64,000 nucleotides of DNA from Microbulbifer celer (GTDB lineage Bacteria; Pseudomonadota; Gammaproteobacteria; Pseudomonadales; Cellvibrionaceae): positions 4,131,501 to 4,195,500 of the forward strand of contig NZ_CP087715.1 in NCBI RefSeq assembly GCF_020991125.1, written 5' to 3'. How positions within the stretch are numbered: position 1 is the stretch's first letter; every line of letters starts with the position of its first letter. Both the position numbers and the translations under genes were made by a program. A model generated the notes under the pieces. That model was not told the origin of the DNA, searched no databases, and saw nothing but the letters and a program-made list of their open reading frames with translations. Below are positions 1-64,000 of the stretch, piece after piece.

Positions 1-100
1 GAAGTGCAGAAAAATAAATTGTAAGAAACCGGGTTGCGCCGGTACTACCACAAGGGTCGATCATTCTTTAATAATTTCAATCAATAATGAGACTGAAACT

Positions 101-391
101 ATGTTGTCGAACCTTGAACAAAAATTTTCCGAATATCTCGACCTGTTTACACAAATGGATCCGATTCAGGCCATCACTCTTGTGGTGTTATTTTTTGCCA
201 TCTGGTTTTTGCCAAGTCTGCTGGCGATTTTTTTCAATCGCGGTCACCTGGGGAAAATCTTCCTTGCAAATATTCCGGCAGGGCTTTCGTGGATCGCTTG
301 GGTTGCCCTGCTGGTGTGGGCATCCACCGGCAAGATGAGCGGGAAGCTGGCAAAAAAGTACGGCTCTGCGTCATCGTCATCTGAGGCATAA
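101..391 (+). CDS. Superinfection-immunity-like small membrane protein
   Basis: A 96-residue protein with two hydrophobic segments (about residues 22-45 and 56-76) separated by a short polar stretch containing RGHLGK. This is the layout of the superinfection immunity protein family (named after phage T4 Imm), in which two membrane helices flank a short loop. Chromosomal members are common in Proteobacteria, usually without phage genes, and their role is mostly unknown. The C-terminus is a lysine- and serine-rich tail (KLAKKYGSASSSSEA). The start is the ATG at 101; the Shine-Dalgarno is weak. No phage gene is visible nearby, so a phage defence role is only suggested by family membership. It converges with hutH. 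Confidence 0.6.
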   Translation: MLSNLEQKFSEYLDLFTQMDPIQAITLVVLFFAIWFLPSLLAIFFNRGHLGKIFLANIPAGLSWIAWVALLVWASTGKMSGKLAKKYGSASSSSEA

Positions 392-429
392 AAAAACAGA
401 AGGTATGCCGGGGCTGAGCAGTCCGATAG

Positions 430-474
430 GCTCACCTTCGCCTGCGCGCAATCTCACTGTAGGCAAAGGTGAGC
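430..474. terminator. Stem-loop between convergent genes
   Basis: GCTCACCTT at 430-438 pairs perfectly with AAGGTGAGC at 466-474, and a further CGCCT/AGGC pairing lies inside. It sits between the converging ends of the immunity-like gene and hutH. There is no clear T-run on either side, so it may be a 3' end stabiliser or a weak bidirectional terminator. Confidence 0.45.
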
Positions 475-494
475 GAGTCCGCATGAACCAATAG

Positions 495-2045
495 CTACCG
501 GTTGCTTGGCAGCATTTCGGTAGCGAGATACTCCCGATAATAAGCACTCTCCAGAAGCTGCTTGGCCTCCTCGATGTCTGGCGCAAAGTAGCGGTCCTTG
601 TCGTAGAAGGAGACGCGCTCGCGCAGCGCAGCCTTGGCGTTTTCCAGTTTCTCGGTGGTCTTCAGCGGTGCGCGGAAGTCGAGGCCCTGGCAGGCGGCCA
701 GCAGCTCCACCGCGAGAATGCCGCAGGTGTTGTCCGCCATATCCCGCAGGCGGCGGCCGGCGAAGGTGGCCATGGACACGTGGTCTTCCTGGTTGGCGGA
801 TGTGGGCAGGGAGTCGACGCTCGCCGGGTGGGCAAAGGTTTTGTTTTCACTCGCCAGCGCCGCGGAAGTGACCTGCGCGATCATAAAGCCGGAGTTCACG
901 CCGCCGTTGTCCACCAGAAACGGCGGCAGGCCGGACAGGTTGGAGTCGATCAGCAGGGCCATACGGCGCTCGGACAGGGCGCCGATCTCCGCGATTGCCA
1001 ACGCCAGGTTGTCGGCCACCATGGCCACCGGTTCCGCGTGGAAGTTGCCACCGGAAATGATGTCGGAATTTTCGGGGTTTTCCTCATCCGTAAACACCAA
1101 CGGGTTGTCGGAAACACCGTTGGCTTCGGCCAGCAGGATCTCGGCAGCGAAGCGGATCTGCTGCAGGCAAGCACCCATCACTTGCGGCTGACAGCGCAGT
1201 GAATACGGGTCCTGCACTTTTTCACAGTCTTCGTGGGATTCGCCGATTTCACTCTGGTCACCCAGCAGATCGCGGTAGCTCGCGGCTACATCGCGCTGTG
1301 CTTTCTGGCCGCGCACCCTATGGATACGGTCATCGAACGGGCGGCGTGAGCCCTTGGCGGCTTCCAGAGTCAGCGCGCCGGTCACCACGGCGCCGGCGAA
1401 CATATCTTCTGCCGAGAACAGTCCCTGTAGCGTAAAGGCGGTGGAGGCCTGGGTGCCGTTCAGCAGTGCGAGCCCTTCTTTCGGTGCCAGTACTACCGGG
1501 CGCATTTCAGCAAAGCGCAGTCCTTCCGATGCGGGCTTACGCTCGCCATTGATAAAACATTCCCCTTCACCGAGCAGCACCACGCTCATATGTGCCAGCG
1601 GCGCCAGGTCGCCGGAGGCACCCACGGAACCTTTTTCGGGAATTGCGGGATAGACGCCGGCGTTGACCAGTTTGATCAGCGCTTCGATGACTTCCAGGCG
1701 AATACCGGAAAAGCCGCGCGCGAGGGAGTTGATCTTCAGCACCATCAATAGGCGCACGGTGTCCTCAGTCATGAAGTTACCGGTGCCGGCAGCGTGAGAC
1801 AGGACGATGGCGCGCTGCAGGGTTTCCAGGTCTTCTTTCTTGATGCTGGTGTTGGCCAGCAGCCCGAAACCGGTATTGATACCGTACACGGTGCAGCCCT
1901 GATCCAGCACATCGGCGACGGTTTTTGCGGACGCGTTGATGGCGGCGTGGGCGTCTTTGGACAGGCTCAGTTTGACCGGCTCGCGGGAGACGCGGCGCAG
2001 CTGTTCCAGGCTCAGTTGGCCGGGGTTAATTTCCAGTTGGTACAT
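495..2045 (-). CDS. hutH: Histidine ammonia-lyase
   Basis: Deaminates L-histidine to trans-urocanate and ammonia, the first step of histidine degradation, in the cytoplasm. The 516-residue length fits the family (about 510). The motif [15 protein letters not shown] carries the Ala143-Ser144-Gly145 triad that cyclises to the MIO electrophile; the YGINTGFG motif lies near residue 54. I place the start at the ATG at 2045 ([10 protein letters not shown]) rather than the upstream GTG at 2072, because the family begins about here. It is the last gene of a leftward hutC-hutU-hutH set, 90 bases after hutU, and a degenerate intergenic palindrome lies in that gap. HutC at 4.1-4.8 kb is the expected repressor. 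Confidence 0.95.
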
Positions 2046-2073
2046 AAGTTTTTTACCAAAAATTGTCTGCACT

Positions 2074-2118
2074 CGTCATACCGGCGCATGTCGGACTAGA
2101 TCCGGTACCGGGATGACG
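2074..2118. repeat. Degenerate dispersed palindrome of the CGTCATnCCGG type
   Basis: The hutU-hutH gap contains CGTCAT at 2074-2079 and ATGACG at 2113-2118 as inverted ends around CCGG-rich inner arms. This resembles the very common proteobacterial intergenic repeat CGTCATTCCGGC...GCCGGAATGACG. It is an eroded copy, since the inner arms no longer pair perfectly. It probably has no coding role. Confidence 0.45.
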
Positions 2119-2135
2119 TGTTAAGTGAAATTGAA

Positions 2136-3827
2136 TCAGTCTTTCAGCATCGGCAGGTCGAGGCCCTGCTCTTTCGCGCACTGCTTGGCGATGTCGTACC
2201 CCGCATCCGCATGACGCATCACTCCGGTCGCCGGATCGTTCCACAGTACGCGTTCGATCCGTTTTCTCGCCGCCTCGGTGCCGTCACATACGATCACCAC
2301 ACCGGCGTGCTGGGAGAAGCCCATACCGACGCCGCCGCCGTGGTGCAGGGAGACCCAGGTGGCGCCACTGGCGGTGTTGAGCAGGGCGTTCAGCAGCGGC
2401 CAGTCGGAGACCGCATCACTGCCGTCCTGCATGGATTCGGTCTCGCGGTTGGGGCTGGCGACGGAGCCGCTATCCAGGTGGTCGCGACCGATCACGACCG
2501 GCGCTTCCAGTTCGCCGCTGGCCACCATCTCGTTGAACGCCAGTGCCAGGCGCGCGCGGTCTTTCAGGCCCACCCAACAGATGCGGGCGGGCAGCCCCTG
2601 GAACTGGATACGCTCGCGGGCCATGTCGAGCCAGTTGTGCAGTTGCGGATCGTCCGGGATCAGTTCTTTTACCTTGGCATCGGTCTTATAAATATCTTCC
2701 GGGTTGCCGGAAAGCGCCGCCCATCGGAAAGGACCGATGCCTTCGCAGAACAATGGGCGGATATAGGCGGGGACGAAGCCGGGGAAGTCGAAGGCGTTTT
2801 CCACCCCTTCCTCAAATGCCATCTGGCGGATGTTGTTGCCGTAGTCCAGGGTGGCGGCGCCGCGCTCTTGTAGTGTGAGCATGGCCTGTACCTGCACTGC
2901 CATGGATTTTTTGGCTTCTTTCACCACCAGTGCTTCGTCGCGCTTTCGCATTTCAGCCGCCTGCTCCATGGTCCAGCCTTTTGGCAGGTAGCCGTTCAGC
3001 GGGTCGTGGGCGGAGGTCTGGTCGGTAACGCAGTCCGGTAAAATGCCACGTTCGACAATTTCCGGGAACACATCGGCGGCGTTGCCCAGCAGGCCGACGG
3101 AGATGGCTTCGCCTTTGTCCTTGGCTTCATTCACCATCGCCAGCGCTTCGTCGAGGCTGGTTGCCTTTTTGTCCAGGTAGCCGGTGCGCAGGCGGAAGTC
3201 GATACGGGTTTCGTCGCACTCGACGGCGATCATGCAGAAGCCTGCCATGGTGGCGGCGAGAGGCTGGGCGCCGCCCATGCCGCCGAGGCCGCCGGTGAGA
3301 ACCCACTTGCCTCTTGCACCGCCTCCGCTTGTAGCTATACCATCAAAGTGTTTGCGCGCGACCGCGGCAAAGGTTTCGTAGGTACCCTGGACAATGCCTT
3401 GGGAGCCGATATAGATCCAGGAACCGGCGGTCATCTGGCCGTACATCATCAAGCCTTTTTTATCCAGCTCATTGAAGTGTTCCCAGTTGGCCCAGTGGGG
3501 GACGAGGTTGGAGTTGGCGATCAATACGCGGGGGGCGTCGGCGTGGGTTTTGAATACGCCGACGGGTTTGCCGGACTGTACTAATAAAGTCTCGTCGTCT
3601 TCGAGACGCTTCAGGACTTCGACGATTTTGTCGTAGCACTCCCAGTCGCGCGCGGCGCGGCCGATGCCGCCGTAGACGACGAGGTCTTCCGGACGTTCGG
3701 CGACGTCGGGATGCAGGTTGTTCATCAGCATGCGCAGGGGGGCTTCGGTGAGCCAGCTCTTTGTGTTCAGCTGGGTGCCGGTGGGTGCGGCAATTTTGCG
3801 GCTGGGGTCGTGACGTTTATCGGTCAT
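2136..3827 (-). CDS. hutU: Urocanate hydratase
   Basis: Converts urocanate to 4-imidazolone-5-propionate using tightly bound NAD+. The 563 residues match the usual length of about 555-560. The glycine-rich NAD-binding stretch [13 protein letters not shown] is at residues 179-191. The ARICWVG motif carries the active-site cysteine region, and the C-terminal [17 protein letters not shown] block is typical. The start is the ATG at 3827 (MTDKRHDPS), preceded by GAGG at the right spacing. The frame stays open upstream into a palindromic repeat, but those residues are unlike the family. It lies between hutC and hutH on the same strand. Confidence 0.96.
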
Positions 3828-3928
3828 GGTTGCCTCGTCTTTTCCAAATTCTGTGGGTAGTCTGAATTTGCTTTTGTGCGGGCTTTTGGCCCGGTGGTAT
3901 TGGGTGCTCCGGATTTTGGTCCGGTGGC

Positions 3929-4040
3929 GGTGGGGCACCGGGTAAGGGTTTTCAGGATCGCTGTGTATACATCCCTGTACGCTGCGGCGGCGACGTCCCT
4001 GTCGCCGACGCTCCTGAAAACCCTTACCCGGCACCCCACC
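3929..4040. repeat. Intergenic palindromic element A (reverse orientation)
   Basis: Member of a seven-copy family. Outer arms at 3929-3957 and 4012-4040 pair at 27 of 29 positions and end inward in TTCAGGA/TCCTGA. Read on the minus strand, the interior holds two hairpins: GGCGA-CAGGGACG-TCGCC (3989-4006 on the plus strand) and TA-CAGGGATG-TA (3968-3979). The interior is nearly identical to element B, while four bases near the outer end of the arms and two in the middle differ between them with matching changes on both sides. It lies between hutC and hutU inside a leftward operon and has no T-run, so it is not an ordinary terminator. Confidence 0.85.
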
Positions 4041-4073
4041 TTCGATTCGTATTTTTGTGCTTCGTAACGCTAT

Positions 4074-4811
4074 CTAAAATCTCAGTTGTGCGCCCAGCCG
4101 GTATCGGTTCCCCGGATGCACCAACCGCGCAAAACTCACCGTGCCCGCACTGCTTTTAGTCCGCCGCCAGATCTGCAGGCAGGCAGTTCCCGTCTTTATT
4201 TCCAGTGCCGCACCAACTTCATCATCCGCACCAATCGCTTCAACGGTCGTATCCACCTCGGTCAGCGGTGCCACGCGGGTCAGGTATTCGTTCGGCGTGG
4301 TCGCGTGGAAGTCCTGGTGCAGGTATTCCGGCACCAGTGTGGGGTTGGTATAGCGTTCTTCGAACTGGATCGGCAGCTCGTTATCCAGGTGCACGATGAT
4401 CGAGTGATACACCGCGGCCCCTTCGGCGAGGCCGAGGGCGACGGAAACTTCCGTGCTGGCGGTGGTCTGCTCGAGTTTGAGTATCCGGTTGGTGTAACTG
4501 TGACCACGGGCGGCGACTTCGTCGGCTATGTTGCGTACTTCTAATAAAGAGCCCGCGGGTACCGGCTCGGCGACGAAAGTACCCAGACCCTGGGAGCGGA
4601 TGAGGACGCCTTCGTCGGTGAGCTCGGACAGTGCACGGCGGGCGGTCATGCGGCTGACGTTGAAGTCCTGAGCGAGCTGGTTTTCCGACGGTACGCGGAA
4701 GTGTGCCGGCCAGTCGCCGGACTCGATCCGGGCGCGGATATGGGCCTTGATCGCGGCGTAGCGGGGCTGGCTGCCGGTATCCGTGGTGACTGTGGAAAAC
4801 TGACTGCTCAT
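4074..4811 (-). CDS. hutC: Histidine utilisation repressor, GntR/HutC family
   Basis: Transcriptional repressor that releases DNA when urocanate binds. The 245 residues contain an N-terminal GntR winged helix-turn-helix (about residues 13-80, with RVPSENQLAQDFNVSRMTAR) and a C-terminal UTRA ligand-binding domain (about 95-240, with HSIIVHLDNELPIQFEERY). The chosen start is the ATG at 4811 (MSSQFSTVT); upstream in-frame codons would run through the operator. It heads the leftward hutC-hutU-hutH set. A perfect HutC-type palindrome 52 bases upstream implies autorepression together with control of the hut genes. Confidence 0.93.
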   Translation of the reverse strand: MSSQFSTVTTDTGSQPRYAAIKAHIRARIESGDWPAHFRVPSENQLAQDFNVSRMTARRALSELTDEGVLIRSQGLGTFVAEPVPAGSLLEVRNIADEVAARGHSYTNRILKLEQTTASTEVSVALGLAEGAAVYHSIIVHLDNELPIQFEERYTNPTLVPEYLHQDFHATTPNEYLTRVAPLTEVDTTVEAIGADDEVGAALEIKTGTACLQIWRRTKSSAGTVSFARLVHPGNRYRLGAQLRF

Positions 4812-4862
4812 ACTTGTGTGGTCTTTGCCTGCTCGGGTAAAGTGCTTACCCAGTTGTACATT

Positions 4863-4876
4863 CTTGTATATACAAG
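4863..4876. promoter_or_regulatory. HutC operator
   Basis: CTTGTATATACAAG is a perfect 14-base palindrome containing TGTA-N2-TACA, the core reported for HutC sites in Pseudomonas and Klebsiella hut promoters. It lies 52 bases upstream of the hutC start and would overlap the -10 region of a leftward promoter (minus-strand TTGCGT followed by TATACA). A weaker neighbouring half-match, TTGTACA, lies at 4854-4860. The rest of the 438-base hutC-hutI gap holds an eroded repeat and element D. Confidence 0.75.
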
Positions 4877-4950
4877 TGTGTCGATGACGCAACTATGGAT
4901 TTAGGCTTGGCCGGTGTCAATAGTGGTGGTTTGGTTTCTGGCGGTCTTCT

Positions 4951-4979
4951 ACCCGGTCTACGCCGGGATGATGACGAGA
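4951..4979. repeat. Fragment of dispersed CGTCAT-type palindrome
   Basis: CCCGG-TCTACG-CCGGG followed by ATGATGACGAG resembles one arm of the same common intergenic repeat that lies between hutU and hutH. It is only a partial copy. Confidence 0.3.
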
Positions 4980-5007
4980 GATACGGAGTGCAAAGGCTTG
5001 AGTCGCA

Positions 5008-5131
5008 GGCCGGGCACTGGGGGCGGGGTTTCAGGAGCGTCGCAAACAGGATGTTTGCGCCGCAGCGCCCAGGGATGGGTTGAAGGGGGGCGCCTAGCTC
5101 GGTCCTGAAACCCCGCCCCCAGTGCCCGGCC
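5008..5131. repeat. Intergenic palindromic element D (forward orientation)
   Basis: Outer arms at 5008-5036 and 5103-5131 are perfect reverse complements over 29 bases and end in TTTCAGGA/TCCTGAAA. Inside, hairpin 1 is CGCAAA-CAGGATG-TTTGCG (5041-5059) and hairpin 2 is CC-CAGGGATG-GG (5068-5079), separated by the conserved CCGCAGCG spacer. A tail, GGGGGGCGCCTAGCTCGG, follows. The interior almost equals that of element G, yet the outer arms are entirely different in sequence. It lies between the divergent hutC and hutI genes. Confidence 0.85.
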
Positions 5132-5249
5132 GCCACATCGCTAAGGACAGGCTTCATCACGGGATCAGAGAAGAACGCCAAGAGAGAATCCACGCCAAGT
5201 CCCCCCTAACGGGCTATCGTTACAATTAACGCCAATTCAGTGAGCGACT

Positions 5250-6491
5250 ATGACCGAACGCTGTGATCTGCTGATTACCAACGTCCACGCGGCTACCATG
5301 GATCCGTCGATGCCGGGCGCCTATGGCGCGATCGAAGACGCCGCCGTGGCGGTGACCGGCAACAAAATCGTCTGGATCGGACCGCGCCGGGAGCTGCCCG
5401 ATACCGCCGCCGACCAGATCATCGATGGTGAAGGCCAGTGGCTGACCCCGGGGCTGATCGACTGCCACACCCACCTCGTCTACGGCGGCCACCGCGCGGG
5501 TGAATTCGCCCGTCGTCTCGGCGGCGAAAGCTATGAAGAAGTCGCCCGCGCCGGCGGTGGCATCATTTCCACTGTGCGTGCTACGCGTGCGGCCAGTGCC
5601 GAAGACCTCTACAAAAAGGCCGAGCCGCGCCTCAAAGCCCTGATGCGCGAAGGCGTCACCACCGTCGAAGTGAAGTCCGGCTACGGCCTCGACCTGGACA
5701 CCGAACTCAAGCAACTGCGCGTCGCCCGTCGCCTCGCCCAGCACCTTCCGGTGAATATTCTCACCACCTGCCTTGCCGCCCACGCTCTGCCGCCGGAATA
5801 CGACGGCCGCGCCGATGAATATATCGACCTGGTGTGCAAGCAAATCCTGCCCGCCGTCGCCAGAGAACAGTTGGCCGACGCGGTGGATATGTTCTGCGAA
5901 AATATCGCCTTCTCCGTAGAACAGTGCCAGAAAGTGATCGAAGCGGCGCAAAAGCTCGACCTGCCGGTAAAAGTCCACGCGGAACAGCTCGCCCGCACCG
6001 GTGCTACCCAGATGGCCGCCCGCGCCGGCGCGCTGTCGGTGGAGCATATCGAATACATCACCGCGGAGGATGTTGCCGCCATGGCAGAGAGCGGCACCGC
6101 CGCCGTATTGTTGCCCGGCGCCTTCTACACCCTCAAGGAAACCCGCGTGCCGCCTGTGGATAAACTGCGCGCGGCCGGCGTGCCCATTGCGTTATCCACA
6201 GACTTGAATCCGGGCAGCTGCCCGCTGGCCTCCCTGCGCCTGATGATGAACATGGGGTGCAACCTGTTCGGTCTTACACCGGCAGAAGCCCTGGCGGGCG
6301 TCACCCGCGCGGCCGCGCGCGCCCTCGGCGTATGTTGTTCCCGCGGTGTCTTGCGCGCCGGGCTGCGGGCCGACATGGTGTTGTGGCCGATGGAAACACC
6401 GGATCAGCTCGCTTACGAACTGGGCGCACTCAACCCCGCACAGGTTTTCTGGGGTGGTTTTGGGAGAGGTATCGATGCTACAGCTGGCTGA
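5250..6491 (+). CDS. hutI: Imidazolonepropionase
   Basis: Hydrolyses 4-imidazolone-5-propionate to N-formimidoyl-L-glutamate, the third step of histidine degradation. The 413 residues belong to the amidohydrolase superfamily. The metal-binding DCHTHLVYGG motif is at residues 71-80 (His73, His75), and VKVHAEQLA and STDLNPGSCP supply later ligands. It starts at the ATG at 5250; the Shine-Dalgarno is weak. Its last 17 bases overlap the start of hutG, so the two are translationally coupled. It is transcribed away from hutC, with element D in the divergent region. Confidence 0.95.
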   Translation: MTERCDLLITNVHAATMDPSMPGAYGAIEDAAVAVTGNKIVWIGPRRELPDTAADQIIDGEGQWLTPGLIDCHTHLVYGGHRAGEFARRLGGESYEEVARAGGGIISTVRATRAASAEDLYKKAEPRLKALMREGVTTVEVKSGYGLDLDTELKQLRVARRLAQHLPVNILTTCLAAHALPPEYDGRADEYIDLVCKQILPAVAREQLADAVDMFCENIAFSVEQCQKVIEAAQKLDLPVKVHAEQLARTGATQMAARAGALSVEHIEYITAEDVAAMAESGTAAVLLPGAFYTLKETRVPPVDKLRAAGVPIALSTDLNPGSCPLASLRLMMNMGCNLFGLTPAEALAGVTRAAARALGVCCSRGVLRAGLRADMVLWPMETPDQLAYELGALNPAQVFWGGFGRGIDATAG

Positions 6492-7428
6492 TATGCGCCT
6501 GTGGAGCGGTCGGGTCGATCGCGAAGATGGCAAGGCCGGCAAGCGCTGGCATGAAGATATTGTGCCCCTGCACCTGGACAGTCCACCGGGGCTCGCGATT
6601 CTCGGTTTTGCCTCCGACGAGGGGGTGCGCCGCAACAAGGGGCGTATCGGTGCGGCGAAGGGGCCGCGCATCCTGCGTCTGGCGCTGGCCAACCTGCCCA
6701 AGACTTTCGCGGCGCCGCTGTATGACGCGGGCAATGTGCGGGTGGAGAAAGACGACCTGGAATCCGGGCAGGCGATGCTCGGCGCCCGCATCACCGACCT
6801 GATGACCGCCGGGCACTTTCCGCTGGTGCTCGGTGGCGGTCATGAAATCGCATATGGCAGCTATCAGGGTATTGCCCGCTGGATGCGCGAGCAGCACCGG
6901 GACAAAACCCTGGGTATTATCAATTTTGACGCGCATCTGGATATCCGCCTGCCGGCCCCGCGTGGTTCGTCGGGCACGCCATTTTTCCAGATAGCCGAAC
7001 AGTGCGACCTGAATGGGCGCCCGTTCAATTATCTCTGTGTGGGCGCCGCCGCCACCGCCAATACCCCGGCACTGTATCAGCGTGCGGAAGAACTGGGGGC
7101 GCAGGTGATTTCCGACCGGGAAATCGTGCCCTGGCGGATCGAGCGGGTACAGCGACAGATTGCCGATTTCATCGATAAGGTGGACTTTGTTTACCTGACC
7201 ATCGACCTGGATGTTTTCCCCGCGGCGATCATGCCGGCGGTGAGTGCCCCGGCGGGACGCGGGGTGGGTTTTGAGCTGTTCGAGCCGCTGCTGGATACGG
7301 TGTTGGAATCCAGGAAGGTCTGCCTGGCAGATCTCGCCGAGTTCAACCCCTACTTCGATATCGAGGACCACGCTTCGCGCACGGCGGCGCGGGTAGTGTT
7401 CCAGATTGCCAATGGCATCAGGGGTTAG
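6475..7428 (+). CDS. hutG: Formimidoylglutamase
   Basis: Arginase-family hydrolase that cleaves N-formimidoyl-L-glutamate to L-glutamate and formamide, completing the hut pathway. The 317 residues contain the manganese-binding motifs GGGHE (residues 120-124) and NFDAHLD (150-156), and TIDLDVFPA near residue 240. The start is the ATG at 6475 with GGGAGAGG just upstream, overlapping the hutI end. The direct (formamide-releasing) route is therefore used; no hutF-type deiminase is present. It converges with the Nudix gene 16 bases downstream. Confidence 0.93.
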   Translation: MLQLADMRLWSGRVDREDGKAGKRWHEDIVPLHLDSPPGLAILGFASDEGVRRNKGRIGAAKGPRILRLALANLPKTFAAPLYDAGNVRVEKDDLESGQAMLGARITDLMTAGHFPLVLGGGHEIAYGSYQGIARWMREQHRDKTLGIINFDAHLDIRLPAPRGSSGTPFFQIAEQCDLNGRPFNYLCVGAAATANTPALYQRAEELGAQVISDREIVPWRIERVQRQIADFIDKVDFVYLTIDLDVFPAAIMPAVSAPAGRGVGFELFEPLLDTVLESRKVCLADLAEFNPYFDIEDHASRTAARVVFQIANGIRG

Positions 7429-7444
7429 GTATCAGGCCAAGGTA

Positions 7445-8104
7445 TCAGGGGGCAGGGTTGTCCGCACCGGCGGATTCGCCGGTTTCTGTATCGCCCTCGG
7501 GCACCTCACTCTCCGGGAGTTCAATACCCGGCACTTCCGGAGAAATAGCGTCGGGAATGTCCCCCGCCTGTGACCGCCTGGCGTGTTCCTGCAAGTAGCG
7601 CTGGATGTACGGCTTGTGGGTATAGATGACGTTGTCTGGCAGCTTGTCCAGGTCGAAGAAGCGGTATCCGAAGATTTCGCTGTCGCGAATGGCCACCTCT
7701 TCATCCTGCAGGCGGCCGCGGATGGCTATATTGATGATCCCGGATCGCGGTACCTTGTTGACCTCCAGTACCTCGAAGTCGTCGAGATGTACACTCAGCT
7801 CCTCGTTGAGTTCGCGGCGTGCCGATTCCTCAAAAGATTCGTGCCGTTCCACCCAGCCGCCGGGCAGTGCCCACTTGTCCTGGTATGTGTGGCGCACCAT
7901 CAATAGCTGATCTCCCCGCTCCACGAAGTACACCATCCCCACCACAAACTTGTCTGTTACCGCGTAGGAGATATCCCAGCGGATGTCCGGTGGCAGGCGG
8001 CGGTAGATCTCGTACTTGAGGCCGGGAAAGACGACCAGCGCGAGCACGCCCAGGGTGCAGGCGACAAATAACAGCAGCAGGGTCTTTTTCAGCAGTGGTC
8101 GCAT
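7445..8104 (-). CDS. Membrane-anchored Nudix hydrolase
   Basis: A 219-residue protein with one N-terminal membrane helix (about residues 8-27), then a Nudix domain (about 50-175) and an acidic, proline-rich C-terminal tail. The Nudix box fits G-x5-E-x7-REUxEE exactly: Gly83, Glu89, Arg97-Glu98, Glu101-Glu102. The substrate cannot be told from sequence; the anchor and the tail are not part of the minimal family. Start at the ATG at 8104. It converges with hutG but is probably unrelated to histidine use. Confidence 0.8.
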   Translation of the reverse strand: MRPLLKKTLLLLFVACTLGVLALVVFPGLKYEIYRRLPPDIRWDISYAVTDKFVVGMVYFVERGDQLLMVRHTYQDKWALPGGWVERHESFEESARRELNEELSVHLDDFEVLEVNKVPRSGIINIAIRGRLQDEEVAIRDSEIFGYRFFDLDKLPDNVIYTHKPYIQRYLQEHARRSQAGDIPDAISPEVPGIELPESEVPEGDTETGESAGADNPAP

Positions 8105-8354
8105 TGTCCGGATACCGCGTTCGGCAAATACTGGGACGGAAGAGGCTGGTCCAGAAGAATCTGACTCAGACGGGCTATCAGAGTGTCTCTGTCATGTGAA
8201 GGTTCACCGGCTGGTGCCTGAAACCGCCGGGCGGCTGAAATCGATGGTAAGGCTGTTCCCATATCCGCCTCTTATGGTCTGATCCCTTTCCGCCGTTGGG
8301 AGACGGGCTTACGACATTACAATGCCCGCTCATGATACCGGTAAAGGTGTGGCT

Positions 8355-8714
8355 ATGTTCAAGTTTAGAATGTTATCCCTGTTGAGTATTGCTGCTCTGG
8401 CAACCCCCGCTTTTGGTGACACCCTGGTTACGGATAATTACACCATCGAAATTGAGCGCAACTGTGAGGAGGGGGAGGTTGTGTGTGACAACGTCAGTTA
8501 TCGCTCCCAGTCACACAAGTCGGGCAATCGCCTGGAGCTCAATGGCAGGACCCTGTCGCGGATGTGTGATGATGGCGTGACGCCCTGTCAATTTCTGGGT
8601 TATCAATTCAAGAACGGCAATACCACATACACTGTGCTGGAGTCTGGTCTGCTCAAAGTCACGGAAAATGGCAAAGTGCTGGTGCAGGAACAGGGGCGCT
8701 GGCTGGGGCAATGA
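8355..8714 (+). CDS. Small secreted cysteine-containing protein, unknown function
   Basis: A 119-residue protein with an N-terminal signal peptide (MFKFRMLSLLSIAALATPAFG, cleavage expected before DTLV). The mature part has four cysteines in two pairs (NCEEGEVVC and CDDGVTPC), suggesting periplasmic disulfides, and a predicted all-beta pattern. The start is the ATG at 8355 with AAAGGTG upstream; an earlier in-frame ATG at 8322 would spoil the signal peptide. I do not recognise the family. The 250 bases before it, back to the Nudix start, show nothing clear. Confidence 0.65.
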   Translation: MFKFRMLSLLSIAALATPAFGDTLVTDNYTIEIERNCEEGEVVCDNVSYRSQSHKSGNRLELNGRTLSRMCDDGVTPCQFLGYQFKNGNTTYTVLESGLLKVTENGKVLVQEQGRWLGQ

Positions 8715-8855
8715 TCTGTACTCACCGCTTTTGTCGTCCACTGCGGAATCAATCCGGAGTGCATGCGTCTAACTTCGCAGGCTCGCCGGCAACTTGGCGC
8801 TAACTTCGGCATTCACCATATTGACGATCACCACAGGACGGGAAGAGGGACTTTC

Positions 8856-10058
8856 ATGGGGCAGTTTCGAAAATGGCGCGGACCGCTGGCCGCGGCCTGT
8901 GGCTGGTTGATAAGTGGGAGCCTGCACGCGGATACGCCCGCGCAGGATCTGGATGATCTCCTGGCACTGGTGACAGATGCTGTGCGCCCCATCGTTGTTG
9001 AGCACCGGGTGCCGGGGATGGCCATCGGATTGATTGTCGATGGTGAACATTATTTCTTCAACTTCGGCGTGGCTTCCGAAGATGCCCGCACACCGGTTAC
9101 CGAGCACACGCTGTTCGAAATTGGCTCGGTCAGTAAAACCTTCACCGCGACCCTGGCGGCCTATGCCCAGGAGAAAGGCGTGTTGGCGATGGAGCAGCCG
9201 GTCACTGAATATCTGACCGCGCTTCAGGGGAGCGCACTGGATGATGTCTCCGTGTTGAATCTCGCCACCCACACCGCGGGGCACTTTCCACTCCAGGTGC
9301 CCGAGAAGGTGAACAGCGAGAAGCAATTGTTCGACTATTTTCGCCAGTGGCAGCCGCAGTACCGGCCCGGCAGCAAGCGGACTTACGCCAACCCCGGGAG
9401 TGGCCTGCTGGGGGTGGTGAGCGCAGATAGTCTGGGGCAGTCGTTTAGTGAGGTGATGGAGCAAACCCTGTTCCGCGGCCTCGGGTTGTCGGAGACTTAC
9501 CTTCGGGTACCAACGGAGCGGATGTCGGATTATGCCGAGGGGCACAACAGCAAGCACCAGGCCGTTCGCCTCAACAATGGGCTGCTGGGAAATGAGGCCT
9601 ACGGCGTCAAATCCACCAGTGCGGACCTGATTCGCTATCTCGCCACACAGATGCAGCTGGTAAAAACCCCGGAAACTTTCGAGCGCGCTCTGCAGGCCAC
9701 CCGTCGCGGCTATTTCAAAACCGATTATTATGTCCAGGATATGGTGTGGGAGCAGTACGCGTTACCGGTAGAGAAAAAACGCCTGCTGGCGGGCAATTCC
9801 CGTTCAATGATTATTGGCGATCACCCGGTAACGGCAATCGACCCGCCGCTTGATCCGCAGCAGGATGTGCTGATCAACAAGACCGGCTCCACCGGTGGCT
9901 TTTCCACCTACGTAGCATTTATCCCGGGAGAGCAGTTTGGTTTTGTGTTACTGGCGAACAAGTACTTCCCGAATGAGCCGCGCATTGAAGCGCTTTATCA
10001 TATGCTGGAAACCCTGCTGCCGCGGACGGCTCGGGAAACCGCGGTTACCGCAGACTGA
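8856..10058 (+). CDS. ampC: Class C beta-lactamase (AmpC type)
   Basis: Serine hydrolase expected to open beta-lactam rings in the periplasm. All three class C signatures are present: SVSK (residues 91-94, nucleophile Ser91), YAN (177-179) and KTG (342-344). Long stretches follow AmpC closely, such as TLFEIGSVSKTFT, FPLQVPEKV, EAYGVKST and GGFSTYVAFIPG. A signal peptide ends near HADTPAQ. At 400 residues it is slightly longer than the enterobacterial enzyme (about 380). The start at 8856 is set by AGAGGGA five bases upstream. Where AmpC has YTAGGLPLQ this protein has HTAGHFPLQ. The last 14 bases overlap the convergent LysR gene, and there is no divergent ampR. Confidence 0.88.
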   Translation: MGQFRKWRGPLAAACGWLISGSLHADTPAQDLDDLLALVTDAVRPIVVEHRVPGMAIGLIVDGEHYFFNFGVASEDARTPVTEHTLFEIGSVSKTFTATLAAYAQEKGVLAMEQPVTEYLTALQGSALDDVSVLNLATHTAGHFPLQVPEKVNSEKQLFDYFRQWQPQYRPGSKRTYANPGSGLLGVVSADSLGQSFSEVMEQTLFRGLGLSETYLRVPTERMSDYAEGHNSKHQAVRLNNGLLGNEAYGVKSTSADLIRYLATQMQLVKTPETFERALQATRRGYFKTDYYVQDMVWEQYALPVEKKRLLAGNSRSMIIGDHPVTAIDPPLDPQQDVLINKTGSTGGFSTYVAFIPGEQFGFVLLANKYFPNEPRIEALYHMLETLLPRTARETAVTAD

Positions 10059-10965
10059 GCTGAGCGAGAAATAACTGAATCGCGGGTTGTTGCTCCGAGC
10101 TTTTTTTGTAGGTCACTGCATTCTGTATCTGGTAGCAGAACCGTTCCGGTCGCAGTGCGACCAGTCCTCCTTCTCTCACATACGGCTCTGCCAGATAACT
10201 TGGCAGAAAGCCGATAAATTTCCCCGACAGGATCATCGCCAGTCGCGCTGCCATATGGTTGGCGGTGGAGCGATTGGGGAACAGTCGATACAGGTGTGCC
10301 GCACCGGACAGCACCGCATGGCTGGGAGCGGCCAATTCCTGTTGGGTCAGCAATTCCTCTTCAATTTCCCACTGGTCTGCACAGGGATGCATTGCGCCAC
10401 AGTACAGCAGAGATTGATGGCTGAATAGCGGCCGGTAATTGAGACCCGGGCGGCGGGAGTGCAGGGGGTTGATACCCACATCGGCGCGGCCGGCGAGGAT
10501 TTCCAGTTCCAGTTCATGGGGCGCGGCGAGCTGCACGTCCAGCTGCAATTGCGGGGCGCGCTCGCGCAGATTGGCAATGGTGGCGGGGAGATCGAGCTGC
10601 GGCATCTGTAGGGCGTCGTCGGGGAGGACGACACGCAGCTGGCCGGTAAGCTGTGACTGGATTGCATTGACCTGGCTTTTGAAGCTGGCCAGATGGCCGT
10701 CGAGTTCCTGGATCGCCTGATACAGGGCCTCCCCCTCGGGGGTCAGCTTGAAATCGGCGCGGCCCCGGGAGCGCAGGCAAAGCTGCATGCCGAGGCGGGT
10801 TTCCAGATCGCTGAGATGCACGCTGATGGTGGAGCGGCTGATATTCAGCGCCACTTCTGCCGGCGCCAAGCCACCGGCGCGAACCACCTCACGGAATACC
10901 CGCAACAGGCGCAGGTCCATATCGCTGACGCGGCCGGAAAGGGCAGGTTTGACGGATTGGTTCAT
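10045..10965 (-). CDS. LysR-family transcriptional regulator
   Basis: A 306-residue regulator with an N-terminal LysR helix-turn-helix (about residues 15-75, LNISRSTISVHLSDLETRLG) and a C-terminal substrate-binding domain. It is divergent from the aldehyde dehydrogenase gene, with a 157-base shared promoter region holding a 7-base inverted repeat, so it most likely controls that dehydrogenase and the aminotransferase after it. It overlaps ampC tail to tail. An internal Met (residue 16, MDLRLLRVF) is an alternative start; neither has a strong Shine-Dalgarno. Confidence 0.85.
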   Translation of the reverse strand: MNQSVKPALSGRVSDMDLRLLRVFREVVRAGGLAPAEVALNISRSTISVHLSDLETRLGMQLCLRSRGRADFKLTPEGEALYQAIQELDGHLASFKSQVNAIQSQLTGQLRVVLPDDALQMPQLDLPATIANLRERAPQLQLDVQLAAPHELELEILAGRADVGINPLHSRRPGLNYRPLFSHQSLLYCGAMHPCADQWEIEEELLTQQELAAPSHAVLSGAAHLYRLFPNRSTANHMAARLAMILSGKFIGFLPSYLAEPYVREGGLVALRPERFCYQIQNAVTYKKSSEQQPAIQLFLAQLSLR

Positions 10966-11012
10966 GGCGGCAGATTTTTCACTGGATGGGATGCTGGACA
11001 GAGGCTATCACC

Positions 11013-11035
11013 AAAGTTTGGCTTTCATAAACTTT
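11013..11035. promoter_or_regulatory. Candidate LysR operator
   Basis: AAAGTTT (11013-11019) and AAACTTT (11029-11035) form a perfect inverted repeat around a 9-base spacer. This is the shape of a LysR-type site, and it sits about midway between the divergent LysR gene and the dehydrogenase. Confidence 0.5.
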
Positions 11036-11122
11036 AGTTGGAAAGAATCTACTATCCAGTGTCGGACTGACCATCCAAAATCTCTACAGCTACCGAATTG
11101 ACAGCACTTGTGGGGGTATTCG

Positions 11123-12568
11123 ATGGAATTGAACAATACTGGCTTGTTGAAGACCGAAAACTTTATTGACGGGCAGTGGCGGGATGCTGCGAGTAAGTTG
11201 GCAGTCACTGACCCGGCCAGCGGCGTACTGCTGGCAGAAATCGCCGATGGCACGGCAGAAGACGCAGAGCAGGCGGTGGAGGCGGCCCACCGGGCGTTTC
11301 CGGCCTGGAGCAGTAAAACCGCATCCGCGCGCGCGGCGGTGCTGAAGCGTTGGTACCAGCTGATTGTGGATAACCGCGAGGACCTGGCGCACCTGCTGAC
11401 CCTGGAACAGGGCAAGCCGCTGGCGGAGGCGTTGGGGGAGATCGATTACGGCGCCTCCTACATCGAATGGTTCGCCGAGGAATGCCGCCGCGCCTACGGG
11501 CAGACGATTCCCACCCACAACCCGGCGATGCGCCTGTCCACCATCCGTCAGCCGGTGGGTGTGGTGACCTGTATCACGCCGTGGAATTTCCCCAATGCGA
11601 TGATTACCCGCAAGGCGGCGCCGGCACTGGCGGCAGGCTGCACGGTGGTGATCAAGCCGGCGGCGGAGACGCCATTATCTGCACTGGCGCTGTGTGCGCT
11701 GGCGGAACAGGCGGGCCTGCCGGCGGGCACCATTAATGTGGTGGTGGGGGCCGATTCGCCGGCCATCGGCCAGGTGCTGACCCAGGATCCGCGGGTGGCG
11801 AAGTTTACTTTCACCGGCTCTACGCCGGTGGGCAAGCTGCTGATGGCCCAGTGCGCGAGTACCGTGAAAAAAATGTCCATGGAGCTTGGTGGCAATGCGC
11901 CGTTTATCGTGTTTGACGATGCGGATATCGAGCTGGCGGTCAACGCCTGTATGGCGACCAAGATGCGCAATGCGGGGCAGACCTGCGTGTCTACCAACCG
12001 TATTTATGTGCACGAGGCGGTACACGATACCTTTGTGGCAAAACTGCAGTCGGCGATGGAGAAGCTGCAATCCGGGCACGGCCTGGAGGAAGGAACTACT
12101 CTTGGACCGTTGATTTTCCGTCGCGCGGTGGATCGTGTTCACGGGCTGGTGGAGGAGGCGGTGGCGAACGGTGCTTCGCTGTTGCTGGGTGGGGATTTTC
12201 TACCGCAGGGTGAGAATTTCTATGCGCCGACGCTGTTGGTGAATGTGCACGATGAGATGCGCATTGCGCGGGAGGAAATTTTCGGGCCGCTGGCGGTGGT
12301 GCAGTCGTTCCGCGATGAAAACGATGTGATTGCGCGCGCCAATAATACACCGTTCGGGTTGGCGGCTTATGTGATGAGTGAAAACATCCACAGGGCGAAC
12401 CGGGTGGTTGAGGCGCTGGAATATGGAATGGTTGCCTGTAATACGGGGGTCTTTTCCACGGCGGTGGCGCCGTTTGGCGGTATCAAGGAGTCCGGTATCG
12501 GCCGCGAGGGTGGCGTGGAAGGTATGGCGGAATTCTACGAAACCAAATACTGCTGCCACGGTGTTTAA
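11123..12568 (+). CDS. gabD: NAD(P)-dependent succinate-semialdehyde dehydrogenase family
   Basis: Aldehyde dehydrogenase oxidising a short omega-oxo acid. The 481 residues carry the full catalytic set: Asn155 in TPWNFPNAM, Glu254 in MELGGNAPF and Cys288 in NAGQTCVS. The overall sequence follows GabD, the enzyme for succinate semialdehyde made from GABA. It is followed by an omega-amino-acid:pyruvate aminotransferase, so in this operon it may act on succinate semialdehyde or malonate semialdehyde; sequence alone does not decide. Start at the ATG at 11123 with GGGGG upstream. Probably controlled by the divergent LysR protein. Confidence 0.88.
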   Translation: MELNNTGLLKTENFIDGQWRDAASKLAVTDPASGVLLAEIADGTAEDAEQAVEAAHRAFPAWSSKTASARAAVLKRWYQLIVDNREDLAHLLTLEQGKPLAEALGEIDYGASYIEWFAEECRRAYGQTIPTHNPAMRLSTIRQPVGVVTCITPWNFPNAMITRKAAPALAAGCTVVIKPAAETPLSALALCALAEQAGLPAGTINVVVGADSPAIGQVLTQDPRVAKFTFTGSTPVGKLLMAQCASTVKKMSMELGGNAPFIVFDDADIELAVNACMATKMRNAGQTCVSTNRIYVHEAVHDTFVAKLQSAMEKLQSGHGLEEGTTLGPLIFRRAVDRVHGLVEEAVANGASLLLGGDFLPQGENFYAPTLLVNVHDEMRIAREEIFGPLAVVQSFRDENDVIARANNTPFGLAAYVMSENIHRANRVVEALEYGMVACNTGVFSTAVAPFGGIKESGIGREGGVEGMAEFYETKYCCHGV

Positions 12569-12630
12569 CCCCGCGACCGTGGAGCTCCAGCTCCGCCAAC
12601 TGACCCGCAGTTTTGAATTTCGTTTGTGGC

Positions 12631-12742
12631 GGCAGAGCACCGGGTGCGGGTTTTCAGGACCGCTGTGAATACATCCATGTACGCTGCGGCGGCGACGTCC
12701 CTGTCGCCGACGCTCCTGAAAACCCGCACCCGGTGCTCTGCC
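12631..12742. repeat. Intergenic palindromic element B (reverse orientation)
   Basis: Outer arms at 12631-12659 and 12714-12742 are perfect reverse complements over 29 bases, ending TTTTCAGGA/TCCTGAAAA. Inner hairpins on the minus strand are GGCGA-CAGGGACG-TCGCC (12691-12708 on the plus strand) and TA-CATGGATG-TA (12670-12681). The interior matches element A almost base for base, whereas the outer arms differ at six positions per side, always in a matched way. It lies between two co-directional genes of one presumed operon. Confidence 0.87.
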
Positions 12743-12810
12743 TTCGCATTTCACTTTTGGCTTCGTCAGCAATTTTGTAAATATTCATTTAATGGAACTC
12801 GGAGTGAGCT

Positions 12811-14121
12811 ATGTCCGATTTAAATACCAACGCATTCTGGATGCCCTTTACCCCCAACCGCACATTCAAGTCCTCGCCGCGACTGGTGGAACGGGCAGAG
12901 GGGATTTACCTGTACGAAAAATCCGGCCGTCAGATCATAGATGCCACCGCGGGGCTGTGGTGTTCCAATGCGGGACACTGTCGCAGTGAGATTGCGGAGG
13001 CGATTCATCAGCAGGCGAAGACGCTGGATTACAGCTCCATTTTCAATTTCGGCCACGAGTTGGGCTTTGAGTACGCGGAGCGCTTGGTGCAGTACACGCC
13101 GGAGGGGCTGAACCATGTGTTTTTCGGTAACTCCGGTTCCGAGGCGGTGGAATCTGCGCTGAAGATTGCGTTGCAGTATCAGCGCGCCCGCGGCAAGGGT
13201 ACGCGCACGATGTTCATCGGCCGCGAGAAGGGTTACCACGGGGTGAACTTCGGTGGTATTTCCGTGGGTGGGATTGCGCCGAACTATCAGTCTTTCGGAC
13301 AGCCGGTGAAGGCGAACCATTTGCGTCACACGCTGGATATCGAACGCAACGCGTTCAGCAAGGGGCTGCCGGAGTTTGGTGTAGAGCTGGCGGAGGATCT
13401 GGAGCGCCTGGTGGCTTTCCACGGTGCGGACCAGATTGCGGCGGTGATTGTGGAGCCGTTCTCCGGGGCTGGTGGGGTGATTCTGCCACCCAAAGGCTAT
13501 CTGAAACGGCTGCGCGAGATCTGCGATCAGCACGATCTGTTGCTGATTTTCGATGAGGTGATTTCCGGCTGGGGCCGTATGGGGTCGCCGTTTGCGTCGG
13601 AAGAATTTGGTGTGACACCGGATATGATCACGTCCGCCAAGGGCATCACCAATGCCACGGTACCGCTGGGTGCGGTGTTTGTGCACGACAAGATTTACAA
13701 CGCGGTGATGGATGCGGCGCCGGACGGCATGGTGGAGTTTTTCCACGGTTATACCTATTCCGCGCATCCGGTGGCCTGTGCGGCGGGTATGGCGACGCTG
13801 GATATATACGAGCGCGAGGGCCTGCTGACCCGTGCTTCCGGCGATATCGGCAAGTACTGGGAAGAGTCGCTACACAGTCTGGCGGATCTGGAGCAGGTGA
13901 TCGATATCCGCAACTACGGTCTTGTGGGGGCGATTGAGCTGCGCGCGCCGGACAGCCTCAAGGGCAAGTTTGGTGGCAAGGCGTCGGCGCTGGCGTGGGA
14001 TGCGGGTGTGATGGCGCGGGGTATTGGCGATGCGCTGTGCATGTCACCACCGCTGATCATTGAAACCCACGAGATTGACCGCCTGATGGAGACGTTGCGG
14101 GAAGTCATCAGCGGGCTCTGA
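12811..14121 (+). CDS. Omega-amino acid:pyruvate aminotransferase (beta-alanine type)
   Basis: Class III PLP aminotransferase moving the terminal amino group of beta-alanine or a similar omega-amino acid to pyruvate, giving a semialdehyde and alanine. The 436 residues contain GSEAVESALK (109-118), the PLP-contact Asp in FDEVISGWGRMG (Asp248) and the Schiff-base lysine Lys277 in TSAKGITNATVPLG. The N-terminus (FWMPFTPNRTFK) and the GYHGVNFGGISVGG segment are typical of the beta-alanine:pyruvate enzyme. GGAG precedes the ATG at 12811. It is paired with the upstream dehydrogenase. Confidence 0.88.
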   Translation: MSDLNTNAFWMPFTPNRTFKSSPRLVERAEGIYLYEKSGRQIIDATAGLWCSNAGHCRSEIAEAIHQQAKTLDYSSIFNFGHELGFEYAERLVQYTPEGLNHVFFGNSGSEAVESALKIALQYQRARGKGTRTMFIGREKGYHGVNFGGISVGGIAPNYQSFGQPVKANHLRHTLDIERNAFSKGLPEFGVELAEDLERLVAFHGADQIAAVIVEPFSGAGGVILPPKGYLKRLREICDQHDLLLIFDEVISGWGRMGSPFASEEFGVTPDMITSAKGITNATVPLGAVFVHDKIYNAVMDAAPDGMVEFFHGYTYSAHPVACAAGMATLDIYEREGLLTRASGDIGKYWEESLHSLADLEQVIDIRNYGLVGAIELRAPDSLKGKFGGKASALAWDAGVMARGIGDALCMSPPLIIETHEIDRLMETLREVISGL

Positions 14122-14435
14122 GGCGGGCGAAGCGGATGCCCGATTAATTTGGGTTGCCAGTTGGGAGACACTAAGCTGAAAGGGTAGTCGGCCGTGTGGC
14201 CAGTGCGTACGGCGGTGACCGAGGCGATGGTTTCGGTGCTGTCAAAGCGCGGGGTGGTTTTTAACCGCTCAAGGCTGCAGTTCGCCGTTCATCAAGGAGA
14301 ACGGCGCCGCCGGCTGCTCTGTCACGTGCGGCCATCACGGCTTAGCGGTCGTGGTGGTCGCGCGCCTCTTTGTGATCGCTGAGGCCCTCTATCATCACTG
14401 AGGCTCTGGTCGTTCCTGAGACCGTGGTATTCCTT
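14122..14435. other. Gap without recognisable gene
   Basis: About 310 bases between the aminotransferase and the next gene. No convincing gene, terminator with a T-run, or repeat seen here. Short open frames do not resemble proteins. Confidence 0.5.
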
Positions 14436-15317
14436 ATGCCCGTGTTCCCTAGTTCTGGTGTTCCTGTCCAAAGTTTGTCTGTGATACGTACGCCTGTAAA
14501 CAGGCGCACTTTTTCCCTGTTGTTATTACTGTTCTGTTTGCCCGCCTCCCTTGTATTGGCCGCGCAACCGCCGGATACGGTTATCGACCCCGGTGGCCCG
14601 GAAGTGCAGCGCGCCGATCCGAATCGGCGGGGAAACCTGCCGTCCGGCGCAGACCGCATTCGTCTCAATGGCCAGACCTACTATTACAGCGGTGGTTACT
14701 TCTATCGGCGCGACAGCGATGGCTATCTGCGGGTGGAGCCGCCCCTGGGGGCAGAGCTGTCGTTCGTGCCCGGCGGTGGCCGAGGGTTCACCATCGATGA
14801 TGATCGTTACTTTCTCAGTGGCACCGGCACCTTCTACCGCTTTGATCCGCGCCGGCGCACCTATACCGTGGTGACCCCGCCTTACGAGTGGCGCCGCTAC
14901 TACAACGGCAGTGTCATCGACGCCTACGAAGATGAACTGTACGGGGAGTCCGGGGACGAAGACGATGATATTCGCCGTTATCTGGATGATCCGGATATCC
15001 CCAGGGCCTACCCCCCCGGTGCCATTGCCGAAGAGCAGCTGGGGAATCAGCGCCGGGACTGGCGCGAACCGCGGTACGAGGGGGAGGGTGAGCCCTATCG
15101 GTTGGACCCTCGCAGCAACCGCAACCGACCCTACGCCGATGTGCGCCCGCCCCAGAGTGTTGGCGGTGAGCGCTACGATACCCGGGCGCTACGGGAGTCC
15201 TATTGTCGCCAGCGGGCGGCCAGCGCCGCCCGTGAGAGCACCCTGAAAGATCAGCAGCTGCGCCTGTACCAGCGCGCCTATCGGGACTGCATACAGCGCT
15301 ACGAGCGCCAACGCTGA
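14436..15317 (+). CDS. Secreted DUF6515-like protein
   Basis: A protein of about 293 residues with a signal peptide (hydrophobic LLLLLFCLPASLVLAA). The core RIRLNGQTYYYSGGYFYRR followed by PPLGAELSFVP matches the YYY-GGxFYR/PPxGA pattern of the DUF6515 family, whose function is unknown. It is followed by a second tyrosine- and arginine-rich beta segment (DDRYFLSGTGTFYRFDPRRRTYTVV). The C-terminal third is charged and low in complexity, with a final arginine/glutamine-rich helix containing two cysteines. A GTG at 14424 is an alternative start. Confidence 0.6.
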   Translation: MPVFPSSGVPVQSLSVIRTPVNRRTFSLLLLLFCLPASLVLAAQPPDTVIDPGGPEVQRADPNRRGNLPSGADRIRLNGQTYYYSGGYFYRRDSDGYLRVEPPLGAELSFVPGGGRGFTIDDDRYFLSGTGTFYRFDPRRRTYTVVTPPYEWRRYYNGSVIDAYEDELYGESGDEDDDIRRYLDDPDIPRAYPPGAIAEEQLGNQRRDWREPRYEGEGEPYRLDPRSNRNRPYADVRPPQSVGGERYDTRALRESYCRQRAASAARESTLKDQQLRLYQRAYRDCIQRYERQR

Positions 15318-15430
15318 CTCAACTACACTGAACTAAATGCGGGTTTATCTGCGGTGTGATTGTGCCTGTTACAACGGGGCGATGATGTCGTGAACCCACA
15401 GGGTGTTGTAGTACTGGGGCAGATACGGGC

Positions 15431-17770
15431 ATGGCAGCAATTTTAACCGCTCTCTCCTCTCGACCTATTCCCTCTCGACCTAATTTTCCCCGGCCGTTTT
15501 ACCGTCAGCTATTTGCCTGCCTGCTTTTTGCGATTGTGCTGATCGTGGCGCAATCCGCCGCTGCACAACTGCCCTCCACCAAGCCCAAGGAAATCCAGCC
15601 GACCATCCCGGATTTTCAGAAATTGTCCGCCGACTGGTGGACCGATTGGCCCGCAGCGGAAGACAAGGTACGCCAGCAATGGCTGGAGGACCTCACCAAG
15701 GCCTGGACCGAGTGGAGCGAGACCCTGCCCGAGGAGGTAAGAGCGGGAAACAAGGTTGCTGCTGTCAATTTGCGCCTGGAAAGTATCCGCAAGGTGTGGG
15801 AAAAACGCGACGAAATGACCAAGTCTGCCCTGCTTGAGGATGTGGAATTTCCCGATGATCCCACCGTGTTGCAGTGGGCGGAGTCCGACGCGGGGGTGGA
15901 TAAAGGTCGCCAGCGCTATGACAGCCTGCAGCTGGAAGCGGCACAAGTGGATGACAGTGAGGCCCAGACTCTGAGCCGGATGCGGGAGCAGGTGTTGGCG
16001 TTGCGGGATGGTGACAATACCGAACCCAAGCGACTGGAAGGAACCGTCAACCTTTTTCTGGCACAGATTGCACACTTGCAGGTATTGGAAGAACAGGAGG
16101 TTCTGCAACAGTTAATGCGCGTCTGGGAGGAGGAGTTGAAGTACGCCGAAGGCGAGCTTCAGCGCATGTTGGGTGAACTTCAGTACAGCGCGGAAGCTAC
16201 CCAGCAACTGGAGAAAGCGCAGGCCGAAGAAAAGGCCGATATTGAAGCCTTCACCGAAGCGCGTACCGAGTCCCAGAGCCGGTTGTTTGAAACTTCCGAT
16301 ACGGTGGAAGTGATGCAAGAGCAGGTGCGCATGATGAATATCATGGTGCAGGGACTGCAAAGCCGTCTGGATTTGCGCAAACAGCAGCTGTTGTTGTCGA
16401 TTAATCAGGTGCTGCACGACGATGGAGAAAAAAGTGACCTTTCCATCGAAAAGGGATTGATAGCGGAAGCGGAGAACGCCCGGGAAAATATTTCCCGCCA
16501 GTTGAGCCTGCGTCAACGCCAGGTCGTGGCCTGGGCGGGAGAGAATGACAAGGCAGCCAACAAGTGGTGGCAGCAGTTTGAAAAAATCGATAGCGGTCTC
16601 GGGCAGGTGCGGGACCTGATCGGCGATGTAGAGCGCTACGAAAACGCGCAGCTCTATGTATATCGCCAGCATCAGGGGTGGTGGCGGACCATCAGTGAGC
16701 GTTTTCTGCACCAACTGAAAACCCTGCAAACCAGCTGGCGCAATCTGGCCAATTACAAACTGTTCACCATCAGTGAGCAGCCCATCACCGTGAAGAACAT
16801 AGCGCAGATGATCCTGGTGATCATTGCCGCGTGGATTGTATCTCGTCTGCTGGGGTGGCTGTTGCGGCGGATGGTCTACAAGAATCGAACCAGTGAACAC
16901 GCCGCTTACAACCTGGGTCGGGTGCTCAACTATTGCATCGTACTGATTACGTTCCTGATCGTGCTTGCCATGGTAGGGCTGGATACCTCCAGGTTGACAC
17001 TGATTGCCGGGGCCCTGTCGGTGGGTATCGGTTTCGGTATGCAGGCGATCTTCTCCAACTTTATTTCCGGCATCATTTTGTTGTTCGAGCAGCCGTTGCG
17101 AGTGGGGGATCTGGTGGAACTGGAATCTGGTGTGTTCGGCCGCATCCGCGATATCAATGTGCGCTCCACGCGGATCACCACCCGCGACAATGTGGATATT
17201 CTGGTGCCCAACTCCGAATTCGTGACCGGACGGGTCATCAACCACACCCTAGAGGATCCGGTGCGGCGGGTGCACATCCCGTTTGGTGTGGCCTATGGCA
17301 CCGACCCCGAGGCGGTACGCGAAGCGGCGATGGAGGCGGCGGAGCGAGTACCGGTAACCTTCACCAACTGGCAGCGTAAGACCGAAGTGTGGCTCAGTGC
17401 CTTTGGCGACAGCTCCCTGGACTTCAAGCTGGTGGTATGGGTGAACAGTAATGCGGTCACTGCCCTCGGAGACCTGGCAGCCCTGTACAACCTGGAATTG
17501 CTGGAAGAATTCAGTCGGCGCGGTATCGAGATTCCCTACCCGCAGCGGGATGTGCATGTGCGCTCCTGGGGAGATCCGCCGGTGGCATTGGACCAAGGCA
17601 CGAACCGGGATCTGGATACGCCCGAAGAGGGTGCTGATCGTAGTTCGCGCGCTGTACGGCGGGGATCGCAGGGCGTCGAGGACTGGCCCGCGGAGGATAG
17701 AACAGGCGACGACGGCGAGGGGGATGACGGTGACGGGGGAGATGGTGATGGCGGTAGCCCGAGCCATTGA
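15431..17770 (+). CDS. MscS-family mechanosensitive channel with large N-terminal domain
   Basis: Inner-membrane channel expected to open under membrane tension during hypo-osmotic shock. The 779 residues comprise a signal-like hydrophobic segment (about 27-45), a long charged helical periplasmic region rich in Glu/Gln (about 60-440, likely coiled coil), three membrane helices (about 455-560) including the glycine/alanine pore helix (LTLIAGALSVGIGFGMQAIF), then the MscS cytoplasmic beta and alpha/beta domain (VGDLVEL, NVRSTRITTRDN, VPNSEF). It ends in an unusual Gly/Asp-rich acidic tail. It is larger than MscS (286) and smaller than MscK (1120). Confidence 0.88.
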   Translation: MAAILTALSSRPIPSRPNFPRPFYRQLFACLLFAIVLIVAQSAAAQLPSTKPKEIQPTIPDFQKLSADWWTDWPAAEDKVRQQWLEDLTKAWTEWSETLPEEVRAGNKVAAVNLRLESIRKVWEKRDEMTKSALLEDVEFPDDPTVLQWAESDAGVDKGRQRYDSLQLEAAQVDDSEAQTLSRMREQVLALRDGDNTEPKRLEGTVNLFLAQIAHLQVLEEQEVLQQLMRVWEEELKYAEGELQRMLGELQYSAEATQQLEKAQAEEKADIEAFTEARTESQSRLFETSDTVEVMQEQVRMMNIMVQGLQSRLDLRKQQLLLSINQVLHDDGEKSDLSIEKGLIAEAENARENISRQLSLRQRQVVAWAGENDKAANKWWQQFEKIDSGLGQVRDLIGDVERYENAQLYVYRQHQGWWRTISERFLHQLKTLQTSWRNLANYKLFTISEQPITVKNIAQMILVIIAAWIVSRLLGWLLRRMVYKNRTSEHAAYNLGRVLNYCIVLITFLIVLAMVGLDTSRLTLIAGALSVGIGFGMQAIFSNFISGIILLFEQPLRVGDLVELESGVFGRIRDINVRSTRITTRDNVDILVPNSEFVTGRVINHTLEDPVRRVHIPFGVAYGTDPEAVREAAMEAAERVPVTFTNWQRKTEVWLSAFGDSSLDFKLVVWVNSNAVTALGDLAALYNLELLEEFSRRGIEIPYPQRDVHVRSWGDPPVALDQGTNRDLDTPEEGADRSSRAVRRGSQGVEDWPAEDRTGDDGEGDDGDGGDGDGGSPSH

Positions 17771-17866
17771 ACTGTCGCACTTGAGGCGGCCCAATGCACG
17801 GGTTTGGCCAGATCCCCGGGGCGCGGTATTCTGGGGAACTATCATTCGCCAGCTTCAGGTCCACTC

Positions 17867-19273
17867 TTGCTTATTATCCCGATTCAGAACAAACCCGATT
17901 GGCGCCGCCCGCCGCTGGTGTGCTTTGCCCTGATCGCAATCAATCTGGCAGTTTTTCTGTTTTATCAGAGTGGTGACGAGGCCCGCTGGCAGCAGGCGGA
18001 AGCGTTCTACTTCGACAATGATCTGCAGGCCCTGGAAGAGCCCAGGCTGTTCGAGTTTATCGATGACCAGCGCCCGGAGTTGCGTACCCAGTCTTTTGGT
18101 GCGGGGGAGGAATTCATTTACGAACAGTTGCTGTGGAACCGGGAGTTTCACCAGTGGCTGATCTCGCACCCGGACGTCAAAGGCGATAGCGAGTGGCTGC
18201 GCCTGCGCCATGAGTTCGCAGGGCTGCGCGACAGCCTGTCCAGTTTTGCCTATGGCCTGATTCCCTCTGATCCTTCCGTGGCCGGCTATATCGGTCATAT
18301 GTTCCTGCACGGTGGTTGGGACCATCTGCTGGGGAATATGGTGTTTCTGCTGCTGTTTGGCCTGTCGGTAGAACTGGCACTGGGGGCGGCCTGGTTTATC
18401 GGCCTGTATCTTTTGGGCGGGCTGGCCGCGGGCTCCCTGCATATTCTGGTGGAAGCCGGCAGCCAGATGCCGGTAATCGGCGCCTCCGGCGCGGTCTCCG
18501 CGGTGATGGGCATGTTCGTGGCAGTCTATGGCATCCGCCGCCTGCGTTTCTTTTACACCCTCGGTTTTGCATTTGGTGAATTCAGTGCACCGGCGCTGGT
18601 GGTATTGCCACTATGGCTGGGTAAGGAAGTCTTTGGCTACTTCTTCGGCAGCGACAATGTTGCCTACTGGGCGCATTTCGGCGGTCTGGTGATGGGGTTT
18701 GCGGCCACCATGATCCTGATCCGCTTACGTCCGGCACGGGAGCTGCACGTGGAAGAGGATTTGCCGCCGACACCGGAGCAGCTGGCGCTGGCCCGTATCG
18801 AGTCGCTGCAGAACCACGGCAAGCTGGTGGAGGCCCGCGAGGCGGCCGCGTCTGCGGTAGCTCAGCAGCCGGACTCCCTGCCCCTGGTGCGGAAACAGAT
18901 CGAGCTGACCGCCCTGGCGCCGGATAGCGAGGCGCACCATCGCGCCTGGTTGGCGCTGTTTGCCATGGCCCGGGATACACAGCAGGCGTTTGCGCCGATC
19001 GCCTCTGGCGTGCGCGAATATATGGGCGCTGGGGTTACGGAACGCGCGCTGACGGCAAAAAGCTGTCTACTGTTGGCCCAGCGTGCGGGCAGCGAAAAAG
19101 ACTGGCCGCTGGTGGAAGAGATGCTGGTGCGCCTGCATCGCAAGCAGCAGCGTCACCCGTTGATGCAGCGCCTGGCGAGTCAGCTGGTGGGGCATTATCG
19201 TCGCCTGGGGGATGAGGAGCGCGCGCGTCGGGCGCAGCAGATTCTGGGGGCACTTAAGCCTGAGGTGGTGTGA
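17867..19273 (+). CDS. Rhomboid intramembrane serine protease
   Basis: Membrane protease cutting substrates within the bilayer. The catalytic dyad is visible: Ser207 in VIGASGAVSAV and His270 in YWAHFGGLVMG. The HGGWDHLLGNM motif in the first membrane loop is also typical. I choose the TTG at 17867, since MLIIPIQNKPDWRRPP matches the usual N-terminus of this subfamily. The protein has a long insert of about 120 residues between helix 1 and the rhomboid core, and a C-terminal helical, TPR-like region (about residues 300-468), giving 468 residues in total. Confidence 0.85.
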   Translation: MLIIPIQNKPDWRRPPLVCFALIAINLAVFLFYQSGDEARWQQAEAFYFDNDLQALEEPRLFEFIDDQRPELRTQSFGAGEEFIYEQLLWNREFHQWLISHPDVKGDSEWLRLRHEFAGLRDSLSSFAYGLIPSDPSVAGYIGHMFLHGGWDHLLGNMVFLLLFGLSVELALGAAWFIGLYLLGGLAAGSLHILVEAGSQMPVIGASGAVSAVMGMFVAVYGIRRLRFFYTLGFAFGEFSAPALVVLPLWLGKEVFGYFFGSDNVAYWAHFGGLVMGFAATMILIRLRPARELHVEEDLPPTPEQLALARIESLQNHGKLVEAREAAASAVAQQPDSLPLVRKQIELTALAPDSEAHHRAWLALFAMARDTQQAFAPIASGVREYMGAGVTERALTAKSCLLLAQRAGSEKDWPLVEEMLVRLHRKQQRHPLMQRLASQLVGHYRRLGDEERARRAQQILGALKPEVV

Positions 19274-19314
19274 GCTTTGTTGGTGATTTGAATTGCCAAA
19301 ATACTACGGGCGAA

Positions 19315-19428
19315 GGCGCCGGAATCGGGTACAACCTTGCGAGACCTTCAAAAACAGGGATGTTTTTGCAGAGCCCCCAAGGATGGGTTCACGGCGTGTC
19401 TCGCAAGGTTGTACCCGATTTCGGCACC
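19315..19428. repeat. Intergenic palindromic element E (forward orientation)
   Basis: Outer arms at 19315-19344 and 19399-19428 pair at 28 of 30 positions and end inward in GCGAGA/TCTCGC. Hairpin 1 is CAAAAA-CAGGGATG-TTTTTG (19349-19368); hairpin 2 is CC-CAAGGATG-GG (19376-19387), extended to GAGCCC/GGGTTC. The interior and tail (TTCACGGCGTG) match element F, while the outer arms differ. It lies between two convergent genes. Confidence 0.85.
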
Positions 19429-19453
19429 GCCACTAAGGTAAATTAGTATCCTT

Positions 19454-20887
19454 CTAAGCCGGCTGCGCCGCACCGGCCTCCGCAGAAAGAATCGACTCCA
19501 GCTGCTGCACTTCCTGTAAAACCCTGCTGTTGGGAAATTTCTTGCGCACAAATGCCAGCAGCTTGCGGCAGTTGTCGGTACGGTTGAATCCATCCAGGTA
19601 AATTTTTGCCAGCAACAGATAGGCCGCATCCAATTTGGGATATTGCGGGTCTTCCTTGTGCAGGTTGTTGATCAGCGCCAGCGCCGGTCTGAACTGGCGC
19701 TGGCGATAGAGCGCTTCCGCCAGCTGGTGGCGCAGTGGGGATTTGTCGATCGCCGGGGCGCCCTGGCTGTTGAGGGTGGCTACGTAGAGTTCTGCGGCCT
19801 TGTGAGGCTGGTTCAGTTTCACAAACCGCTCCAGCAGGTGTGGCCCCAATTCCCGCAGGGCTTTCTGGTCTTCAATGGCCAGTAACAACCGGTAGTAGCG
19901 TTCGTTCAGTGCCAGGTCGTCGGGCTGCTGGCGCAGGGCGGTGACCAGTGCCTTGCGGGCTTCCTCGCCGCGGCTTTCCCGCAGCAGAATACTGGCATCC
20001 GCCAGCGCCTTGAGGCGATCGAACTCGCGCTCCTCCAGGAATTCATCGTCGTCCACCATGGAGGCAACGCCGAGGCGCTGCTGCTTGGTGAGGCAGATGT
20101 AACCCATCATGGCGCTGGTGACGATGGAAAAGTAGCTGGTGGTGAAAGCCAGCAGGGGCAGCAGCATCCAGTCGGGTACCTTGCCCATTACCACCGGCAT
20201 CAGGTAGGTGGGGGCGGCAGAAACGGCGCTGGTGGAGAGCCACAGCAGCCAGTAGGGCCAGCCGATAATGAGGGTGAATTGCAGCAGTTTGAGCGGGTTC
20301 ACCGCTGCGCGCAGACTGTGTTCCAGGGCGAGCACAATCATTGCCGCCGGCGTAAGCAGCGACAGGGCAATGGCGTAGGCCTGTACCGTGCCCTGTCCCA
20401 GCCGCGCAAGCAGCATACCGGCGGCACCGGCCACCAGTATCATGCCGATCACCCGCGCAAAGGTGGCGGCACTGCGCCCATCCTGGGCGTCGCCGAAGGT
20501 GGGGGCTTCCAGTTGGCCGGCGGCGAGCCTTTCGATCACCAGCAGGTTGTAGCGGATCACCATCGCCAGCAGCGCCACCAGCACAAAAATGGAGAAGATG
20601 CCGAGGCCGGTCATGGCAATCGCGGCCACCGCGGAGATAATCGACACCGTGAGCGGGCCGGGGCGGATGCCGTAGCGGAAATAGAACGGGGCCATCTGCC
20701 AGAAGGGTTTGGCTTTGTTGCTGGCACCCACATTGGCCAGAGCGCGGTTGCACAATATGCACTTGGGGGTGGATTTGGGATAGTTATCCACAGAACCGGG
20801 AACGCATTCGCCGCAGTAGTGGCGCTGGCAGGGTTGGCAATGCCAGACAGCGTCGGCACCGGAATGGTAGCGGCAGGATTCGCCCAT
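19454..20887 (-). CDS. Zinc-ribbon multi-pass membrane protein with TPR-like tail
   Basis: A 477-residue protein of unknown function. The N-terminus is a small zinc-binding module with paired cysteines and histidines (CRYH, CQPCQRHYCGEC, CILC; residues 4-50). About six hydrophobic segments follow (residues 70-290), then a helical TPR-like C-terminal region (about 300-470) reminiscent of the tail of the neighbouring rhomboid protease. The start at 20887 (MGESCRYHS) is chosen because the zinc module begins there and GGAAG lies upstream. It converges with the rhomboid gene; element E separates them. Confidence 0.7.
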   Translation of the reverse strand: MGESCRYHSGADAVWHCQPCQRHYCGECVPGSVDNYPKSTPKCILCNRALANVGASNKAKPFWQMAPFYFRYGIRPGPLTVSIISAVAAIAMTGLGIFSIFVLVALLAMVIRYNLLVIERLAAGQLEAPTFGDAQDGRSAATFARVIGMILVAGAAGMLLARLGQGTVQAYAIALSLLTPAAMIVLALEHSLRAAVNPLKLLQFTLIIGWPYWLLWLSTSAVSAAPTYLMPVVMGKVPDWMLLPLLAFTTSYFSIVTSAMMGYICLTKQQRLGVASMVDDDEFLEEREFDRLKALADASILLRESRGEEARKALVTALRQQPDDLALNERYYRLLLAIEDQKALRELGPHLLERFVKLNQPHKAAELYVATLNSQGAPAIDKSPLRHQLAEALYRQRQFRPALALINNLHKEDPQYPKLDAAYLLLAKIYLDGFNRTDNCRKLLAFVRKKFPNSRVLQEVQQLESILSAEAGAAQPA

Positions 20888-21103
20888 GATGTACTTCCGT
20901 GTTATCAATTATTGAACCATGCGGAGGGTTGTGTCCCCGGTCACATGATATTGCTCCATATCCCAGTTTATCGGCAGCGCCCCCGCTGGCGCAATCCGCC
21001 ACTTGTTCGCTGCTAAACTGACCCAATATCCTATTTCGGGCACTCACTGGTACGAGTGCCATTCAATACTCGAACAACAGATGTTTTATAAAAGGTGTAC
21101 AGA

Positions 21104-22393
21104 ATGACAACAGCGATGCAGGTACGGCTGGAAACTACCCCGGCGGCGGCGCAGTGGGGCAAGAACGCACTGCTGAGCTTTGGTGACAGTGAGGCACGTA
21201 TCCATGCAACCGATGCCACCGGCGGTACTCTGACCGCAGTGCAGCGGGGCGCTCGCCGTTTGGACGGTATGGGCGTGACCGACGTGCTACTGGCGGGAAA
21301 CGGCTGGGACCTGGAAAGTCGCTGGGCGTTCTGGGCCGGTTACTACAATCCCAACCGCAAGAGCACCCTCGAGTGGGGCGATGCGGATGAAGCGCAACTG
21401 AAGGAGCTGGAAGCGCGCCGTGCCGCCAGCCTGTGGGTGCGTGAGATCACCAATGGTACGCCGGAGAATATCTACCCGCGCGCACTGGCGGAGAGCGCCG
21501 CGGACATGCTGCAGAAGCTGGCGCCGGATGCGGTGAGCTACCGCATTGTCAGTGGCGATGCGCTGCTGGAAGAAGGGTTTGCCGGTATCCACAATGTAGG
21601 CCGTGGCAGTGTGCGTGGTGGGGCTATGTTGCAACTGGACTATAACCCGACGGGCAACGCGGACGCACCGGTCGATCTCTGCCTGGTGGGCAAGGGTATC
21701 ACCTTTGATTCCGGCGGCTACAGCATCAAGCCTTCTGGCGGCATGGCGCACATGAAGTCTGACATGGGCGGAGCGGCGATGGTAAGTGGTGGCCTGGCAC
21801 TGGCGATCGCGCGCGGTCTGAACAAACGGGTAAAACTGTATCTCTGCTGTGCGGAAAACCTGATTTCTGGTCATGCGTTCAAGCTAGGTGACATCATTCG
21901 CTATAAAAACGGGGTGACGGCGGAGATCCTGAATACCGATGCGGAGGGCCGCCTGGTATTGGCGGATGGTCTGATTGCGGCCTCCGAAGAAGACCCCCGT
22001 TATATTCTCGATGCGGCGACGCTGACGGGCGCGGCGAAGATTGCAGTGGGGCGCGATTTCAACTCGGTAATGAGTTTTGAGGATGAGACGGCGCAGAAGG
22101 TACTGCAGGCGGCAGTTTCGGAAAATGAAAAGGCCTGGCGCCTGCCGCTGGAGAAGTTCCATCTGGAGCAGATTCCGTCGGGGTTTGCGGAGATTGCCAA
22201 TGTGGGGGTGGACGGCAGTCCGGGCGCGTCTACGGCGGCGGCATTCCTGGCGAAGTTTGTGCGTGATGAGGGGCGCGGCTGGGTGCATATGGATCTGTCC
22301 GGATCCTATAACCCGTCTGCCAATGACCAGTGGGCGCAGGGCGCCAAGGGACATGGTTTCCGCACCATTGCTCGGTTCTTGCTGGATAATTGA
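21104..22393 (+). CDS. pepB: Peptidase B, M17 leucyl aminopeptidase family
   Basis: Cytoplasmic two-metal aminopeptidase removing N-terminal residues from peptides. The 429 residues follow enterobacterial PepB over the full length. KGITFDSGGYSIKP (residues 197-210) and the family signature NTDAEGRLVLADGL (from about residue 276) hold the metal ligands; the glycine-rich GRGSVRGG and the FHLEQIPSGFAEIANVG segment are also typical. Start at the ATG at 21104 (MTTAMQVRLET). It stands alone, with element C 34 bases downstream. Confidence 0.93.
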   Translation: MTTAMQVRLETTPAAAQWGKNALLSFGDSEARIHATDATGGTLTAVQRGARRLDGMGVTDVLLAGNGWDLESRWAFWAGYYNPNRKSTLEWGDADEAQLKELEARRAASLWVREITNGTPENIYPRALAESAADMLQKLAPDAVSYRIVSGDALLEEGFAGIHNVGRGSVRGGAMLQLDYNPTGNADAPVDLCLVGKGITFDSGGYSIKPSGGMAHMKSDMGGAAMVSGGLALAIARGLNKRVKLYLCCAENLISGHAFKLGDIIRYKNGVTAEILNTDAEGRLVLADGLIAASEEDPRYILDAATLTGAAKIAVGRDFNSVMSFEDETAQKVLQAAVSENEKAWRLPLEKFHLEQIPSGFAEIANVGVDGSPGASTAAAFLAKFVRDEGRGWVHMDLSGSYNPSANDQWAQGAKGHGFRTIARFLLDN

Positions 22394-22426
22394 GCTTAGT
22401 GGTAGCTACTCCGGTAATTGGGTAGC

Positions 22427-22581
22427 GGCAGAGCACCGAGTGCGGGTTTTCAGGACCGGGCTAGGCGCCCCCCCTGTGAATACATGCATGTCAGCTGCGT
22501 CGTAAAGTATCCGGCCGCTTCAACGCGGCGCCTTCGGCCCTGTTTGCGACGCAGCTGAAAACCCGCACCCGGTACTCTGCC
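22427..22581. repeat. Intergenic palindromic element C (variant, reverse orientation)
   Basis: Outer arms at 22427-22454 and 22554-22581 pair at about 26 of 28 positions and share the inner end TTTTCAG/CTGAAAA with elements A and B. The interior is longer (about 100 bases) and different. It begins with CTAGGCGCCCCCC (as in reversed element D), carries ACATGCATGT, and adds a second nested stem, CAGCTGCGTCG/CGACGCAGCTG. It looks like a hybrid or an insertion-bearing copy. Confidence 0.75.
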
Positions 22582-22626
22582 TTCGATTCAGATTTTATGT
22601 CTTTTAAAGCCGCGAGGAATAGATGC

Positions 22627-22824
22627 ATGGAAGAGTATCAGGTGATGATCCAATCACGAGAGTGGCTTGTCGGCTGGGGTACGCTGTCTCTGATTAATGC
22701 CGGCCTGGCACAGGGTAAAAACCGCAGTGGCCTGTTGTGGTGGATTCTGAGTTTGATTTTCGGTCCGCTGGCAACGCTGGTGATTGTGCTGCTCAGCAAA
22801 GTGCCGGATCGCTCGCTGCGTTGA
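22627..22824 (+). CDS. Small membrane protein, unknown function
   Basis: A 65-residue protein with one clear hydrophobic segment (residues 39-58, LLWWILSLIFGPLATLVIVLL) preceded by GLAQGKNRSG. This glycine-rich GKNRSGLLWW / GPLATL pattern recurs in small proteobacterial membrane proteins of unknown role. The start at 22627 is favoured by GAGGA upstream; an earlier ATG at 22597 adds ten unlikely residues. Followed by a strong terminator. Confidence 0.55.
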   Translation: MEEYQVMIQSREWLVGWGTLSLINAGLAQGKNRSGLLWWILSLIFGPLATLVIVLLSKVPDRSLR

Positions 22825-22870
22825 CACATCCGTTTACGGCTTAATTTTTTCTCCAGTTCTCCCTTCTCAC

Positions 22871-22896
22871 AAAAAGCCCGCGAGAGTGGGCTTTTT
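22871..22896 (+). terminator. Rho-independent terminator
   Basis: AAAAAGCCC-GCGAGAGT-GGGCTTTTT ends the small membrane protein transcript. The stem is followed by five T on the plus strand, and five A precede it, so it can work in both directions. Confidence 0.85.
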
Positions 22897-22926
22897 GTAC
22901 CTCAAACTTTGGCTGCCATCAATTCC

Positions 22927-23062
22927 AGAACCGGTTTCGGAACTGGTTCTCATTTCGTTGGGTAAGATATTTTTTTATGTCGCGATAATGCACAACCATG
23001 TGCAGTTGTGGTTTGATTCTTGATTGGAAAAAAATACATAAGAAAAGGGCGTACTTGGTACG
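22927..23062. promoter_or_regulatory. Two palindromes upstream of hypX
   Basis: AGAACCGGTT-TCGG-AACTGGTTCT (22927-22950, one mismatch) and CGTAC-TTG-GTACG (23050-23062, perfect) lie in the AT-rich region before the hypX gene. The second is 43 bases before the start and could be an operator overlapping the promoter. No regulator can be assigned. Confidence 0.35.
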
Positions 23063-23104
23063 TTCGTTCTATTTAAGCCCTGGTCTTGGGTCATGGAGGA
23101 AAAT

Positions 23105-24817
23105 ATGCGCATTTTGCTGTTGTGCAGCGCTTTTAATGGGTTGAGTCAGCGCGTGCATCGTGAGCTGGTGCTGGATGGGTGCGAGATCGTGGTGCAGCTG
23201 GCCACCAGCGATGAGGAAATGGAGCGCGCGGTTCAGCAGTTCCAGCCAGATCTGGTGATCTGCCCTTTCCTGAAACACAAAATTCCCGATGCTATCTGGC
23301 AGAGTCTACCGTGTCTGGTTGTACACCCGGGGATTGAGGGCGATCGCGGTCCGTCTTCCCTGGATTGGGCGATCAGTGACGATAAAGAGACATGGGGCGT
23401 TACGTTGTTGCAGGCGAACGATACGATGGACGCCGGGGATATCTGGGGCACGATGAACTTCCCGATGCGGGCGGGGGCGAACAAGTCCAGCCTCTATCGC
23501 CGTGAAGTCACGCGCTGCGCGGTCAGTCTGGTGAAACAGGCAGTTCGGAATTTTACCGATCAAAACTTTTTGCCACGGCCGCTGATCGAGTCGCAAGCGC
23601 CCGGGTGTCTGCTGCCGACCATGACCCAAAACGACCGGGCTATCGATTGGCAGCGGGACTCGACTGCTGAAGTGCTGAAAAAACTGCGCGCCGCAGACAG
23701 CCTGCCCGGAATCCGCGAGACCATCGGCGATAGGGTAGTGAACCTGTTTGGTGGACGAGAGGCGGAAGGGCTGCGCGGCGAACCGGGGAATTTTATTGTC
23801 TCCGCCGGCGGCCACCTTTGCCGTGCTACGGTAGATGGCGCGGTCTGGATCTCCCACGCAAAAGAAGCGGGCAAGTTCAAGTTGTCCGCTTCCCGGGTGA
23901 TCGTGCCGCTACTGGATTATCCGGTAGACGAGCTGTCCGATGTGCCTCCGGCGTTGCAGGAGATTCGTACCGAGTACAGTGACGAGGTTGCCTACCTGTA
24001 TTTTTCTTTCCATGGCGGTGCCATGAGCACGCAGCAGTGTCAGGATTTGCTGGCGCAGTATCGTGAGCTGGCTGCCTCGGATGTCAAAGTCATTGTATTG
24101 ATGGGCGGCGATGAATTCTGGAGTAACGGCATTCATCTCAATACCATTGAAGCAGCGGAAGATCCTGCACAGGAATCCTGGGAAAACATCAATGCGATTG
24201 ATGACTTCGTGCTCGAGGTTATCAATACCCGGGACAAGCTGACCGTTGCTGCACTTGGCGCCAACGCGGGGGCCGGTGGGGCCATGATGGCGCTTGCCTG
24301 CGACCGCGTGGTGGTACGGGAGGGCGTGGTCATCAACCCGCACTATCAGACCATGGGGCTGTATGGCTCGGAATACTGGACTTACCTGTTGCCCCGTCGG
24401 GTTGGAGCGCAGCGAGCAAAACGCTATACCGAAGACTGCCTTCCGGTACTGGCTTCGGAAGCGCTGCGGGACGGTTATGCCGACAACCTTTTTAAAGGCG
24501 ACCTGACGGCATTTCACCGGCAATTATCCGACTACTGTCAGAGGTTGGTAAATGTTGCGGAGTTTGGTCACAGCCTGTCGCAAAAGATACAGCGCCGTGA
24601 AGCGGACGAGCAGGAAAAACCGCTGCAGCAATATCGGGATGAGGAATTACAGATTATGCGCGGGATATTCTTTGACCCGGGCGCGGAGTACCATCGGGCG
24701 AGAAAGGCGTTTGTTTACAAGCAATGCGCAAAATCTACGCCCGAGTACCTGCGACGTTCTTCAATGACTGTGTCAAACACCGAGCCCGTCACGGAAGAAG
24801 TGTTGGAACCGGCTTAA
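23105..24817 (+). CDS. hypX: HypX/HoxX-like formyltransferase-crotonase protein
   Basis: In aerobic bacteria HypX uses formyl-tetrahydrofolate to make the CO ligand for [NiFe]-hydrogenase. The 570 residues show the two-part layout: a formyltransferase domain (about 1-160, with LVVHPGIEGDRGPSSLDWA from residue 71 and DAGDIW at 109-114), its C-terminal subdomain (about 180-280), and an enoyl-CoA hydratase (crotonase) domain (about 290-520, with GANAGAGGAMMALACD). The start at 23105 follows GGAGGAA by a good distance. No hydrogenase or other hyp gene lies in the window, so this copy is an orphan here. Confidence 0.85.
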   Translation: MRILLLCSAFNGLSQRVHRELVLDGCEIVVQLATSDEEMERAVQQFQPDLVICPFLKHKIPDAIWQSLPCLVVHPGIEGDRGPSSLDWAISDDKETWGVTLLQANDTMDAGDIWGTMNFPMRAGANKSSLYRREVTRCAVSLVKQAVRNFTDQNFLPRPLIESQAPGCLLPTMTQNDRAIDWQRDSTAEVLKKLRAADSLPGIRETIGDRVVNLFGGREAEGLRGEPGNFIVSAGGHLCRATVDGAVWISHAKEAGKFKLSASRVIVPLLDYPVDELSDVPPALQEIRTEYSDEVAYLYFSFHGGAMSTQQCQDLLAQYRELAASDVKVIVLMGGDEFWSNGIHLNTIEAAEDPAQESWENINAIDDFVLEVINTRDKLTVAALGANAGAGGAMMALACDRVVVREGVVINPHYQTMGLYGSEYWTYLLPRRVGAQRAKRYTEDCLPVLASEALRDGYADNLFKGDLTAFHRQLSDYCQRLVNVAEFGHSLSQKIQRREADEQEKPLQQYRDEELQIMRGIFFDPGAEYHRARKAFVYKQCAKSTPEYLRRSSMTVSNTEPVTEEVLEPA

Positions 24818-24828
24818 GGCCAGATATA

Positions 24829-24856
24829 AAAAAACCGGCGCAGAGCGCCGGTTTTT
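24829..24856. terminator. Bidirectional rho-independent terminator
   Basis: AAAAAACCGGCGC-AGA-GCGCCGGTTTTT lies between the converging ends of hypX and uxaA, with A and T tracts on both sides so it can serve both. Confidence 0.9.
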
Positions 24857-24888
24857 GCGAAGGTTTGTGTTGCCTCGGTCCTCTCGGA

Positions 24889-26412
24889 TTAGACCACTGC
24901 ACCTATATGCCACGGCGCGAATTCATTATCGCCGTAGTCCAGTTTTTCACTGGCGCTTTTTTCTCCGGAAGCAATGGAGAGAATGTGCTTGAATATCATC
25001 TCGCCGCACTCCTGCACCGTATAGCGCTTTTCCAGAATACCGCCGCAATCCACGTCCATATCCTCGCGCATACGTTCGAACAACATGGAATTACTGGCCA
25101 GTTTGATACTGGGGACCGGCTTGCCTCCGAAGGCTGAGCCGCGCCCGGTGGTAAAGCACACGACATTGGCGCCACTGGCGACCTGTCCGGTGACCGACAC
25201 CGGATCGAATCCCGGGCTGTCCATGAAAATCAGGCCCTTTTTGCGCACTTGCTCCGCGTACAGGCAGACATCCTGCAGTGCAGTAGTGCCGCCCTTGGCC
25301 TGCGCGCCGAGAGATTTTTCCGCGATGGTTGTCAGGCCGCCGGCCTTGTTGCCCGGTGACGGATTGTTGTTCAGCTCCACACCATTCATACGGGTGTAGT
25401 TTTCCCACCACTCGATACGGTCCACCAGCTTTTGCGCCACGTCCGGTGATACTGCGCGGCGAGTCAGCAGGTGTTCGGCGCCGTAAATCTCCGGCGTCTC
25501 GGAATAGATGACTGTGCCGCCGTTGCGTACCAGAATATCCGCTGCGGCGCCGAGGCCCGCGTTCGCGGTAATGCCGGAATAGGCATCACTGCCACCGCAC
25601 TGAACCGCGAGGGTCAGCTCGGACGCGGAAATGGGCTGGCGCTCACAGGCATTTGCCGCGGGCAGCATCTCGGTCAAGCGATCAATGCCGGATTCGATGG
25701 CCTTGCGTGTGCCGCCCTGTTGTTGAATGGTCATGACTTGGAAGCCGTCACCTTCCTGCAGGCCGGTTTCGCGCATCAGGCTGGTAATCTGCATGGCCTC
25801 GCAGCCGAGGCCGATCAGCAGCACGCCGGCGAAATTCGGGTGCGCAATGTAACCGTGCAGGGTACGTAGCAATGTCTGGTACCCTTCGCCAGAGGTGGAC
25901 ATGCCACAGCCGCTGTCGTGCCCCAGTGCCACTACCCCATCAATATTCGGGTAGTCGCGCAATTTGCCGCTGTCGCGGAAATGCGAAACGATCGCGCGGG
26001 AAACGGTTACCGAGCAGTTCACCGTGGATACCACCGCGAGGTAATTACGCGTACCCACTTTACCGTTGGCGCGGAGGTAGCCATCAAACGTGGCGCGCTC
26101 TTCCCGCGGCAGTAACTCGGTGGGCTGGTAATCTTTGCAGAAGTCGTGTTCGGGGCGGTGGTTGCCGGCTTCCATATTGTGTTCGTGCACATGGGTGCCC
26201 GGAGCAATATCTTCCAGGGCGAAGCCGATCACCTGACCGTACTTGACCACGGCGTCACCAGTGGCGATGGGGCGCACGCACACCTTGTGCATGGCCGGTA
26301 CGTCGGAAACCAGCGGCAACATGCTGCCGCCCCAGTTCACCAGAGAACCGGAGGGCAGGGGTGCCTTGCTGACGGCGACGTTATCGTCTGTATGTATATG
26401 AATGAGATCCAT
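24889..26412 (-). CDS. uxaA: Altronate dehydratase
   Basis: Removes water from D-altronate to give 2-keto-3-deoxy-D-gluconate, the last specific step of galacturonate use. The 507 residues cover the N-terminal SAF-like part (residues 1-95, HVHEHNMEAG) and the large UxaA core with conserved cysteine motifs (ALGHDSGCGMS, IGLGCEAMQI, QCGGSDAYSGITAN, CFTTGRGSAFG). The closely related galactarate dehydratase is a less likely alternative given the uronate genes around it. It is divergent from the GntR-type regulator, and the shared gap contains TTGGTAAG operator-like sites. Confidence 0.92.
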   Translation of the reverse strand: MDLIHIHTDDNVAVSKAPLPSGSLVNWGGSMLPLVSDVPAMHKVCVRPIATGDAVVKYGQVIGFALEDIAPGTHVHEHNMEAGNHRPEHDFCKDYQPTELLPREERATFDGYLRANGKVGTRNYLAVVSTVNCSVTVSRAIVSHFRDSGKLRDYPNIDGVVALGHDSGCGMSTSGEGYQTLLRTLHGYIAHPNFAGVLLIGLGCEAMQITSLMRETGLQEGDGFQVMTIQQQGGTRKAIESGIDRLTEMLPAANACERQPISASELTLAVQCGGSDAYSGITANAGLGAAADILVRNGGTVIYSETPEIYGAEHLLTRRAVSPDVAQKLVDRIEWWENYTRMNGVELNNNPSPGNKAGGLTTIAEKSLGAQAKGGTTALQDVCLYAEQVRKKGLIFMDSPGFDPVSVTGQVASGANVVCFTTGRGSAFGGKPVPSIKLASNSMLFERMREDMDVDCGGILEKRYTVQECGEMIFKHILSIASGEKSASEKLDYGDNEFAPWHIGAVV

Positions 26413-26482
26413 CTTGTCCTGACTCCGCCTGGAGGAACTTGCGGTCAGTTGTCGTTATGATTGGTTGCAATCTAACACTATA

Positions 26483-26528
26483 TTGGTAAGGCCGCAATTA
26501 TCGAAATGGTAGATTTTGGTAAGACTGA
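26483..26528. promoter_or_regulatory. Operator-like sites between uxaA and its regulator
   Basis: TTGGTAAGGCCGC (26483-26495) and TTGGTAAGACTGA (26516-26528) each carry one intact TTGGT half and a degraded second half of the motif TTGGTNNNACCAA found elsewhere in the pectin region. They are 33 bases apart, in the 239-base divergent promoter region, and could serve both genes. Confidence 0.5.
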
Positions 26529-26651
26529 GGTGTCAATAGTATTGTTGTGGTGGTTTAGCCCCATCTGCTAAACTGGCGTAACTTTTCAGTTATATCTCAG
26601 TAACGTCTTATATAGTGCGGTCAGGTAGATCGCTTTCAGGAGAACGGCTTG

Positions 26652-27389
26652 ATGCAAGGTGCGCGACTTTACCAACAGGTGGCAGAAAAGCTGGCCGCCG
26701 CGATTGCTGCGGGAGATTACCCTGCTGGCACTCGGTTGCCTGCCGAGCGCAAGCTCGCGGAGCGCTTTGATGTCAGCCGTCCCACCGTGCGCGAAGCGAT
26801 TATCGCGCTGGAGCTGGCGGGCTGCGTGGAAGTGAAAGGCGGCTCCGGGGTCTATGTGACCGACTCCGAGGCAGGTGGTTTCTCTGCGTCCGAGACCGAT
26901 ATCGGTGCATTCGAGATTCTGCAGGCGCGGATCATGTTCGAAAGTGAGGCTGCCGGCCTCGCCGCGCGGGAAATGACCGACCAGGAAGTGCAGGAGCTGG
27001 AGGAAATTCTGCAGGAAATGGTCACCGAGAACGCCACCGACTCTTCCGCGGAAGTGGCGGATGAGAAATTCCACCTGCATATCGCCCGCGGCACCCATAA
27101 CGATGCCGTAGTTTCAGTCTGTGAGCATCTGTGGAAGCTGCGCAACAGCTCTTCTGTGTCCGCGCGGATTCTGGAGAAGGTGCGTCAGGTAGGTTCCAAG
27201 CCCCGCATCGAAGAGCACCAGGTCATTCTGCAGGCAATTAAAAAGCGCGATTCCGAAGCGGCACGCAACGCCATGCGTGATCACCTGCAGCGTGTGGTTC
27301 AGCAGTTGCTGGATGCTACCGAGGCCGAGGCCCTGGAGGCCGCGCGCCGCGAAGTCAGTGCCGCGCGTCAGCGCTTTGCGCTGCCCTGA
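26652..27389 (+). CDS. FadR-type GntR regulator of hexuronate genes (UxuR/ExuR-like)
   Basis: A 245-residue regulator with an N-terminal winged helix (about 5-70, LPAERKLAERFDVSRPTVREAI) and a C-terminal FCD ligand-binding domain (about 90-225, with DEKFHLHIARGTHND supplying likely metal ligands). It is divergent from uxaA and precedes the pectin genes. Known UxuR/ExuR proteins bind sites close to TTGGTATACCAA and respond to hexuronates; the same kind of palindrome is repeated in this region, so it is the best candidate for the local regulator. AGGAG precedes both a TTG at 26649 and the ATG at 26652; I use the ATG. Confidence 0.8.
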   Translation: MQGARLYQQVAEKLAAAIAAGDYPAGTRLPAERKLAERFDVSRPTVREAIIALELAGCVEVKGGSGVYVTDSEAGGFSASETDIGAFEILQARIMFESEAAGLAAREMTDQEVQELEEILQEMVTENATDSSAEVADEKFHLHIARGTHNDAVVSVCEHLWKLRNSSSVSARILEKVRQVGSKPRIEEHQVILQAIKKRDSEAARNAMRDHLQRVVQQLLDATEAEALEAARREVSAARQRFALP

Positions 27390-27420
27390 GCGCTAACCGC
27401 GGATTCTTCTTCAATATAGA

Positions 27421-27442
27421 AAGGCGCCCACCGGCGCCTTTT
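27421..27442 (+). terminator. Rho-independent terminator of the regulator gene
   Basis: AAGGCGCC-CACC-GGCGCCTT followed by TT and a pyrimidine-rich stretch, 31 bases after the regulator stop. Confidence 0.75.
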
Positions 27443-27639
27443 CCTTTCTGCCCCTAGCCTCCCTTTTACGCGGTCTTTTCTCTTTTTCACTGTCGCACTT
27501 TTCCATTTCTATTATTCCCCCAGTTGGGGCCTGAGCCCGCGCAAGCGCGCTTTCAGAGCCCGGAACTGCGCCGAATTCGGACTCTTCTGGTTGTGAATTG
27601 CGCCACTGCCCGGGATCGGAATTGATTGCCCCCTCAAAA

Positions 27640-27684
27640 TTGGTATGACAGTATTGTCAGAATTTGAATTCTGGTCTTGCCAGA
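27640..27684. promoter_or_regulatory. Operator-like sites upstream of the first GH28 gene
   Basis: TTGGTATGACAGT (27640-27652) and the palindrome TCTGG-TCTTG-CCAGA (27670-27684) match the TGGT-N3-(A/G)CCA pattern. They lie 65-109 bases before the GH28 start. The rest of the gap after the regulator terminator shows only short GC-rich palindromes. Confidence 0.5.
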
Positions 27685-27748
27685 TTGCGGGCATGACCGA
27701 TGTGATGATGACCAAATCCAGTAAAACAATAACTCTCGGGAGGCTTTT

Positions 27749-29188
27749 ATGACCGGATTCAACCGGCGCACGTTCCTTCAATCCATGGTGGCTGTCGCCG
27801 CCGTGCCCGCTGCTCCGCAGTTTGCTTCACAGGCGCTCGCCATGAGCCGGCCGCCCCGAGCGCAGTACAACGGCCCCTGGGGCCGGGTGCCAGAGATACT
27901 GTCTGCGATCAAACTGCCGGAAATCCCCGCGCGGGATTTCAACCTGAAAGAGTTTGGTGCCAAAGGCGAGAACGAAGATGCCAGTGCGTTCTTCGCTCGC
28001 GCGGTTGAAGAGGCGCGCAAGGCCGGTGGTGGCCGCATCGTGGTGCCGGCGGGCAAGTATCGTACCGGCCCCATCCATCTGGTTTCCAATACCGAGCTGC
28101 ACGTTGCCGAAGGGGCGGAGATCCACTTTATCCCGGAACCCGAGCGCTATCTGCCGGCGGTGAAAACCCGCTGGGAGGGCCTGGAGATGATGGGCTATTC
28201 CCCCCTGATCTACGCCCACAAGGCCGATAACGTCGCATTGACCGGCAAGGGCCTGATTGACGGCGGCGCCGATTGCGATACCTGGTGGCCGTGGAAGGGG
28301 AAAAATGGCAAGTGCGATAACAGTAGCAATGAAGGTGACACCCAGCATCCCGCGCGTGCGGCGTTGATGGAAGATGCGGAAAACCATGTTCCAGTGGAAG
28401 ACCGTCACTACGGTGAGGGTTCCTTCCTGCGTCCCCCGCTGGTGCAGTTTTACGAATGTAACAATGTACTCATCGAAGGCGTCACCCTGGAAAATTCTCC
28501 GTTCTGGGTGGTGCACCCGGTGCTGTGTATCGGTGTCACCGTGCGCAATATCACTACGCGCAGTCACGGCCCCAACTCCGATGGTTGTGACCCGGAATCC
28601 TGCAAAAACGTGCTGATCGAAGGTTGTCTGTTTGATAACGGCGACGACTGTATCGCGATCAAGTCCGGCCGTAACGCAGATGGCCGTCGGGTCAATGTGC
28701 CCACCGAGAATGTGGTGGTGCGGAACTGTCGGATGCGCGACGGTCACGGCGGTCTGGTGCTCGGCAGTGAGATCTCCGGCGGTGTGCGCAACGTGTTCCT
28801 GGAGGACTGTGTGATGAGCAGCCCCAATCTGGATCGCGGTCTGCGTATCAAGACCAATGCCATGCGCGGCGGCAATATCCACGATATCTATGTACGTAAC
28901 CTGACCATTGGTCAGGTCAAAGACGTGATAGTGATCAACTTCTTCTACGAAGAAGGGGATAACGGCGACTTCGATCCGAATGTGTACAACATTCAGGTTG
29001 AAAACCTCACTTGTGAACAGGCCGAGCGCGCTTTCCACGTGCGCGGCTTTGCCCGTGCCCCCATTCGCGGTCTGCAGATCTCCAACAGCCGGATCAAACA
29101 GGCGGGCTCTCTCGGTGTAATTGAAGAGGTAACTGGTCTGACCGTTGATGATGTGCAGATTAACGGTAAACCCTATCAGCCGAGCTGA
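27749..29188 (+). CDS. Exo-polygalacturonase-like GH28 with Tat signal
   Basis: Hydrolyses galacturonic acid residues from pectin-derived oligomers, probably in the periplasm. The 479 residues begin with a twin-arginine signal (NRRTFLQSMVAVAAV, residues 5-19). The right-handed beta-helix carries the full GH28 active site: NSDGCD (Asn276, Asp278), GDDC (Asp299, Asp300), GHGG (His333) and RIK (Arg366, Lys368). The SPFWVVHPV and LVLGSEISGG stretches fit bacterial exo-acting members. Followed by a TonB-dependent receptor on the same strand after 239 bases. Confidence 0.9.
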   Translation: MTGFNRRTFLQSMVAVAAVPAAPQFASQALAMSRPPRAQYNGPWGRVPEILSAIKLPEIPARDFNLKEFGAKGENEDASAFFARAVEEARKAGGGRIVVPAGKYRTGPIHLVSNTELHVAEGAEIHFIPEPERYLPAVKTRWEGLEMMGYSPLIYAHKADNVALTGKGLIDGGADCDTWWPWKGKNGKCDNSSNEGDTQHPARAALMEDAENHVPVEDRHYGEGSFLRPPLVQFYECNNVLIEGVTLENSPFWVVHPVLCIGVTVRNITTRSHGPNSDGCDPESCKNVLIEGCLFDNGDDCIAIKSGRNADGRRVNVPTENVVVRNCRMRDGHGGLVLGSEISGGVRNVFLEDCVMSSPNLDRGLRIKTNAMRGGNIHDIYVRNLTIGQVKDVIVINFFYEEGDNGDFDPNVYNIQVENLTCEQAERAFHVRGFARAPIRGLQISNSRIKQAGSLGVIEEVTGLTVDDVQINGKPYQPS

Positions 29189-29368
29189 TCTATTTGTGAT
29201 TCAATAATACTAAATTGGTCAGCAGTCCACCGCGAGTGCTGGCCAGGCCAAGGATGGCGCGACATTCTCCTGATTGAGACCCAAATAGCTACGGAATCTG
29301 TAAATTGGTCAGTCAGAAAGTTGCCAGTTGGTAATCCGTGTGAGAATATCGGCATGCTTTGATAATAA

Positions 29369-29397
29369 GCGGTATTACCAAAAACAGGTATTACCAA
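29369..29397. promoter_or_regulatory. Tandem GGTATTACCAA operators upstream of a TonB receptor
   Basis: GCGGTATTACCAA (29369-29381) and CAGGTATTACCAA (29385-29397) are two near-identical copies 16 bases apart, 31 bases before the receptor start. Each contains the perfect palindrome GGTATTACC. Weaker TTGGT half-sites lie at 29215, 29305 and 29328, two of them in the repeated context TAAATTGGTCAG. Confidence 0.65.
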
Positions 29398-29427
29398 AAT
29401 AAAGACAATAAGCGGAGATGAGAGTCA

Positions 29428-32187
29428 ATGAAGACCTTCGAGCTGAAACCCCTTACGCTCGCAATGGCCATGATTGCAGTACCGGCCTTTGCGCAAGAAT
29501 CAACATCCAATGATCCTTCCCTGGAAGAAATCACTGTAACTGGTAGTTACGCCGGCAGTCTGGCGAAAGCTCTGGACACCAAGCGCGACTCTGCCGGTAT
29601 GGTCGATTCCATCCTGGCGGAAGACATTGCTGACTTCCCGGACCAGAACCTCGCGGAATCCCTGCAGCGCATTCCCGGCGTTACGATTGATCGCGACGGT
29701 GGCCAGGGACGTGAAATTACCGTTCGCGGCCTGAATTCCACCTTTACCCGTGTCCAGATCAACGGCATGCAGGCACAGTCTCTGTCCGCCGGTTCCAACG
29801 GCGTACAGACCAGCCGTGGCTTCGACTTCAATGTGTTTGCCTCCGAGCTGTTCAACCGCCTGGACGTTTACAAGTCCACTTCTGCAGAGCTGGAAGAGGG
29901 TTCTCTGGGGGCGACCGTTGCCCTGCGCACCGCGCGCCCGTTCGATTACGACCCCGTCACCGTGGTAGCCAATGTCCAGGGCAGCTACAACGACGGCAGT
30001 GAAGAATTTACTCCGCGTACCTCCGCACTGGTGAGCTTGACCAACGAAGAGCAGACTCTGGGAGCGCTCTTTTCCGTTGCTTTCTCCGAGCGCAATGTAT
30101 TCGGTTACGGTGCTGACACCGGTCGTTGGGCCAACGATGACTTTGCCAGCTGTACTGCCTGTGACAGCGAAGCGGAATTCGACCAGGTCAAAAGCGCACA
30201 GCATCCGCGTATCCCGCGTTACATGAACCGCAACTACACCGAGGATCGCCTGGGTATAACCTCTTCTCTGCAGTGGCAGATCGCGGACTCCACGCTGCTG
30301 AGCTTCGATGGTCTCTACTCCAACTTGGATTCTGAGCGTACCGAACCGAACATCAACCCAATCTCTCTGGCGCGTACCGGTGACACCGGTAACGCTGAAA
30401 CCGATATTGCGGCTTACACTATCGACGGTAACAACAACCTGATTACCGCAACCATGGACGGCGTCGATACCCGCGCGGAGAACTTCCTCGCCGACTGGAC
30501 CTCCGAGTTTGCTCAGTACTCCCTGTCTCTGGAGCACGACTTCAGCGACGATTTCCGTATGACTATCCTCGCCGGTGGATCCAACTCCCAGCTGGATAAC
30601 CGCGAAAGCACCCTGGTGCTGGAACACTTCAGCGAAGACGACCCCCGTCGCATGATCGATTACGCGGAGTCCAACGACACCGTAACTTACGACTACTCCA
30701 ACATGACTTCCCCGGAAATCATGTTCGGTTTTGATACCACCGACCCAGCGAATTGGGAGCTGTCAGAAATTCGCGATCGCCTGTACGACGCCGAGTCCTC
30801 CGCTTCCACTTTCCGCATTGACCTGGACTACATGCTGAACGACGCGGTGACCCTGCGCGGTGGTGTAACCCAGAAGTCTTACGGTTATGACATTACCGGT
30901 CTGCGCGCGGATACTTCACTCTCCGGAGCGGATGAGCGTGACGGTGTTGCTGACGGCGAGGCCTGCGGCATTGGCTCCACCATCACCAGCGATATGGGCA
31001 ATGTTGCCAGTCCCACAGGTGTGCCTTACTTCAAAGGTGACCTTGCTCTGGTGGATCAGGCGCTGGCAAGTGGCTGCTGGCCGCACTCAGTACGTCCCGG
31101 TGACACCCGTGAGGTAGAGGAAGATAGCCTGGGTGTATACGCACAGCTGGACTTTGATACTGATCTTGCCGGTCGCCGGCTTCACGGTAACGTGGGTGTG
31201 CGCAGTGTAGAAACCGAATTGACCTCTACTGGTGTGACAGTCTACGACGATGCAAACGGTGTTGAACAAACAGAAAATGTGACTGTCGAGAACGATTACC
31301 GTGACACCCTGCCTTCGCTGAATGTGGCCTACGAGTTGCTCGACGATGTAGTTATACGTGGTAGTGCCGCTAAAGTGATGTCCCGCCCGAACCTGGGTAC
31401 TTTGAGCCCGGGAGGGAGTGTCGGTATCTTCGGCCAACCGAAAGTAAGCTACGGCAACCCATTCATCGAGCCGTTCCGCGCCAAGGCCTATGACCTGGGT
31501 GCCGAGTGGTACTTTGCCGAAAATGCCGTGGTGTCAGTGGCCTACTTTGTGAAGGACATCGATTCCCTGCCGATTGGGCAGACAGACTACGGCGTCTCCT
31601 GGGCCGAGATCGGTCTGCCGGACAGCTTGCTGGGTGCTGAGTACGAGAACCTGCACAACTCAAACGATTTCGAAGTCAGCCGCACTGTAAATGGTAAAGA
31701 AGGTGGCGACCTGGACGGTTGGGAACTGCAGTACCAGCAGCCGCTGACCTTCCTGCCGGGGCCGGACTGGGTACGCAACTTCGGTATTATCGCCAACCTG
31801 ACCAAGGTGAGCTCCGAGGTGACCTACAACGCTGGTGAAGATGATGAGTTCAAAGGCCCGCTGAGTGGCCAGTCCGACGATTCCTCGAATTTCACGTTGT
31901 ACTGGGAAGATGATGCCTTCTCCGCGCGTATTTCCATGGCGAACCGCGGTGAGTATTCCACCCGCCCGCAAGAGTTCAATCAAGAGGACAGACGTTATGT
32001 GGATGCGACTACTTTTGTTGACTTCTCTGCCAGCTACCGTGTAACCGACAACCTCAAGGTCAACTTCGAGGCAATCAACCTCACCGATGAGCCGATCTTT
32101 GCCTACATGGACCCGAGCGCCAAGCGCATCATCAACGAGATCAGCACTGGCTCTCAGTACTTCGTAGGTGCGCAGTACAAGTTCTGA
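29428..32187 (+). CDS. TonB-dependent outer-membrane receptor
   Basis: Energy-coupled outer-membrane transporter, here probably for pectin oligosaccharides. The 919 residues start with a signal peptide (cleavage after AFA, about residue 23), then a plug domain (about 33-190, with LEEITVTGSY, LAESLQRIPGVTIDRDGG, ITVRGLNS) and a large beta-barrel ending in the aromatic residue Phe (AQYKF). The EEITVTGSY segment and the DTKRDSAGMVDSI stretch are typical of carbohydrate-type receptors of marine Gammaproteobacteria. Shine-Dalgarno GGAG; tandem operator sites lie just upstream. Confidence 0.92.
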   Translation: MKTFELKPLTLAMAMIAVPAFAQESTSNDPSLEEITVTGSYAGSLAKALDTKRDSAGMVDSILAEDIADFPDQNLAESLQRIPGVTIDRDGGQGREITVRGLNSTFTRVQINGMQAQSLSAGSNGVQTSRGFDFNVFASELFNRLDVYKSTSAELEEGSLGATVALRTARPFDYDPVTVVANVQGSYNDGSEEFTPRTSALVSLTNEEQTLGALFSVAFSERNVFGYGADTGRWANDDFASCTACDSEAEFDQVKSAQHPRIPRYMNRNYTEDRLGITSSLQWQIADSTLLSFDGLYSNLDSERTEPNINPISLARTGDTGNAETDIAAYTIDGNNNLITATMDGVDTRAENFLADWTSEFAQYSLSLEHDFSDDFRMTILAGGSNSQLDNRESTLVLEHFSEDDPRRMIDYAESNDTVTYDYSNMTSPEIMFGFDTTDPANWELSEIRDRLYDAESSASTFRIDLDYMLNDAVTLRGGVTQKSYGYDITGLRADTSLSGADERDGVADGEACGIGSTITSDMGNVASPTGVPYFKGDLALVDQALASGCWPHSVRPGDTREVEEDSLGVYAQLDFDTDLAGRRLHGNVGVRSVETELTSTGVTVYDDANGVEQTENVTVENDYRDTLPSLNVAYELLDDVVIRGSAAKVMSRPNLGTLSPGGSVGIFGQPKVSYGNPFIEPFRAKAYDLGAEWYFAENAVVSVAYFVKDIDSLPIGQTDYGVSWAEIGLPDSLLGAEYENLHNSNDFEVSRTVNGKEGGDLDGWELQYQQPLTFLPGPDWVRNFGIIANLTKVSSEVTYNAGEDDEFKGPLSGQSDDSSNFTLYWEDDAFSARISMANRGEYSTRPQEFNQEDRRYVDATTFVDFSASYRVTDNLKVNFEAINLTDEPIFAYMDPSAKRIINEISTGSQYFVGAQYKF

Positions 32188-32205
32188 GTACTTGTTGCCA
32201 AGTGA

Positions 32206-32340
32206 CATCAGGCGCGGCGTCCCGTCGCGCCTGATGATCACGGGAAAGCTGTGAAGATGTAGAAGTACCCGAACGGCCGAGTGCAGGAATCAGCCAGTCA
32301 CATGGACAGGATCGATTCGTCGTTGCGCTCGGCCGTTTTT
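32206..32340 (+). terminator. Two stem-loops after the TonB receptor
   Basis: CATCAGGCGCG/CGCGCCTGATG (32206-32236) is a perfect 11-base stem without a T-run. AACGGCCGAG (32272-32281) pairs with CTCGGCCGTT near 32329-32338, followed by T residues, with a large loop. Together they probably end or attenuate the receptor transcript. A weak CTGGTAACCCAAA operator-like site lies at 32362-32374 before the next gene. Confidence 0.55.
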
Positions 32341-32401
32341 CAATCTGGCTCTGAATAAGGGCTGGTAACCCAAAACAATAACCGGATTCGTGGAGATGTC
32401 T

Positions 32402-34921
32402 GTGAAACTGTTTGACAAGCCCTACCGCAAGTTTGGCCTCAACGCTGTTGCCTTTGCCCTGACGGCCGCAACGCTCGCCGCGTGCGGCGAAAAAACTGCC
32501 CAGACGCCTGAAGTTCAGGCCGGTAAGGACAATGCCGCAGAGGAAGCGGATAAGCCCAGCGCCATCGCACGGCTGGAGCTTTCCAACCCCTCCGCATTCC
32601 CGCGGCAGGATGAAGCGGTTTATCTCAGTTACTACGAACTCGGATTGGAACAGGGGTTCGCATCGCCGATTGCGGTGTGGAACCAGGCGGAAGTCATTCC
32701 GACCCAGGCCATCGATAAAGATGCCGATGGTAATAAAGACGGGATTATATTCACCGTGGATGTCGCGGTGGATGAAACGCTCAAGCTACGTATCGCCCAA
32801 GCGGATGCGCCCACAGAATCCGCCAAGCTCACTCAGGCGGAAATCTCCCACAAGGTGGGTGGCGAGTGGGAAGAACGTGAATACAAGGGCGGCAGCTTCC
32901 AGAATGTGAGTGCGCTGGACGTACCGGAAGAACACACCGACCACTCTTACTTCATTCGGTATGAAGGCCCGGGTATCGAGTCCGACCTGGTCGGATACCG
33001 TGTGTACCTGGATTGGCGCAACGGTTTTGATATTTTCGGTAAGCAGGTGCGCGAACCTGTACTGCAAGGCGTGGGTCAGGACGGATTTGACTCCTACCAC
33101 GAGCCAGCAGACTGGGGCATGGATATTCTCAAAGTCGGCAGTGCTGTCGGTGTCGGTGGCTACGGCTACTGGGATGGCGAAAAGGTGATTCGTGTCAGTG
33201 ATGTACAGGACTGGCGTACCGAAATCACTGAGAACGGCGATCTCTACTCCGCATTCAAAATCGACTACAAAGGCTGGAAGCCGGTCGAAGGTAAAGAGAC
33301 CGACCTGAGTGCGGTGCTCTCCATGCACGCCGGCAGTCGCTTGGTGGAGGTGAATGCAAAAACTTCCCGGGAGCTGGATGATCTGGTGGCGGGCATCGTC
33401 GACCACGAAGGCACCGAGCTGATTGTTGGTGATATGGATATTACCGGCCACGCCTACACCTATATCGCCACTTACGGCCCCCAGAGCCTGGATGGCAGTA
33501 ATCTGGGAATGGCGGTGCTGGCCAAGCGCAAGGACATTAAAGAAGTCACCAGCGACGAGCACAACCAGGTGGCGGTGCTGAAGCCGCGCGCTAACGAAAT
33601 CCAGTACTACTTCCTCGCCGCATGGGAAAAAGAGGTCGCCAGCGAGCACGGCCCCATCAAAACCAAAGCGGAATTTGAAACCTATCTCGAGCAGGAAGCC
33701 GAGAAGCTCACCATGCCGCTGCGTCAGCGCCTGACCACGGCTAAAAGCGAAGCCGCCATCGAGCAGCCACTGACTGCCCAGGTGGCACTGAACTGGAGCA
33801 AGCGCCTGGCGGATTCCGAGCTGGAGCGCAAGACGCTGGATTATCGCTTCGGTGGATTTGACCATATTCGCAAACGTCCATCCTACTTCGAGTACACCAC
33901 CGGTATGGTGATGCAGGCTTACGATGAGCTGAACCAGGTGGCACCGGAAGCCCGGTATGCCGACGCCGTACATACGGTGATGGATTCCTTTGTCAACGAA
34001 GACGGCTCCATCAACGGTTACGTACAGGAAAAGTACAATATCGACAGCATCCGCGCCGGTACCATGTTGCTGCGCCTGTACGAGCGCAACCACAATGAAA
34101 GCTACAAAAAAGCCGTCGATACGTTGTTTGAGCAACTGGAAAACCATCCCCGTACTTCCGAGGGTGCCTTCTGGCACAAGAAGCGCTACCCCTACCAGGT
34201 ATGGCTGGATGGCGTTTACATGGGCATTCCATTCCTCGCCCACTACGAACAGCTGATGCACGAAGAACCCAACGTGGACGAAGTGCTGGCGGAATTCAAA
34301 GTGGTCAACGAGATTCTGAAAGATCCACAAACCGGCCTCTACTACCACGCATGGGATGAAAAACGTGAACAGGTATGGGCAGACAAAGAAACCGGTCTTT
34401 CCGGTTACCACTGGGCACGCGGTATGGGCTGGCTGGCCATGGCGCTGGTGGACGTACTGGACTTTATTCCGCAGGAAAATACCGAAGAGCGTCAGTATCT
34501 GCTGAACATGATTTCCGAAATCGCACCGGTGATCGAAAAGTACCAGGATGCGGAAACCGGAACCTGGTGGCAGATCATCGACAAGCCCGCTGAGCGCGGC
34601 AACTACCGCGAGTCCACCGCCAGCACCATGTTCACCTATTTCTTCGCCAAGGCGCTGAATCAGGGTTACCTGCCAAAAGGTAAATATCTGGATACCGCCA
34701 AGAAAGCGTATCAGGGGCTGCTGGACGAGTTTGTCCAGGTCCACGCCGACGGCACCATCAGCATCACCGATATGTGTCAGGTGGCGGGGCTGGGTTACGG
34801 TCGCGATGGCAGCTACGAGTACTACATGAGCGAGCCGATTTACGACGACGACCCCAAAGGTACCGCGCCGTTTATCACCTCCGGTGTGGAAATGTACAAA
34901 CTGCTGAAATCTGAATCTTAA
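32402..34921 (+). CDS. DUF4861-GH105 fusion lipoprotein (unsaturated galacturonyl hydrolase)
   Basis: A protein of about 839 residues. The signal ends in a lipobox, LAAC (Cys28), so it is a lipoprotein. Residues about 55-430 match the DUF4861 family (beta-sandwich type, often found beside pectin genes). Residues about 455-839 form an alpha/alpha-barrel of the GH105 type (RYPYQVWLDGVYMGIPFLAHY, GYHWARGMGWLAMAL, ESTASTMFTYFFAKAL), which cleaves unsaturated uronic acid from the non-reducing end of lyase products. GGAG at 32392-32395 fits the GTG at 32402; the ATG at 32396 directly abuts it. Its product feeds KduI, encoded next. Confidence 0.82.
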   Translation: MKLFDKPYRKFGLNAVAFALTAATLAACGEKTAQTPEVQAGKDNAAEEADKPSAIARLELSNPSAFPRQDEAVYLSYYELGLEQGFASPIAVWNQAEVIPTQAIDKDADGNKDGIIFTVDVAVDETLKLRIAQADAPTESAKLTQAEISHKVGGEWEEREYKGGSFQNVSALDVPEEHTDHSYFIRYEGPGIESDLVGYRVYLDWRNGFDIFGKQVREPVLQGVGQDGFDSYHEPADWGMDILKVGSAVGVGGYGYWDGEKVIRVSDVQDWRTEITENGDLYSAFKIDYKGWKPVEGKETDLSAVLSMHAGSRLVEVNAKTSRELDDLVAGIVDHEGTELIVGDMDITGHAYTYIATYGPQSLDGSNLGMAVLAKRKDIKEVTSDEHNQVAVLKPRANEIQYYFLAAWEKEVASEHGPIKTKAEFETYLEQEAEKLTMPLRQRLTTAKSEAAIEQPLTAQVALNWSKRLADSELERKTLDYRFGGFDHIRKRPSYFEYTTGMVMQAYDELNQVAPEARYADAVHTVMDSFVNEDGSINGYVQEKYNIDSIRAGTMLLRLYERNHNESYKKAVDTLFEQLENHPRTSEGAFWHKKRYPYQVWLDGVYMGIPFLAHYEQLMHEEPNVDEVLAEFKVVNEILKDPQTGLYYHAWDEKREQVWADKETGLSGYHWARGMGWLAMALVDVLDFIPQENTEERQYLLNMISEIAPVIEKYQDAETGTWWQIIDKPAERGNYRESTASTMFTYFFAKALNQGYLPKGKYLDTAKKAYQGLLDEFVQVHADGTISITDMCQVAGLGYGRDGSYEYYMSEPIYDDDPKGTAPFITSGVEMYKLLKSES

Positions 34922-34968
34922 TTTACCCGAAAGCGAGTAGAGCGTGCATCAATGGTAGATGCGAAGGG

Positions 34969-35076
34969 TTTGATGGGCGGGGCCTACTCGCGAGACCTTC
35001 TAAAACAGGGACGTTTTAGAAGAGCCCCCATGGATGGGTTCACGGCGTGTCTCGCGAGTAGGCCCCGCCCAGCAAA
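34969..35076. repeat. Intergenic palindromic element F (forward orientation)
   Basis: Outer arms at 34969-34995 and 35050-35076 pair at 26 of 27 positions and end inward in GCGAGA/TCTCGC. Hairpin 1 is TTCTAAAAC-AGGGA-C-GTTTTAGAA (34998-35021); hairpin 2 is CC-CATGGATG-GG (35027-35038). The interior equals element E except in the hairpin 1 stem, where both sides changed together. It sits between the GH105 fusion gene and kduI on the same strand. Confidence 0.87.
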
Positions 35077-35136
35077 GCCGCCAAGAAACTGCCTGCAACG
35101 CTCCTTATGCTACGACGTACAAACAGGGGAATAGCA

Positions 35137-35979
35137 ATGCCAACTGAATTTGAAGAGCGCTTTGCCAGTCACCCGAGTGACTATGTGAACTACGATACCG
35201 ACCGTCTGCGTGAAGAGTTCCTCGTGCCGAAACTGTTCGAAGCGGACACGGTGCGCCTCACTTACACCCATGTGGATCGCATGATTGTGGGCGGCATCAT
35301 GCCAGTGGAAAAAACCGTACAGCTGGAGACCGTGGAAGCCCTGCGTTCCGAGTATTTTCTGGAACGCCGTGAGCTCGGGCTCATCAATATCGGTGGCTCC
35401 GGAACGGTGGAAGTGGATGGCAAGGTGCACGAAATCGGCCACAAGGAAGCCCTCTACGTGGGACGTGGTTCCGTTGACGTGAAACTGCGTAGTGCGGATA
35501 AATCCAAACCCGCCAAGTTCTACTTAAATTCCGCACCGGCACACTGTGCCTACCCGACGGTAAAAGTGACCAAGCTCGAGGCCAATGTCATGGAGCGGGG
35601 TGCCAGTGAGACCTGTAACCAGCGGGTGATCAACCAGCTGCTGGTGAATGGTGTCATCCAGACCTGCCAACTGCAGATGGGTATGACCGAGCTGGCACCG
35701 GGCAGCGTCTGGAATACCATGCCGGCCCACACCCACAGTCGGCGCATGGAAGCCTACATGTATTTCAATGTGCCGGAGGATCAAGCGGTGTGCCATTTCA
35801 TGGGCCCGCCGCAGCATACCCGGACCCTCTGGATGCACAACGAGCAGGCGGTGATCTCGCCCACCTGGTCTCTGCACTCCGGCGTGGGTACCGCCAACTA
35901 CACCTTTATCTGGGGAATGGCGGGGGAAAACCTGGATTACGACGATATGGATTTTGTGCAGCCCCACGAGTTGCGCTGA
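35137..35979 (+). CDS. kduI: 5-dehydro-4-deoxy-D-glucuronate isomerase
   Basis: Cytoplasmic zinc isomerase converting 5-keto-4-deoxyuronate (from unsaturated galacturonate) to 2,5-diketo-3-deoxygluconate. The 280 residues match the family length (278 in E. coli). The cupin-type metal site is in MPAHTHSRRMEAYMYF. GGGGAA precedes the ATG at 35137. First of a co-directional set with kduD, a GH28 gene and a TonB receptor. Confidence 0.94.
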   Translation: MPTEFEERFASHPSDYVNYDTDRLREEFLVPKLFEADTVRLTYTHVDRMIVGGIMPVEKTVQLETVEALRSEYFLERRELGLINIGGSGTVEVDGKVHEIGHKEALYVGRGSVDVKLRSADKSKPAKFYLNSAPAHCAYPTVKVTKLEANVMERGASETCNQRVINQLLVNGVIQTCQLQMGMTELAPGSVWNTMPAHTHSRRMEAYMYFNVPEDQAVCHFMGPPQHTRTLWMHNEQAVISPTWSLHSGVGTANYTFIWGMAGENLDYDDMDFVQPHELR

Positions 35980-35990
35980 TATTTCTGAGC

Positions 35991-36070
35991 GGTGGGTGCG
36001 CTGTGCTTATCCACCCTGCTGAAATGGTTTCCCATATCCCCGTAGGGTAGATAAGCGCAGCAGATCTACC
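35991..36070. repeat. Dispersed GTGGATAAGCGCAGC-type inverted repeat
   Basis: GGTGGGTGCGCTGTGCTTATCCACCCT (arm at 35991-36017) faces an imperfect reverse complement ending GATCTACC (36044-36070) around a 26-base loop. This resembles the widespread proteobacterial intergenic sequence containing GTGGATAAGCGCAGCGCATCCACC. It separates kduI from kduD. Confidence 0.6.
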
Positions 36071-36089
36071 GAAAAACTGGAGTAAATTT

Positions 36090-36881
36090 ATGTCCAAATC
36101 ACTGTTTGACCTAACCGGAAAACTCGCCCTGGTAACCGGCGCAACCCATGGCCTGGGTATGGCGATGGCAGAGGGGCTGGGTAACGCCGGTGCCAAGCTG
36201 GTCATTACCGGTCACTCCTCTCAGGAGAAGCTGGATAACGCTGTTTCCGCACTGCGCGAAAAAGGCTGCGACGCTCACGGCTACCTGTTCGACGTCACCG
36301 AAGAATCGGTGGTAAATGAAATGGTCGCGGTGATCGAGCAGGAGCAGGGACCGATCGACGTACTGGTGAACAACGCCGGTATCATCCGCCGCGTACCGCT
36401 ACTGGAGATGGAACTGTCCGAGTGGAACAAGGTACTGCAGACCAACCTCACCGGAGTAATGGTGATGAGCCGCCCGGTGGTGAGACGCATGATCGAGCGT
36501 GGTGCCGGTAAAGTCATTAATATCTGCTCCATGATGAGTGAGCTGGGGCGCGACTCCGTATCTGCCTACGCTGCCGCCAAGGGCGGCCTGAAAATGCTGA
36601 CCCAGAATATGGCTACCGAGTGGGCCCGTCATGGTATCCAGGTTAACGGCATCGGACCTGGCTACTTCGCTACCAGCCAGACCGCGCCGATCCGTGTTGA
36701 CGGCCACCCGTTCAATGATTTCATTATCAACCGTACGCCCGCGGGGCGCTGGGGTAATCCGGAAGATCTGCAGGGCGCTGCGGTGTTCCTGTCCAGTGAA
36801 GGGAGTAACTTCGTGAACGGTCAGGTCATTTACGTGGATGGCGGTATTCTCGCCACTATTGGTAAGCCGGCTAACGAGTGA
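36090..36881 (+). CDS. kduD: 2-dehydro-3-deoxy-D-gluconate 5-dehydrogenase
   Basis: Short-chain dehydrogenase reducing 2,5-diketo-3-deoxygluconate to KDG. The 263 residues contain the cofactor motif TGATHGLG (residues 15-22), NNAG (about 94-97) and the catalytic Ser and YAAAK tetrad segment (SMMSELGRDSVSAYAAAKGG). Start at the ATG at 36090. It directly follows kduI, as in other pectin regulons. Confidence 0.93.
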   Translation: MSKSLFDLTGKLALVTGATHGLGMAMAEGLGNAGAKLVITGHSSQEKLDNAVSALREKGCDAHGYLFDVTEESVVNEMVAVIEQEQGPIDVLVNNAGIIRRVPLLEMELSEWNKVLQTNLTGVMVMSRPVVRRMIERGAGKVINICSMMSELGRDSVSAYAAAKGGLKMLTQNMATEWARHGIQVNGIGPGYFATSQTAPIRVDGHPFNDFIINRTPAGRWGNPEDLQGAAVFLSSEGSNFVNGQVIYVDGGILATIGKPANE

Positions 36882-37047
36882 TATTCCTGCGCAGCGGGTG
36901 TTTAAACCGCTGAGTACTTCTGGGTAATTCCCACAAAAAAAGTTGCTTCCCTCTCAGGGTGTGAGTGAGAGGGTCGGGAGCCCCCGTTTGGTGTAACAAG
37001 CGGGCTCTCGCGAAATAACATTTAATAAACTTCCTCCGGGAGCAACA

Positions 37048-38460
37048 ATGTACGCGATGATATTCTCCGTTTGGGGCAGCCTGCTCCGGACTATGCACCC
37101 CTGCGCGCTTTTTTCCGTGTGTGCGTGTATTGCGAGTACGACATTTTCTGTTTCCGCTCTCAGTCTCGAATACCATACGGATGAGTGGGCTCTTGCAGAT
37201 CAAATTGTCGATGGTATTCAACTGCCGAATATTCCCGATCGTGAATTTCTTATTACCGATTACCATCAACAATCCGGTGGCGATGTACGCCCAGCAATTA
37301 TGGCGGCAATCGATGCGGCTGTGGGAGCGGGTGGTGGTCGGGTAGTTATTCCCAAAGGGGAATGGCTGAGTAAAGGGCCGGTAGCACTACAAAGCCGCAT
37401 AAACCTGCATCTTGAAAAAGGTGCAACACTGAAATTCTCCCCTGAGCCGGAACACTATCTGCCGGTAGTCAAAACACGCTGGGAAGGTACTGAGCTTTAT
37501 ACCTATTCTCCGCTGGTCTATGCAGCCAATGTGAAAGATGTGGCAATTACCGGTGAAGGCGTGATCGATGGCAACGCAGAAAGCCGATTTAAAAGCTGGC
37601 ATCCCAAGCAGTCTGCCGATATGCAGAGGCTGCGTAAAATGGGGGCTAAAGGGATACCGGTGGAAAAGCGCGTGTTTGCAGAGGGAACCTATCTGCGTCC
37701 CCCCCTGGTTCAGTTCTTCCACGCCGAACGCGTCTTGCTGGAAGACTTTACTACACTCAATTCCCCATTCTGGATCAACCACCTTGTCTACACGGATCAC
37801 GCAACCGTGCGCGGTATTCGTGTGGAAAGCCATTTTCCGAATAACGACGGTGTGGATATCGAATCCAGTAGTAACGTGCTGGTGGAACACAGCTGGTTTC
37901 GTACCGGCGATGACTCTGTAGTGGTGAAGTCTGGCCGTGATCTGGATGGTCGCACCATCGGGGTTCCCAGTGAGCGTATTGTGGTTCGCAACAACGATAT
38001 GGGTGGTGAGGACGGTATCGCCCTCGGCAGTGAAATGTCAGGTGGTATCCGCGATGTCTTCTTTACCGACAATGTGCTGCGCAACGGTGATTCTGCTTTT
38101 CGATTCAAGGCAAACCTCGACCGTGGTGGCCTGGTGGAGAATGTGCGGTTGCGAAATCTCAAGGTTGAATCCTTCGATAACCTGTTCTGGTTTCAGCTGA
38201 ATTACCCGGGAGAGCTGGGTGGATTCTTCCCATCCACATATCAGGACATTGTTTTTGAAAATATTGAGGTGCAGGAGGTGGGCACGTTTCTGGAAGTGCA
38301 TGCGCCGGAGGCGGCACCGCTGAAAGATGTTTTATTCAAGGGTATTCAGGTGGGTAAGGTAGAGACACCGATGATCATCGAGAATGCCGTGAACCTGGAG
38401 TTCAAAGAGGTGCAACTTGGAAGTCAGCGAATTGATGGTGTATTGAGCTGGCGAAAATAG
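37048..38460 (+). CDS. GH28-family protein with altered active site
   Basis: A 470-residue secreted beta-helix protein related to the first GH28 enzyme (shared YLPVVKTRWEG, YSPLVYA, LRPPLVQF, LGSEMSGG). It has a signal-like N-terminus, not a Tat motif. The acid pair and aspartates remain: NNDGVD (Asp267) and GDDS (Asp288, Asp289). The family GHG histidine is replaced: the aligned segment reads GGEDG, with Glu321 where the paralogue has His333, and RIK is RFK. It may therefore act on a modified substrate or have low activity. Two stem-loops lie upstream (36950-36974 and 36979-37008). Confidence 0.8.
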   Translation: MYAMIFSVWGSLLRTMHPCALFSVCACIASTTFSVSALSLEYHTDEWALADQIVDGIQLPNIPDREFLITDYHQQSGGDVRPAIMAAIDAAVGAGGGRVVIPKGEWLSKGPVALQSRINLHLEKGATLKFSPEPEHYLPVVKTRWEGTELYTYSPLVYAANVKDVAITGEGVIDGNAESRFKSWHPKQSADMQRLRKMGAKGIPVEKRVFAEGTYLRPPLVQFFHAERVLLEDFTTLNSPFWINHLVYTDHATVRGIRVESHFPNNDGVDIESSSNVLVEHSWFRTGDDSVVVKSGRDLDGRTIGVPSERIVVRNNDMGGEDGIALGSEMSGGIRDVFFTDNVLRNGDSAFRFKANLDRGGLVENVRLRNLKVESFDNLFWFQLNYPGELGGFFPSTYQDIVFENIEVQEVGTFLEVHAPEAAPLKDVLFKGIQVGKVETPMIIENAVNLEFKEVQLGSQRIDGVLSWRK

Positions 38461-38492
38461 GGTATTAACCACCATAACGAGGAGAGAGAAAA

Positions 38493-41291
38493 ATGGCGAA
38501 CTATAAAATCAAGCCATTAGTTCTGGCGATGGCCTTCACCGCTCCGGTGATGGCACAGGAGCCGATAACCGAAACAGAAGCCCAGACCACTGGCGATGCC
38601 ACGCTGGAAGAGCTTACGGTAACCGGTTTCCGTCAGTCCCTGGAGCGCGCATTGGACACCAAGCGTGACAGTGCCAACAATACCGATAGCATCATTGCCG
38701 AAGACATGGGGAAAATGCCGGATCTGAACCTGGCGGAATCCCTGCAGCGGGTACCGGGTGTGGCAATTTCCCGCGAAGGTGGTGAAGGTCGCAAAATTAC
38801 CGTGCGCGGCCTCGGCCCGGGCTTTTCCCGCACCACCCTGAACGGTATGGAAGTGCCTTCCAGTACCGGTGGTCTCGATTCATCCGGCGGTGTCAACCGC
38901 GGTCGCGATTTTGACTTCAACGTGTTTGCATCTGAGCTGTTCAATCAGATTACCATCCACAAGTCTCCCATCGCTTCTGTGGAAGAAGGTGGTCTTGCTT
39001 CTACTGTAGAGCTTTCTACCGCGCGTCCGTTTGACAACCCCGGCCAGCAGGTCGCCTTCAGTGGTCAGATGATGGCGGACAGCTTTGCCGGAGAAGATAA
39101 CCCGCGCCTGACCGGCCTGTACAGCAATACCTTTATGGATGACAGGCTGGGTGTACTGGTAAGTGCGGCCTATTCCGAGCGCACTGTGCGCCAGGAAGGT
39201 TTCGGTTCTGTACGTTGGACCAGCCCGGTAGCCAATGGCCAGAGTTGGGCCAACGGTGATTCCGATGTAACCATTAACGGAACACCAAATCCCGGCGCAA
39301 ATAATCCCGGTGAAGATGTAGCTGCAGACAGTTCGCTGGATTACATGTGGACCCCGCGTCTGCCGCGTATGGATTCCTTCAACCGCGATCAGGAACGCCT
39401 CGGTCTCACTTCCTCCGTTCAGTTCCGTCCGACGGACTCGATGGAATTCTCACTGGATGTGCTGACTTCCAACCTGAAGGCCGACGTCACCTCGTACAAC
39501 TACTTCGCACAGTTCCGCAACACCTACGATCAGATCTCTCCGTCGAGCGTAACCCTCGATCCCACGGGACGTTACATTGTGGCCGGTGAATTCGACAACG
39601 TCACGCCGCGTTCCGAAAGCCGCGGACAGTTCAGTGAAACCGACTTCACCCAGGTAGTACTTTCCGGTCAGTTCGATATCGCCGACAATATGGTGCTGGA
39701 CCTGATGTACGGTAATGCCACCTCTGAGCACACCGAAGACCAGTTGCGTTTTAATCAGACCGCAGCGGAAGGGCATGGCTTCTCTTACTCTTTCGAGAAA
39801 GACAAGAATATTGCCGAAATGGATTACGGCTTTGATATTCTCGACGCTTCCAACTATGTGTGGAGTGGTCCTACCCTGCGTCGCGACATCGTCGAGCGTG
39901 AAAACGATACTCTCCGTGCAGACTTCACCATCGAAGGTGACAGCTCCAGTATTAAAACCGGTCTGATTTGGAACAGCCGTGCGGTCGCTTCTGAGCGCTG
40001 GGATGCCATCAACATTAACGAAGATCTCAACGGCGCTGTAGTCGATGCCAACCTCGCCACTTCGCTGGGCAGCGTTGTAGGCGATTACGCCGATGGTATT
40101 GATGCCCCGTCCGGCTACCCCAACACCTGGCTGGTAGCCGATTACGACGCTGCTGCTGCAGCTTGGGGAGTCGGAGACTGGGCGCTGAATGAAGATGATT
40201 CCAGTACCTACGATATCGAAGAGGAAACCCTCGGCGGTTACGTAGAAGCGAACGTCTACACCCAGCTGCTTGGCTTGCCGTTTACCGTCAACAGTGGCCT
40301 GCGTATTGTTGATACCAAGGTGACTTCCCGCGGAGTCTCCAGTGATGGCGAAGGCGGCTTTGCTCCCGTCGAGCGCGAAGGCAGCTATACCGAAATCCTG
40401 CCCTCCGCGAACTTCGTACTGGAACTGGAACAGGACCTGCTGCTGCGTCTCGGCATTGCGCGCAATATGTCCCGTCCAGGGCTCGGCAGCCTCGCCGGCA
40501 CCGTCAGCGTTACTCCGATCAACGGCAACGTCAGTATCGGCAATCCGAATCTGGAACCGGTACGGGCCAACTCTGCAGATCTTGGTCTGGAATGGTACTT
40601 TGCGGAAGAATCTGTACTGGCGCTGACCCTGTTCCACAAACAGATTGAAAGCTTTACCACCGGAGAAACCCTGGAAAACCAGACTCTGCCTGCTGACATT
40701 CGCGCGATTGTGGCGGCGCGTCCGGAATATGACCCAAGCAGCCCGCTGTACGAACCGAATGCCATTCACCCAGACGACGATGGCTGGAATATCTCCACCT
40801 CTGTCAATGGTGAAGGCGCGGACCTGAACGGCTACGAGCTGTCCTACCAGCAGCCGCTGCGCTTCCTGCCGGGCTGGGCGAGTAATTTCGGTGTGCTGGC
40901 CAACTATACCCATGTACAGTCCCGGGCTGATTTCGGCAACGGTGTGCGGGGTTCCCTGGAAGGCCTGTCTGAGAATAGCTATAACGCGGGTGTTTACTAC
41001 GAGACGGACCTGTTTGGTGGTCGTCTGATGCTGAACAGCCGTGACGATTACGTGACGGATCAGACCGGCTCCAACGGCAACGCTTCTCACGGCACCACTG
41101 GGCCGACCCGCCTGGATATGTCTGCGTTCTACAACGTGACCGACTACGCGACCATCACGCTGGAAGCGATCAACCTCACCAATGAGGCTGAGCGCTTGTA
41201 TACCACTGGTCCGCTGGGTGACATGGATCTGGTGCGCGAATACAACAGCACCGGTCGCGAAGTGTTGGTAGGCCTGCGGGTTAACTTCTGA
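38493..41291 (+). CDS. TonB-dependent outer-membrane receptor
   Basis: A 932-residue receptor with a signal peptide (cleavage after VMA, about residue 20), a plug domain (LEELTVTGF, LAESLQRVPGVAISREGGEG, ITVRGLGPG) and a barrel ending in Phe (GLRVNF). Only 32 bases separate it from the GH28-like gene before it, and GAGGAGAG precedes its start, so the two are co-expressed. It is a distant paralogue of the receptor at 29.4 kb, presumably for a different oligomer size or substitution. Confidence 0.92.
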   Translation: MANYKIKPLVLAMAFTAPVMAQEPITETEAQTTGDATLEELTVTGFRQSLERALDTKRDSANNTDSIIAEDMGKMPDLNLAESLQRVPGVAISREGGEGRKITVRGLGPGFSRTTLNGMEVPSSTGGLDSSGGVNRGRDFDFNVFASELFNQITIHKSPIASVEEGGLASTVELSTARPFDNPGQQVAFSGQMMADSFAGEDNPRLTGLYSNTFMDDRLGVLVSAAYSERTVRQEGFGSVRWTSPVANGQSWANGDSDVTINGTPNPGANNPGEDVAADSSLDYMWTPRLPRMDSFNRDQERLGLTSSVQFRPTDSMEFSLDVLTSNLKADVTSYNYFAQFRNTYDQISPSSVTLDPTGRYIVAGEFDNVTPRSESRGQFSETDFTQVVLSGQFDIADNMVLDLMYGNATSEHTEDQLRFNQTAAEGHGFSYSFEKDKNIAEMDYGFDILDASNYVWSGPTLRRDIVERENDTLRADFTIEGDSSSIKTGLIWNSRAVASERWDAININEDLNGAVVDANLATSLGSVVGDYADGIDAPSGYPNTWLVADYDAAAAAWGVGDWALNEDDSSTYDIEEETLGGYVEANVYTQLLGLPFTVNSGLRIVDTKVTSRGVSSDGEGGFAPVEREGSYTEILPSANFVLELEQDLLLRLGIARNMSRPGLGSLAGTVSVTPINGNVSIGNPNLEPVRANSADLGLEWYFAEESVLALTLFHKQIESFTTGETLENQTLPADIRAIVAARPEYDPSSPLYEPNAIHPDDDGWNISTSVNGEGADLNGYELSYQQPLRFLPGWASNFGVLANYTHVQSRADFGNGVRGSLEGLSENSYNAGVYYETDLFGGRLMLNSRDDYVTDQTGSNGNASHGTTGPTRLDMSAFYNVTDYATITLEAINLTNEAERLYTTGPLGDMDLVREYNSTGREVLVGLRVNF

Positions 41292-41301
41292 TCCATAGCA
41301 G

Positions 41302-41400
41302 GTATCGAGTACCCGGGTCTTATAAGAATGGGCCCGGGTAGGCGATACAATTGGTTTTCATATCATCTTCTTTAGCCGGGCAATTGCCCGGCTTTTTTAC
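41302..41400 (+). terminator. Stem-loop plus rho-independent terminator
   Basis: GTATCG-ag-TACCCGGG (41302-41317) pairs with CCCGGGTA-gg-CGATAC (41333-41348). It is followed by GCCGGGCAATTGCCCGGC and six T (41375-41398), which ends the receptor operon. Confidence 0.85.
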
Positions 41401-41427
41401 GCTTTACTTTCACCGCACCGCAAACAA

Positions 41428-41458
41428 AAAAAATCCCGCGGCTTGCCGCGGGATTTTC
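41428..41458 (-). terminator. Rho-independent terminator for the leftward uxaC-uxuB set
   Basis: On the minus strand AATCCCGCGG-CAAG-CCGCGGGATT is followed by a run of T. It lies about 55 bases past the end of the UxuB-like gene. Confidence 0.85.
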
Positions 41459-41513
41459 CTAAGGAACGGAAATAAGCGAGAAGATAACTATCAATTAACA
41501 AACAAAAACAGAT

Positions 41514-43004
41514 TCAGATCTCGGCAAAGTACTTGCGTGCACAGGCCAGGGTGCCCTCGGTTTCCAGCTTCTGCAGCCAGTCACTCAGTTTTTCCTGCAG
41601 GCGTGCACTCTCGCGCAGATCATCACCAAATACCGGTGTGAAGGCGAGGAACGCCGCTGCCAACTTGCGGGCGCCCTGAGACTTGTATTGATCACAGAGG
41701 GCTTTGAGCTCCGCGGCCAACGGGTCGGAAACCTCGATCTCGTTGCCCTGCTCATCCACGGCGGAAACATAGCGGATCCAGTTTGCCAGTGCGAAGCTCA
41801 CCACGTCGATGGGCCCATCGTTTGCCAGCTGCTGGCGCAGGGTACCCAACCAGCGCTGGGGGATCTTCTGCGATCCATCCATGGCAATCTGCCAGGTGCG
41901 GTGGCGCAGGGCTCGGTTTTCGAAGCGTTCGATAAGCTGCGCCTGATAGGCCGCGATATCAAAGTCCGCCGGTACATCAATGGACGTGGTGGCCTCAGTC
42001 TGCATAAAGTGCAGCGCCAGCTTGTTGAACGCCGGCTCCGCCATCACGTCGGCCACCGTTTCACAGCCGGCTAGATAGCCGCTGTAAGCCAGCATGGAAT
42101 GGGAGCCATTCAACAGGCGCAGCTTGATCAGCTCGTACACTTCTACATCGTCTACAAACATCGCCCCGGCCTTGTCCCACTCGGGGCGTCCGCGCAGGAA
42201 ATTGTCTTCCACCACCCACTGGGAAAACGGCTCCGCCATCACCGCCGCCTCGTCGCGACAGCCGAGAATACTTTCCAGCTCGTTGCGGTCCTCATCGGTG
42301 GTCGCCGGCACAATCCGGTCAACCATGGTCGCGGGGGTGGTGGTATTGTCTGCGATCCAGGTTGCCAGCTCGCTGTCGACTTTCTCCGCGTATTGGGAAA
42401 GTACCCGGCCCAGCAGGTGGCCGTTGGATGGCAGGTTGTCGCAGGACAGTACAGTAAAGCCCGGCAGTCCGCGTTCCTTACGCAGCTGCAGTGCGCCGAC
42501 AATAAAGCCCAGCGCAGACTTTGGCTGTTGCGGATTTTCCAGATCGTGGACCACATCAGGATGTTGCGGATTCAGATTGCCGCTCGCGGGATCGTGGCAG
42601 TAACCCTTCTCGGTAATGGTCAGGGAAACAATACGCACACTCTCCTGGGCCAGCAGCTCCAGTAACTGTTGCGGACTCTCCGGCGCCACATACACATCAC
42701 TGACCGCACCCACGATCTGCACCTTGGTGCCCGCATTGGATTTCTCTACCACCGAGTAGAGACCATTCTGTGGCACCAGCTGATCGCGCACACCGGCGGA
42801 ACGCAGGCTCGCGCCCACAATACCCCAGTCTTTTTCACCGGCGGTGATACGGTTTTCCGTGTACCAGGCCTGGTGTGCACGGTGGAAGGCACCGATACCC
42901 AGGTGCACGATGCCGGTAGTGACTTCACTGCGGTCATAGGCCGGCTTGATTACCTCCGGGGGGAGGTTTTCGAGAATACTGTTGTTGAGTCTTTCTTGGC
43001 TCAT
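41514..43004 (-). CDS. uxuB: UxuB-like hexuronate reductase (mannitol dehydrogenase family)
   Basis: NADH-dependent oxidoreductase of the polyol family. The 496 residues follow UxuB (fructuronate reductase, EC 1.1.1.57) closely: GIVHLGIGAFHRAHQ, SLTITEKGYCHD, VLSCDNLPSNGHL, VEDNFLRGRPEWDKAGAMF, LRLLNGSHSMLAYSGYL. The catalytic Lys lies in the KLRLLNGSHS block. In its context, with UxaC before it and UxaA elsewhere, the needed reaction for galacturonate is tagaturonate to altronate. No mannonate dehydratase is seen here. Substrate is therefore open: fructuronate by sequence, tagaturonate by context. Confidence 0.82.
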   Translation of the reverse strand: MSQERLNNSILENLPPEVIKPAYDRSEVTTGIVHLGIGAFHRAHQAWYTENRITAGEKDWGIVGASLRSAGVRDQLVPQNGLYSVVEKSNAGTKVQIVGAVSDVYVAPESPQQLLELLAQESVRIVSLTITEKGYCHDPASGNLNPQHPDVVHDLENPQQPKSALGFIVGALQLRKERGLPGFTVLSCDNLPSNGHLLGRVLSQYAEKVDSELATWIADNTTTPATMVDRIVPATTDEDRNELESILGCRDEAAVMAEPFSQWVVEDNFLRGRPEWDKAGAMFVDDVEVYELIKLRLLNGSHSMLAYSGYLAGCETVADVMAEPAFNKLALHFMQTEATTSIDVPADFDIAAYQAQLIERFENRALRHRTWQIAMDGSQKIPQRWLGTLRQQLANDGPIDVVSFALANWIRYVSAVDEQGNEIEVSDPLAAELKALCDQYKSQGARKLAAAFLAFTPVFGDDLRESARLQEKLSDWLQKLETEGTLACARKYFAEI

Positions 43005-43062
43005 ATTGTTCTACTCGGTTGAGTAAATTTTTGGCTTGCGAAGTACAGAACTTTGATACGAA

Positions 43063-43187
43063 GCCGGAGAGCCGGGTATCTGTTTTCAGAAGCGTCGCAA
43101 ACAGGATGTTTGCGCCGCAGCGCCCAGGGATGGGTTCCCAGGGGGGCGCCCAGCTCGGTTCAGAAAACAGATACCTGGTGCTCCGGC
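43063..43187. repeat. Intergenic palindromic element G (forward orientation)
   Basis: Outer arms at 43063-43090 and 43160-43187 pair at about 24 of 28 positions. Hairpin 1 is CGCAAA-CAGGATG-TTTGCG (43096-43114); hairpin 2 is CC-CAGGGATG-GG (43123-43134). The interior, including the GGGGGGCGCC(C)AGCTCGG tail, almost equals element D 38 kb away, but the outer arms do not. It lies between uxaC and the UxuB-like gene in one leftward operon. Confidence 0.83.
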
Positions 43188-43267
43188 GCCATTGAGTTCT
43201 ATAAAGAACTTGTATGGGCAGGGCTCTGCGCCCTGCAGGCGGAGCTGGAGCCCCGCGGTCCCGGGGA

Positions 43268-44683
43268 TCAGAGTTTGTAAGCTTTCTTTGCCAGATTGTA
43301 GGCCAGGTCTTCTGCCAGTTCGAAGGCCTCGTCTTCCTGCAGGCGGTGGTCGCTTACCAGCTGCGCCAGCCAGTTACAGTCCATACGACGCGCCACATCG
43401 TGACGGGCAGGGATGGACAGGAACGCGCGGGTGTCATCATTAAAGCCCACGGTATTGTAGAAACCGGCAGTCTCCGTCACCTGCTCGCGGAAGCGACGCA
43501 TGCCTTCCGGACTATCGTGGAACCACCAGGCCGGGCCCAGCTTCAGCGCCGGGTAGTGACCCGCCAACGGCGCCAGCTCGCGACTGTAGCTGGTTTCATC
43601 CAGGGTAAACAGAATGATGGTCAGGTTTGGCTCATTACCCACCGCCTCCAGCAACGGCTGCAGCGCGTGTACATAATCCGTCTGCGATGGAATATCACAG
43701 CCCTTGTCGCGGCCAAAGCGTTCGAACACCACCTTATTGTGGTTGCGGAAAGAGCCCGGGTGAATCTGCATCACCAGACCGTCTTCAATACTCATGCGCG
43801 CCATCTCGGTCAACATGTGACCGCGGAACAGCTCGGCATCCTCCGCATTGCAGTTGCCGTCGCGGACCTTCAGGAACAGCGCTTCCGCGTCAGCCTGACT
43901 CAGGTTGGCAGTGGTCGCCGTCGGGTGACCGTGATCGGTAGAGGTTGCCCCCATCTTTTTGAAGAACTCGCGACGATTGCGCAGCGCCGCCAGGTAACCG
44001 GACCAGGTGGAAGTATCCTCACCGGTAATCTCTGCCAGCTGCGCCAGGTTATCCGTAAAGCCTTCGAAATCCGGGTCCAGCACCGGGTCTGGACGGAACG
44101 CGGTAATCACGCGGCCATTCCAGTTGCTGTCCAGAATTTTCTGGTGATGACGCAGATCGTCCAGCGGAGATTCGGTAGTGGCAATTACCTCAATATTGAA
44201 ACGGTCAAACAGCGCGCGCGGACGGAATTCCGGTTGGCGCAGGTAGCTGTCGATACGCTCGTAGTAATCCTGTGCGGTGTCGCCGTTCAGCTGTACGTCG
44301 AGTTCGAATACATCGTGGAATACCGTATCCAACCAGGTGCGCGACGGAGTGCCGCGGAACAGATAATAGTGTTCGGCGAAAATCTGCCAGATCTTGCGTG
44401 GATCCTGCTCTACCGCGGTACCGTCCTGGGTGCGGATACCCAGACTCTCCAGGGAAACGCCTTGGGAATAAAGCATGCGGAACACATAGTGGTCCGGACG
44501 GATCAGTAGATTCGCCGGGTTGCCGAACGGCTCGTTATCGGCAAACCAGGACGGATCGGTATGTCCGTGCGGACTGATGATCGGCAGGTCTTTGACGCTC
44601 TCGTAAAGTTTACGCGCGATATCCCGGCTGACTTTATCGGCCGGAAACAGACGGTCAGGATGCAGGATCAGAGGGCGTGTCAT
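43268..44683 (-). CDS. uxaC: Uronate isomerase (glucuronate/galacturonate)
   Basis: Isomerises D-galacturonate to D-tagaturonate and D-glucuronate to D-fructuronate. The 471 residues match the family (about 470). The N-terminal SPHGHTDPSWFADN motif holds the metal-site histidines, and VMQIHPGSFRNHN and SIPARHDVARRMD are also characteristic. It starts the leftward uxaC-uxuB pair; its divergent promoter region with kdgK carries a strong operator-like palindrome. Confidence 0.94.
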   Translation of the reverse strand: MTRPLILHPDRLFPADKVSRDIARKLYESVKDLPIISPHGHTDPSWFADNEPFGNPANLLIRPDHYVFRMLYSQGVSLESLGIRTQDGTAVEQDPRKIWQIFAEHYYLFRGTPSRTWLDTVFHDVFELDVQLNGDTAQDYYERIDSYLRQPEFRPRALFDRFNIEVIATTESPLDDLRHHQKILDSNWNGRVITAFRPDPVLDPDFEGFTDNLAQLAEITGEDTSTWSGYLAALRNRREFFKKMGATSTDHGHPTATTANLSQADAEALFLKVRDGNCNAEDAELFRGHMLTEMARMSIEDGLVMQIHPGSFRNHNKVVFERFGRDKGCDIPSQTDYVHALQPLLEAVGNEPNLTIILFTLDETSYSRELAPLAGHYPALKLGPAWWFHDSPEGMRRFREQVTETAGFYNTVGFNDDTRAFLSIPARHDVARRMDCNWLAQLVSDHRLQEDEAFELAEDLAYNLAKKAYKL

Positions 44684-45034
44684 GGGATTGCTTCCAGTTA
44701 TCGGGAATTATTGATGTAGTGAACTGTGTATTGATTTCAGAGTTTATTCTGTTCTGTTTTCTTCCACCGTTACGGATTCCGTCGGTGTCGGGGCATAGGG
44801 GGGCGCGCAGAAGAAAAGCCCGGCTCCCGATGTCCGATCAATTACCAGCAGCAATGACCGGCCGGGAGCGGGCAGCGTGCGCCAATTCCAGATCGGGGAG
44901 TCCAAACCAGTCCCCCGACCCCATGCGCCAGGCGATGGAGAAAACCGTACACTGTCTGGCAAGACATCAGAGAGCGTGTTTGCTCTCCGGTGCGTTGCGC
45001 TGGTCAGCGCCAGTTGTTGCCATGGTGCCAAAAA

Positions 45035-45067
45035 TTGGTTATACCAGTCAACCATTCTGGTAAGGCA
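45035..45067. promoter_or_regulatory. Operator-like palindromes between uxaC and kdgK
   Basis: TTGGTTATACCAG (45035-45047) contains TGGT-TAT-ACCA, a perfect palindrome of the regional motif. TTCTGGTAAGGCA at 45054-45066 is a half-match 20 bases on. A related TGTCTGGCAAGACA palindrome lies near 44954. The 520-base divergent gap holds no gene. Confidence 0.65.
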
Positions 45068-45203
45068 TTTACGACTGAGGTATTTTGTCGCCCGGACTTA
45101 CCCTGAAAAGAGATGTAGATCGTTGTATCTCTCATAGGGCCGTTGTCTTTCATATAGTAATAATGACCATTAGATAATACAGTAAACAGAGTGGGAGAGT
45201 CGC

Positions 45204-46160
45204 GTGAAACTGGCAGCACTGGGAGAGGTAATGGTAGAGCTGGCGCCGCAGGCGTCGGTTGATAGCGGGCAGGGCGGCAAGGCGCTGTTGGCGCAGTCGT
45301 ACGCCGGGGATACCTACAATACCGCCGTGTACATCGCCCGTGGCGGCGTCGATGTCAGCTACGTGACCCTGCTCGGGGATGACCCCTACAGTGAGGAAGT
45401 ACTCACCCGCCTGGCGGGTGAGGGTATCGATACCAGTGCCATTGCGCGCCTGCCCGGACGTTGCCCGGGCCTGTATATGATCCAGAACACCCCCGACGGT
45501 GAGCGCTACTTCACCTACTGGCGCGGCGAGGCGCCAGCGCGGGAATTGTTTGCGGACGCGACTCGCCGCGAAGCGCTGGCGGCATACCTGCAGGAGATGG
45601 ACTGCATTTATCTGTCCGGAATCACCCTGGCGATCATGACTCCGGAAGCCCGCGCGGAACTGCTGACCTTCCTCGAGGGCTATCGTGCCCGCGGTGGCCG
45701 TGTCGCCTTCGACAGCAATTACCGTCCCCGCTTGTGGGCGTCTGCCGATACGGCGCGCGCGGCGGTGGCAGAATTTCTGCAGCAGACGGATATGGCGCTG
45801 CTCACCTTCGAAGATGAGCAGGCGTTATGGGGTGACAAGCGTCCCGGTAGTTGCGTGAAGCGCAATACCGGGTTCGGTGTGTCTGAGCTGGTGATCAAGC
45901 GCGGCGCCGAGCCGGTATTGCTGCAGTTTGATGGCGAGCTGTCTGCCATTGATGTGCCGCGGGTATCCTCGGTGGTGGATACCACTGGTGCCGGCGATTC
46001 TTTTAATGCCGGTTATCTCGCCGCGCGCCTGCAGGGCACCAGTCCCGAGGCCTCCATTGCCGCGGGCAACCGTTGTGCCGCGCGGGTGATCGGGCACCGC
46101 GGTGCGATTATCCCCCGCGCTGAGTATTTGGCGGTGGAACCGGAGGTGGAGCCCGGCTGA
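45204..46160 (+). CDS. kdgK: 2-dehydro-3-deoxygluconokinase
   Basis: PfkB-family kinase phosphorylating KDG to KDPG, the point where both uronate branches meet. The 318 residues end with the family signature DTTGAGDSFNAGYLA holding the catalytic Asp. It begins at a GTG (45204) with GGGAGAG upstream. Followed by TRAP transporter genes on the same strand. The KDPG aldolase needed next is not in the window. Confidence 0.92.
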   Translation: MKLAALGEVMVELAPQASVDSGQGGKALLAQSYAGDTYNTAVYIARGGVDVSYVTLLGDDPYSEEVLTRLAGEGIDTSAIARLPGRCPGLYMIQNTPDGERYFTYWRGEAPARELFADATRREALAAYLQEMDCIYLSGITLAIMTPEARAELLTFLEGYRARGGRVAFDSNYRPRLWASADTARAAVAEFLQQTDMALLTFEDEQALWGDKRPGSCVKRNTGFGVSELVIKRGAEPVLLQFDGELSAIDVPRVSSVVDTTGAGDSFNAGYLAARLQGTSPEASIAAGNRCAARVIGHRGAIIPRAEYLAVEPEVEPG

Positions 46161-46467
46161 CGCTCGGTTGATAGTTGGTCGCTTGAAAAGTGAGCAATTG
46201 GCGGCGGAGTTGGCGTAGTATTTATCTTTTTAGAGGGCGGAGAGGGGAGAGCCGATACCGCTGGGTGGGCTGTTTCGGTTTGTCGATTGCACCTCCTGAC
46301 CACTGCCGATACAATGGCCTGACCAGTTTGGTCTGCCGTCATGGTGTCGAGACAGCATGACTACGGCGCCAAGCCCGGTGTCCTGGATATGGTACCGAGA
46401 CACTGCACCACACAATAACTGCACAAAAGCAGCACCTGTAACACATAACAACAGTCCGCAGGTAGAG
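46161..46467. other. Gap between kdgK and the TRAP genes
   Basis: About 307 bases with no gene. One weak operator-like site, TTGGTCTGCCGTC, lies at 46328-46340. No terminator with a T-run was seen, so read-through from kdgK is possible. Confidence 0.4.
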
Positions 46468-47463
46468 ATGATGATAACGAATAAACTATGGCGTCCGCTG
46501 GCCGCGGCGGCGCTGGCAACGGCCGCTTTCGCACTGGCCAGTTGTGGATTCAAAGACGATCAGGTGGCCCTCAAGCTGGCCCATACGCTCGACCAGCAGC
46601 ACTCCGTACACCGTGCCATGGTGTTTATGGATGAACGCCTGCGGGAATTGTCAGGCGACTCCATGCGTATCGACATCTACTCTGGCGGTCAGCTGGGTAG
46701 TGAGCGCGAGCTGATCGAGTTGTTGCAGATTGGCAGCCTGGCCATGACCAAGGTTTCCGCCAGCCCCATGGAGGGCTTTGTGCCGGAGATGAAGGTCTTC
46801 AACCTCCCATATGTTTTCCGCGATTCCGAACATTTCTGGAATGTATTGCAGAGCGACATTGGCAAACAGCTGCTGCTCGCCTGTGAAGACGCACGCCTGC
46901 GCGGCCTGGGATACCTGGATGCCGGCAGCCGCAGCTTCTACATGAACGACATTGCGGTACAGAGCCCGACGGATCTCAGTGGCCAGAAAATCCGCGTCCA
47001 GAACAGCCAGACCGCGATCAAAATGGTCAACACCCTCGGCGGTGCCGCCACCCCCGTCAGCTGGGGGGAGCTCTACACCGCCCTGCAGCAAGGGGTGGTG
47101 AACGGAGCCGAAAACAATCCCCCCAGTTTTTACCTTTCCAAGCACTACGAAGTTTCCAAGTACTACACCCTGGACGAGCACACCTATGTGCCCGACCTGC
47201 TGCTGATCAGCACCGAGGTGTGGAACAAGCTGGAACCGCAACAGCAGGCATGGCTGAACCAGGCAGTAGCGGAAGCGGTGACCTATCAGCGCAAGCTGTG
47301 GCAGGAATCTACCGAAGAATCCCTGGCAGCGGTAAAAGCCGCCGGTGTTGAGGTGATCTACCCGGACAAGCAGCCATTTATCGATGCGGTGAAGCCCCTG
47401 CACGACAGCTACCAGGGGACCGAGTTGGGCGAGCTGCTGACGCAGATCAAAGCCATCAACTAA
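46468..47463 (+). CDS. TRAP transporter solute-binding lipoprotein (DctP family)
   Basis: Periplasmic binding component of a tripartite ATP-independent transporter, here probably for uronates. The 331 residues start with a signal ending in LASC, so the protein is likely a lipoprotein, unlike most soluble DctP proteins. Typical features are SGGQLGSERELIELLQIGS, MKVFNLPYVFRD, and the ligand-contacting Arg in GQKIRVQNSQTAIKM. The start at 46468 (or 46471) has AGG/GAG just upstream. DctQ and DctM genes follow. Confidence 0.88.
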   Translation: MMITNKLWRPLAAAALATAAFALASCGFKDDQVALKLAHTLDQQHSVHRAMVFMDERLRELSGDSMRIDIYSGGQLGSERELIELLQIGSLAMTKVSASPMEGFVPEMKVFNLPYVFRDSEHFWNVLQSDIGKQLLLACEDARLRGLGYLDAGSRSFYMNDIAVQSPTDLSGQKIRVQNSQTAIKMVNTLGGAATPVSWGELYTALQQGVVNGAENNPPSFYLSKHYEVSKYYTLDEHTYVPDLLLISTEVWNKLEPQQQAWLNQAVAEAVTYQRKLWQESTEESLAAVKAAGVEVIYPDKQPFIDAVKPLHDSYQGTELGELLTQIKAIN

Positions 47464-47565
47464 CGATGTGGATCCGTGCAGGTGTTTGTAAACAGGCGCC
47501 TGCGAGAAACATAAGAACACGGAAAATTAAGCCCACTGAATAATCATAAAAAGTGGAAGGCAAAG

Positions 47566-48150
47566 ATGATGCAAAAAATCGAGAAAGCACTGGCGGTGGT
47601 GCTCGGTTCACTGCTGGCACTGATGGTGCTGGATGTGACCTGGCAGATCCTCACCCGCTTCCTGCCCATGCAGCCGAGCTCCTATACCGAAGAACTCGCC
47701 CGCTACCTGCTGGTGTGGATTGGCCTGCTGGGGGGTGCCTATGCCTACCGTAAAAGATCCCACCTGGGTATCGATCTGTTGACCAACGCCCTGCACGGTA
47801 ACGCGCGCCGAGTATTGCAGATATTTGTGGTACTGGTGTGCTTTGCCTTTGCCGCCCTGGCAATGGTTTACGGCGGCACCAAGCTGATGTTGCTTACCTT
47901 CGAGCTTGAACAGACCTCCGCGGCACTGAACGTGCCCATGGGGTATGTCTACAGCGTGCTGCCCCTTTCCGGTGTGCTGATCTGTCTGTTCTCTGTGGAT
48001 CACCTGATCGAACTGGCGACCGCGAAGACCGAACAGCCTGCGGATTTCGACTCCGATGTTCACCCTTACACTGATGCTGACGCAGAAACGCAGACAGAAG
48101 GGAACGGACAGAAAGAAAAACAAAAACAGCCCGACGCTGTCGAAGCGTAA
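47566..48150 (+). CDS. TRAP transporter small permease (DctQ family)
   Basis: A 194-residue inner-membrane protein with four hydrophobic segments (about 8-31, 47-64, 85-106, 127-147) and the DctQ-type YTEELARYLLVWIGLLGGAYAYR motif. The C-terminus is a polar tail of about 40 residues rich in Asp, Glu, Gln and Lys, longer than usual. GGAAGG precedes the ATG at 47566. It lies between dctP and dctM. Confidence 0.88.
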   Translation: MMQKIEKALAVVLGSLLALMVLDVTWQILTRFLPMQPSSYTEELARYLLVWIGLLGGAYAYRKRSHLGIDLLTNALHGNARRVLQIFVVLVCFAFAALAMVYGGTKLMLLTFELEQTSAALNVPMGYVYSVLPLSGVLICLFSVDHLIELATAKTEQPADFDSDVHPYTDADAETQTEGNGQKEKQKQPDAVEA

Positions 48151-48165
48151 GCAAGGAGAGTCACC

Positions 48166-49467
48166 GTGGAAGTTGCAGTTATTGTATTGCTAGTCAGTTT
48201 TCTGATTCTTCTGGCCCTGAATGTTCCCATTTCCATCAGTATTGGTGCCGCCACTGTGCTCACCATGCTGTGCACCATCGATTTTGATCCGGCGATGATC
48301 ACCATGGCCCAGCGAATGGCCAGTGGTATCGACAGTTTCGCCTTGCTCGCCATTCCGTTCTTTATTTTCTCCGGTATGTTGATGGGCAGTGGTGGTATCG
48401 CCCGGCGCATCATCAACTTTGCCCGGGTACTTGTCGGTATGCTCCCGGGCGGTCTTGCCTTCGTCAATATCATCAGCTGCACCCTGTTTGGTTCCATATC
48501 CGGCTCCGCGGTGGCGGCGACCTCGGCCATCGGCGGTTTCATGATTCCGTCCATGACCAAAGAGGGTTACGACAAAAACTTCAACACCGCAGTGACCGTG
48601 GCCTCATCCACTACCGGTCTGTTGATTCCGCCAAGCAATATTCTGATCGTGTTTTCCCTCGCCAGCGGTGGCGTGTCCATCGCGGCGCTTTTTATTGCCG
48701 GCTATCTGCCGGGCCTGCTACTCGCCCTCGGCCTGATGATGGTGTGTGGTGTGTGGGCAAAAGCGAAGGGTTACCCGGTCGGTGAAAAGCCGACCCTGAA
48801 AGAAGTCCTGGAAAAAACCGTCGACGCGGTACCCAGTCTGTTGCTGATCTTTATCGTGATCGGCGGCATCATCAGCGGTTTCTTTACTGCCACCGAGGCC
48901 AGTGCGATTGCCGTACTGTATTCGCTGCTGCTTTCCTGTGTGGTTTACAAAGAAGTGAAGATGGACCAGTTGCCGAATCTGTTGGTGAAGTCCGTCGAAA
49001 CCACCGCAATCGTCATGTTCCTGATCGCGGCTTCTTCGGCGATGTCCTGGATCATGTCTTACCAGAATATTCCGCAGACCATCAGTCAGGCGCTGGTGAC
49101 CATCAGCGAAAACCCATTGTTGATCCTGCTTACCATCAACCTGATCCTGCTCGCCGTGGGCGCCTTTATGGATATGACGCCGGCAGTGCTGATCTTTACC
49201 CCCATTTTCCTGCCGGTAGTGACAGAGCTGGGTATGTCACCCCTGCAGTTCGGTATCGTCATGATCCTGAACCTCTGTATCGGCCTGTGTACGCCGCCGG
49301 TGGGTAGCGTACTGTTTGTGGGGGCGAGTATCTCCAAAACCTCTATTACCGCATTGATTCGGCCCCTGTTACCCATGTACATCATGATGTTTGTGGTACT
49401 GGCGTTGGTGACCTTGATCCCGGGTATCAGTGAATTTCTGCCGCGGGCATTTGGATTGATCGAATAG
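48166..49467 (+). CDS. TRAP transporter large permease (DctM family)
   Basis: A 433-residue inner-membrane protein with about 12 hydrophobic segments, the sodium-driven translocation subunit. Typical blocks are IPFFIFSGMLMGSGGIARRI, GSISGSAVAATSAIGGFMIP, SSTTGLLIPPSNILIV and LNLCIGLCTPPVGSVLF. It starts at a GTG (48166) after AAGGAGAG, 15 bases past the DctQ stop. A strong terminator closes the operon. Confidence 0.93.
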   Translation: MEVAVIVLLVSFLILLALNVPISISIGAATVLTMLCTIDFDPAMITMAQRMASGIDSFALLAIPFFIFSGMLMGSGGIARRIINFARVLVGMLPGGLAFVNIISCTLFGSISGSAVAATSAIGGFMIPSMTKEGYDKNFNTAVTVASSTTGLLIPPSNILIVFSLASGGVSIAALFIAGYLPGLLLALGLMMVCGVWAKAKGYPVGEKPTLKEVLEKTVDAVPSLLLIFIVIGGIISGFFTATEASAIAVLYSLLLSCVVYKEVKMDQLPNLLVKSVETTAIVMFLIAASSAMSWIMSYQNIPQTISQALVTISENPLLILLTINLILLAVGAFMDMTPAVLIFTPIFLPVVTELGMSPLQFGIVMILNLCIGLCTPPVGSVLFVGASISKTSITALIRPLLPMYIMMFVVLALVTLIPGISEFLPRAFGLIE

Positions 49468-49516
49468 TTTTCACGCGCATGTAAGCGTATTTTCCTCGCA
49501 TCATCAGGATGGACTT

Positions 49517-49544
49517 GCCGGGCTTTTACGCCCGGCTTTTTTTT
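49517..49544 (+). terminator. Rho-independent terminator of the kdgK-TRAP set
   Basis: GCCGGGC-TTTTAC-GCCCGGC followed by eight T. Confidence 0.9.
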
Positions 49545-49719
49545 GCTCATTTGTCAGGCCGGTTTTTTGCGATTGAATATTTTTGTGTATTTTAAAAGCC
49601 GAGCAATTCGAGTCGTTTACTGTGAAATTGGCGTGGTGCCTCTACTCCAAGTCACATTTCAGTCGTTTATTTCATTTGATTTCATGTGATTACGGGCAGT
49701 GCTGCACACTTTTTAAATA

Positions 49720-49798
49720 TTGGTAATACATTTTTTGGCACAGGCTTTACATGCAGGTTGAATCTGACTAACCTTTTCTTGCATTTTGGTATTGCCAA
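49720..49798. promoter_or_regulatory. Operator-like sites upstream of the pectate lyase gene
   Basis: TTGGTATTGCCAA (49786-49798) is one of the closest matches to the regional palindrome, and TTGGTAATACATT (49720-49732) keeps the left half plus ACA. Further half-sites (TGGCAAACCAA near 49831, TTGGT at 49886) follow. The 541-base gap is otherwise AT-rich with no gene. Confidence 0.6.
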
Positions 49799-50008
49799 TA
49801 TGATCAAAATATAAGGCTGTAAAAAAATAGTGGCAAACCAATAATCGGGCGGACCCCGCTGTATCGCCGCCCACAGCGATGATGATTGGTCCGAATTTCC
49901 CCCTTCTGCAGTATCCGGGGGGCCATTGTTCGGGGTGTCAGTACACCCCGCCATGGCTCTGTGGCCGATCGTCTTAATTAACTTCTAATAATAAATACGG
50001 AAGGTCAC

Positions 50009-53000
50009 ATGCAATTCAAGCTGAAAAAGACGGCGGTGCTGAGTGCATTGCTGGGCGGCGTCATGTCTGCGGGCGTCTCCGCGGAAGATGGCTTCGCCAC
50101 TTTGAACGGCGGCACAACCGGCGGTGCTGGTGGTAATGTGGTATATGCCACCACCGGTACCGAAATCCACGCCGCCCTGTGTAATCGCCCCTCCAGTGAT
50201 ACCCCCATTATTATTCACGTGGAAGGCACCATCAATCACGGTAATACCAGCAAGGTATCCGGTGATAGCTGTAATACCGCCGACGACAAAATCGAAATCA
50301 AGGAAGTCAGCAACGTTTCGATTATCGGTGTGGGCAGTGGTGCGCTGTTTGATGAGTTGGGTATTCACCTGCGCAGTGCATCCAATATCGTTCTGCAAAA
50401 TCTGCACGTGCGCAACGTGAAGAAATCCGGCTCTCCGACTTCAAACGGCGGCGATGCCATCGGGATGGAAAGTGGTGTCTACAATGTGTGGGCAGATCAC
50501 CTCACCCTGGAAGCTTCCGGTGGTGAAGACGACGGTTACGATGCGCTGTTCGATATGAAAGCGGATACCAAGTACGTCACGCTTTCTTACAGTGTGTTGC
50601 GCAACTCCGGTCGCGGCGGTCTCGTCGGTTCCAGTAGTGGCGACACCGGCAACGGCCCGGTTACATTTCACCACAACCTGTATGAGAATATCGACTCCCG
50701 CACCCCCTTGTTGCGCGGTGCTACTGCCCACGCCTACAACAACCATTATGTCGGTATTCAGAAGTCCGGCATGAACCCTCGTGTGGGTGGGCAGATCAAA
50801 GTCGAACACAACTATATTGAGGACTCCAAGGATCCGCTCGGCACTTTCTACACCAATGATATGGGCTACTGGGAAGTAAACGGCAACATCTGGTCCAACA
50901 TTACCTGGACTGCGGATGACGATGATAATCATCCCGCCGGCCCCAATCCGGTATCCACTACTTCCATCAGTATTCCGTACAATTATTCTCTGAGCGATGC
51001 CGGTTGCGTACCGCAGATTGTTGCCGCCACCGCGGGTGCGAACAAGGGGATGCTGGTGGACGACGGTAACTGCGAAATCACCGGCGGCTCCTCTTCCAGT
51101 TCTTCCAGCTCCTCTTCCAGTTCTTCCAGCTCCTCTTCCGGCGGAACGTCTTCCGGTGGTACTTCCAGCAGTTCCTCCTCCAGTTCGTCCTCTTCAAGCT
51201 CCGGTGGTACCGGGTCTTCCGGTGGCGGCGAACCCGGTGAGCTGGGCCCGAACCTGGCGCTTTCCGGCGATGCTGACGGCTCCAGTAAAGGTGGCGGTTC
51301 CAGTTACGGAAATGCGGTAGATGGCGATCTCACCAGTTACTGGCAGCCGGGTTCCACCAGCGGCGAACGCATTTCCGCGAAAAATTTCGGTGGCAATTTC
51401 AACACGGTAATCATTCGCGAAATTGGCAACAACGTGCGGAACTGGCGTCTGGTAAACCACGATAACAATGCAGAACTCGCTTCCGGCAGTGGCATCGGTT
51501 CTGCGATGCAGGTGTATCTCGGCGATGTGAGCATGGACAAGATTGATCTGATGATCGACTCTGCCTCGAGCGCGCCGCAGATCGCTGAGTTCGAGGTCTA
51601 CAATGCCACCGGTGATGTGGGCTCCTCTTCATCTTCCGGTGGTTCTTCCTCCAGTAGTGGTTCTGGCAGCTCTTCTTCCAGCAGTTCCAGCGGTGGCGGC
51701 GGTACTGTTTCCACATTGGTTCTGCAGGAAACGGCAGCGGGCTTCTGTGCCGTAGACGGTGCGATTGAAACCGAGCACAGTGGTTACACCGGCTTCGGTT
51801 ACGCCAACACCGAAAATGACAACGGTATGGGCGTAGACTGGTCCGTAGTGGTTCCCACCGCGGGCACCTACACGCTGCAGTGGACGTTTGCCAACGGCTC
51901 TGGAGATCGCCCGGCTGCGGTGCTGATCAACGGCAGCGGCCAGGCTTCCATCGCCATGGACGACTCCGGTGCCTGGGGCAACTATGTGGATAGCGCCTCT
52001 GTTACCGTCAACCTGGACGCGGGCTATAACGAAATCCGTCTGCAGGCGACCGGCAGCTCCGGCCTCGCCAATATCGACAACATGGCTATCACCGGTATTG
52101 ATCCGGTGGCCGGTGATTGTGCCGGTGGCAGCGATGGTGGCTCCTCTTCCGGGGGCTCTTCCAGTAGCTCCAGTAGTTCCAGCAGCTCGTCTTCCGGTGG
52201 TACCAGTAGTTCCAGCAGCAGCTCGTCTTCTGGCGGCACCAGCAGCTCCAGCAGTTCATCCTCCGGTGGTACTTCTTCGTCTTCTGGAGGAGCCTTCCCA
52301 TCACCGGAAGTGAGCAATGCCTGCTACATTTTGGCGACCGATCCGAACGTTAACTGGCGCGACTCCGCCGAGCTGACTACCGATCAGGAAATTGTCGAGT
52401 GCCTCTCCAAAACCCTCGGCCGCGCCGTGGGCTATGGTGAAAATGCCATGGGTGGTTTTGATCCCAACGGCAACAGCCAGCTCACCGTGATCAGCAAAAA
52501 CGATCCGCAGGGTCGCAGCGTCGAGCAACAGCTTCTGGATGCGGTCACCGGTGACGATCACAACTGGATTGTGTTCGACAAGTTCGACTTCGCCAGCGAA
52601 ACCGAAATCTCCATGCACCGGAATCACTGCGCAGACAGCTCGGTACAGGCGGCGATTGGCGGTACCGAAGCGCAATGTATCGACTACCGTCAGTGGTGTT
52701 CCGATAACGGTGTTTCCAGCGGGAACTGTGCAGCAGAGTTCTACAATAATCGCCTGAATGACAAGGATCTACCGATCCGCAATACCAAGATCGGTTCCAA
52801 TAAAACCCTCGATGGTCGTCTGAGTAACGGTTACTTCCGTTTCAATGGTTTTGCCATTGGCAGCGACAGCTCCGGCCAGCCGGTACAGACTGCTGAAAGT
52901 GTGATCCTGACGCACCTCGATTTCAGAGGCGCAGGCCATACCGAAGACCACGGCCTGGATCCGGACATGATCCGTAATACCGGTGCGTCGCACGATATCT

Positions 53001-53725
53001 GGATTCACAAAAACACCTTCGACACTACCGGTGACGCGGCGTTTGATGTGAAGGTGGGTGCCTACGACATCACCATCTCCTTCAACAAGCTGATCAATGT
53101 GAAGCGCGCCGCGCTGCATGGTTCCAGTGACAGCCGCGAAATCAACGAGCAGATCACCACCACCATGCATCACAACGCGTTTATTACCACCGACGATCAC
53201 TACGAAAGCCTGGGTAACACCCTGCGCCGTATTCCGTTGATTCGTCGCGGTACCTCACACATGTTCAATAACTTCTTCATGAACTATCGCAAAGACATCC
53301 TGAGTGTTCGTGTCGGCGCGAGTGTGCTGTGGGAAGACAACATGTTCCTGATCAACTGGGATCACCAGGAGAAAGACGACGCGGTTCAGGGATTGTACGA
53401 ACGCGGTGACCAGCTGGCCCGTGATGTAGACGGCGGAAATTTCCGTACCGAAGGTTCTCTGCTTTGGTACTCAGATGCTGCCTGTAACCTGGATCCGTCG
53501 ATTGAGTACGAAATTACCGATGCCTCCGGCAGCGTGGGTGATCTATCGCAGAGTTACACCCAGTATTCTCGCGATGTCATCTCCACACAGAGCGTACCGG
53601 CCAGCCAGCCAATGGCGGATTACATCATCGCCACGGCAGGTAGGGACGGAGCAATTCCATTCAACTCTCCGCTGGGCTTTGATCAGAATTACGTGATCGG
53701 TCTCGGAGAGGTCGCCTGTCAGTAA
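50009..53725 (+). CDS. Double-domain PL1 pectate lyase with two binding modules
   Basis: A secreted protein of 1238 residues cutting polygalacturonate by beta-elimination. Order: signal peptide (to about residue 26); PL1 domain 1 (about 30-340; RTPLLR with Arg231 and Arg236); poly-Ser linker (360-407); F5/8-type C-like module (410-534); Ser linker (537-565); CBM35-like module (567-705); Ser linker (707-764); PL1 domain 2 (765-1238; RIPLIR with Arg1074 and Arg1079). Both lyase domains keep the RxPxxR catalytic motif but are otherwise very different, domain 2 being longer and richer in Cys. GGAAGG precedes the ATG. Followed by a CE8-PL10 gene. Confidence 0.9.
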   Translation: MQFKLKKTAVLSALLGGVMSAGVSAEDGFATLNGGTTGGAGGNVVYATTGTEIHAALCNRPSSDTPIIIHVEGTINHGNTSKVSGDSCNTADDKIEIKEVSNVSIIGVGSGALFDELGIHLRSASNIVLQNLHVRNVKKSGSPTSNGGDAIGMESGVYNVWADHLTLEASGGEDDGYDALFDMKADTKYVTLSYSVLRNSGRGGLVGSSSGDTGNGPVTFHHNLYENIDSRTPLLRGATAHAYNNHYVGIQKSGMNPRVGGQIKVEHNYIEDSKDPLGTFYTNDMGYWEVNGNIWSNITWTADDDDNHPAGPNPVSTTSISIPYNYSLSDAGCVPQIVAATAGANKGMLVDDGNCEITGGSSSSSSSSSSSSSSSSSGGTSSGGTSSSSSSSSSSSSSGGTGSSGGGEPGELGPNLALSGDADGSSKGGGSSYGNAVDGDLTSYWQPGSTSGERISAKNFGGNFNTVIIREIGNNVRNWRLVNHDNNAELASGSGIGSAMQVYLGDVSMDKIDLMIDSASSAPQIAEFEVYNATGDVGSSSSSGGSSSSSGSGSSSSSSSSGGGGTVSTLVLQETAAGFCAVDGAIETEHSGYTGFGYANTENDNGMGVDWSVVVPTAGTYTLQWTFANGSGDRPAAVLINGSGQASIAMDDSGAWGNYVDSASVTVNLDAGYNEIRLQATGSSGLANIDNMAITGIDPVAGDCAGGSDGGSSSGGSSSSSSSSSSSSSGGTSSSSSSSSSGGTSSSSSSSSGGTSSSSGGAFPSPEVSNACYILATDPNVNWRDSAELTTDQEIVECLSKTLGRAVGYGENAMGGFDPNGNSQLTVISKNDPQGRSVEQQLLDAVTGDDHNWIVFDKFDFASETEISMHRNHCADSSVQAAIGGTEAQCIDYRQWCSDNGVSSGNCAAEFYNNRLNDKDLPIRNTKIGSNKTLDGRLSNGYFRFNGFAIGSDSSGQPVQTAESVILTHLDFRGAGHTEDHGLDPDMIRNTGASHDIWIHKNTFDTTGDAAFDVKVGAYDITISFNKLINVKRAALHGSSDSREINEQITTTMHHNAFITTDDHYESLGNTLRRIPLIRRGTSHMFNNFFMNYRKDILSVRVGASVLWEDNMFLINWDHQEKDDAVQGLYERGDQLARDVDGGNFRTEGSLLWYSDAACNLDPSIEYEITDASGSVGDLSQSYTQYSRDVISTQSVPASQPMADYIIATAGRDGAIPFNSPLGFDQNYVIGLGEVACQ

Positions 53726-53752
53726 TGAAAACGTTGAACCTGTGACGTAAAC

Positions 53753-53786
53753 AAAACCCCATCCGCCACCGGCGGATGGGGTTTTT
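53753..53786 (+). terminator. Rho-independent terminator
   Basis: AAAACCCCATCCGCC-ACC-GGCGGATGGGG followed by six T, between the two large pectinase genes. Confidence 0.92.
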
Positions 53787-53865
53787 TACTAAAAGGTCTG
53801 GCTGTGATCGCGCACTGCGTGCGTCGGCGAGTGAAATGGCAAAAGACCCAATGGAGAAAATAAAA

Positions 53866-56800
53866 ATGGGTAAAAACATAAAACACGTCTTTTTGGGCAT
53901 GGGGATGGTCCTGCTGTTTTCCACAGCCTCAGGTTTGCATGCCCAAGAGGACGACAATCTTTCCATTGGCGCCGGTGCCGATGGTTCTTCCAAACAAACC
54001 GGCAGCAGCTACGGCAACGTGATTGATGGGGATACCGGGAGCTATTGGTCACCGGATGGCACTACCGGGCGCATCTCAGTCAAGTGGCCATCGACAACCA
54101 CTGTCGGCAGTGTCGTGATTGTCGAAGCCGATGGATTTGAGGGAAATATCAGTACATGGGAACTGGTCAATCATCACAATGGCGATGTTCTGGCGCAGGG
54201 TAGCGGAGCCGGCACTATCAGTTTTGATCCCGTCAGTCTGAGCAAAATCAATTTCGAAATTCTCAGTAGTAACGGTACACCGGCCGTTGCAGAATTTGAG
54301 ACCTATGCGACGAGCAGGGCGTCCGATAACAACGGCAACGTTAATCTCGCCGTCAGTGTGGCCGGTGATGACGTGACCTTGAACTGGGACGTAAACAATA
54401 TCGATATTGCCAGCCAGTCGGTATACCGCGATACCGATCCCAATCCTCAGGGGCGCACGCGCATTGCCGCCGGCGTGAGTGGCAATAGCTATACCGATTA
54501 TGATCTTGCAGATGGGACCTATTACTACTGGATAAAAATCAGCGACACCAGCGGCAGTGTCTTCAATTCCAACGGCGACGACGCGGAGGTTGCGACTACC
54601 AGCACCACACTGACTGTGCAGGAAGGTGAGGGTTTCTGCTCCGTGGAAGGTACCATCGACAGCAATCACGAAGGCTTCGGCGGTAGTGGTTTCGCCAACA
54701 CCGACAACAAGTACGGTGCGAGCGTCGCATACAGTATCAACGCCGACCATGCCCACAGCGCCCTGTTGGATATCCGCTACGCAGCCACCAGCGATCGTCC
54801 GGCGGATATCGAGGTCAATGGCACTGTGGTCGGCACTGTCTACCTGCCCGCGACCGGTGCATGGAGCAGCTGGAACAGTGAAAACATGACCGTGCCACTG
54901 CAGGCCGGGGAAAATCAGATACGTCTTATTGCCCAGACTGAAAGTGGCCTGCCGAATATTGATGCCATTACCGTATCGGGTAACAGCCTCACGTCAGGCT
55001 CCTGTGGCGCCGCGGTGGTAATGGATTGTAATGATGTGACCGGACAACCGGCGATCACCGTCGCCCAGGATGGCAGCGGCCAGTACAGCTCGGTGCAGGC
55101 GGCAATCAACAGCGTATCCACTTCCAATACCCAGCCCACGCAGATTCGCATCAAGCCCGGTACCTACTACGAAAAACTGCTGATTGATCGGCCCAATCTC
55201 ACCCTGTGTGGCGAGACCGGAAAAACCGCATCAACCATTCTTACTTATGACGACACCGCCGCAACCCCGGACGGCAACGGCGGTACCCTGGGCACCTCCG
55301 GCAGCACCAGCATTTCCGTCAGGGCGGATGATGTTTCGTTTGAAAATCTCACCATGGAAAACAGCCATGGGCCGGGTATTCAGGCGGTGGCCGTGCGTAT
55401 CGCCGCCGATCGGGTGCAGTTCCGCAATACCCGTTTCCTGGGTAATCAGGATACCCTCTATGTACACAGTGGTTCGCAGTACTTTAAAGACTGTTATGTA
55501 GAGGGCACCGTGGATTACATCTTCGGCCGCGCAACCGCGGTGTTTGATAACTGCCGGATCCACAGTGTGGGCAACGGCACCTCTATCACCGCACCCAGCA
55601 CCGAAGTGGATAATCCCTACGGTATTGTCTTCCTCGGCGGCGAGGCTACTGCATCTTCCGCGGTCACTGACGACAGTGTTGCCCTGGGCAGAAACTGGCG
55701 TCCCTATGGTGCCGCCACCTATCTGAACGTCGATCTCGGGCCGCATATTCTGCCTCAGGGTTGGCGCCCCATGGGCGACAACAGCCTCGATACCGCGCGC
55801 TTTGCCGAATATCAGAATACCGGCCCCGGTGCCGATACCTCCCAGCGTGTTTCCCAGTCCCGTCAGCTGTCTTATGCGGAAGCGGAAAACTATACCGTGG
55901 CGAATATGTTTGAATCCTGGGTGCCGAGCTACAGCGGCAGTGTCGCCAGCGCACCGACGTTGTCCCAGGAGGGGAATCCGGTGCACGATCGATTCAACCG
56001 CTACCTGAGTGAATGGAGCCTGAGCAGCAGCCAGGCAGATATCATCCTGTCGCACCAGTACGACAATGGTGGCTGGCCGAAGAATCAGGAGTACGGTAGC
56101 AGCGGCAACGGTGGCAGCGGCTCCGCCACCATCGATAATGGCGCCACCACCCTCGAAATGACCTACATGGCGGAGATGTATAAACGCACTGGTAATACCG
56201 CTTACCGAGATTCCGCCCGAGCGGCAATGGACTTCCTGCTGGCCATGCAATATCCCTCCGGTGGCTGGCCCCAGTTCTATCCGCTCAAAGGTGGCTACGC
56301 GGATCACGTCACTTTTAACGATGATGCCATGACCCGTGTTCTCACCGTTTTGTATCACGCGGAGAAAGGGGCCGCACCGTTCGATAGTGATGTTTTCAAT
56401 AGCGGCGACCGTGCGCAGTTCAGGGCCGCGTTGGATAAAGGGGTGGAATATATCCTCAATGCGCAGTGGAAGCAGAACGGCGAACGGACCGTATGGTGTG
56501 CCCAGCACGGCGCCACCGACTATCTGCCCAAGCCCGCCCGCGCCTACGAGCTGGAGTCCCTGAGTGGCAGCGAATCGGCGGAAATCATCGCCTTTCTGAT
56601 GACCCAGCCGCAGACACCGGAAATTGAAACTGCGGTAAAAGCCGCGCTGGCCTGGTATCGCAGCCCACAAGCCATCCTGGAAGATTACAAATACGATAAA
56701 TCCACCGAGGAAAAAATCATTTATTCCCCGGGCGATCGTATGTGGTATCGATTCTACGATCTCCACAGCAACGATGGTTTCTTCAGTGATCGCGATGGCG

Positions 56801-56910
56801 GTAAGTATTACGACATCATGGATATTTCCGAGGAGCGTCGCGAGGGGTACAGCTGGGGTGGTGGTTATGGTGAGAAAATTATTGCCTATGCAGAAAATAT
56901 TGGTTATTGA
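53866..56910 (+). CDS. Pectin methylesterase (CE8) - pectate lyase (PL10) fusion
   Basis: A secreted enzyme of 1014 residues that can demethylate pectin and then cleave it. Order: signal peptide (to HAQ, residue 27); F5/8-type C-like module (28-145); FnIII-like module (about 150-250); CBM35-like module (about 250-375); CE8 (about 385-710) with QDTL (Asp529), DYIFG (Asp550) and LGRNW (Arg609); PL10 (about 720-1014) with YDNGGWPKNQ, FNDDAMTRVLTVLYHA and GYSWGGGYG. The F5/8-like and CBM35-like modules resemble those of the upstream lyase, suggesting shared binding modules. Start at the ATG at 53866, with GGAGA upstream and a proper signal peptide. Confidence 0.88.
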   Translation: MGKNIKHVFLGMGMVLLFSTASGLHAQEDDNLSIGAGADGSSKQTGSSYGNVIDGDTGSYWSPDGTTGRISVKWPSTTTVGSVVIVEADGFEGNISTWELVNHHNGDVLAQGSGAGTISFDPVSLSKINFEILSSNGTPAVAEFETYATSRASDNNGNVNLAVSVAGDDVTLNWDVNNIDIASQSVYRDTDPNPQGRTRIAAGVSGNSYTDYDLADGTYYYWIKISDTSGSVFNSNGDDAEVATTSTTLTVQEGEGFCSVEGTIDSNHEGFGGSGFANTDNKYGASVAYSINADHAHSALLDIRYAATSDRPADIEVNGTVVGTVYLPATGAWSSWNSENMTVPLQAGENQIRLIAQTESGLPNIDAITVSGNSLTSGSCGAAVVMDCNDVTGQPAITVAQDGSGQYSSVQAAINSVSTSNTQPTQIRIKPGTYYEKLLIDRPNLTLCGETGKTASTILTYDDTAATPDGNGGTLGTSGSTSISVRADDVSFENLTMENSHGPGIQAVAVRIAADRVQFRNTRFLGNQDTLYVHSGSQYFKDCYVEGTVDYIFGRATAVFDNCRIHSVGNGTSITAPSTEVDNPYGIVFLGGEATASSAVTDDSVALGRNWRPYGAATYLNVDLGPHILPQGWRPMGDNSLDTARFAEYQNTGPGADTSQRVSQSRQLSYAEAENYTVANMFESWVPSYSGSVASAPTLSQEGNPVHDRFNRYLSEWSLSSSQADIILSHQYDNGGWPKNQEYGSSGNGGSGSATIDNGATTLEMTYMAEMYKRTGNTAYRDSARAAMDFLLAMQYPSGGWPQFYPLKGGYADHVTFNDDAMTRVLTVLYHAEKGAAPFDSDVFNSGDRAQFRAALDKGVEYILNAQWKQNGERTVWCAQHGATDYLPKPARAYELESLSGSESAEIIAFLMTQPQTPEIETAVKAALAWYRSPQAILEDYKYDKSTEEKIIYSPGDRMWYRFYDLHSNDGFFSDRDGGKYYDIMDISEERREGYSWGGGYGEKIIAYAENIGY

Positions 56911-56979
56911 TCCTTAAGTTTTGCTTCGGGTGATGATGCTGGTTGCGTATCGCCCCGACTCGTAAACATCACAATACAG

Positions 56980-57013
56980 AAGCCCATCTGCCGCCAGGCA
57001 GATGGGCTTTTTA
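56980..57013 (+). terminator. Rho-independent terminator
   Basis: AAGCCCATCTGCC-GCC-AGGCAGATGGGCTT followed by TTT, after the CE8-PL10 gene. The remaining bases to the next gene show no motif I can name. Confidence 0.9.
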
Positions 57014-57237
57014 GGTTTCTGTGTATCCGTCTGGATTACCGGCAGTTACGCGCCTTTTTATCTGTGGGTTACTTGTGAATCCCTGACCCAACTGTCGTGG
57101 ACGCGTAGAATGATTGGATTCCGTGTCGTGATCCGTCTCAGGTATGTACCGGACGATATTCAGGGTACAGGCTTGTGAGAGCCCTGAGTGTGCGGTTGCA
57201 ATATTTATGGGTTAAAAAACAGTCAAATGCGAACTTT

Positions 57238-59523
57238 ATGAAAACATATTTCTCCCTATCGAAAGCTGTTTATGTCATCTGTATGACTCTGATACTTTCT
57301 GCCTGCGGTGGCGACAGTGATGGCTCCGGCGGTGGAAATGCCGGGTCTAGCTCCAGTTCATCCGGCTCTTCCAGTTCTTCGGGTTCTTCCTCCAGCTCTT
57401 CGGGTTCTTCCTCCAGCTCTTCGTCCAGTTCTTCTTCAGGTGGCTCGGGGAGTGGCAGTTCATCCGGCAGTAGTGGCGGTGTAACGGATACAGAGGCACC
57501 ACAGGTGCAAATTGATTTTCCCCATGTGAATGGGTTATGGGTACGTGGGAGTAGCGCAACCGTTCGCGGTAGCGCGAGCGATGACAGTGAAATCATATCC
57601 GTCGCAGTCAACGGTGTTGAGGCGGAAACCTCAGACGGGTTTGAAACCTGGCAGGTAACCATTCCCATTGAAAGTGCCGAGTCCGATGGCGCCCGGGTTT
57701 CACTGTCGCTGACGGCGGGTGATATTCACGGTAATCGACAAACTGTTGAAAATAACCGATGGCTGCGGACTTATGCATACTCCCATTGGTACTCCGGGGT
57801 TTCATCCGAGCTGGATAAAGCGGGCGGGCGTATCTTCAACTACGCGGCCGAGCTGGTGGAAACGGATCTGGAAACCGGGGCACAGAAGTTTGTCCACGAT
57901 ATTTCAGGCGCACCCGGAACTTTTATGTACAGTGCAGCAACCGGTGCGCACTATCAGAAAAGAGAAACGGAAATTTACCAGCTTGTGCCCGGAGACAGTG
58001 AGTATGTCGTTGTTTCTCAAAACGGTCAGAGCGGTGAGTATTTCTCTTTTATCACCAGGACAATCACCGATGACTCAGATCCCATTGTATATGCACTGGC
58101 CTACCCTCCCGGAGGATCCGAGGACTATGAGCGGTCACTTTATTCGATTGATCTTTTAACCGGGGAGCGGGAGATGATTTCTGGGCCTCACCGGGGGGAG
58201 GGCCCATCCATTGAACCATTTGATTTGATGGACGCCTCCAACGGCCGATTGTTTCTGGCATCCAGTGAATTTGAGGAGCCAGTACAACAGATTCTGGAGG
58301 TCGACCTTGCGACCGGCAATCGCAGTGTGATCAGCAGCGCGGAAAAAGGTAGTGGTTACGCCTTAAATCTGACACAGGACTTCGTGGTAGATGCACTGGC
58401 TGAGAAGGCTTATATCGCCGATTTTGAAAACGCACTGATTGAAATTGATATTGCCAGTGGTGACCGGCGCCTGGTGTCAGGGCCCGAAGCCGCCTATTTT
58501 TCAAACCTGGTTTTTGAGCAGGGGAATGATATCGAGGTAGATCAGAGCCGCGGTTTTGTCTATATCAGCAGCCGTGAGACCGCCAAGGTAATCGCTATCG
58601 ATATCCGGACCGGGGAGCGGACCAGTGTAGTGCCGTCCCGCCGTGGCGATGGACCGGGCGCTAACATGATCCGGAGCATCGCGTATGACTCAGTGCGCGA
58701 TAAGATCGTGATTGGGAATCAGGTGGTGCAAACCCAGAGCCCGCAGATCATGCTGGTGGACCCGGTTACCGGAGACAGAAGCATCCTGAGTGGGCCGGGA
58801 ATGGATGATGGTGTGGAAACCACCACTTATATCGGCACCCTGAAAATCGATATGCTGAGTGGAGATATTTATACCCTCGACAGTCTCTTTGGTGAAATCG
58901 TCAGGATTGATCGAGAGACCGGACATCGCTCGATTTTGTTTCGGAGCGAAGAAGCTTCAGATCCTCGATTGACGAAGCCCGGCAGTATGGCAATCGATTC
59001 GGACAGTCGCACACTTTATATTACAGACGGAGCGACAAACGCATTACTGGCAACCGACCTTTCCCTGGAGGAAATTCGGGTTGTCAGTCAGCCATCAATG
59101 GTCGGGCAGGGAACCGGCTGGGAGGAGATCGGTTTCATAGAGCTGGATCTGTCGCGCGATATGGCCTATGTCGGGGATTCCACCACCCATACGATCTTCC
59201 GGGTGGATCTGGCCACTGGTGATCGCGAAGTTCTGACCGGTGGCAATGTCGGTACCGGCCCCGCTCTCGAGGCCCTGGGGCAACTGATACTCGATCCGCA
59301 GCGAAACCGGTTGTTTATCGCCCAGAGCCCTTCCTATGCACCCATTGTTTCCGTAGACCTGGAAACCGGTGACAGGGAGTTTCGCTACTTTTCCGGAACC
59401 ATTTACTGGAGCCCGGTCAAGGCGATCGATACCCGGAGAGGCTGGATGTATATGACAGATCACGGACAGTTGATCAACGTCTATGACTACGACACTACCC
59501 AGGCATTTACTCTGTCATATTGA
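57238..59523 (+). CDS. Surface lipoprotein with Ser-rich linker and beta-propeller repeats
   Basis: A 761-residue protein of unknown function. The signal ends in the lipobox LSAC (Cys about residue 21), followed by a poly-Ser/Gly linker (about 36-80) and an Ig-like domain (about 85-165, with VQIDFP and GSASDDSEI). The rest (about 175-761) holds roughly nine repeats of the form xxDxxTGxRxxxSG (for example DLLTGEREMISG, DIASGDRRLVSG, DPVTGDRSILSG), as in beta-propellers of the SMP-30/NHL/YncE kind. The start at 57238 gives a canonical lipoprotein signal; a GTG at 57175 is possible. Its place among pectinases suggests glycan binding or processing. Confidence 0.75.
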   Translation: MKTYFSLSKAVYVICMTLILSACGGDSDGSGGGNAGSSSSSSGSSSSSGSSSSSSGSSSSSSSSSSSGGSGSGSSSGSSGGVTDTEAPQVQIDFPHVNGLWVRGSSATVRGSASDDSEIISVAVNGVEAETSDGFETWQVTIPIESAESDGARVSLSLTAGDIHGNRQTVENNRWLRTYAYSHWYSGVSSELDKAGGRIFNYAAELVETDLETGAQKFVHDISGAPGTFMYSAATGAHYQKRETEIYQLVPGDSEYVVVSQNGQSGEYFSFITRTITDDSDPIVYALAYPPGGSEDYERSLYSIDLLTGEREMISGPHRGEGPSIEPFDLMDASNGRLFLASSEFEEPVQQILEVDLATGNRSVISSAEKGSGYALNLTQDFVVDALAEKAYIADFENALIEIDIASGDRRLVSGPEAAYFSNLVFEQGNDIEVDQSRGFVYISSRETAKVIAIDIRTGERTSVVPSRRGDGPGANMIRSIAYDSVRDKIVIGNQVVQTQSPQIMLVDPVTGDRSILSGPGMDDGVETTTYIGTLKIDMLSGDIYTLDSLFGEIVRIDRETGHRSILFRSEEASDPRLTKPGSMAIDSDSRTLYITDGATNALLATDLSLEEIRVVSQPSMVGQGTGWEEIGFIELDLSRDMAYVGDSTTHTIFRVDLATGDREVLTGGNVGTGPALEALGQLILDPQRNRLFIAQSPSYAPIVSVDLETGDREFRYFSGTIYWSPVKAIDTRRGWMYMTDHGQLINVYDYDTTQAFTLSY

Positions 59524-59536
59524 ACCGGACATTTCT

Positions 59537-59606
59537 GTCATTTTATTCCCGGGGAGACCGCCCGTGGTAGAGCTTCTACGATCTCTACAGCAACGGCGGT
59601 GTCTGC
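59537..59606 (+). pseudogene. Remnant of a PL10 3' end
   Basis: This non-coding stretch just after the propeller gene resembles bases about 56716-56783 in the PL10 domain (encoding IIYSPGDRMWYRFYDLHSND). By hand about 53 of 67 aligned bases agree with one single-base gap, including TTCTACGATCTC and ACAGCAACG. The codon matching Tyr in MWYRF is TAG here, so it is not coding. It points to a former PL10-type gene or a duplicated end fragment. Confidence 0.5.
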
Positions 59607-59906
59607 GGGGTTACTCTGCACCTGTTTCCTTCGCCAGAGTATTCCGTCCTGCACCTTGAAAAGGCAGGCAGTAAATCCACTACACCTGCATTTCTTGATT
59701 CATTTCTCTTTTCTCCTTTCCGCTGTCGAATGAAAACCTTCATCGCGCTTTTAACTGATCAATAGAGTCAATCGCCCGGGATTTACCGGCCCGATATGCG
59801 CTGATTATCGGTGTCGACCGCTAGAAAACAGGCGGTACAGGTTTTCTGAAACCCGGACAAAAGTTCACTGACGCATATAAGTCAGGTAGGTGGCTTTACC
59901 TTAAGG

Positions 59907-59991
59907 TTAGACTTTAGTCTAAATTGGACTATCCAATATGGATGTTGGGTATAGACAAAGATATTCTCACTCTGCAATTTGGTCGGGCCAA
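59907..59991. promoter_or_regulatory. Three palindromes upstream of the CE8 lipoprotein gene
   Basis: TTAGACT-TT-AGTCTAA (59907-59922) is a perfect palindrome unlike the others. TTGGACTATCCAA (59924-59936) and TTGGTCGGGCCAA (59979-59991) have perfect TTGG/CCAA ends and fit the regional operator pattern. They lie 64-148 bases before the start. The rest of the 531-base gap holds the PL10 remnant and no gene. Confidence 0.6.
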
Positions 59992-60054
59992 TAATAAATA
60001 GCCGGCCTGCAGTATTGCTCAAAGAAAATAATAAGTATCGACAGGAGCAAAGAG

Positions 60055-63000
60055 ATGAGAGTCCATACCCTGTGCGCCGCCATTGCACTGTGCGGCTGGG
60101 TTACCGGCTGTAGTGATGACAGCTCAAAAGAAGAGCTGGTACAGCTGAATCCGATGCCGGTGGAAGAGCCGGAACCCGAGCCGGAACCGGAAGAGCCCAC
60201 TGATCCGGATGAGCCCACTGATCCGGATGAGCCCACTGATCCGGGTGAGCCAACGGACCCTGAAAACCCACCGGCATCCGCTGTGTTCACCTGTCCGGAA
60301 ACCGGGCTGTATTTCTGCGACGATTTCGAAGATGGCGAGTTCGCCAGCACCTGGGATGCGGTTATCGATGGCTATGGCCTGGATAACCCGGGTGTGTTCG
60401 ATATTCTCGACGAGGGAGAAAAAGGCAAGTCCCTGCGCTTCACCGCCGGCACTCGCGGTGGAAACCTGAACGAGGGCGAACTGATCCTGGTAAAAGAGTC
60501 GGCCTTCTCCGGCGTGCCGGCAGACTACTCCCTGGAATACCGCGTGCGCCCGCGGGAAAACGGCAATACCGGCAGCAAGTTCCTCTACGCTATGGGGCGC
60601 TATCAGGGCCCTCTGCAGTGGTACTTCGGTGGCATGTATTTGGCCGGCACTACTGATTCCACCCAGATGGAGGCGGGTTACGCATCCACTAGTGACGGCT
60701 CGTCCGGCACGATGAATCGCGAAGTGCGGGTCAAGAAGCCCGTCACACTGGGTGAAATAGAAGACGACAATGGCAACAAGGCAACCGACGGCACCTGGTA
60801 TACGGTGCGCTTCGATATGGTGGGCAATACCGGTACCGTTTATCTGGACGGCGAGGAGCTCGGTTCCTTTACCGATGCCGACAGTCTCTACCAGAGTGCG
60901 GGCCGCATCGGCTTCTTCACCTACAACCGCTCCTTTGAAGTGGATTACGTCAAGGTGGGGGACCCGGCGATAAAGCCCGTGCAGTTTGGTATCGACTTCG
61001 CCGAATCCAGTTATGAAACCACCGCTGGTAACCCGCCGCTGGAAGTGAATGTCACTGCCATTCAGAGCGACGGTGTAACGGCGGACAGTTTTACCGTCTC
61101 GTCCAGTGATGACAGCGTGGTTTCTGTCGAGGTGAATGACACCGTCGCCACCCTGATGCCCCTGGCCCAGGGCGATGCCACCATCACCTTCACCAGCGGA
61201 TCTGACCCCAGCAAACAGAAAACCATTGCAGTGCGCGTGGCCAAGGCGTTCGAAATGCCCACTGCCACCTACGGTGACCTGAGCGGCCGCGTTACCCCCA
61301 TGCCCGGCAATACCGGTGAATACGAAGACACCCGCCTCAGCATCACCTTCGACAGTGCGCCGAGCCCGAGCGGTTTCGGCTCGGTGCGAATCTTCCGCGC
61401 GGATACCGATGAAGAAGTGGAGGCGATTCGCGCCGGAGGCGAGACGGACATTCTCGGCTACGAGGGACAGAGCAGCGGTCGCGAGCTGAATGTACTGCCG
61501 TTCGAAATCGACGGCAACACGCTGACCATTGCCCCGCATACCAATGCACTGGACTACAGCACTGAGTACTACGTGGCGATCAGCAGCACCTTTTTGAAGA
61601 CCGGTGTGCAGTTAAATGGTACCGACTTTGCGGGTATCGGTAAGGATGCCGGCTGGCACTTTACTACCCGTGCCGGTGGTCCCAGTGGCGCCGATGTCAC
61701 GGTGGATGACGATGGGCCGGCAGACTTCCGCACGGTGCAGGGAGCACTCAATCATGTGATGAAAAATGTGGGCGCAGATGAGCCCGCAACCATCACCGTC
61801 AAGGATGGCGACTACCGCGAGGTGTTGTACCTGCGCGACAAGAATAATCTCACCCTGCAGGGCGAGAGTCGCACGGGCACGGTCATTCATTATGCCAACA
61901 ATAACGAGATGAACCCGGGCAGCAGCCTGCGTACCCTCTTTCTGGTAAAGGGCGGTGACATGCTCACGCTGGAAAACCTGACCCTTTTCAACACGTCGCT
62001 GATCGGTGAAGGCGGACAGGCCGAAACCATTTACTTCAATAGCGATGGTGGGCGTCTTATCGCGCGCAACGCCAACTTTATCAGCGAGCAGGACACTCTG
62101 TTGCTGAAAGGCTGGACCTGGTTCTACAACACCCTGGTAGCGGGCAATGTGGATTACATCTGGGGTTACCCACATGTATCGCTGTTTGAAAACAGTGAAA
62201 TTCGCACGCTCGGTCGCTCCGATGGTGGCGAGGGTGGCTACATCCTGCAGGCGCGGGTAAGGAGCGAGGCCGACAAGGGCTTTGTATTCCTGAACTCCAG
62301 CCTGACCCGTGGCCCCGGCCCGCTGGATCACCCGGTTGCTGACAATACTTACTACCTCGCTCGCAGTGCCGGCCAGTCAGGTCTCTACGACAATGTGACT
62401 TTCGTAAACACCGAAATGGATGCCCATATCAAGCCCGTGGGCTGGTATGACAATCCGGTACCGACGCCGGTAGCGGCAACGGCTGACAGCGGTTGGAGGG
62501 AGTACAACAGTGCGGACCTGACTGGCGCGCCCGTGGATACCTCCACGCGCTACAGCGGTTCCTACATGCTGACGGATACCGAAGCCGATGCGGAATTCTG
62601 CAACCGCGCGCAGATATTCTCCGAATGGAATGGCGGCGAGGGTTGGGATCCCTACCCGGAAGATACCAGTGATGATCACTGTGAAGTCGATACCGGATCC
62701 GATGGCATCTGGAAGGATCAGGCGGTCATTCTAGGTGGCAGCACCACCGCGGTCAGCGGCAGTATTGATGCAGAAACCGAAAACAGCATCACTTTTACGG
62801 CTGAGGGCGGCAAGTTCGAGACCAGCGCGATGTCCTTCTTTCTGGCTGCAAAGGAAGTGACCGGAGATTTCACGCTCACCGCGAAAGTGAAATCCGTGGG
62901 CACCCTGCGTGAAAGTCCCTATTACCAGTTCCAGGCCGGTCTGATGCTGTGTGAATGTGATGCCGCCAGCGCTTCGACTTCTCCCCTGGCGCATATCGGT

Positions 63001-63312
63001 ATCAACGACATTACCGAGGGTGAGTCGGTGGATCTGGTTGCCACCTATGGCCATGTACTAGTCGATGGTGGCGGCTGGGGGAAAACCGGCAACGCAGCGG
63101 TAACGCCAGGCGACAGCCTCTATTACAAACTGGAACGTCAGGGGCAGGCCTATTACGTGTCGTATTCCACTGACGGTGGTGCGACCTACCAAAGCCTCGG
63201 TGCAAGCACCTTCACAGACCTTCCCGATACCGTGAAAGTCGGTTTCTTTGCCGCGCCGAATGGCGCCGGCAGCCAGAGTTTTACCTTCGAAGATATCCAG
63301 CTGGTGCAGTGA
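60055..63312 (+). CDS. Multi-domain pectinesterase (CE8) lipoprotein
   Basis: A 1085-residue lipoprotein (lipobox VTGC, Cys19) predicted to remove methyl esters from pectin at the cell surface. Order: acidic Pro-rich linker with DPDEPT repeats (about 35-75); LamG-like beta-sandwich (about 85-305); Big2-like Ig domain (about 310-395); a second Ig-like domain (400-540); CE8 beta-helix (about 550-860) with EQDTL (Asp680), VDYIWG (Asp700) and an Arg in YLARSAG (Arg770) where most members have LGRPW; and a C-terminal DUF1349-like sandwich (about 880-1085). The CE8 is distant from the one in the CE8-PL10 fusion. Confidence 0.82.
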   Translation: MRVHTLCAAIALCGWVTGCSDDSSKEELVQLNPMPVEEPEPEPEPEEPTDPDEPTDPDEPTDPGEPTDPENPPASAVFTCPETGLYFCDDFEDGEFASTWDAVIDGYGLDNPGVFDILDEGEKGKSLRFTAGTRGGNLNEGELILVKESAFSGVPADYSLEYRVRPRENGNTGSKFLYAMGRYQGPLQWYFGGMYLAGTTDSTQMEAGYASTSDGSSGTMNREVRVKKPVTLGEIEDDNGNKATDGTWYTVRFDMVGNTGTVYLDGEELGSFTDADSLYQSAGRIGFFTYNRSFEVDYVKVGDPAIKPVQFGIDFAESSYETTAGNPPLEVNVTAIQSDGVTADSFTVSSSDDSVVSVEVNDTVATLMPLAQGDATITFTSGSDPSKQKTIAVRVAKAFEMPTATYGDLSGRVTPMPGNTGEYEDTRLSITFDSAPSPSGFGSVRIFRADTDEEVEAIRAGGETDILGYEGQSSGRELNVLPFEIDGNTLTIAPHTNALDYSTEYYVAISSTFLKTGVQLNGTDFAGIGKDAGWHFTTRAGGPSGADVTVDDDGPADFRTVQGALNHVMKNVGADEPATITVKDGDYREVLYLRDKNNLTLQGESRTGTVIHYANNNEMNPGSSLRTLFLVKGGDMLTLENLTLFNTSLIGEGGQAETIYFNSDGGRLIARNANFISEQDTLLLKGWTWFYNTLVAGNVDYIWGYPHVSLFENSEIRTLGRSDGGEGGYILQARVRSEADKGFVFLNSSLTRGPGPLDHPVADNTYYLARSAGQSGLYDNVTFVNTEMDAHIKPVGWYDNPVPTPVAATADSGWREYNSADLTGAPVDTSTRYSGSYMLTDTEADAEFCNRAQIFSEWNGGEGWDPYPEDTSDDHCEVDTGSDGIWKDQAVILGGSTTAVSGSIDAETENSITFTAEGGKFETSAMSFFLAAKEVTGDFTLTAKVKSVGTLRESPYYQFQAGLMLCECDAASASTSPLAHIGINDITEGESVDLVATYGHVLVDGGGWGKTGNAAVTPGDSLYYKLERQGQAYYVSYSTDGGATYQSLGASTFTDLPDTVKVGFFAAPNGAGSQSFTFEDIQLVQ
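60193..60264 (+). repeat. Tandem 18-base coding repeat
   Basis: Four units of about 18 bases (GAGCCCACTGATCCGGAT and variants) encode the EPTDPD linker of the CE8 lipoprotein. The first two are identical and the third and fourth diverge, so unit number may vary between strains. Confidence 0.8.
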
Positions 63313-63399
63313 GCACCGACGTTTGCGACGGACCGGGAACACCGGTCCGTTCGCTCCGCAATTGAAATAAATTAAATAACAAACAAGTTGGAGATTTCC

Positions 63400-64000
63400 A
63401 TGAACAGCAGACAATTTCTGTTGGCGTTGATGTTATGTAGCGGGCTCGCCGGTTGTAGTGATGGTTCCGATGGTCCGGGCGGTGATTTCTCTTCCAGCAG
63501 TTCATCCAGTTCCAGTAGTTCCAGCAGCTCTTCTAGTAGCTCCGGCGGTTCCAGCAGCTCGTCCAGTAGTTCCAGCTCTTCGAGTTCTGGCGGCTCCAGC
63601 AGTTCGTCCAGCAGCTCCGGGGGTGACGCGCCGACGGTTCATATGCTCGGTGACTCCACCATGACGGATTACGGTGAGGAGCGCCTGCCTCAGATGGGTT
63701 GGGGGCAGGCCATGCCGATGTTCTTCAGCGAGGAATCGGAGATCAACAACTGGGCCAGGGGCGGACGCAGTTCCCGCAGCTTCTACTACGAAGAAGAGCG
63801 CTGGCCGGCGGCCAGGGCCGATATCGAGGCGGGCGACTACGTCATCATTCAGTTCGGCCACAACGACCAGAAGCGCGGCGGCACCGATTACGATGAGTTC
63901 GGCACCTACGCTTTCTGCAGCGATGGCACCGAGAACGGCGAGGACTGTGCGGACACAGAGCACTCCTACTACCAGTTCCTGAAAAAGTACGTGCTCGAAA
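63400..64000 (+). CDS. Rhamnogalacturonan acetylesterase-like lipoprotein (CE12, partial)
   Basis: Runs off the right end of the window; 200 residues are visible. The signal ends in LAGC, then a poly-Ser linker with short Gly-Gly breaks (about residues 31-76), then an SGNH/GDSL hydrolase domain: MLGDSTM (nucleophile Ser86), the Gly in ARGGRSSR, and GHNDQ (Asn155). This order and spacing fit the CE12 enzymes that deacetylate rhamnogalacturonan or pectin. The catalytic His lies beyond the window. GGAGA precedes the ATG at 63400. It likely removes acetyl groups so that the lyases can act. Confidence 0.82.
   Translation, partial: MNSRQFLLALMLCSGLAGCSDGSDGPGGDFSSSSSSSSSSSSSSSSSSGGSSSSSSSSSSSSSGGSSSSSSSSGGDAPTVHMLGDSTMTDYGEERLPQMGWGQAMPMFFSEESEINNWARGGRSSRSFYYEEERWPAARADIEAGDYVIIQFGHNDQKRGGTDYDEFGTYAFCSDGTENGEDCADTEHSYYQFLKKYVLE

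Follow-up and report, generated by a model that had tools for sequence, protein, structure and literature searches.

Palindromic intergenic elements of Microbulbifer celer as a probable branch of YPAL-type miniature mobile DNA

The seven palindromic elements in the 64,000-nucleotide stretch of Microbulbifer celer DNA analysed here (contig NZ_CP087715.1; hereafter the window) probably represent a Microbulbifer branch of YPAL-type miniature non-coding mobile DNA, moved in trans and with pairing kept at the level of the strand or the DNA. They are most likely non-autonomous mobile DNAs. As judged from sequence, the family unit has a long stem that ends in a three-way junction, from which two hairpins, H1 and H2, extend. 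H1 has a variable stem and a loop of the form CA-n-GGA-T/C-G; H2 is nearly fixed and carries GAGCC..CAKGGATG..TTYACGGCG or close variants.

All seven elements (A to G), each with an outer stem and two inner hairpins, are present where a sequence-only reading of the window had placed them, and they fall into two sub-types. Type I comprises element A (3929..4040, minus strand; outer stem, H1 and H2; 135.6 bits), element B (5008..5131, plus strand; 128.2 bits), which has a GGCGCCTAG module at 5085-5101, before the 3' arm, element C (12631..12742, minus strand; 145.3 bits), element E (22427..22581, minus strand; 100.1 bits), which has the module and whose H1 loop contains a nested GC-rich hairpin at about 22510-22540, and element G (43063..43187, plus strand; 120.2 bits), with the module at 43141-43157. 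Type II comprises element D (19315..19428, plus strand; 114.5 bits) and element F (34966..35079, plus strand; 111.6 bits), whose boundaries lie 3 nt further out at either end than first given. The strand given is that carrying the CAGGGATG loops, and the bit scores are from a model built from these same seven copies. Each outer stem is 29-31 nt long, with 0-4 arm mismatches, wobbles included, per 29-30 positions, and the predicted folds consist of the outer stem and two hairpins at -73 to -102 kcal/mol (two runs). In a search limited to arms at most 200 nt apart, the eight top-ranking inverted repeats in the window are the outer arms of the seven elements and a stem within element E. Letters conserved outside the arms are CGAA 5' of the 5' arm (CGCA in B) and GCCAC or a near variant just 3' of the 3' arm. 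In all seven the 3' arm lacks a directly following T run, as an intrinsic terminator would have, which agrees with the earlier exclusion of simple terminators. Three detailed comparisons made in the sequence-only reading needed correction: between A and B, the 5' arms show 9 differences and the 3' arms 7, rather than six; the pair with a shared interior and different arms is B and G, rather than D and G; and the pair whose H1 stems differ on both sides together is D and F, rather than E and F.

That reading recognised no named family, but the core and plan match those of YPAL/RU-2, a published miniature mobile element reportedly first described by De Gregorio 2006. YPAL, the Yersinia palindromic sequence, is about 167 bp long. 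When aligned with the letters published in PMC2759123, the core hairpin sequences and their order are those of YPAL. Features in common are the outer stem, an H1 with a CAAGGATG loop, an H2 of the form GAGCC-TACATGGATGTA-TTTACGGCGTC, high copy number, intergenic location and placement next to gene 3' ends and dyads. Duplications in three of the 129 copies examined below may correspond to the target duplications of YPAL, which vary in length (3-26 bp; PMC2229807) and lie at dyads or close to them. About 50 core nucleotides and the plan point to kinship; the arms and termini are unlike, and the Microbulbifer stems are longer than those of YPAL, nearly perfect, and contain a hypervariable block.

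A covariance model of the kind envisaged earlier (R1), built solely from the seven window copies with YPAL left out, recovered YPAL-like elements at all three plasmid loci tested, which head a set of 17 matching plasmid records. It scored 68.6 bits on an Enterobacter plasmid, where a second, inverted copy scored 55.6, 34.1 bits on a Pantoea plasmid and 28.2 bits on an E. coli plasmid. With model R2, run without a shuffled control, the module-bearing elements B, E and G were weak at 20.3, 11.7 and 26.5 bits. Among 72,556 plasmid records the YPAL core matched 17, and among 5,426 E. coli genomes it matched 5; a search of phages and plasmids with the core of element F matched nothing at E 0.01. 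A broader model found relatives in 62-72 of the 369 gammaproteobacterial genomes sampled. The family is patchy in gammaproteobacteria and extends beyond the few genera of the original description; in the literature consulted, YPAL is known from Yersinia and Erwinia, and E. coli has a few copies.

Rfam, at its gathering thresholds, gave no match in the window, Ysr224 included. Below its cut-off, this Yersinia sRNA (RF02770) matches 3 of 10 relatives' loci, with a best score of 28.7 bits against 70, in line with kinship to a Yersinia repeat; the alignment covers H2 and H1 and lies on the strand complementary to that of the loops. Permissive Rfam matches in element F were all microRNA hairpins, which we attribute to chance (E 0.0013 and 31.9 bits for the best, cut-off 72), and TwoAYGGAY RNA was absent among the matches up to E 10 for F, the one element scanned in this way. 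No literature joining Microbulbifer with intergenic inverted repeats was found. To our knowledge, the sequences of the bacterial MITEs ERIC, NEMIS and RUP are not those of the Microbulbifer elements. These MITEs are likewise non-coding, shorter than 300 bp, hairpin-forming and often beside genes (PMC3733652), but the outer arms of the elements described here vary from copy to copy.

The covariation of the arms claimed in the sequence-only reading is real. In an alignment of 24 elements, made up of Yersinia YPAL and 23 others taken from ten genomes, both sides change in 25 of 30 pairs, giving a score of 0.56 as against 0.18 for shuffled alignments and 0.09-0.21 for slid structures; none of 500 shuffles reached the observed covariation. 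Covariation is also present in 129 copies from the Microbulbifer genome itself, 118 of which have arms paired with fewer than two mismatches. A 7-nt mid-stem block is mostly unlike between these copies (47 of 62 and 57 of 67 blocks distinct, in a rough split of the copies), all four Watson-Crick pairs being common in it and mispaired intermediates few. Such a pattern could arise if the arms were rewritten from one another through template switching or snap-back hairpin synthesis, which would give covariation without selection on structure, and the orthologous C site, where the block is altered on both arms, as well as a G.T:A.C ratio of 16:9 at stem positions beyond 14, the site of the variable block, are consistent with it. 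We nevertheless consider arm rewriting quite improbable. Fixed non-Watson-Crick pairs persist in the stems (T.G and G.T at positions 8 and 9 of type I, 39/62 each; A.G at position 8 of type II, 41/67), and chimeric copies are left with uncorrected, unmatched blocks (8/30 of those with the module, 3/99 of those without). Because of these persistent mismatches and chimeras, the first of the two options offered earlier, that structure is selected, fits better, and the second, that copying regenerates the arms, fits less well.

The elements are intergenic and lie mostly downstream of genes. Copies occur far beyond the window, with roughly 170-205 in the Microbulbifer genome, including inverted pairs about 40-85 bp apart. 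The 126 scored copies are distributed over tandem (94), convergent (28) and divergent (4) gaps; divergent gaps provide 37,087 of the 173,975 intergenic bp, yet hold only these 4. The median distance to the 3' end of an adjacent gene is 56 nt. This placement would suit a 3'-UTR RNA useful to the host, transcribed with the upstream gene, its fold setting mRNA stability and its function keeping the pairing, and so would the sites common to several species and the suggestion in PMC2229807 that YPAL might influence the stability of upstream transcripts. We think a host function of this kind unlikely, however. Orientation in tandem gaps is without clear bias (52 with the genes, 42 against), two of the three sites compared show deletion or absence of the copy in some species, and the wobble bias follows the strand of the element rather than that of the transcript. 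Wobbles in the stems of this genome number 94 G.T versus 17 A.C, and the ratio is alike whether a copy has the orientation of both flanking genes (37:5) or the opposite one (26:4), with 26:6 in convergent and 3:0 in divergent gaps. It falls to 36:21 (p 0.06) once states present in at least 5% of copies are dropped, the G.T excess being partly shared descent. Across taxa G.T:A.C is 38:26 in 53 elements (p 0.17), and outside the genus it is 12:5 (p 0.14). The ratio of 16:9 beyond position 14 is weaker than expected from RNA-level selection.

Comparison of orthologous sites shows them filled in some relatives and empty in others, as expected of a YPAL/RU-2 repeat. At site C, each of the four further Microbulbifer loci examined (L110-L113) has an element in the corresponding position and with the same orientation. 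Site D, compared at six loci, has a full counterpart in L112, a deletion remnant in L110 and no element in L109, L111, L113 and L114; site E, also at six loci, has a counterpart in L111, is reduced to remnants in L110 and L113, and holds no element in L112, L114 and L115. For D and E, the relatives compared are about 70-87% identical in DNA and the edges of the empty sites are inexact.

Terminal inverted repeats with target duplications are found in some lineages and copies. At nine loci read in a distant genome (G306), a similar interior lies between two kinds of terminal repeat: six hold elements of 213-277 bp whose ends are of the CAGCAATTCCCA type and whose duplications measure 9-10 bp (exact in four, one mismatch in two), and three hold elements of 176-320 bp that have TACTCCCTTT ends but no longer duplication. 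In the Microbulbifer genome itself, three copies (L082:9752, L084:6514 and L250:801) lie in units of 177-178 bp bounded by TAATGCTG-type repeats, with duplications of 11, 13 and about 12 bp, respectively, the last with a mismatch; by eye, all three sit at terminator-like hairpins. In contrast to YPAL/RU-2, an outer repeat with a visible duplication was not seen in the other 126 of 129 copies. Direct-repeat matches of at least 9 were found in 10 of the 129 copies, against a null mean of 4.6 and maximum of 9, and flank repeats within a copy showed a small excess (6.31 versus 5.94, sd 0.09) that was led by, but not confined to, the three repeat-bounded copies.

The many intergenic copies and the inverted pairs, together with Y1 genes in 37 of 40 genomes of the genus, recall the dispersed extragenic palindromes of the REP, BIME and REPIN type, often in inverted pairs, that are spread by a RAYT (Y1) transposase. 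It is highly improbable that the present elements are of this kind. At about 112-155 nt they are much longer than REPs, which are 20-40 bp (PMC3733652), they have a three-way junction, and no linked Y1 gene was seen. The Y1/RAYT link raised in the sequence-only reading finds no support: the only Y1 match in the genome itself is weak, at 26.5 bits against a cut-off of 23, and none was matched in the congener G012, which has 51 element matches. Strong Y1 genes occur in some congeners, both element-rich (G016, G006) and element-poor (G003, G009, G010, G014). No autonomous partner of the elements was found. One TAATGCTG repeat is followed by a truncated reading frame whose match to Nterm_IS4 stays below threshold (12 bits, cut-off 25, E 0.27), and PF13006 matched none of 18 genomes.

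As miniature mobile DNAs of the YPAL type, the units would be moved by DNA transposases acting in trans. Pairing would be kept in the lineage of source copies, where a folded single strand (the element's top strand) or extruded DNA may be needed for mobility or tolerance, rather than for the sake of the flanking mRNA; internal deletion would then erode inserted copies. A further, tentative idea, possible though far from assured, is that selection acts on the three-way-junction core itself as a selfish module defined by structure. The module would have been carried across gammaproteobacteria and enclosed, time and again, by terminal repeats belonging to unrelated transposons, with its own folded top strand being processed and the stem sequence free to change while paired. 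Packaging of this kind predicts more than one type of end on one interior, as is seen with the two in G306 and the third in Microbulbifer.

If the core recurs in 62-72 of 369 genomes, these elements would belong to a wide family of small mobile DNAs of gammaproteobacteria. The many natural compensatory changes within each genome would provide material for asking what a folded strand does in mobile DNA, and the covariance model is ready for annotating repeats that are perhaps now unlabelled or mistaken for sRNAs.

Folding gave a long outer stem and two inner hairpins (H1 and H2) in each of the seven window elements (A, 3929-4040; B, 5008-5131; C, 12631-12742; D, 19315-19428; E, 22427-22581; F, 34966-35079; G, 43063-43187), with a nested insert in H1 of element E. 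The elements claimed by the sequence-only reading are real and strong: when the close inverted repeats of the 64 kb are ranked, their arms take seven of the top eight places. Oriented by their loops they can be aligned end to end; CGAA (CGCA in B) precedes the arms and GCCAC or a near-match follows them. That reading mislabelled several of its pairwise examples, but its claim of a covarying element with a shared plan holds. A GC-rich hairpin of ~31 bp is common to the H1 loop of E (22510-22540) and the H2 loop of another copy (locus L095, near 331-488), a pattern that would fit preferential insertion into the loops. Nested hairpins in H1 also occur in some copies from two other genomes, G306 and G422.

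The stem covariation, for which a statistical test had been proposed, was borne out in an alignment of 24 sequences, made up of four copies from the window, 19 elements taken from nine other genomes and one YPAL (the Yersinia palindromic repeat). In this alignment 84% of cells pair and 25 of 30 pairs show two-sided changes. The covariation score was 0.562, against 0.176 (sd 0.016) when shuffled and 0.09-0.21 for slid structures. The two rows of type I, and several more, are one column out of register, a shift that works against the structure. Among 129 M. celer copies, a seven-position block in mid-stem is mostly unlike between copies (47 different blocks in 62 copies of one type and 57 in 67 of the other, the split being a rough string test that misfiles a few copies, including window G). 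The two arms of this block nevertheless have fewer than two differences of seven in 118 of the 129. Copies that break the pairing rule mostly carry a GGCGCCTAG-like module (8 of 30 with the module vs 3 of 99 without), and one of the three module-less breakers appears due to a small deletion. Copies with unmatched block arms look like recombinants. The covariation of the stem is real and unusually free.

A covariance model of the seven window elements (R1), which the earlier reading had suggested building, was run on the M. celer genome. Of 1,048 candidates past a first look, 150 were scored and 148 matched, so that the genome holds at least 148 matches. With only the higher-scoring strand counted per site, R1 found 45 full copies and two short ones in the window and 40 stretches of 20 kb: seven in the window and 38 in the other 800 kb, or 31 in 780 kb without stretch L097, which lies off the even sampling grid and holds seven. 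Extrapolation from the sampled stretches suggests ~170-205 copies in the 4.35 Mb genome. Twenty further stretches, picked for richness, held 84 copies at E 1e-12 or better. The spread is uneven, with 22 of 148 listed copies at 3.91-4.13 Mb and 15 at 0.87-2.17 Mb. Inverted pairs with facing 5' ends and a gap of ~40-85 bp are frequent (L097, L094, L081 and many other places). A weakly conserved CTACGAAGTA-like motif lies ~25 nt before the elements and a ACAGAGCACC-like one ~16 nt after, in the same direction.

Simple gene calls, rather than annotation, placed 126 of the 129 copies (three lay at stretch ends): 94 in tandem, 28 in convergent and four in divergent gaps, divergent gaps making up 37,087 of 173,975 intergenic bp. 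For three copies the overlap with a called gene exceeds 20 nt, and the median distance to the 3' end of an adjacent gene is 56 nt. In tandem gaps 52 copies lie with the genes and 42 against them, and there is little strand bias per chromosome half (27:25 and 53:43, assuming a split at mid-coordinate). No support was found for a terminator, in keeping with the earlier view that these are not simple terminators, nor for a repeat driven by a RAYT transposase.

On the element top strand, stem wobbles are G.T in 94 cases and A.C in 17. Folding in mRNA would be expected to flip this bias with gene orientation; the G.T:A.C counts are alike with (37:5) and against (26:4) the flanking genes (convergent 26:6, divergent 3:0), which speaks against it. 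Part of the G.T excess is shared descent: removing states found in 5% or more of copies left 36:21 (p 0.06), and 53 elements compared across taxa gave 38:26 (p 0.17). Beyond stem position 14, variable block included, only 16 G.T and nine A.C occur, so two-sided changes seem not to go via lasting wobbles. Fixed mismatches and chimeras show that the arms are not simply copied from one another. We infer that selection acts on source copies, either as a folded DNA strand or as extruded DNA, and that copies decay neutrally once inserted.

All four congeners compared at the C site carry the element there; relative to the window, Microbulbifer locus L110 has the block altered on both arms, and in L112 the arms are unmatched. 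The D and E sites (six loci each) are full, reduced to arm remnants or empty, by species. Nine loci were read in G306. Six copies (213-277 bp) have CAGCAATTCCCA-type end repeats and 9-10 bp duplications; the duplication is exact in four copies and has one mismatch in two. Three others (176-320 bp) have TACTCCCTTT end repeats with TA outermost on both sides, no duplication longer than TA being visible, and an interior similar to that of the six. One interior lies between two kinds of ends in this one genome. A tenth match (the second in L209) keeps the right end alone. Three M. celer copies each form part of a 177-178-bp unit that carries TAATGCTG-type repeats and lies at a terminator-like hairpin. 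Their duplications measure 11, 13 and ~12 bp, with a mismatch in the ~12-bp one; the remaining copies are near chance, with seven further direct-repeat matches of 9 or more among the 129 against a null mean of 4.6. At L253:8709-8952 a TAATGCTGTTCACTTAA repeat precedes a truncated frame whose match to Nterm_IS4 is sub-threshold; this may be a relic of the partner of these three copies.

R1-type matches occurred in 21 of 29 genomes of a first relative set, M. celer included, and congeners ranged from 0 to more than 100 matches, with at most 111 candidates scored. A 19-letter H2 pattern was present in 13 of 369 gammaproteobacterial genomes, M. celer included, and its reverse had no match among those listed. 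One of the 13 (G361) had a single match with a fold unlike the others; elements read from the other pattern-bearing genomes follow the common plan, their arms are unrelated, and some have longer nested hairpins in H1. A broader model (R2), with 12 candidates scored per genome and E-values being the model's own, matched 72 of the 369 genomes at a cut-off of E 1e-5, in 64 of 272 genera; 62 of the 72 also pass 1e-10. It also matched 19 of 299 genomes drawn from the phylum, all listed being of the same class or nearer, in a draw of unstated other-class share. R2 scored A, C, D and F well and the module-bearing B, E and G weakly. Six R2 matches at ~227-bp spacing form an apparent tandem array at G600:C1:94428-95645.

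The sequence-only reading recognised no named family, a view that did not stand. Rfam Ysr224 gave a below-threshold alignment to three of ten relatives' loci. The YPAL/RU-2 letters, in the part of PMC2759123 consulted, share a core with the window elements. In the portions consulted, YPAL is described with internal inverted repeats, 3-26 bp duplications, targets located at dyads or next to them, and sites either filled or empty (PMC2229807), and is counted in Yersinia with three copies in E. coli (PMC2847712). R1 detected a YPAL-like element in all three enterobacterial plasmid loci given, out of 17 records found; as R1 was made without YPAL, these matches are a test independent of that input. 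The Enterobacter plasmid (L287) holds a second R1-detected copy, in a similar inverted pair with a gap of ~97 bp. Nothing among the results requires a new RNA class. The elements are best read as a Microbulbifer branch of a YPAL-type mobile repeat family, whose range is wider than that given in the passages of the YPAL literature consulted.
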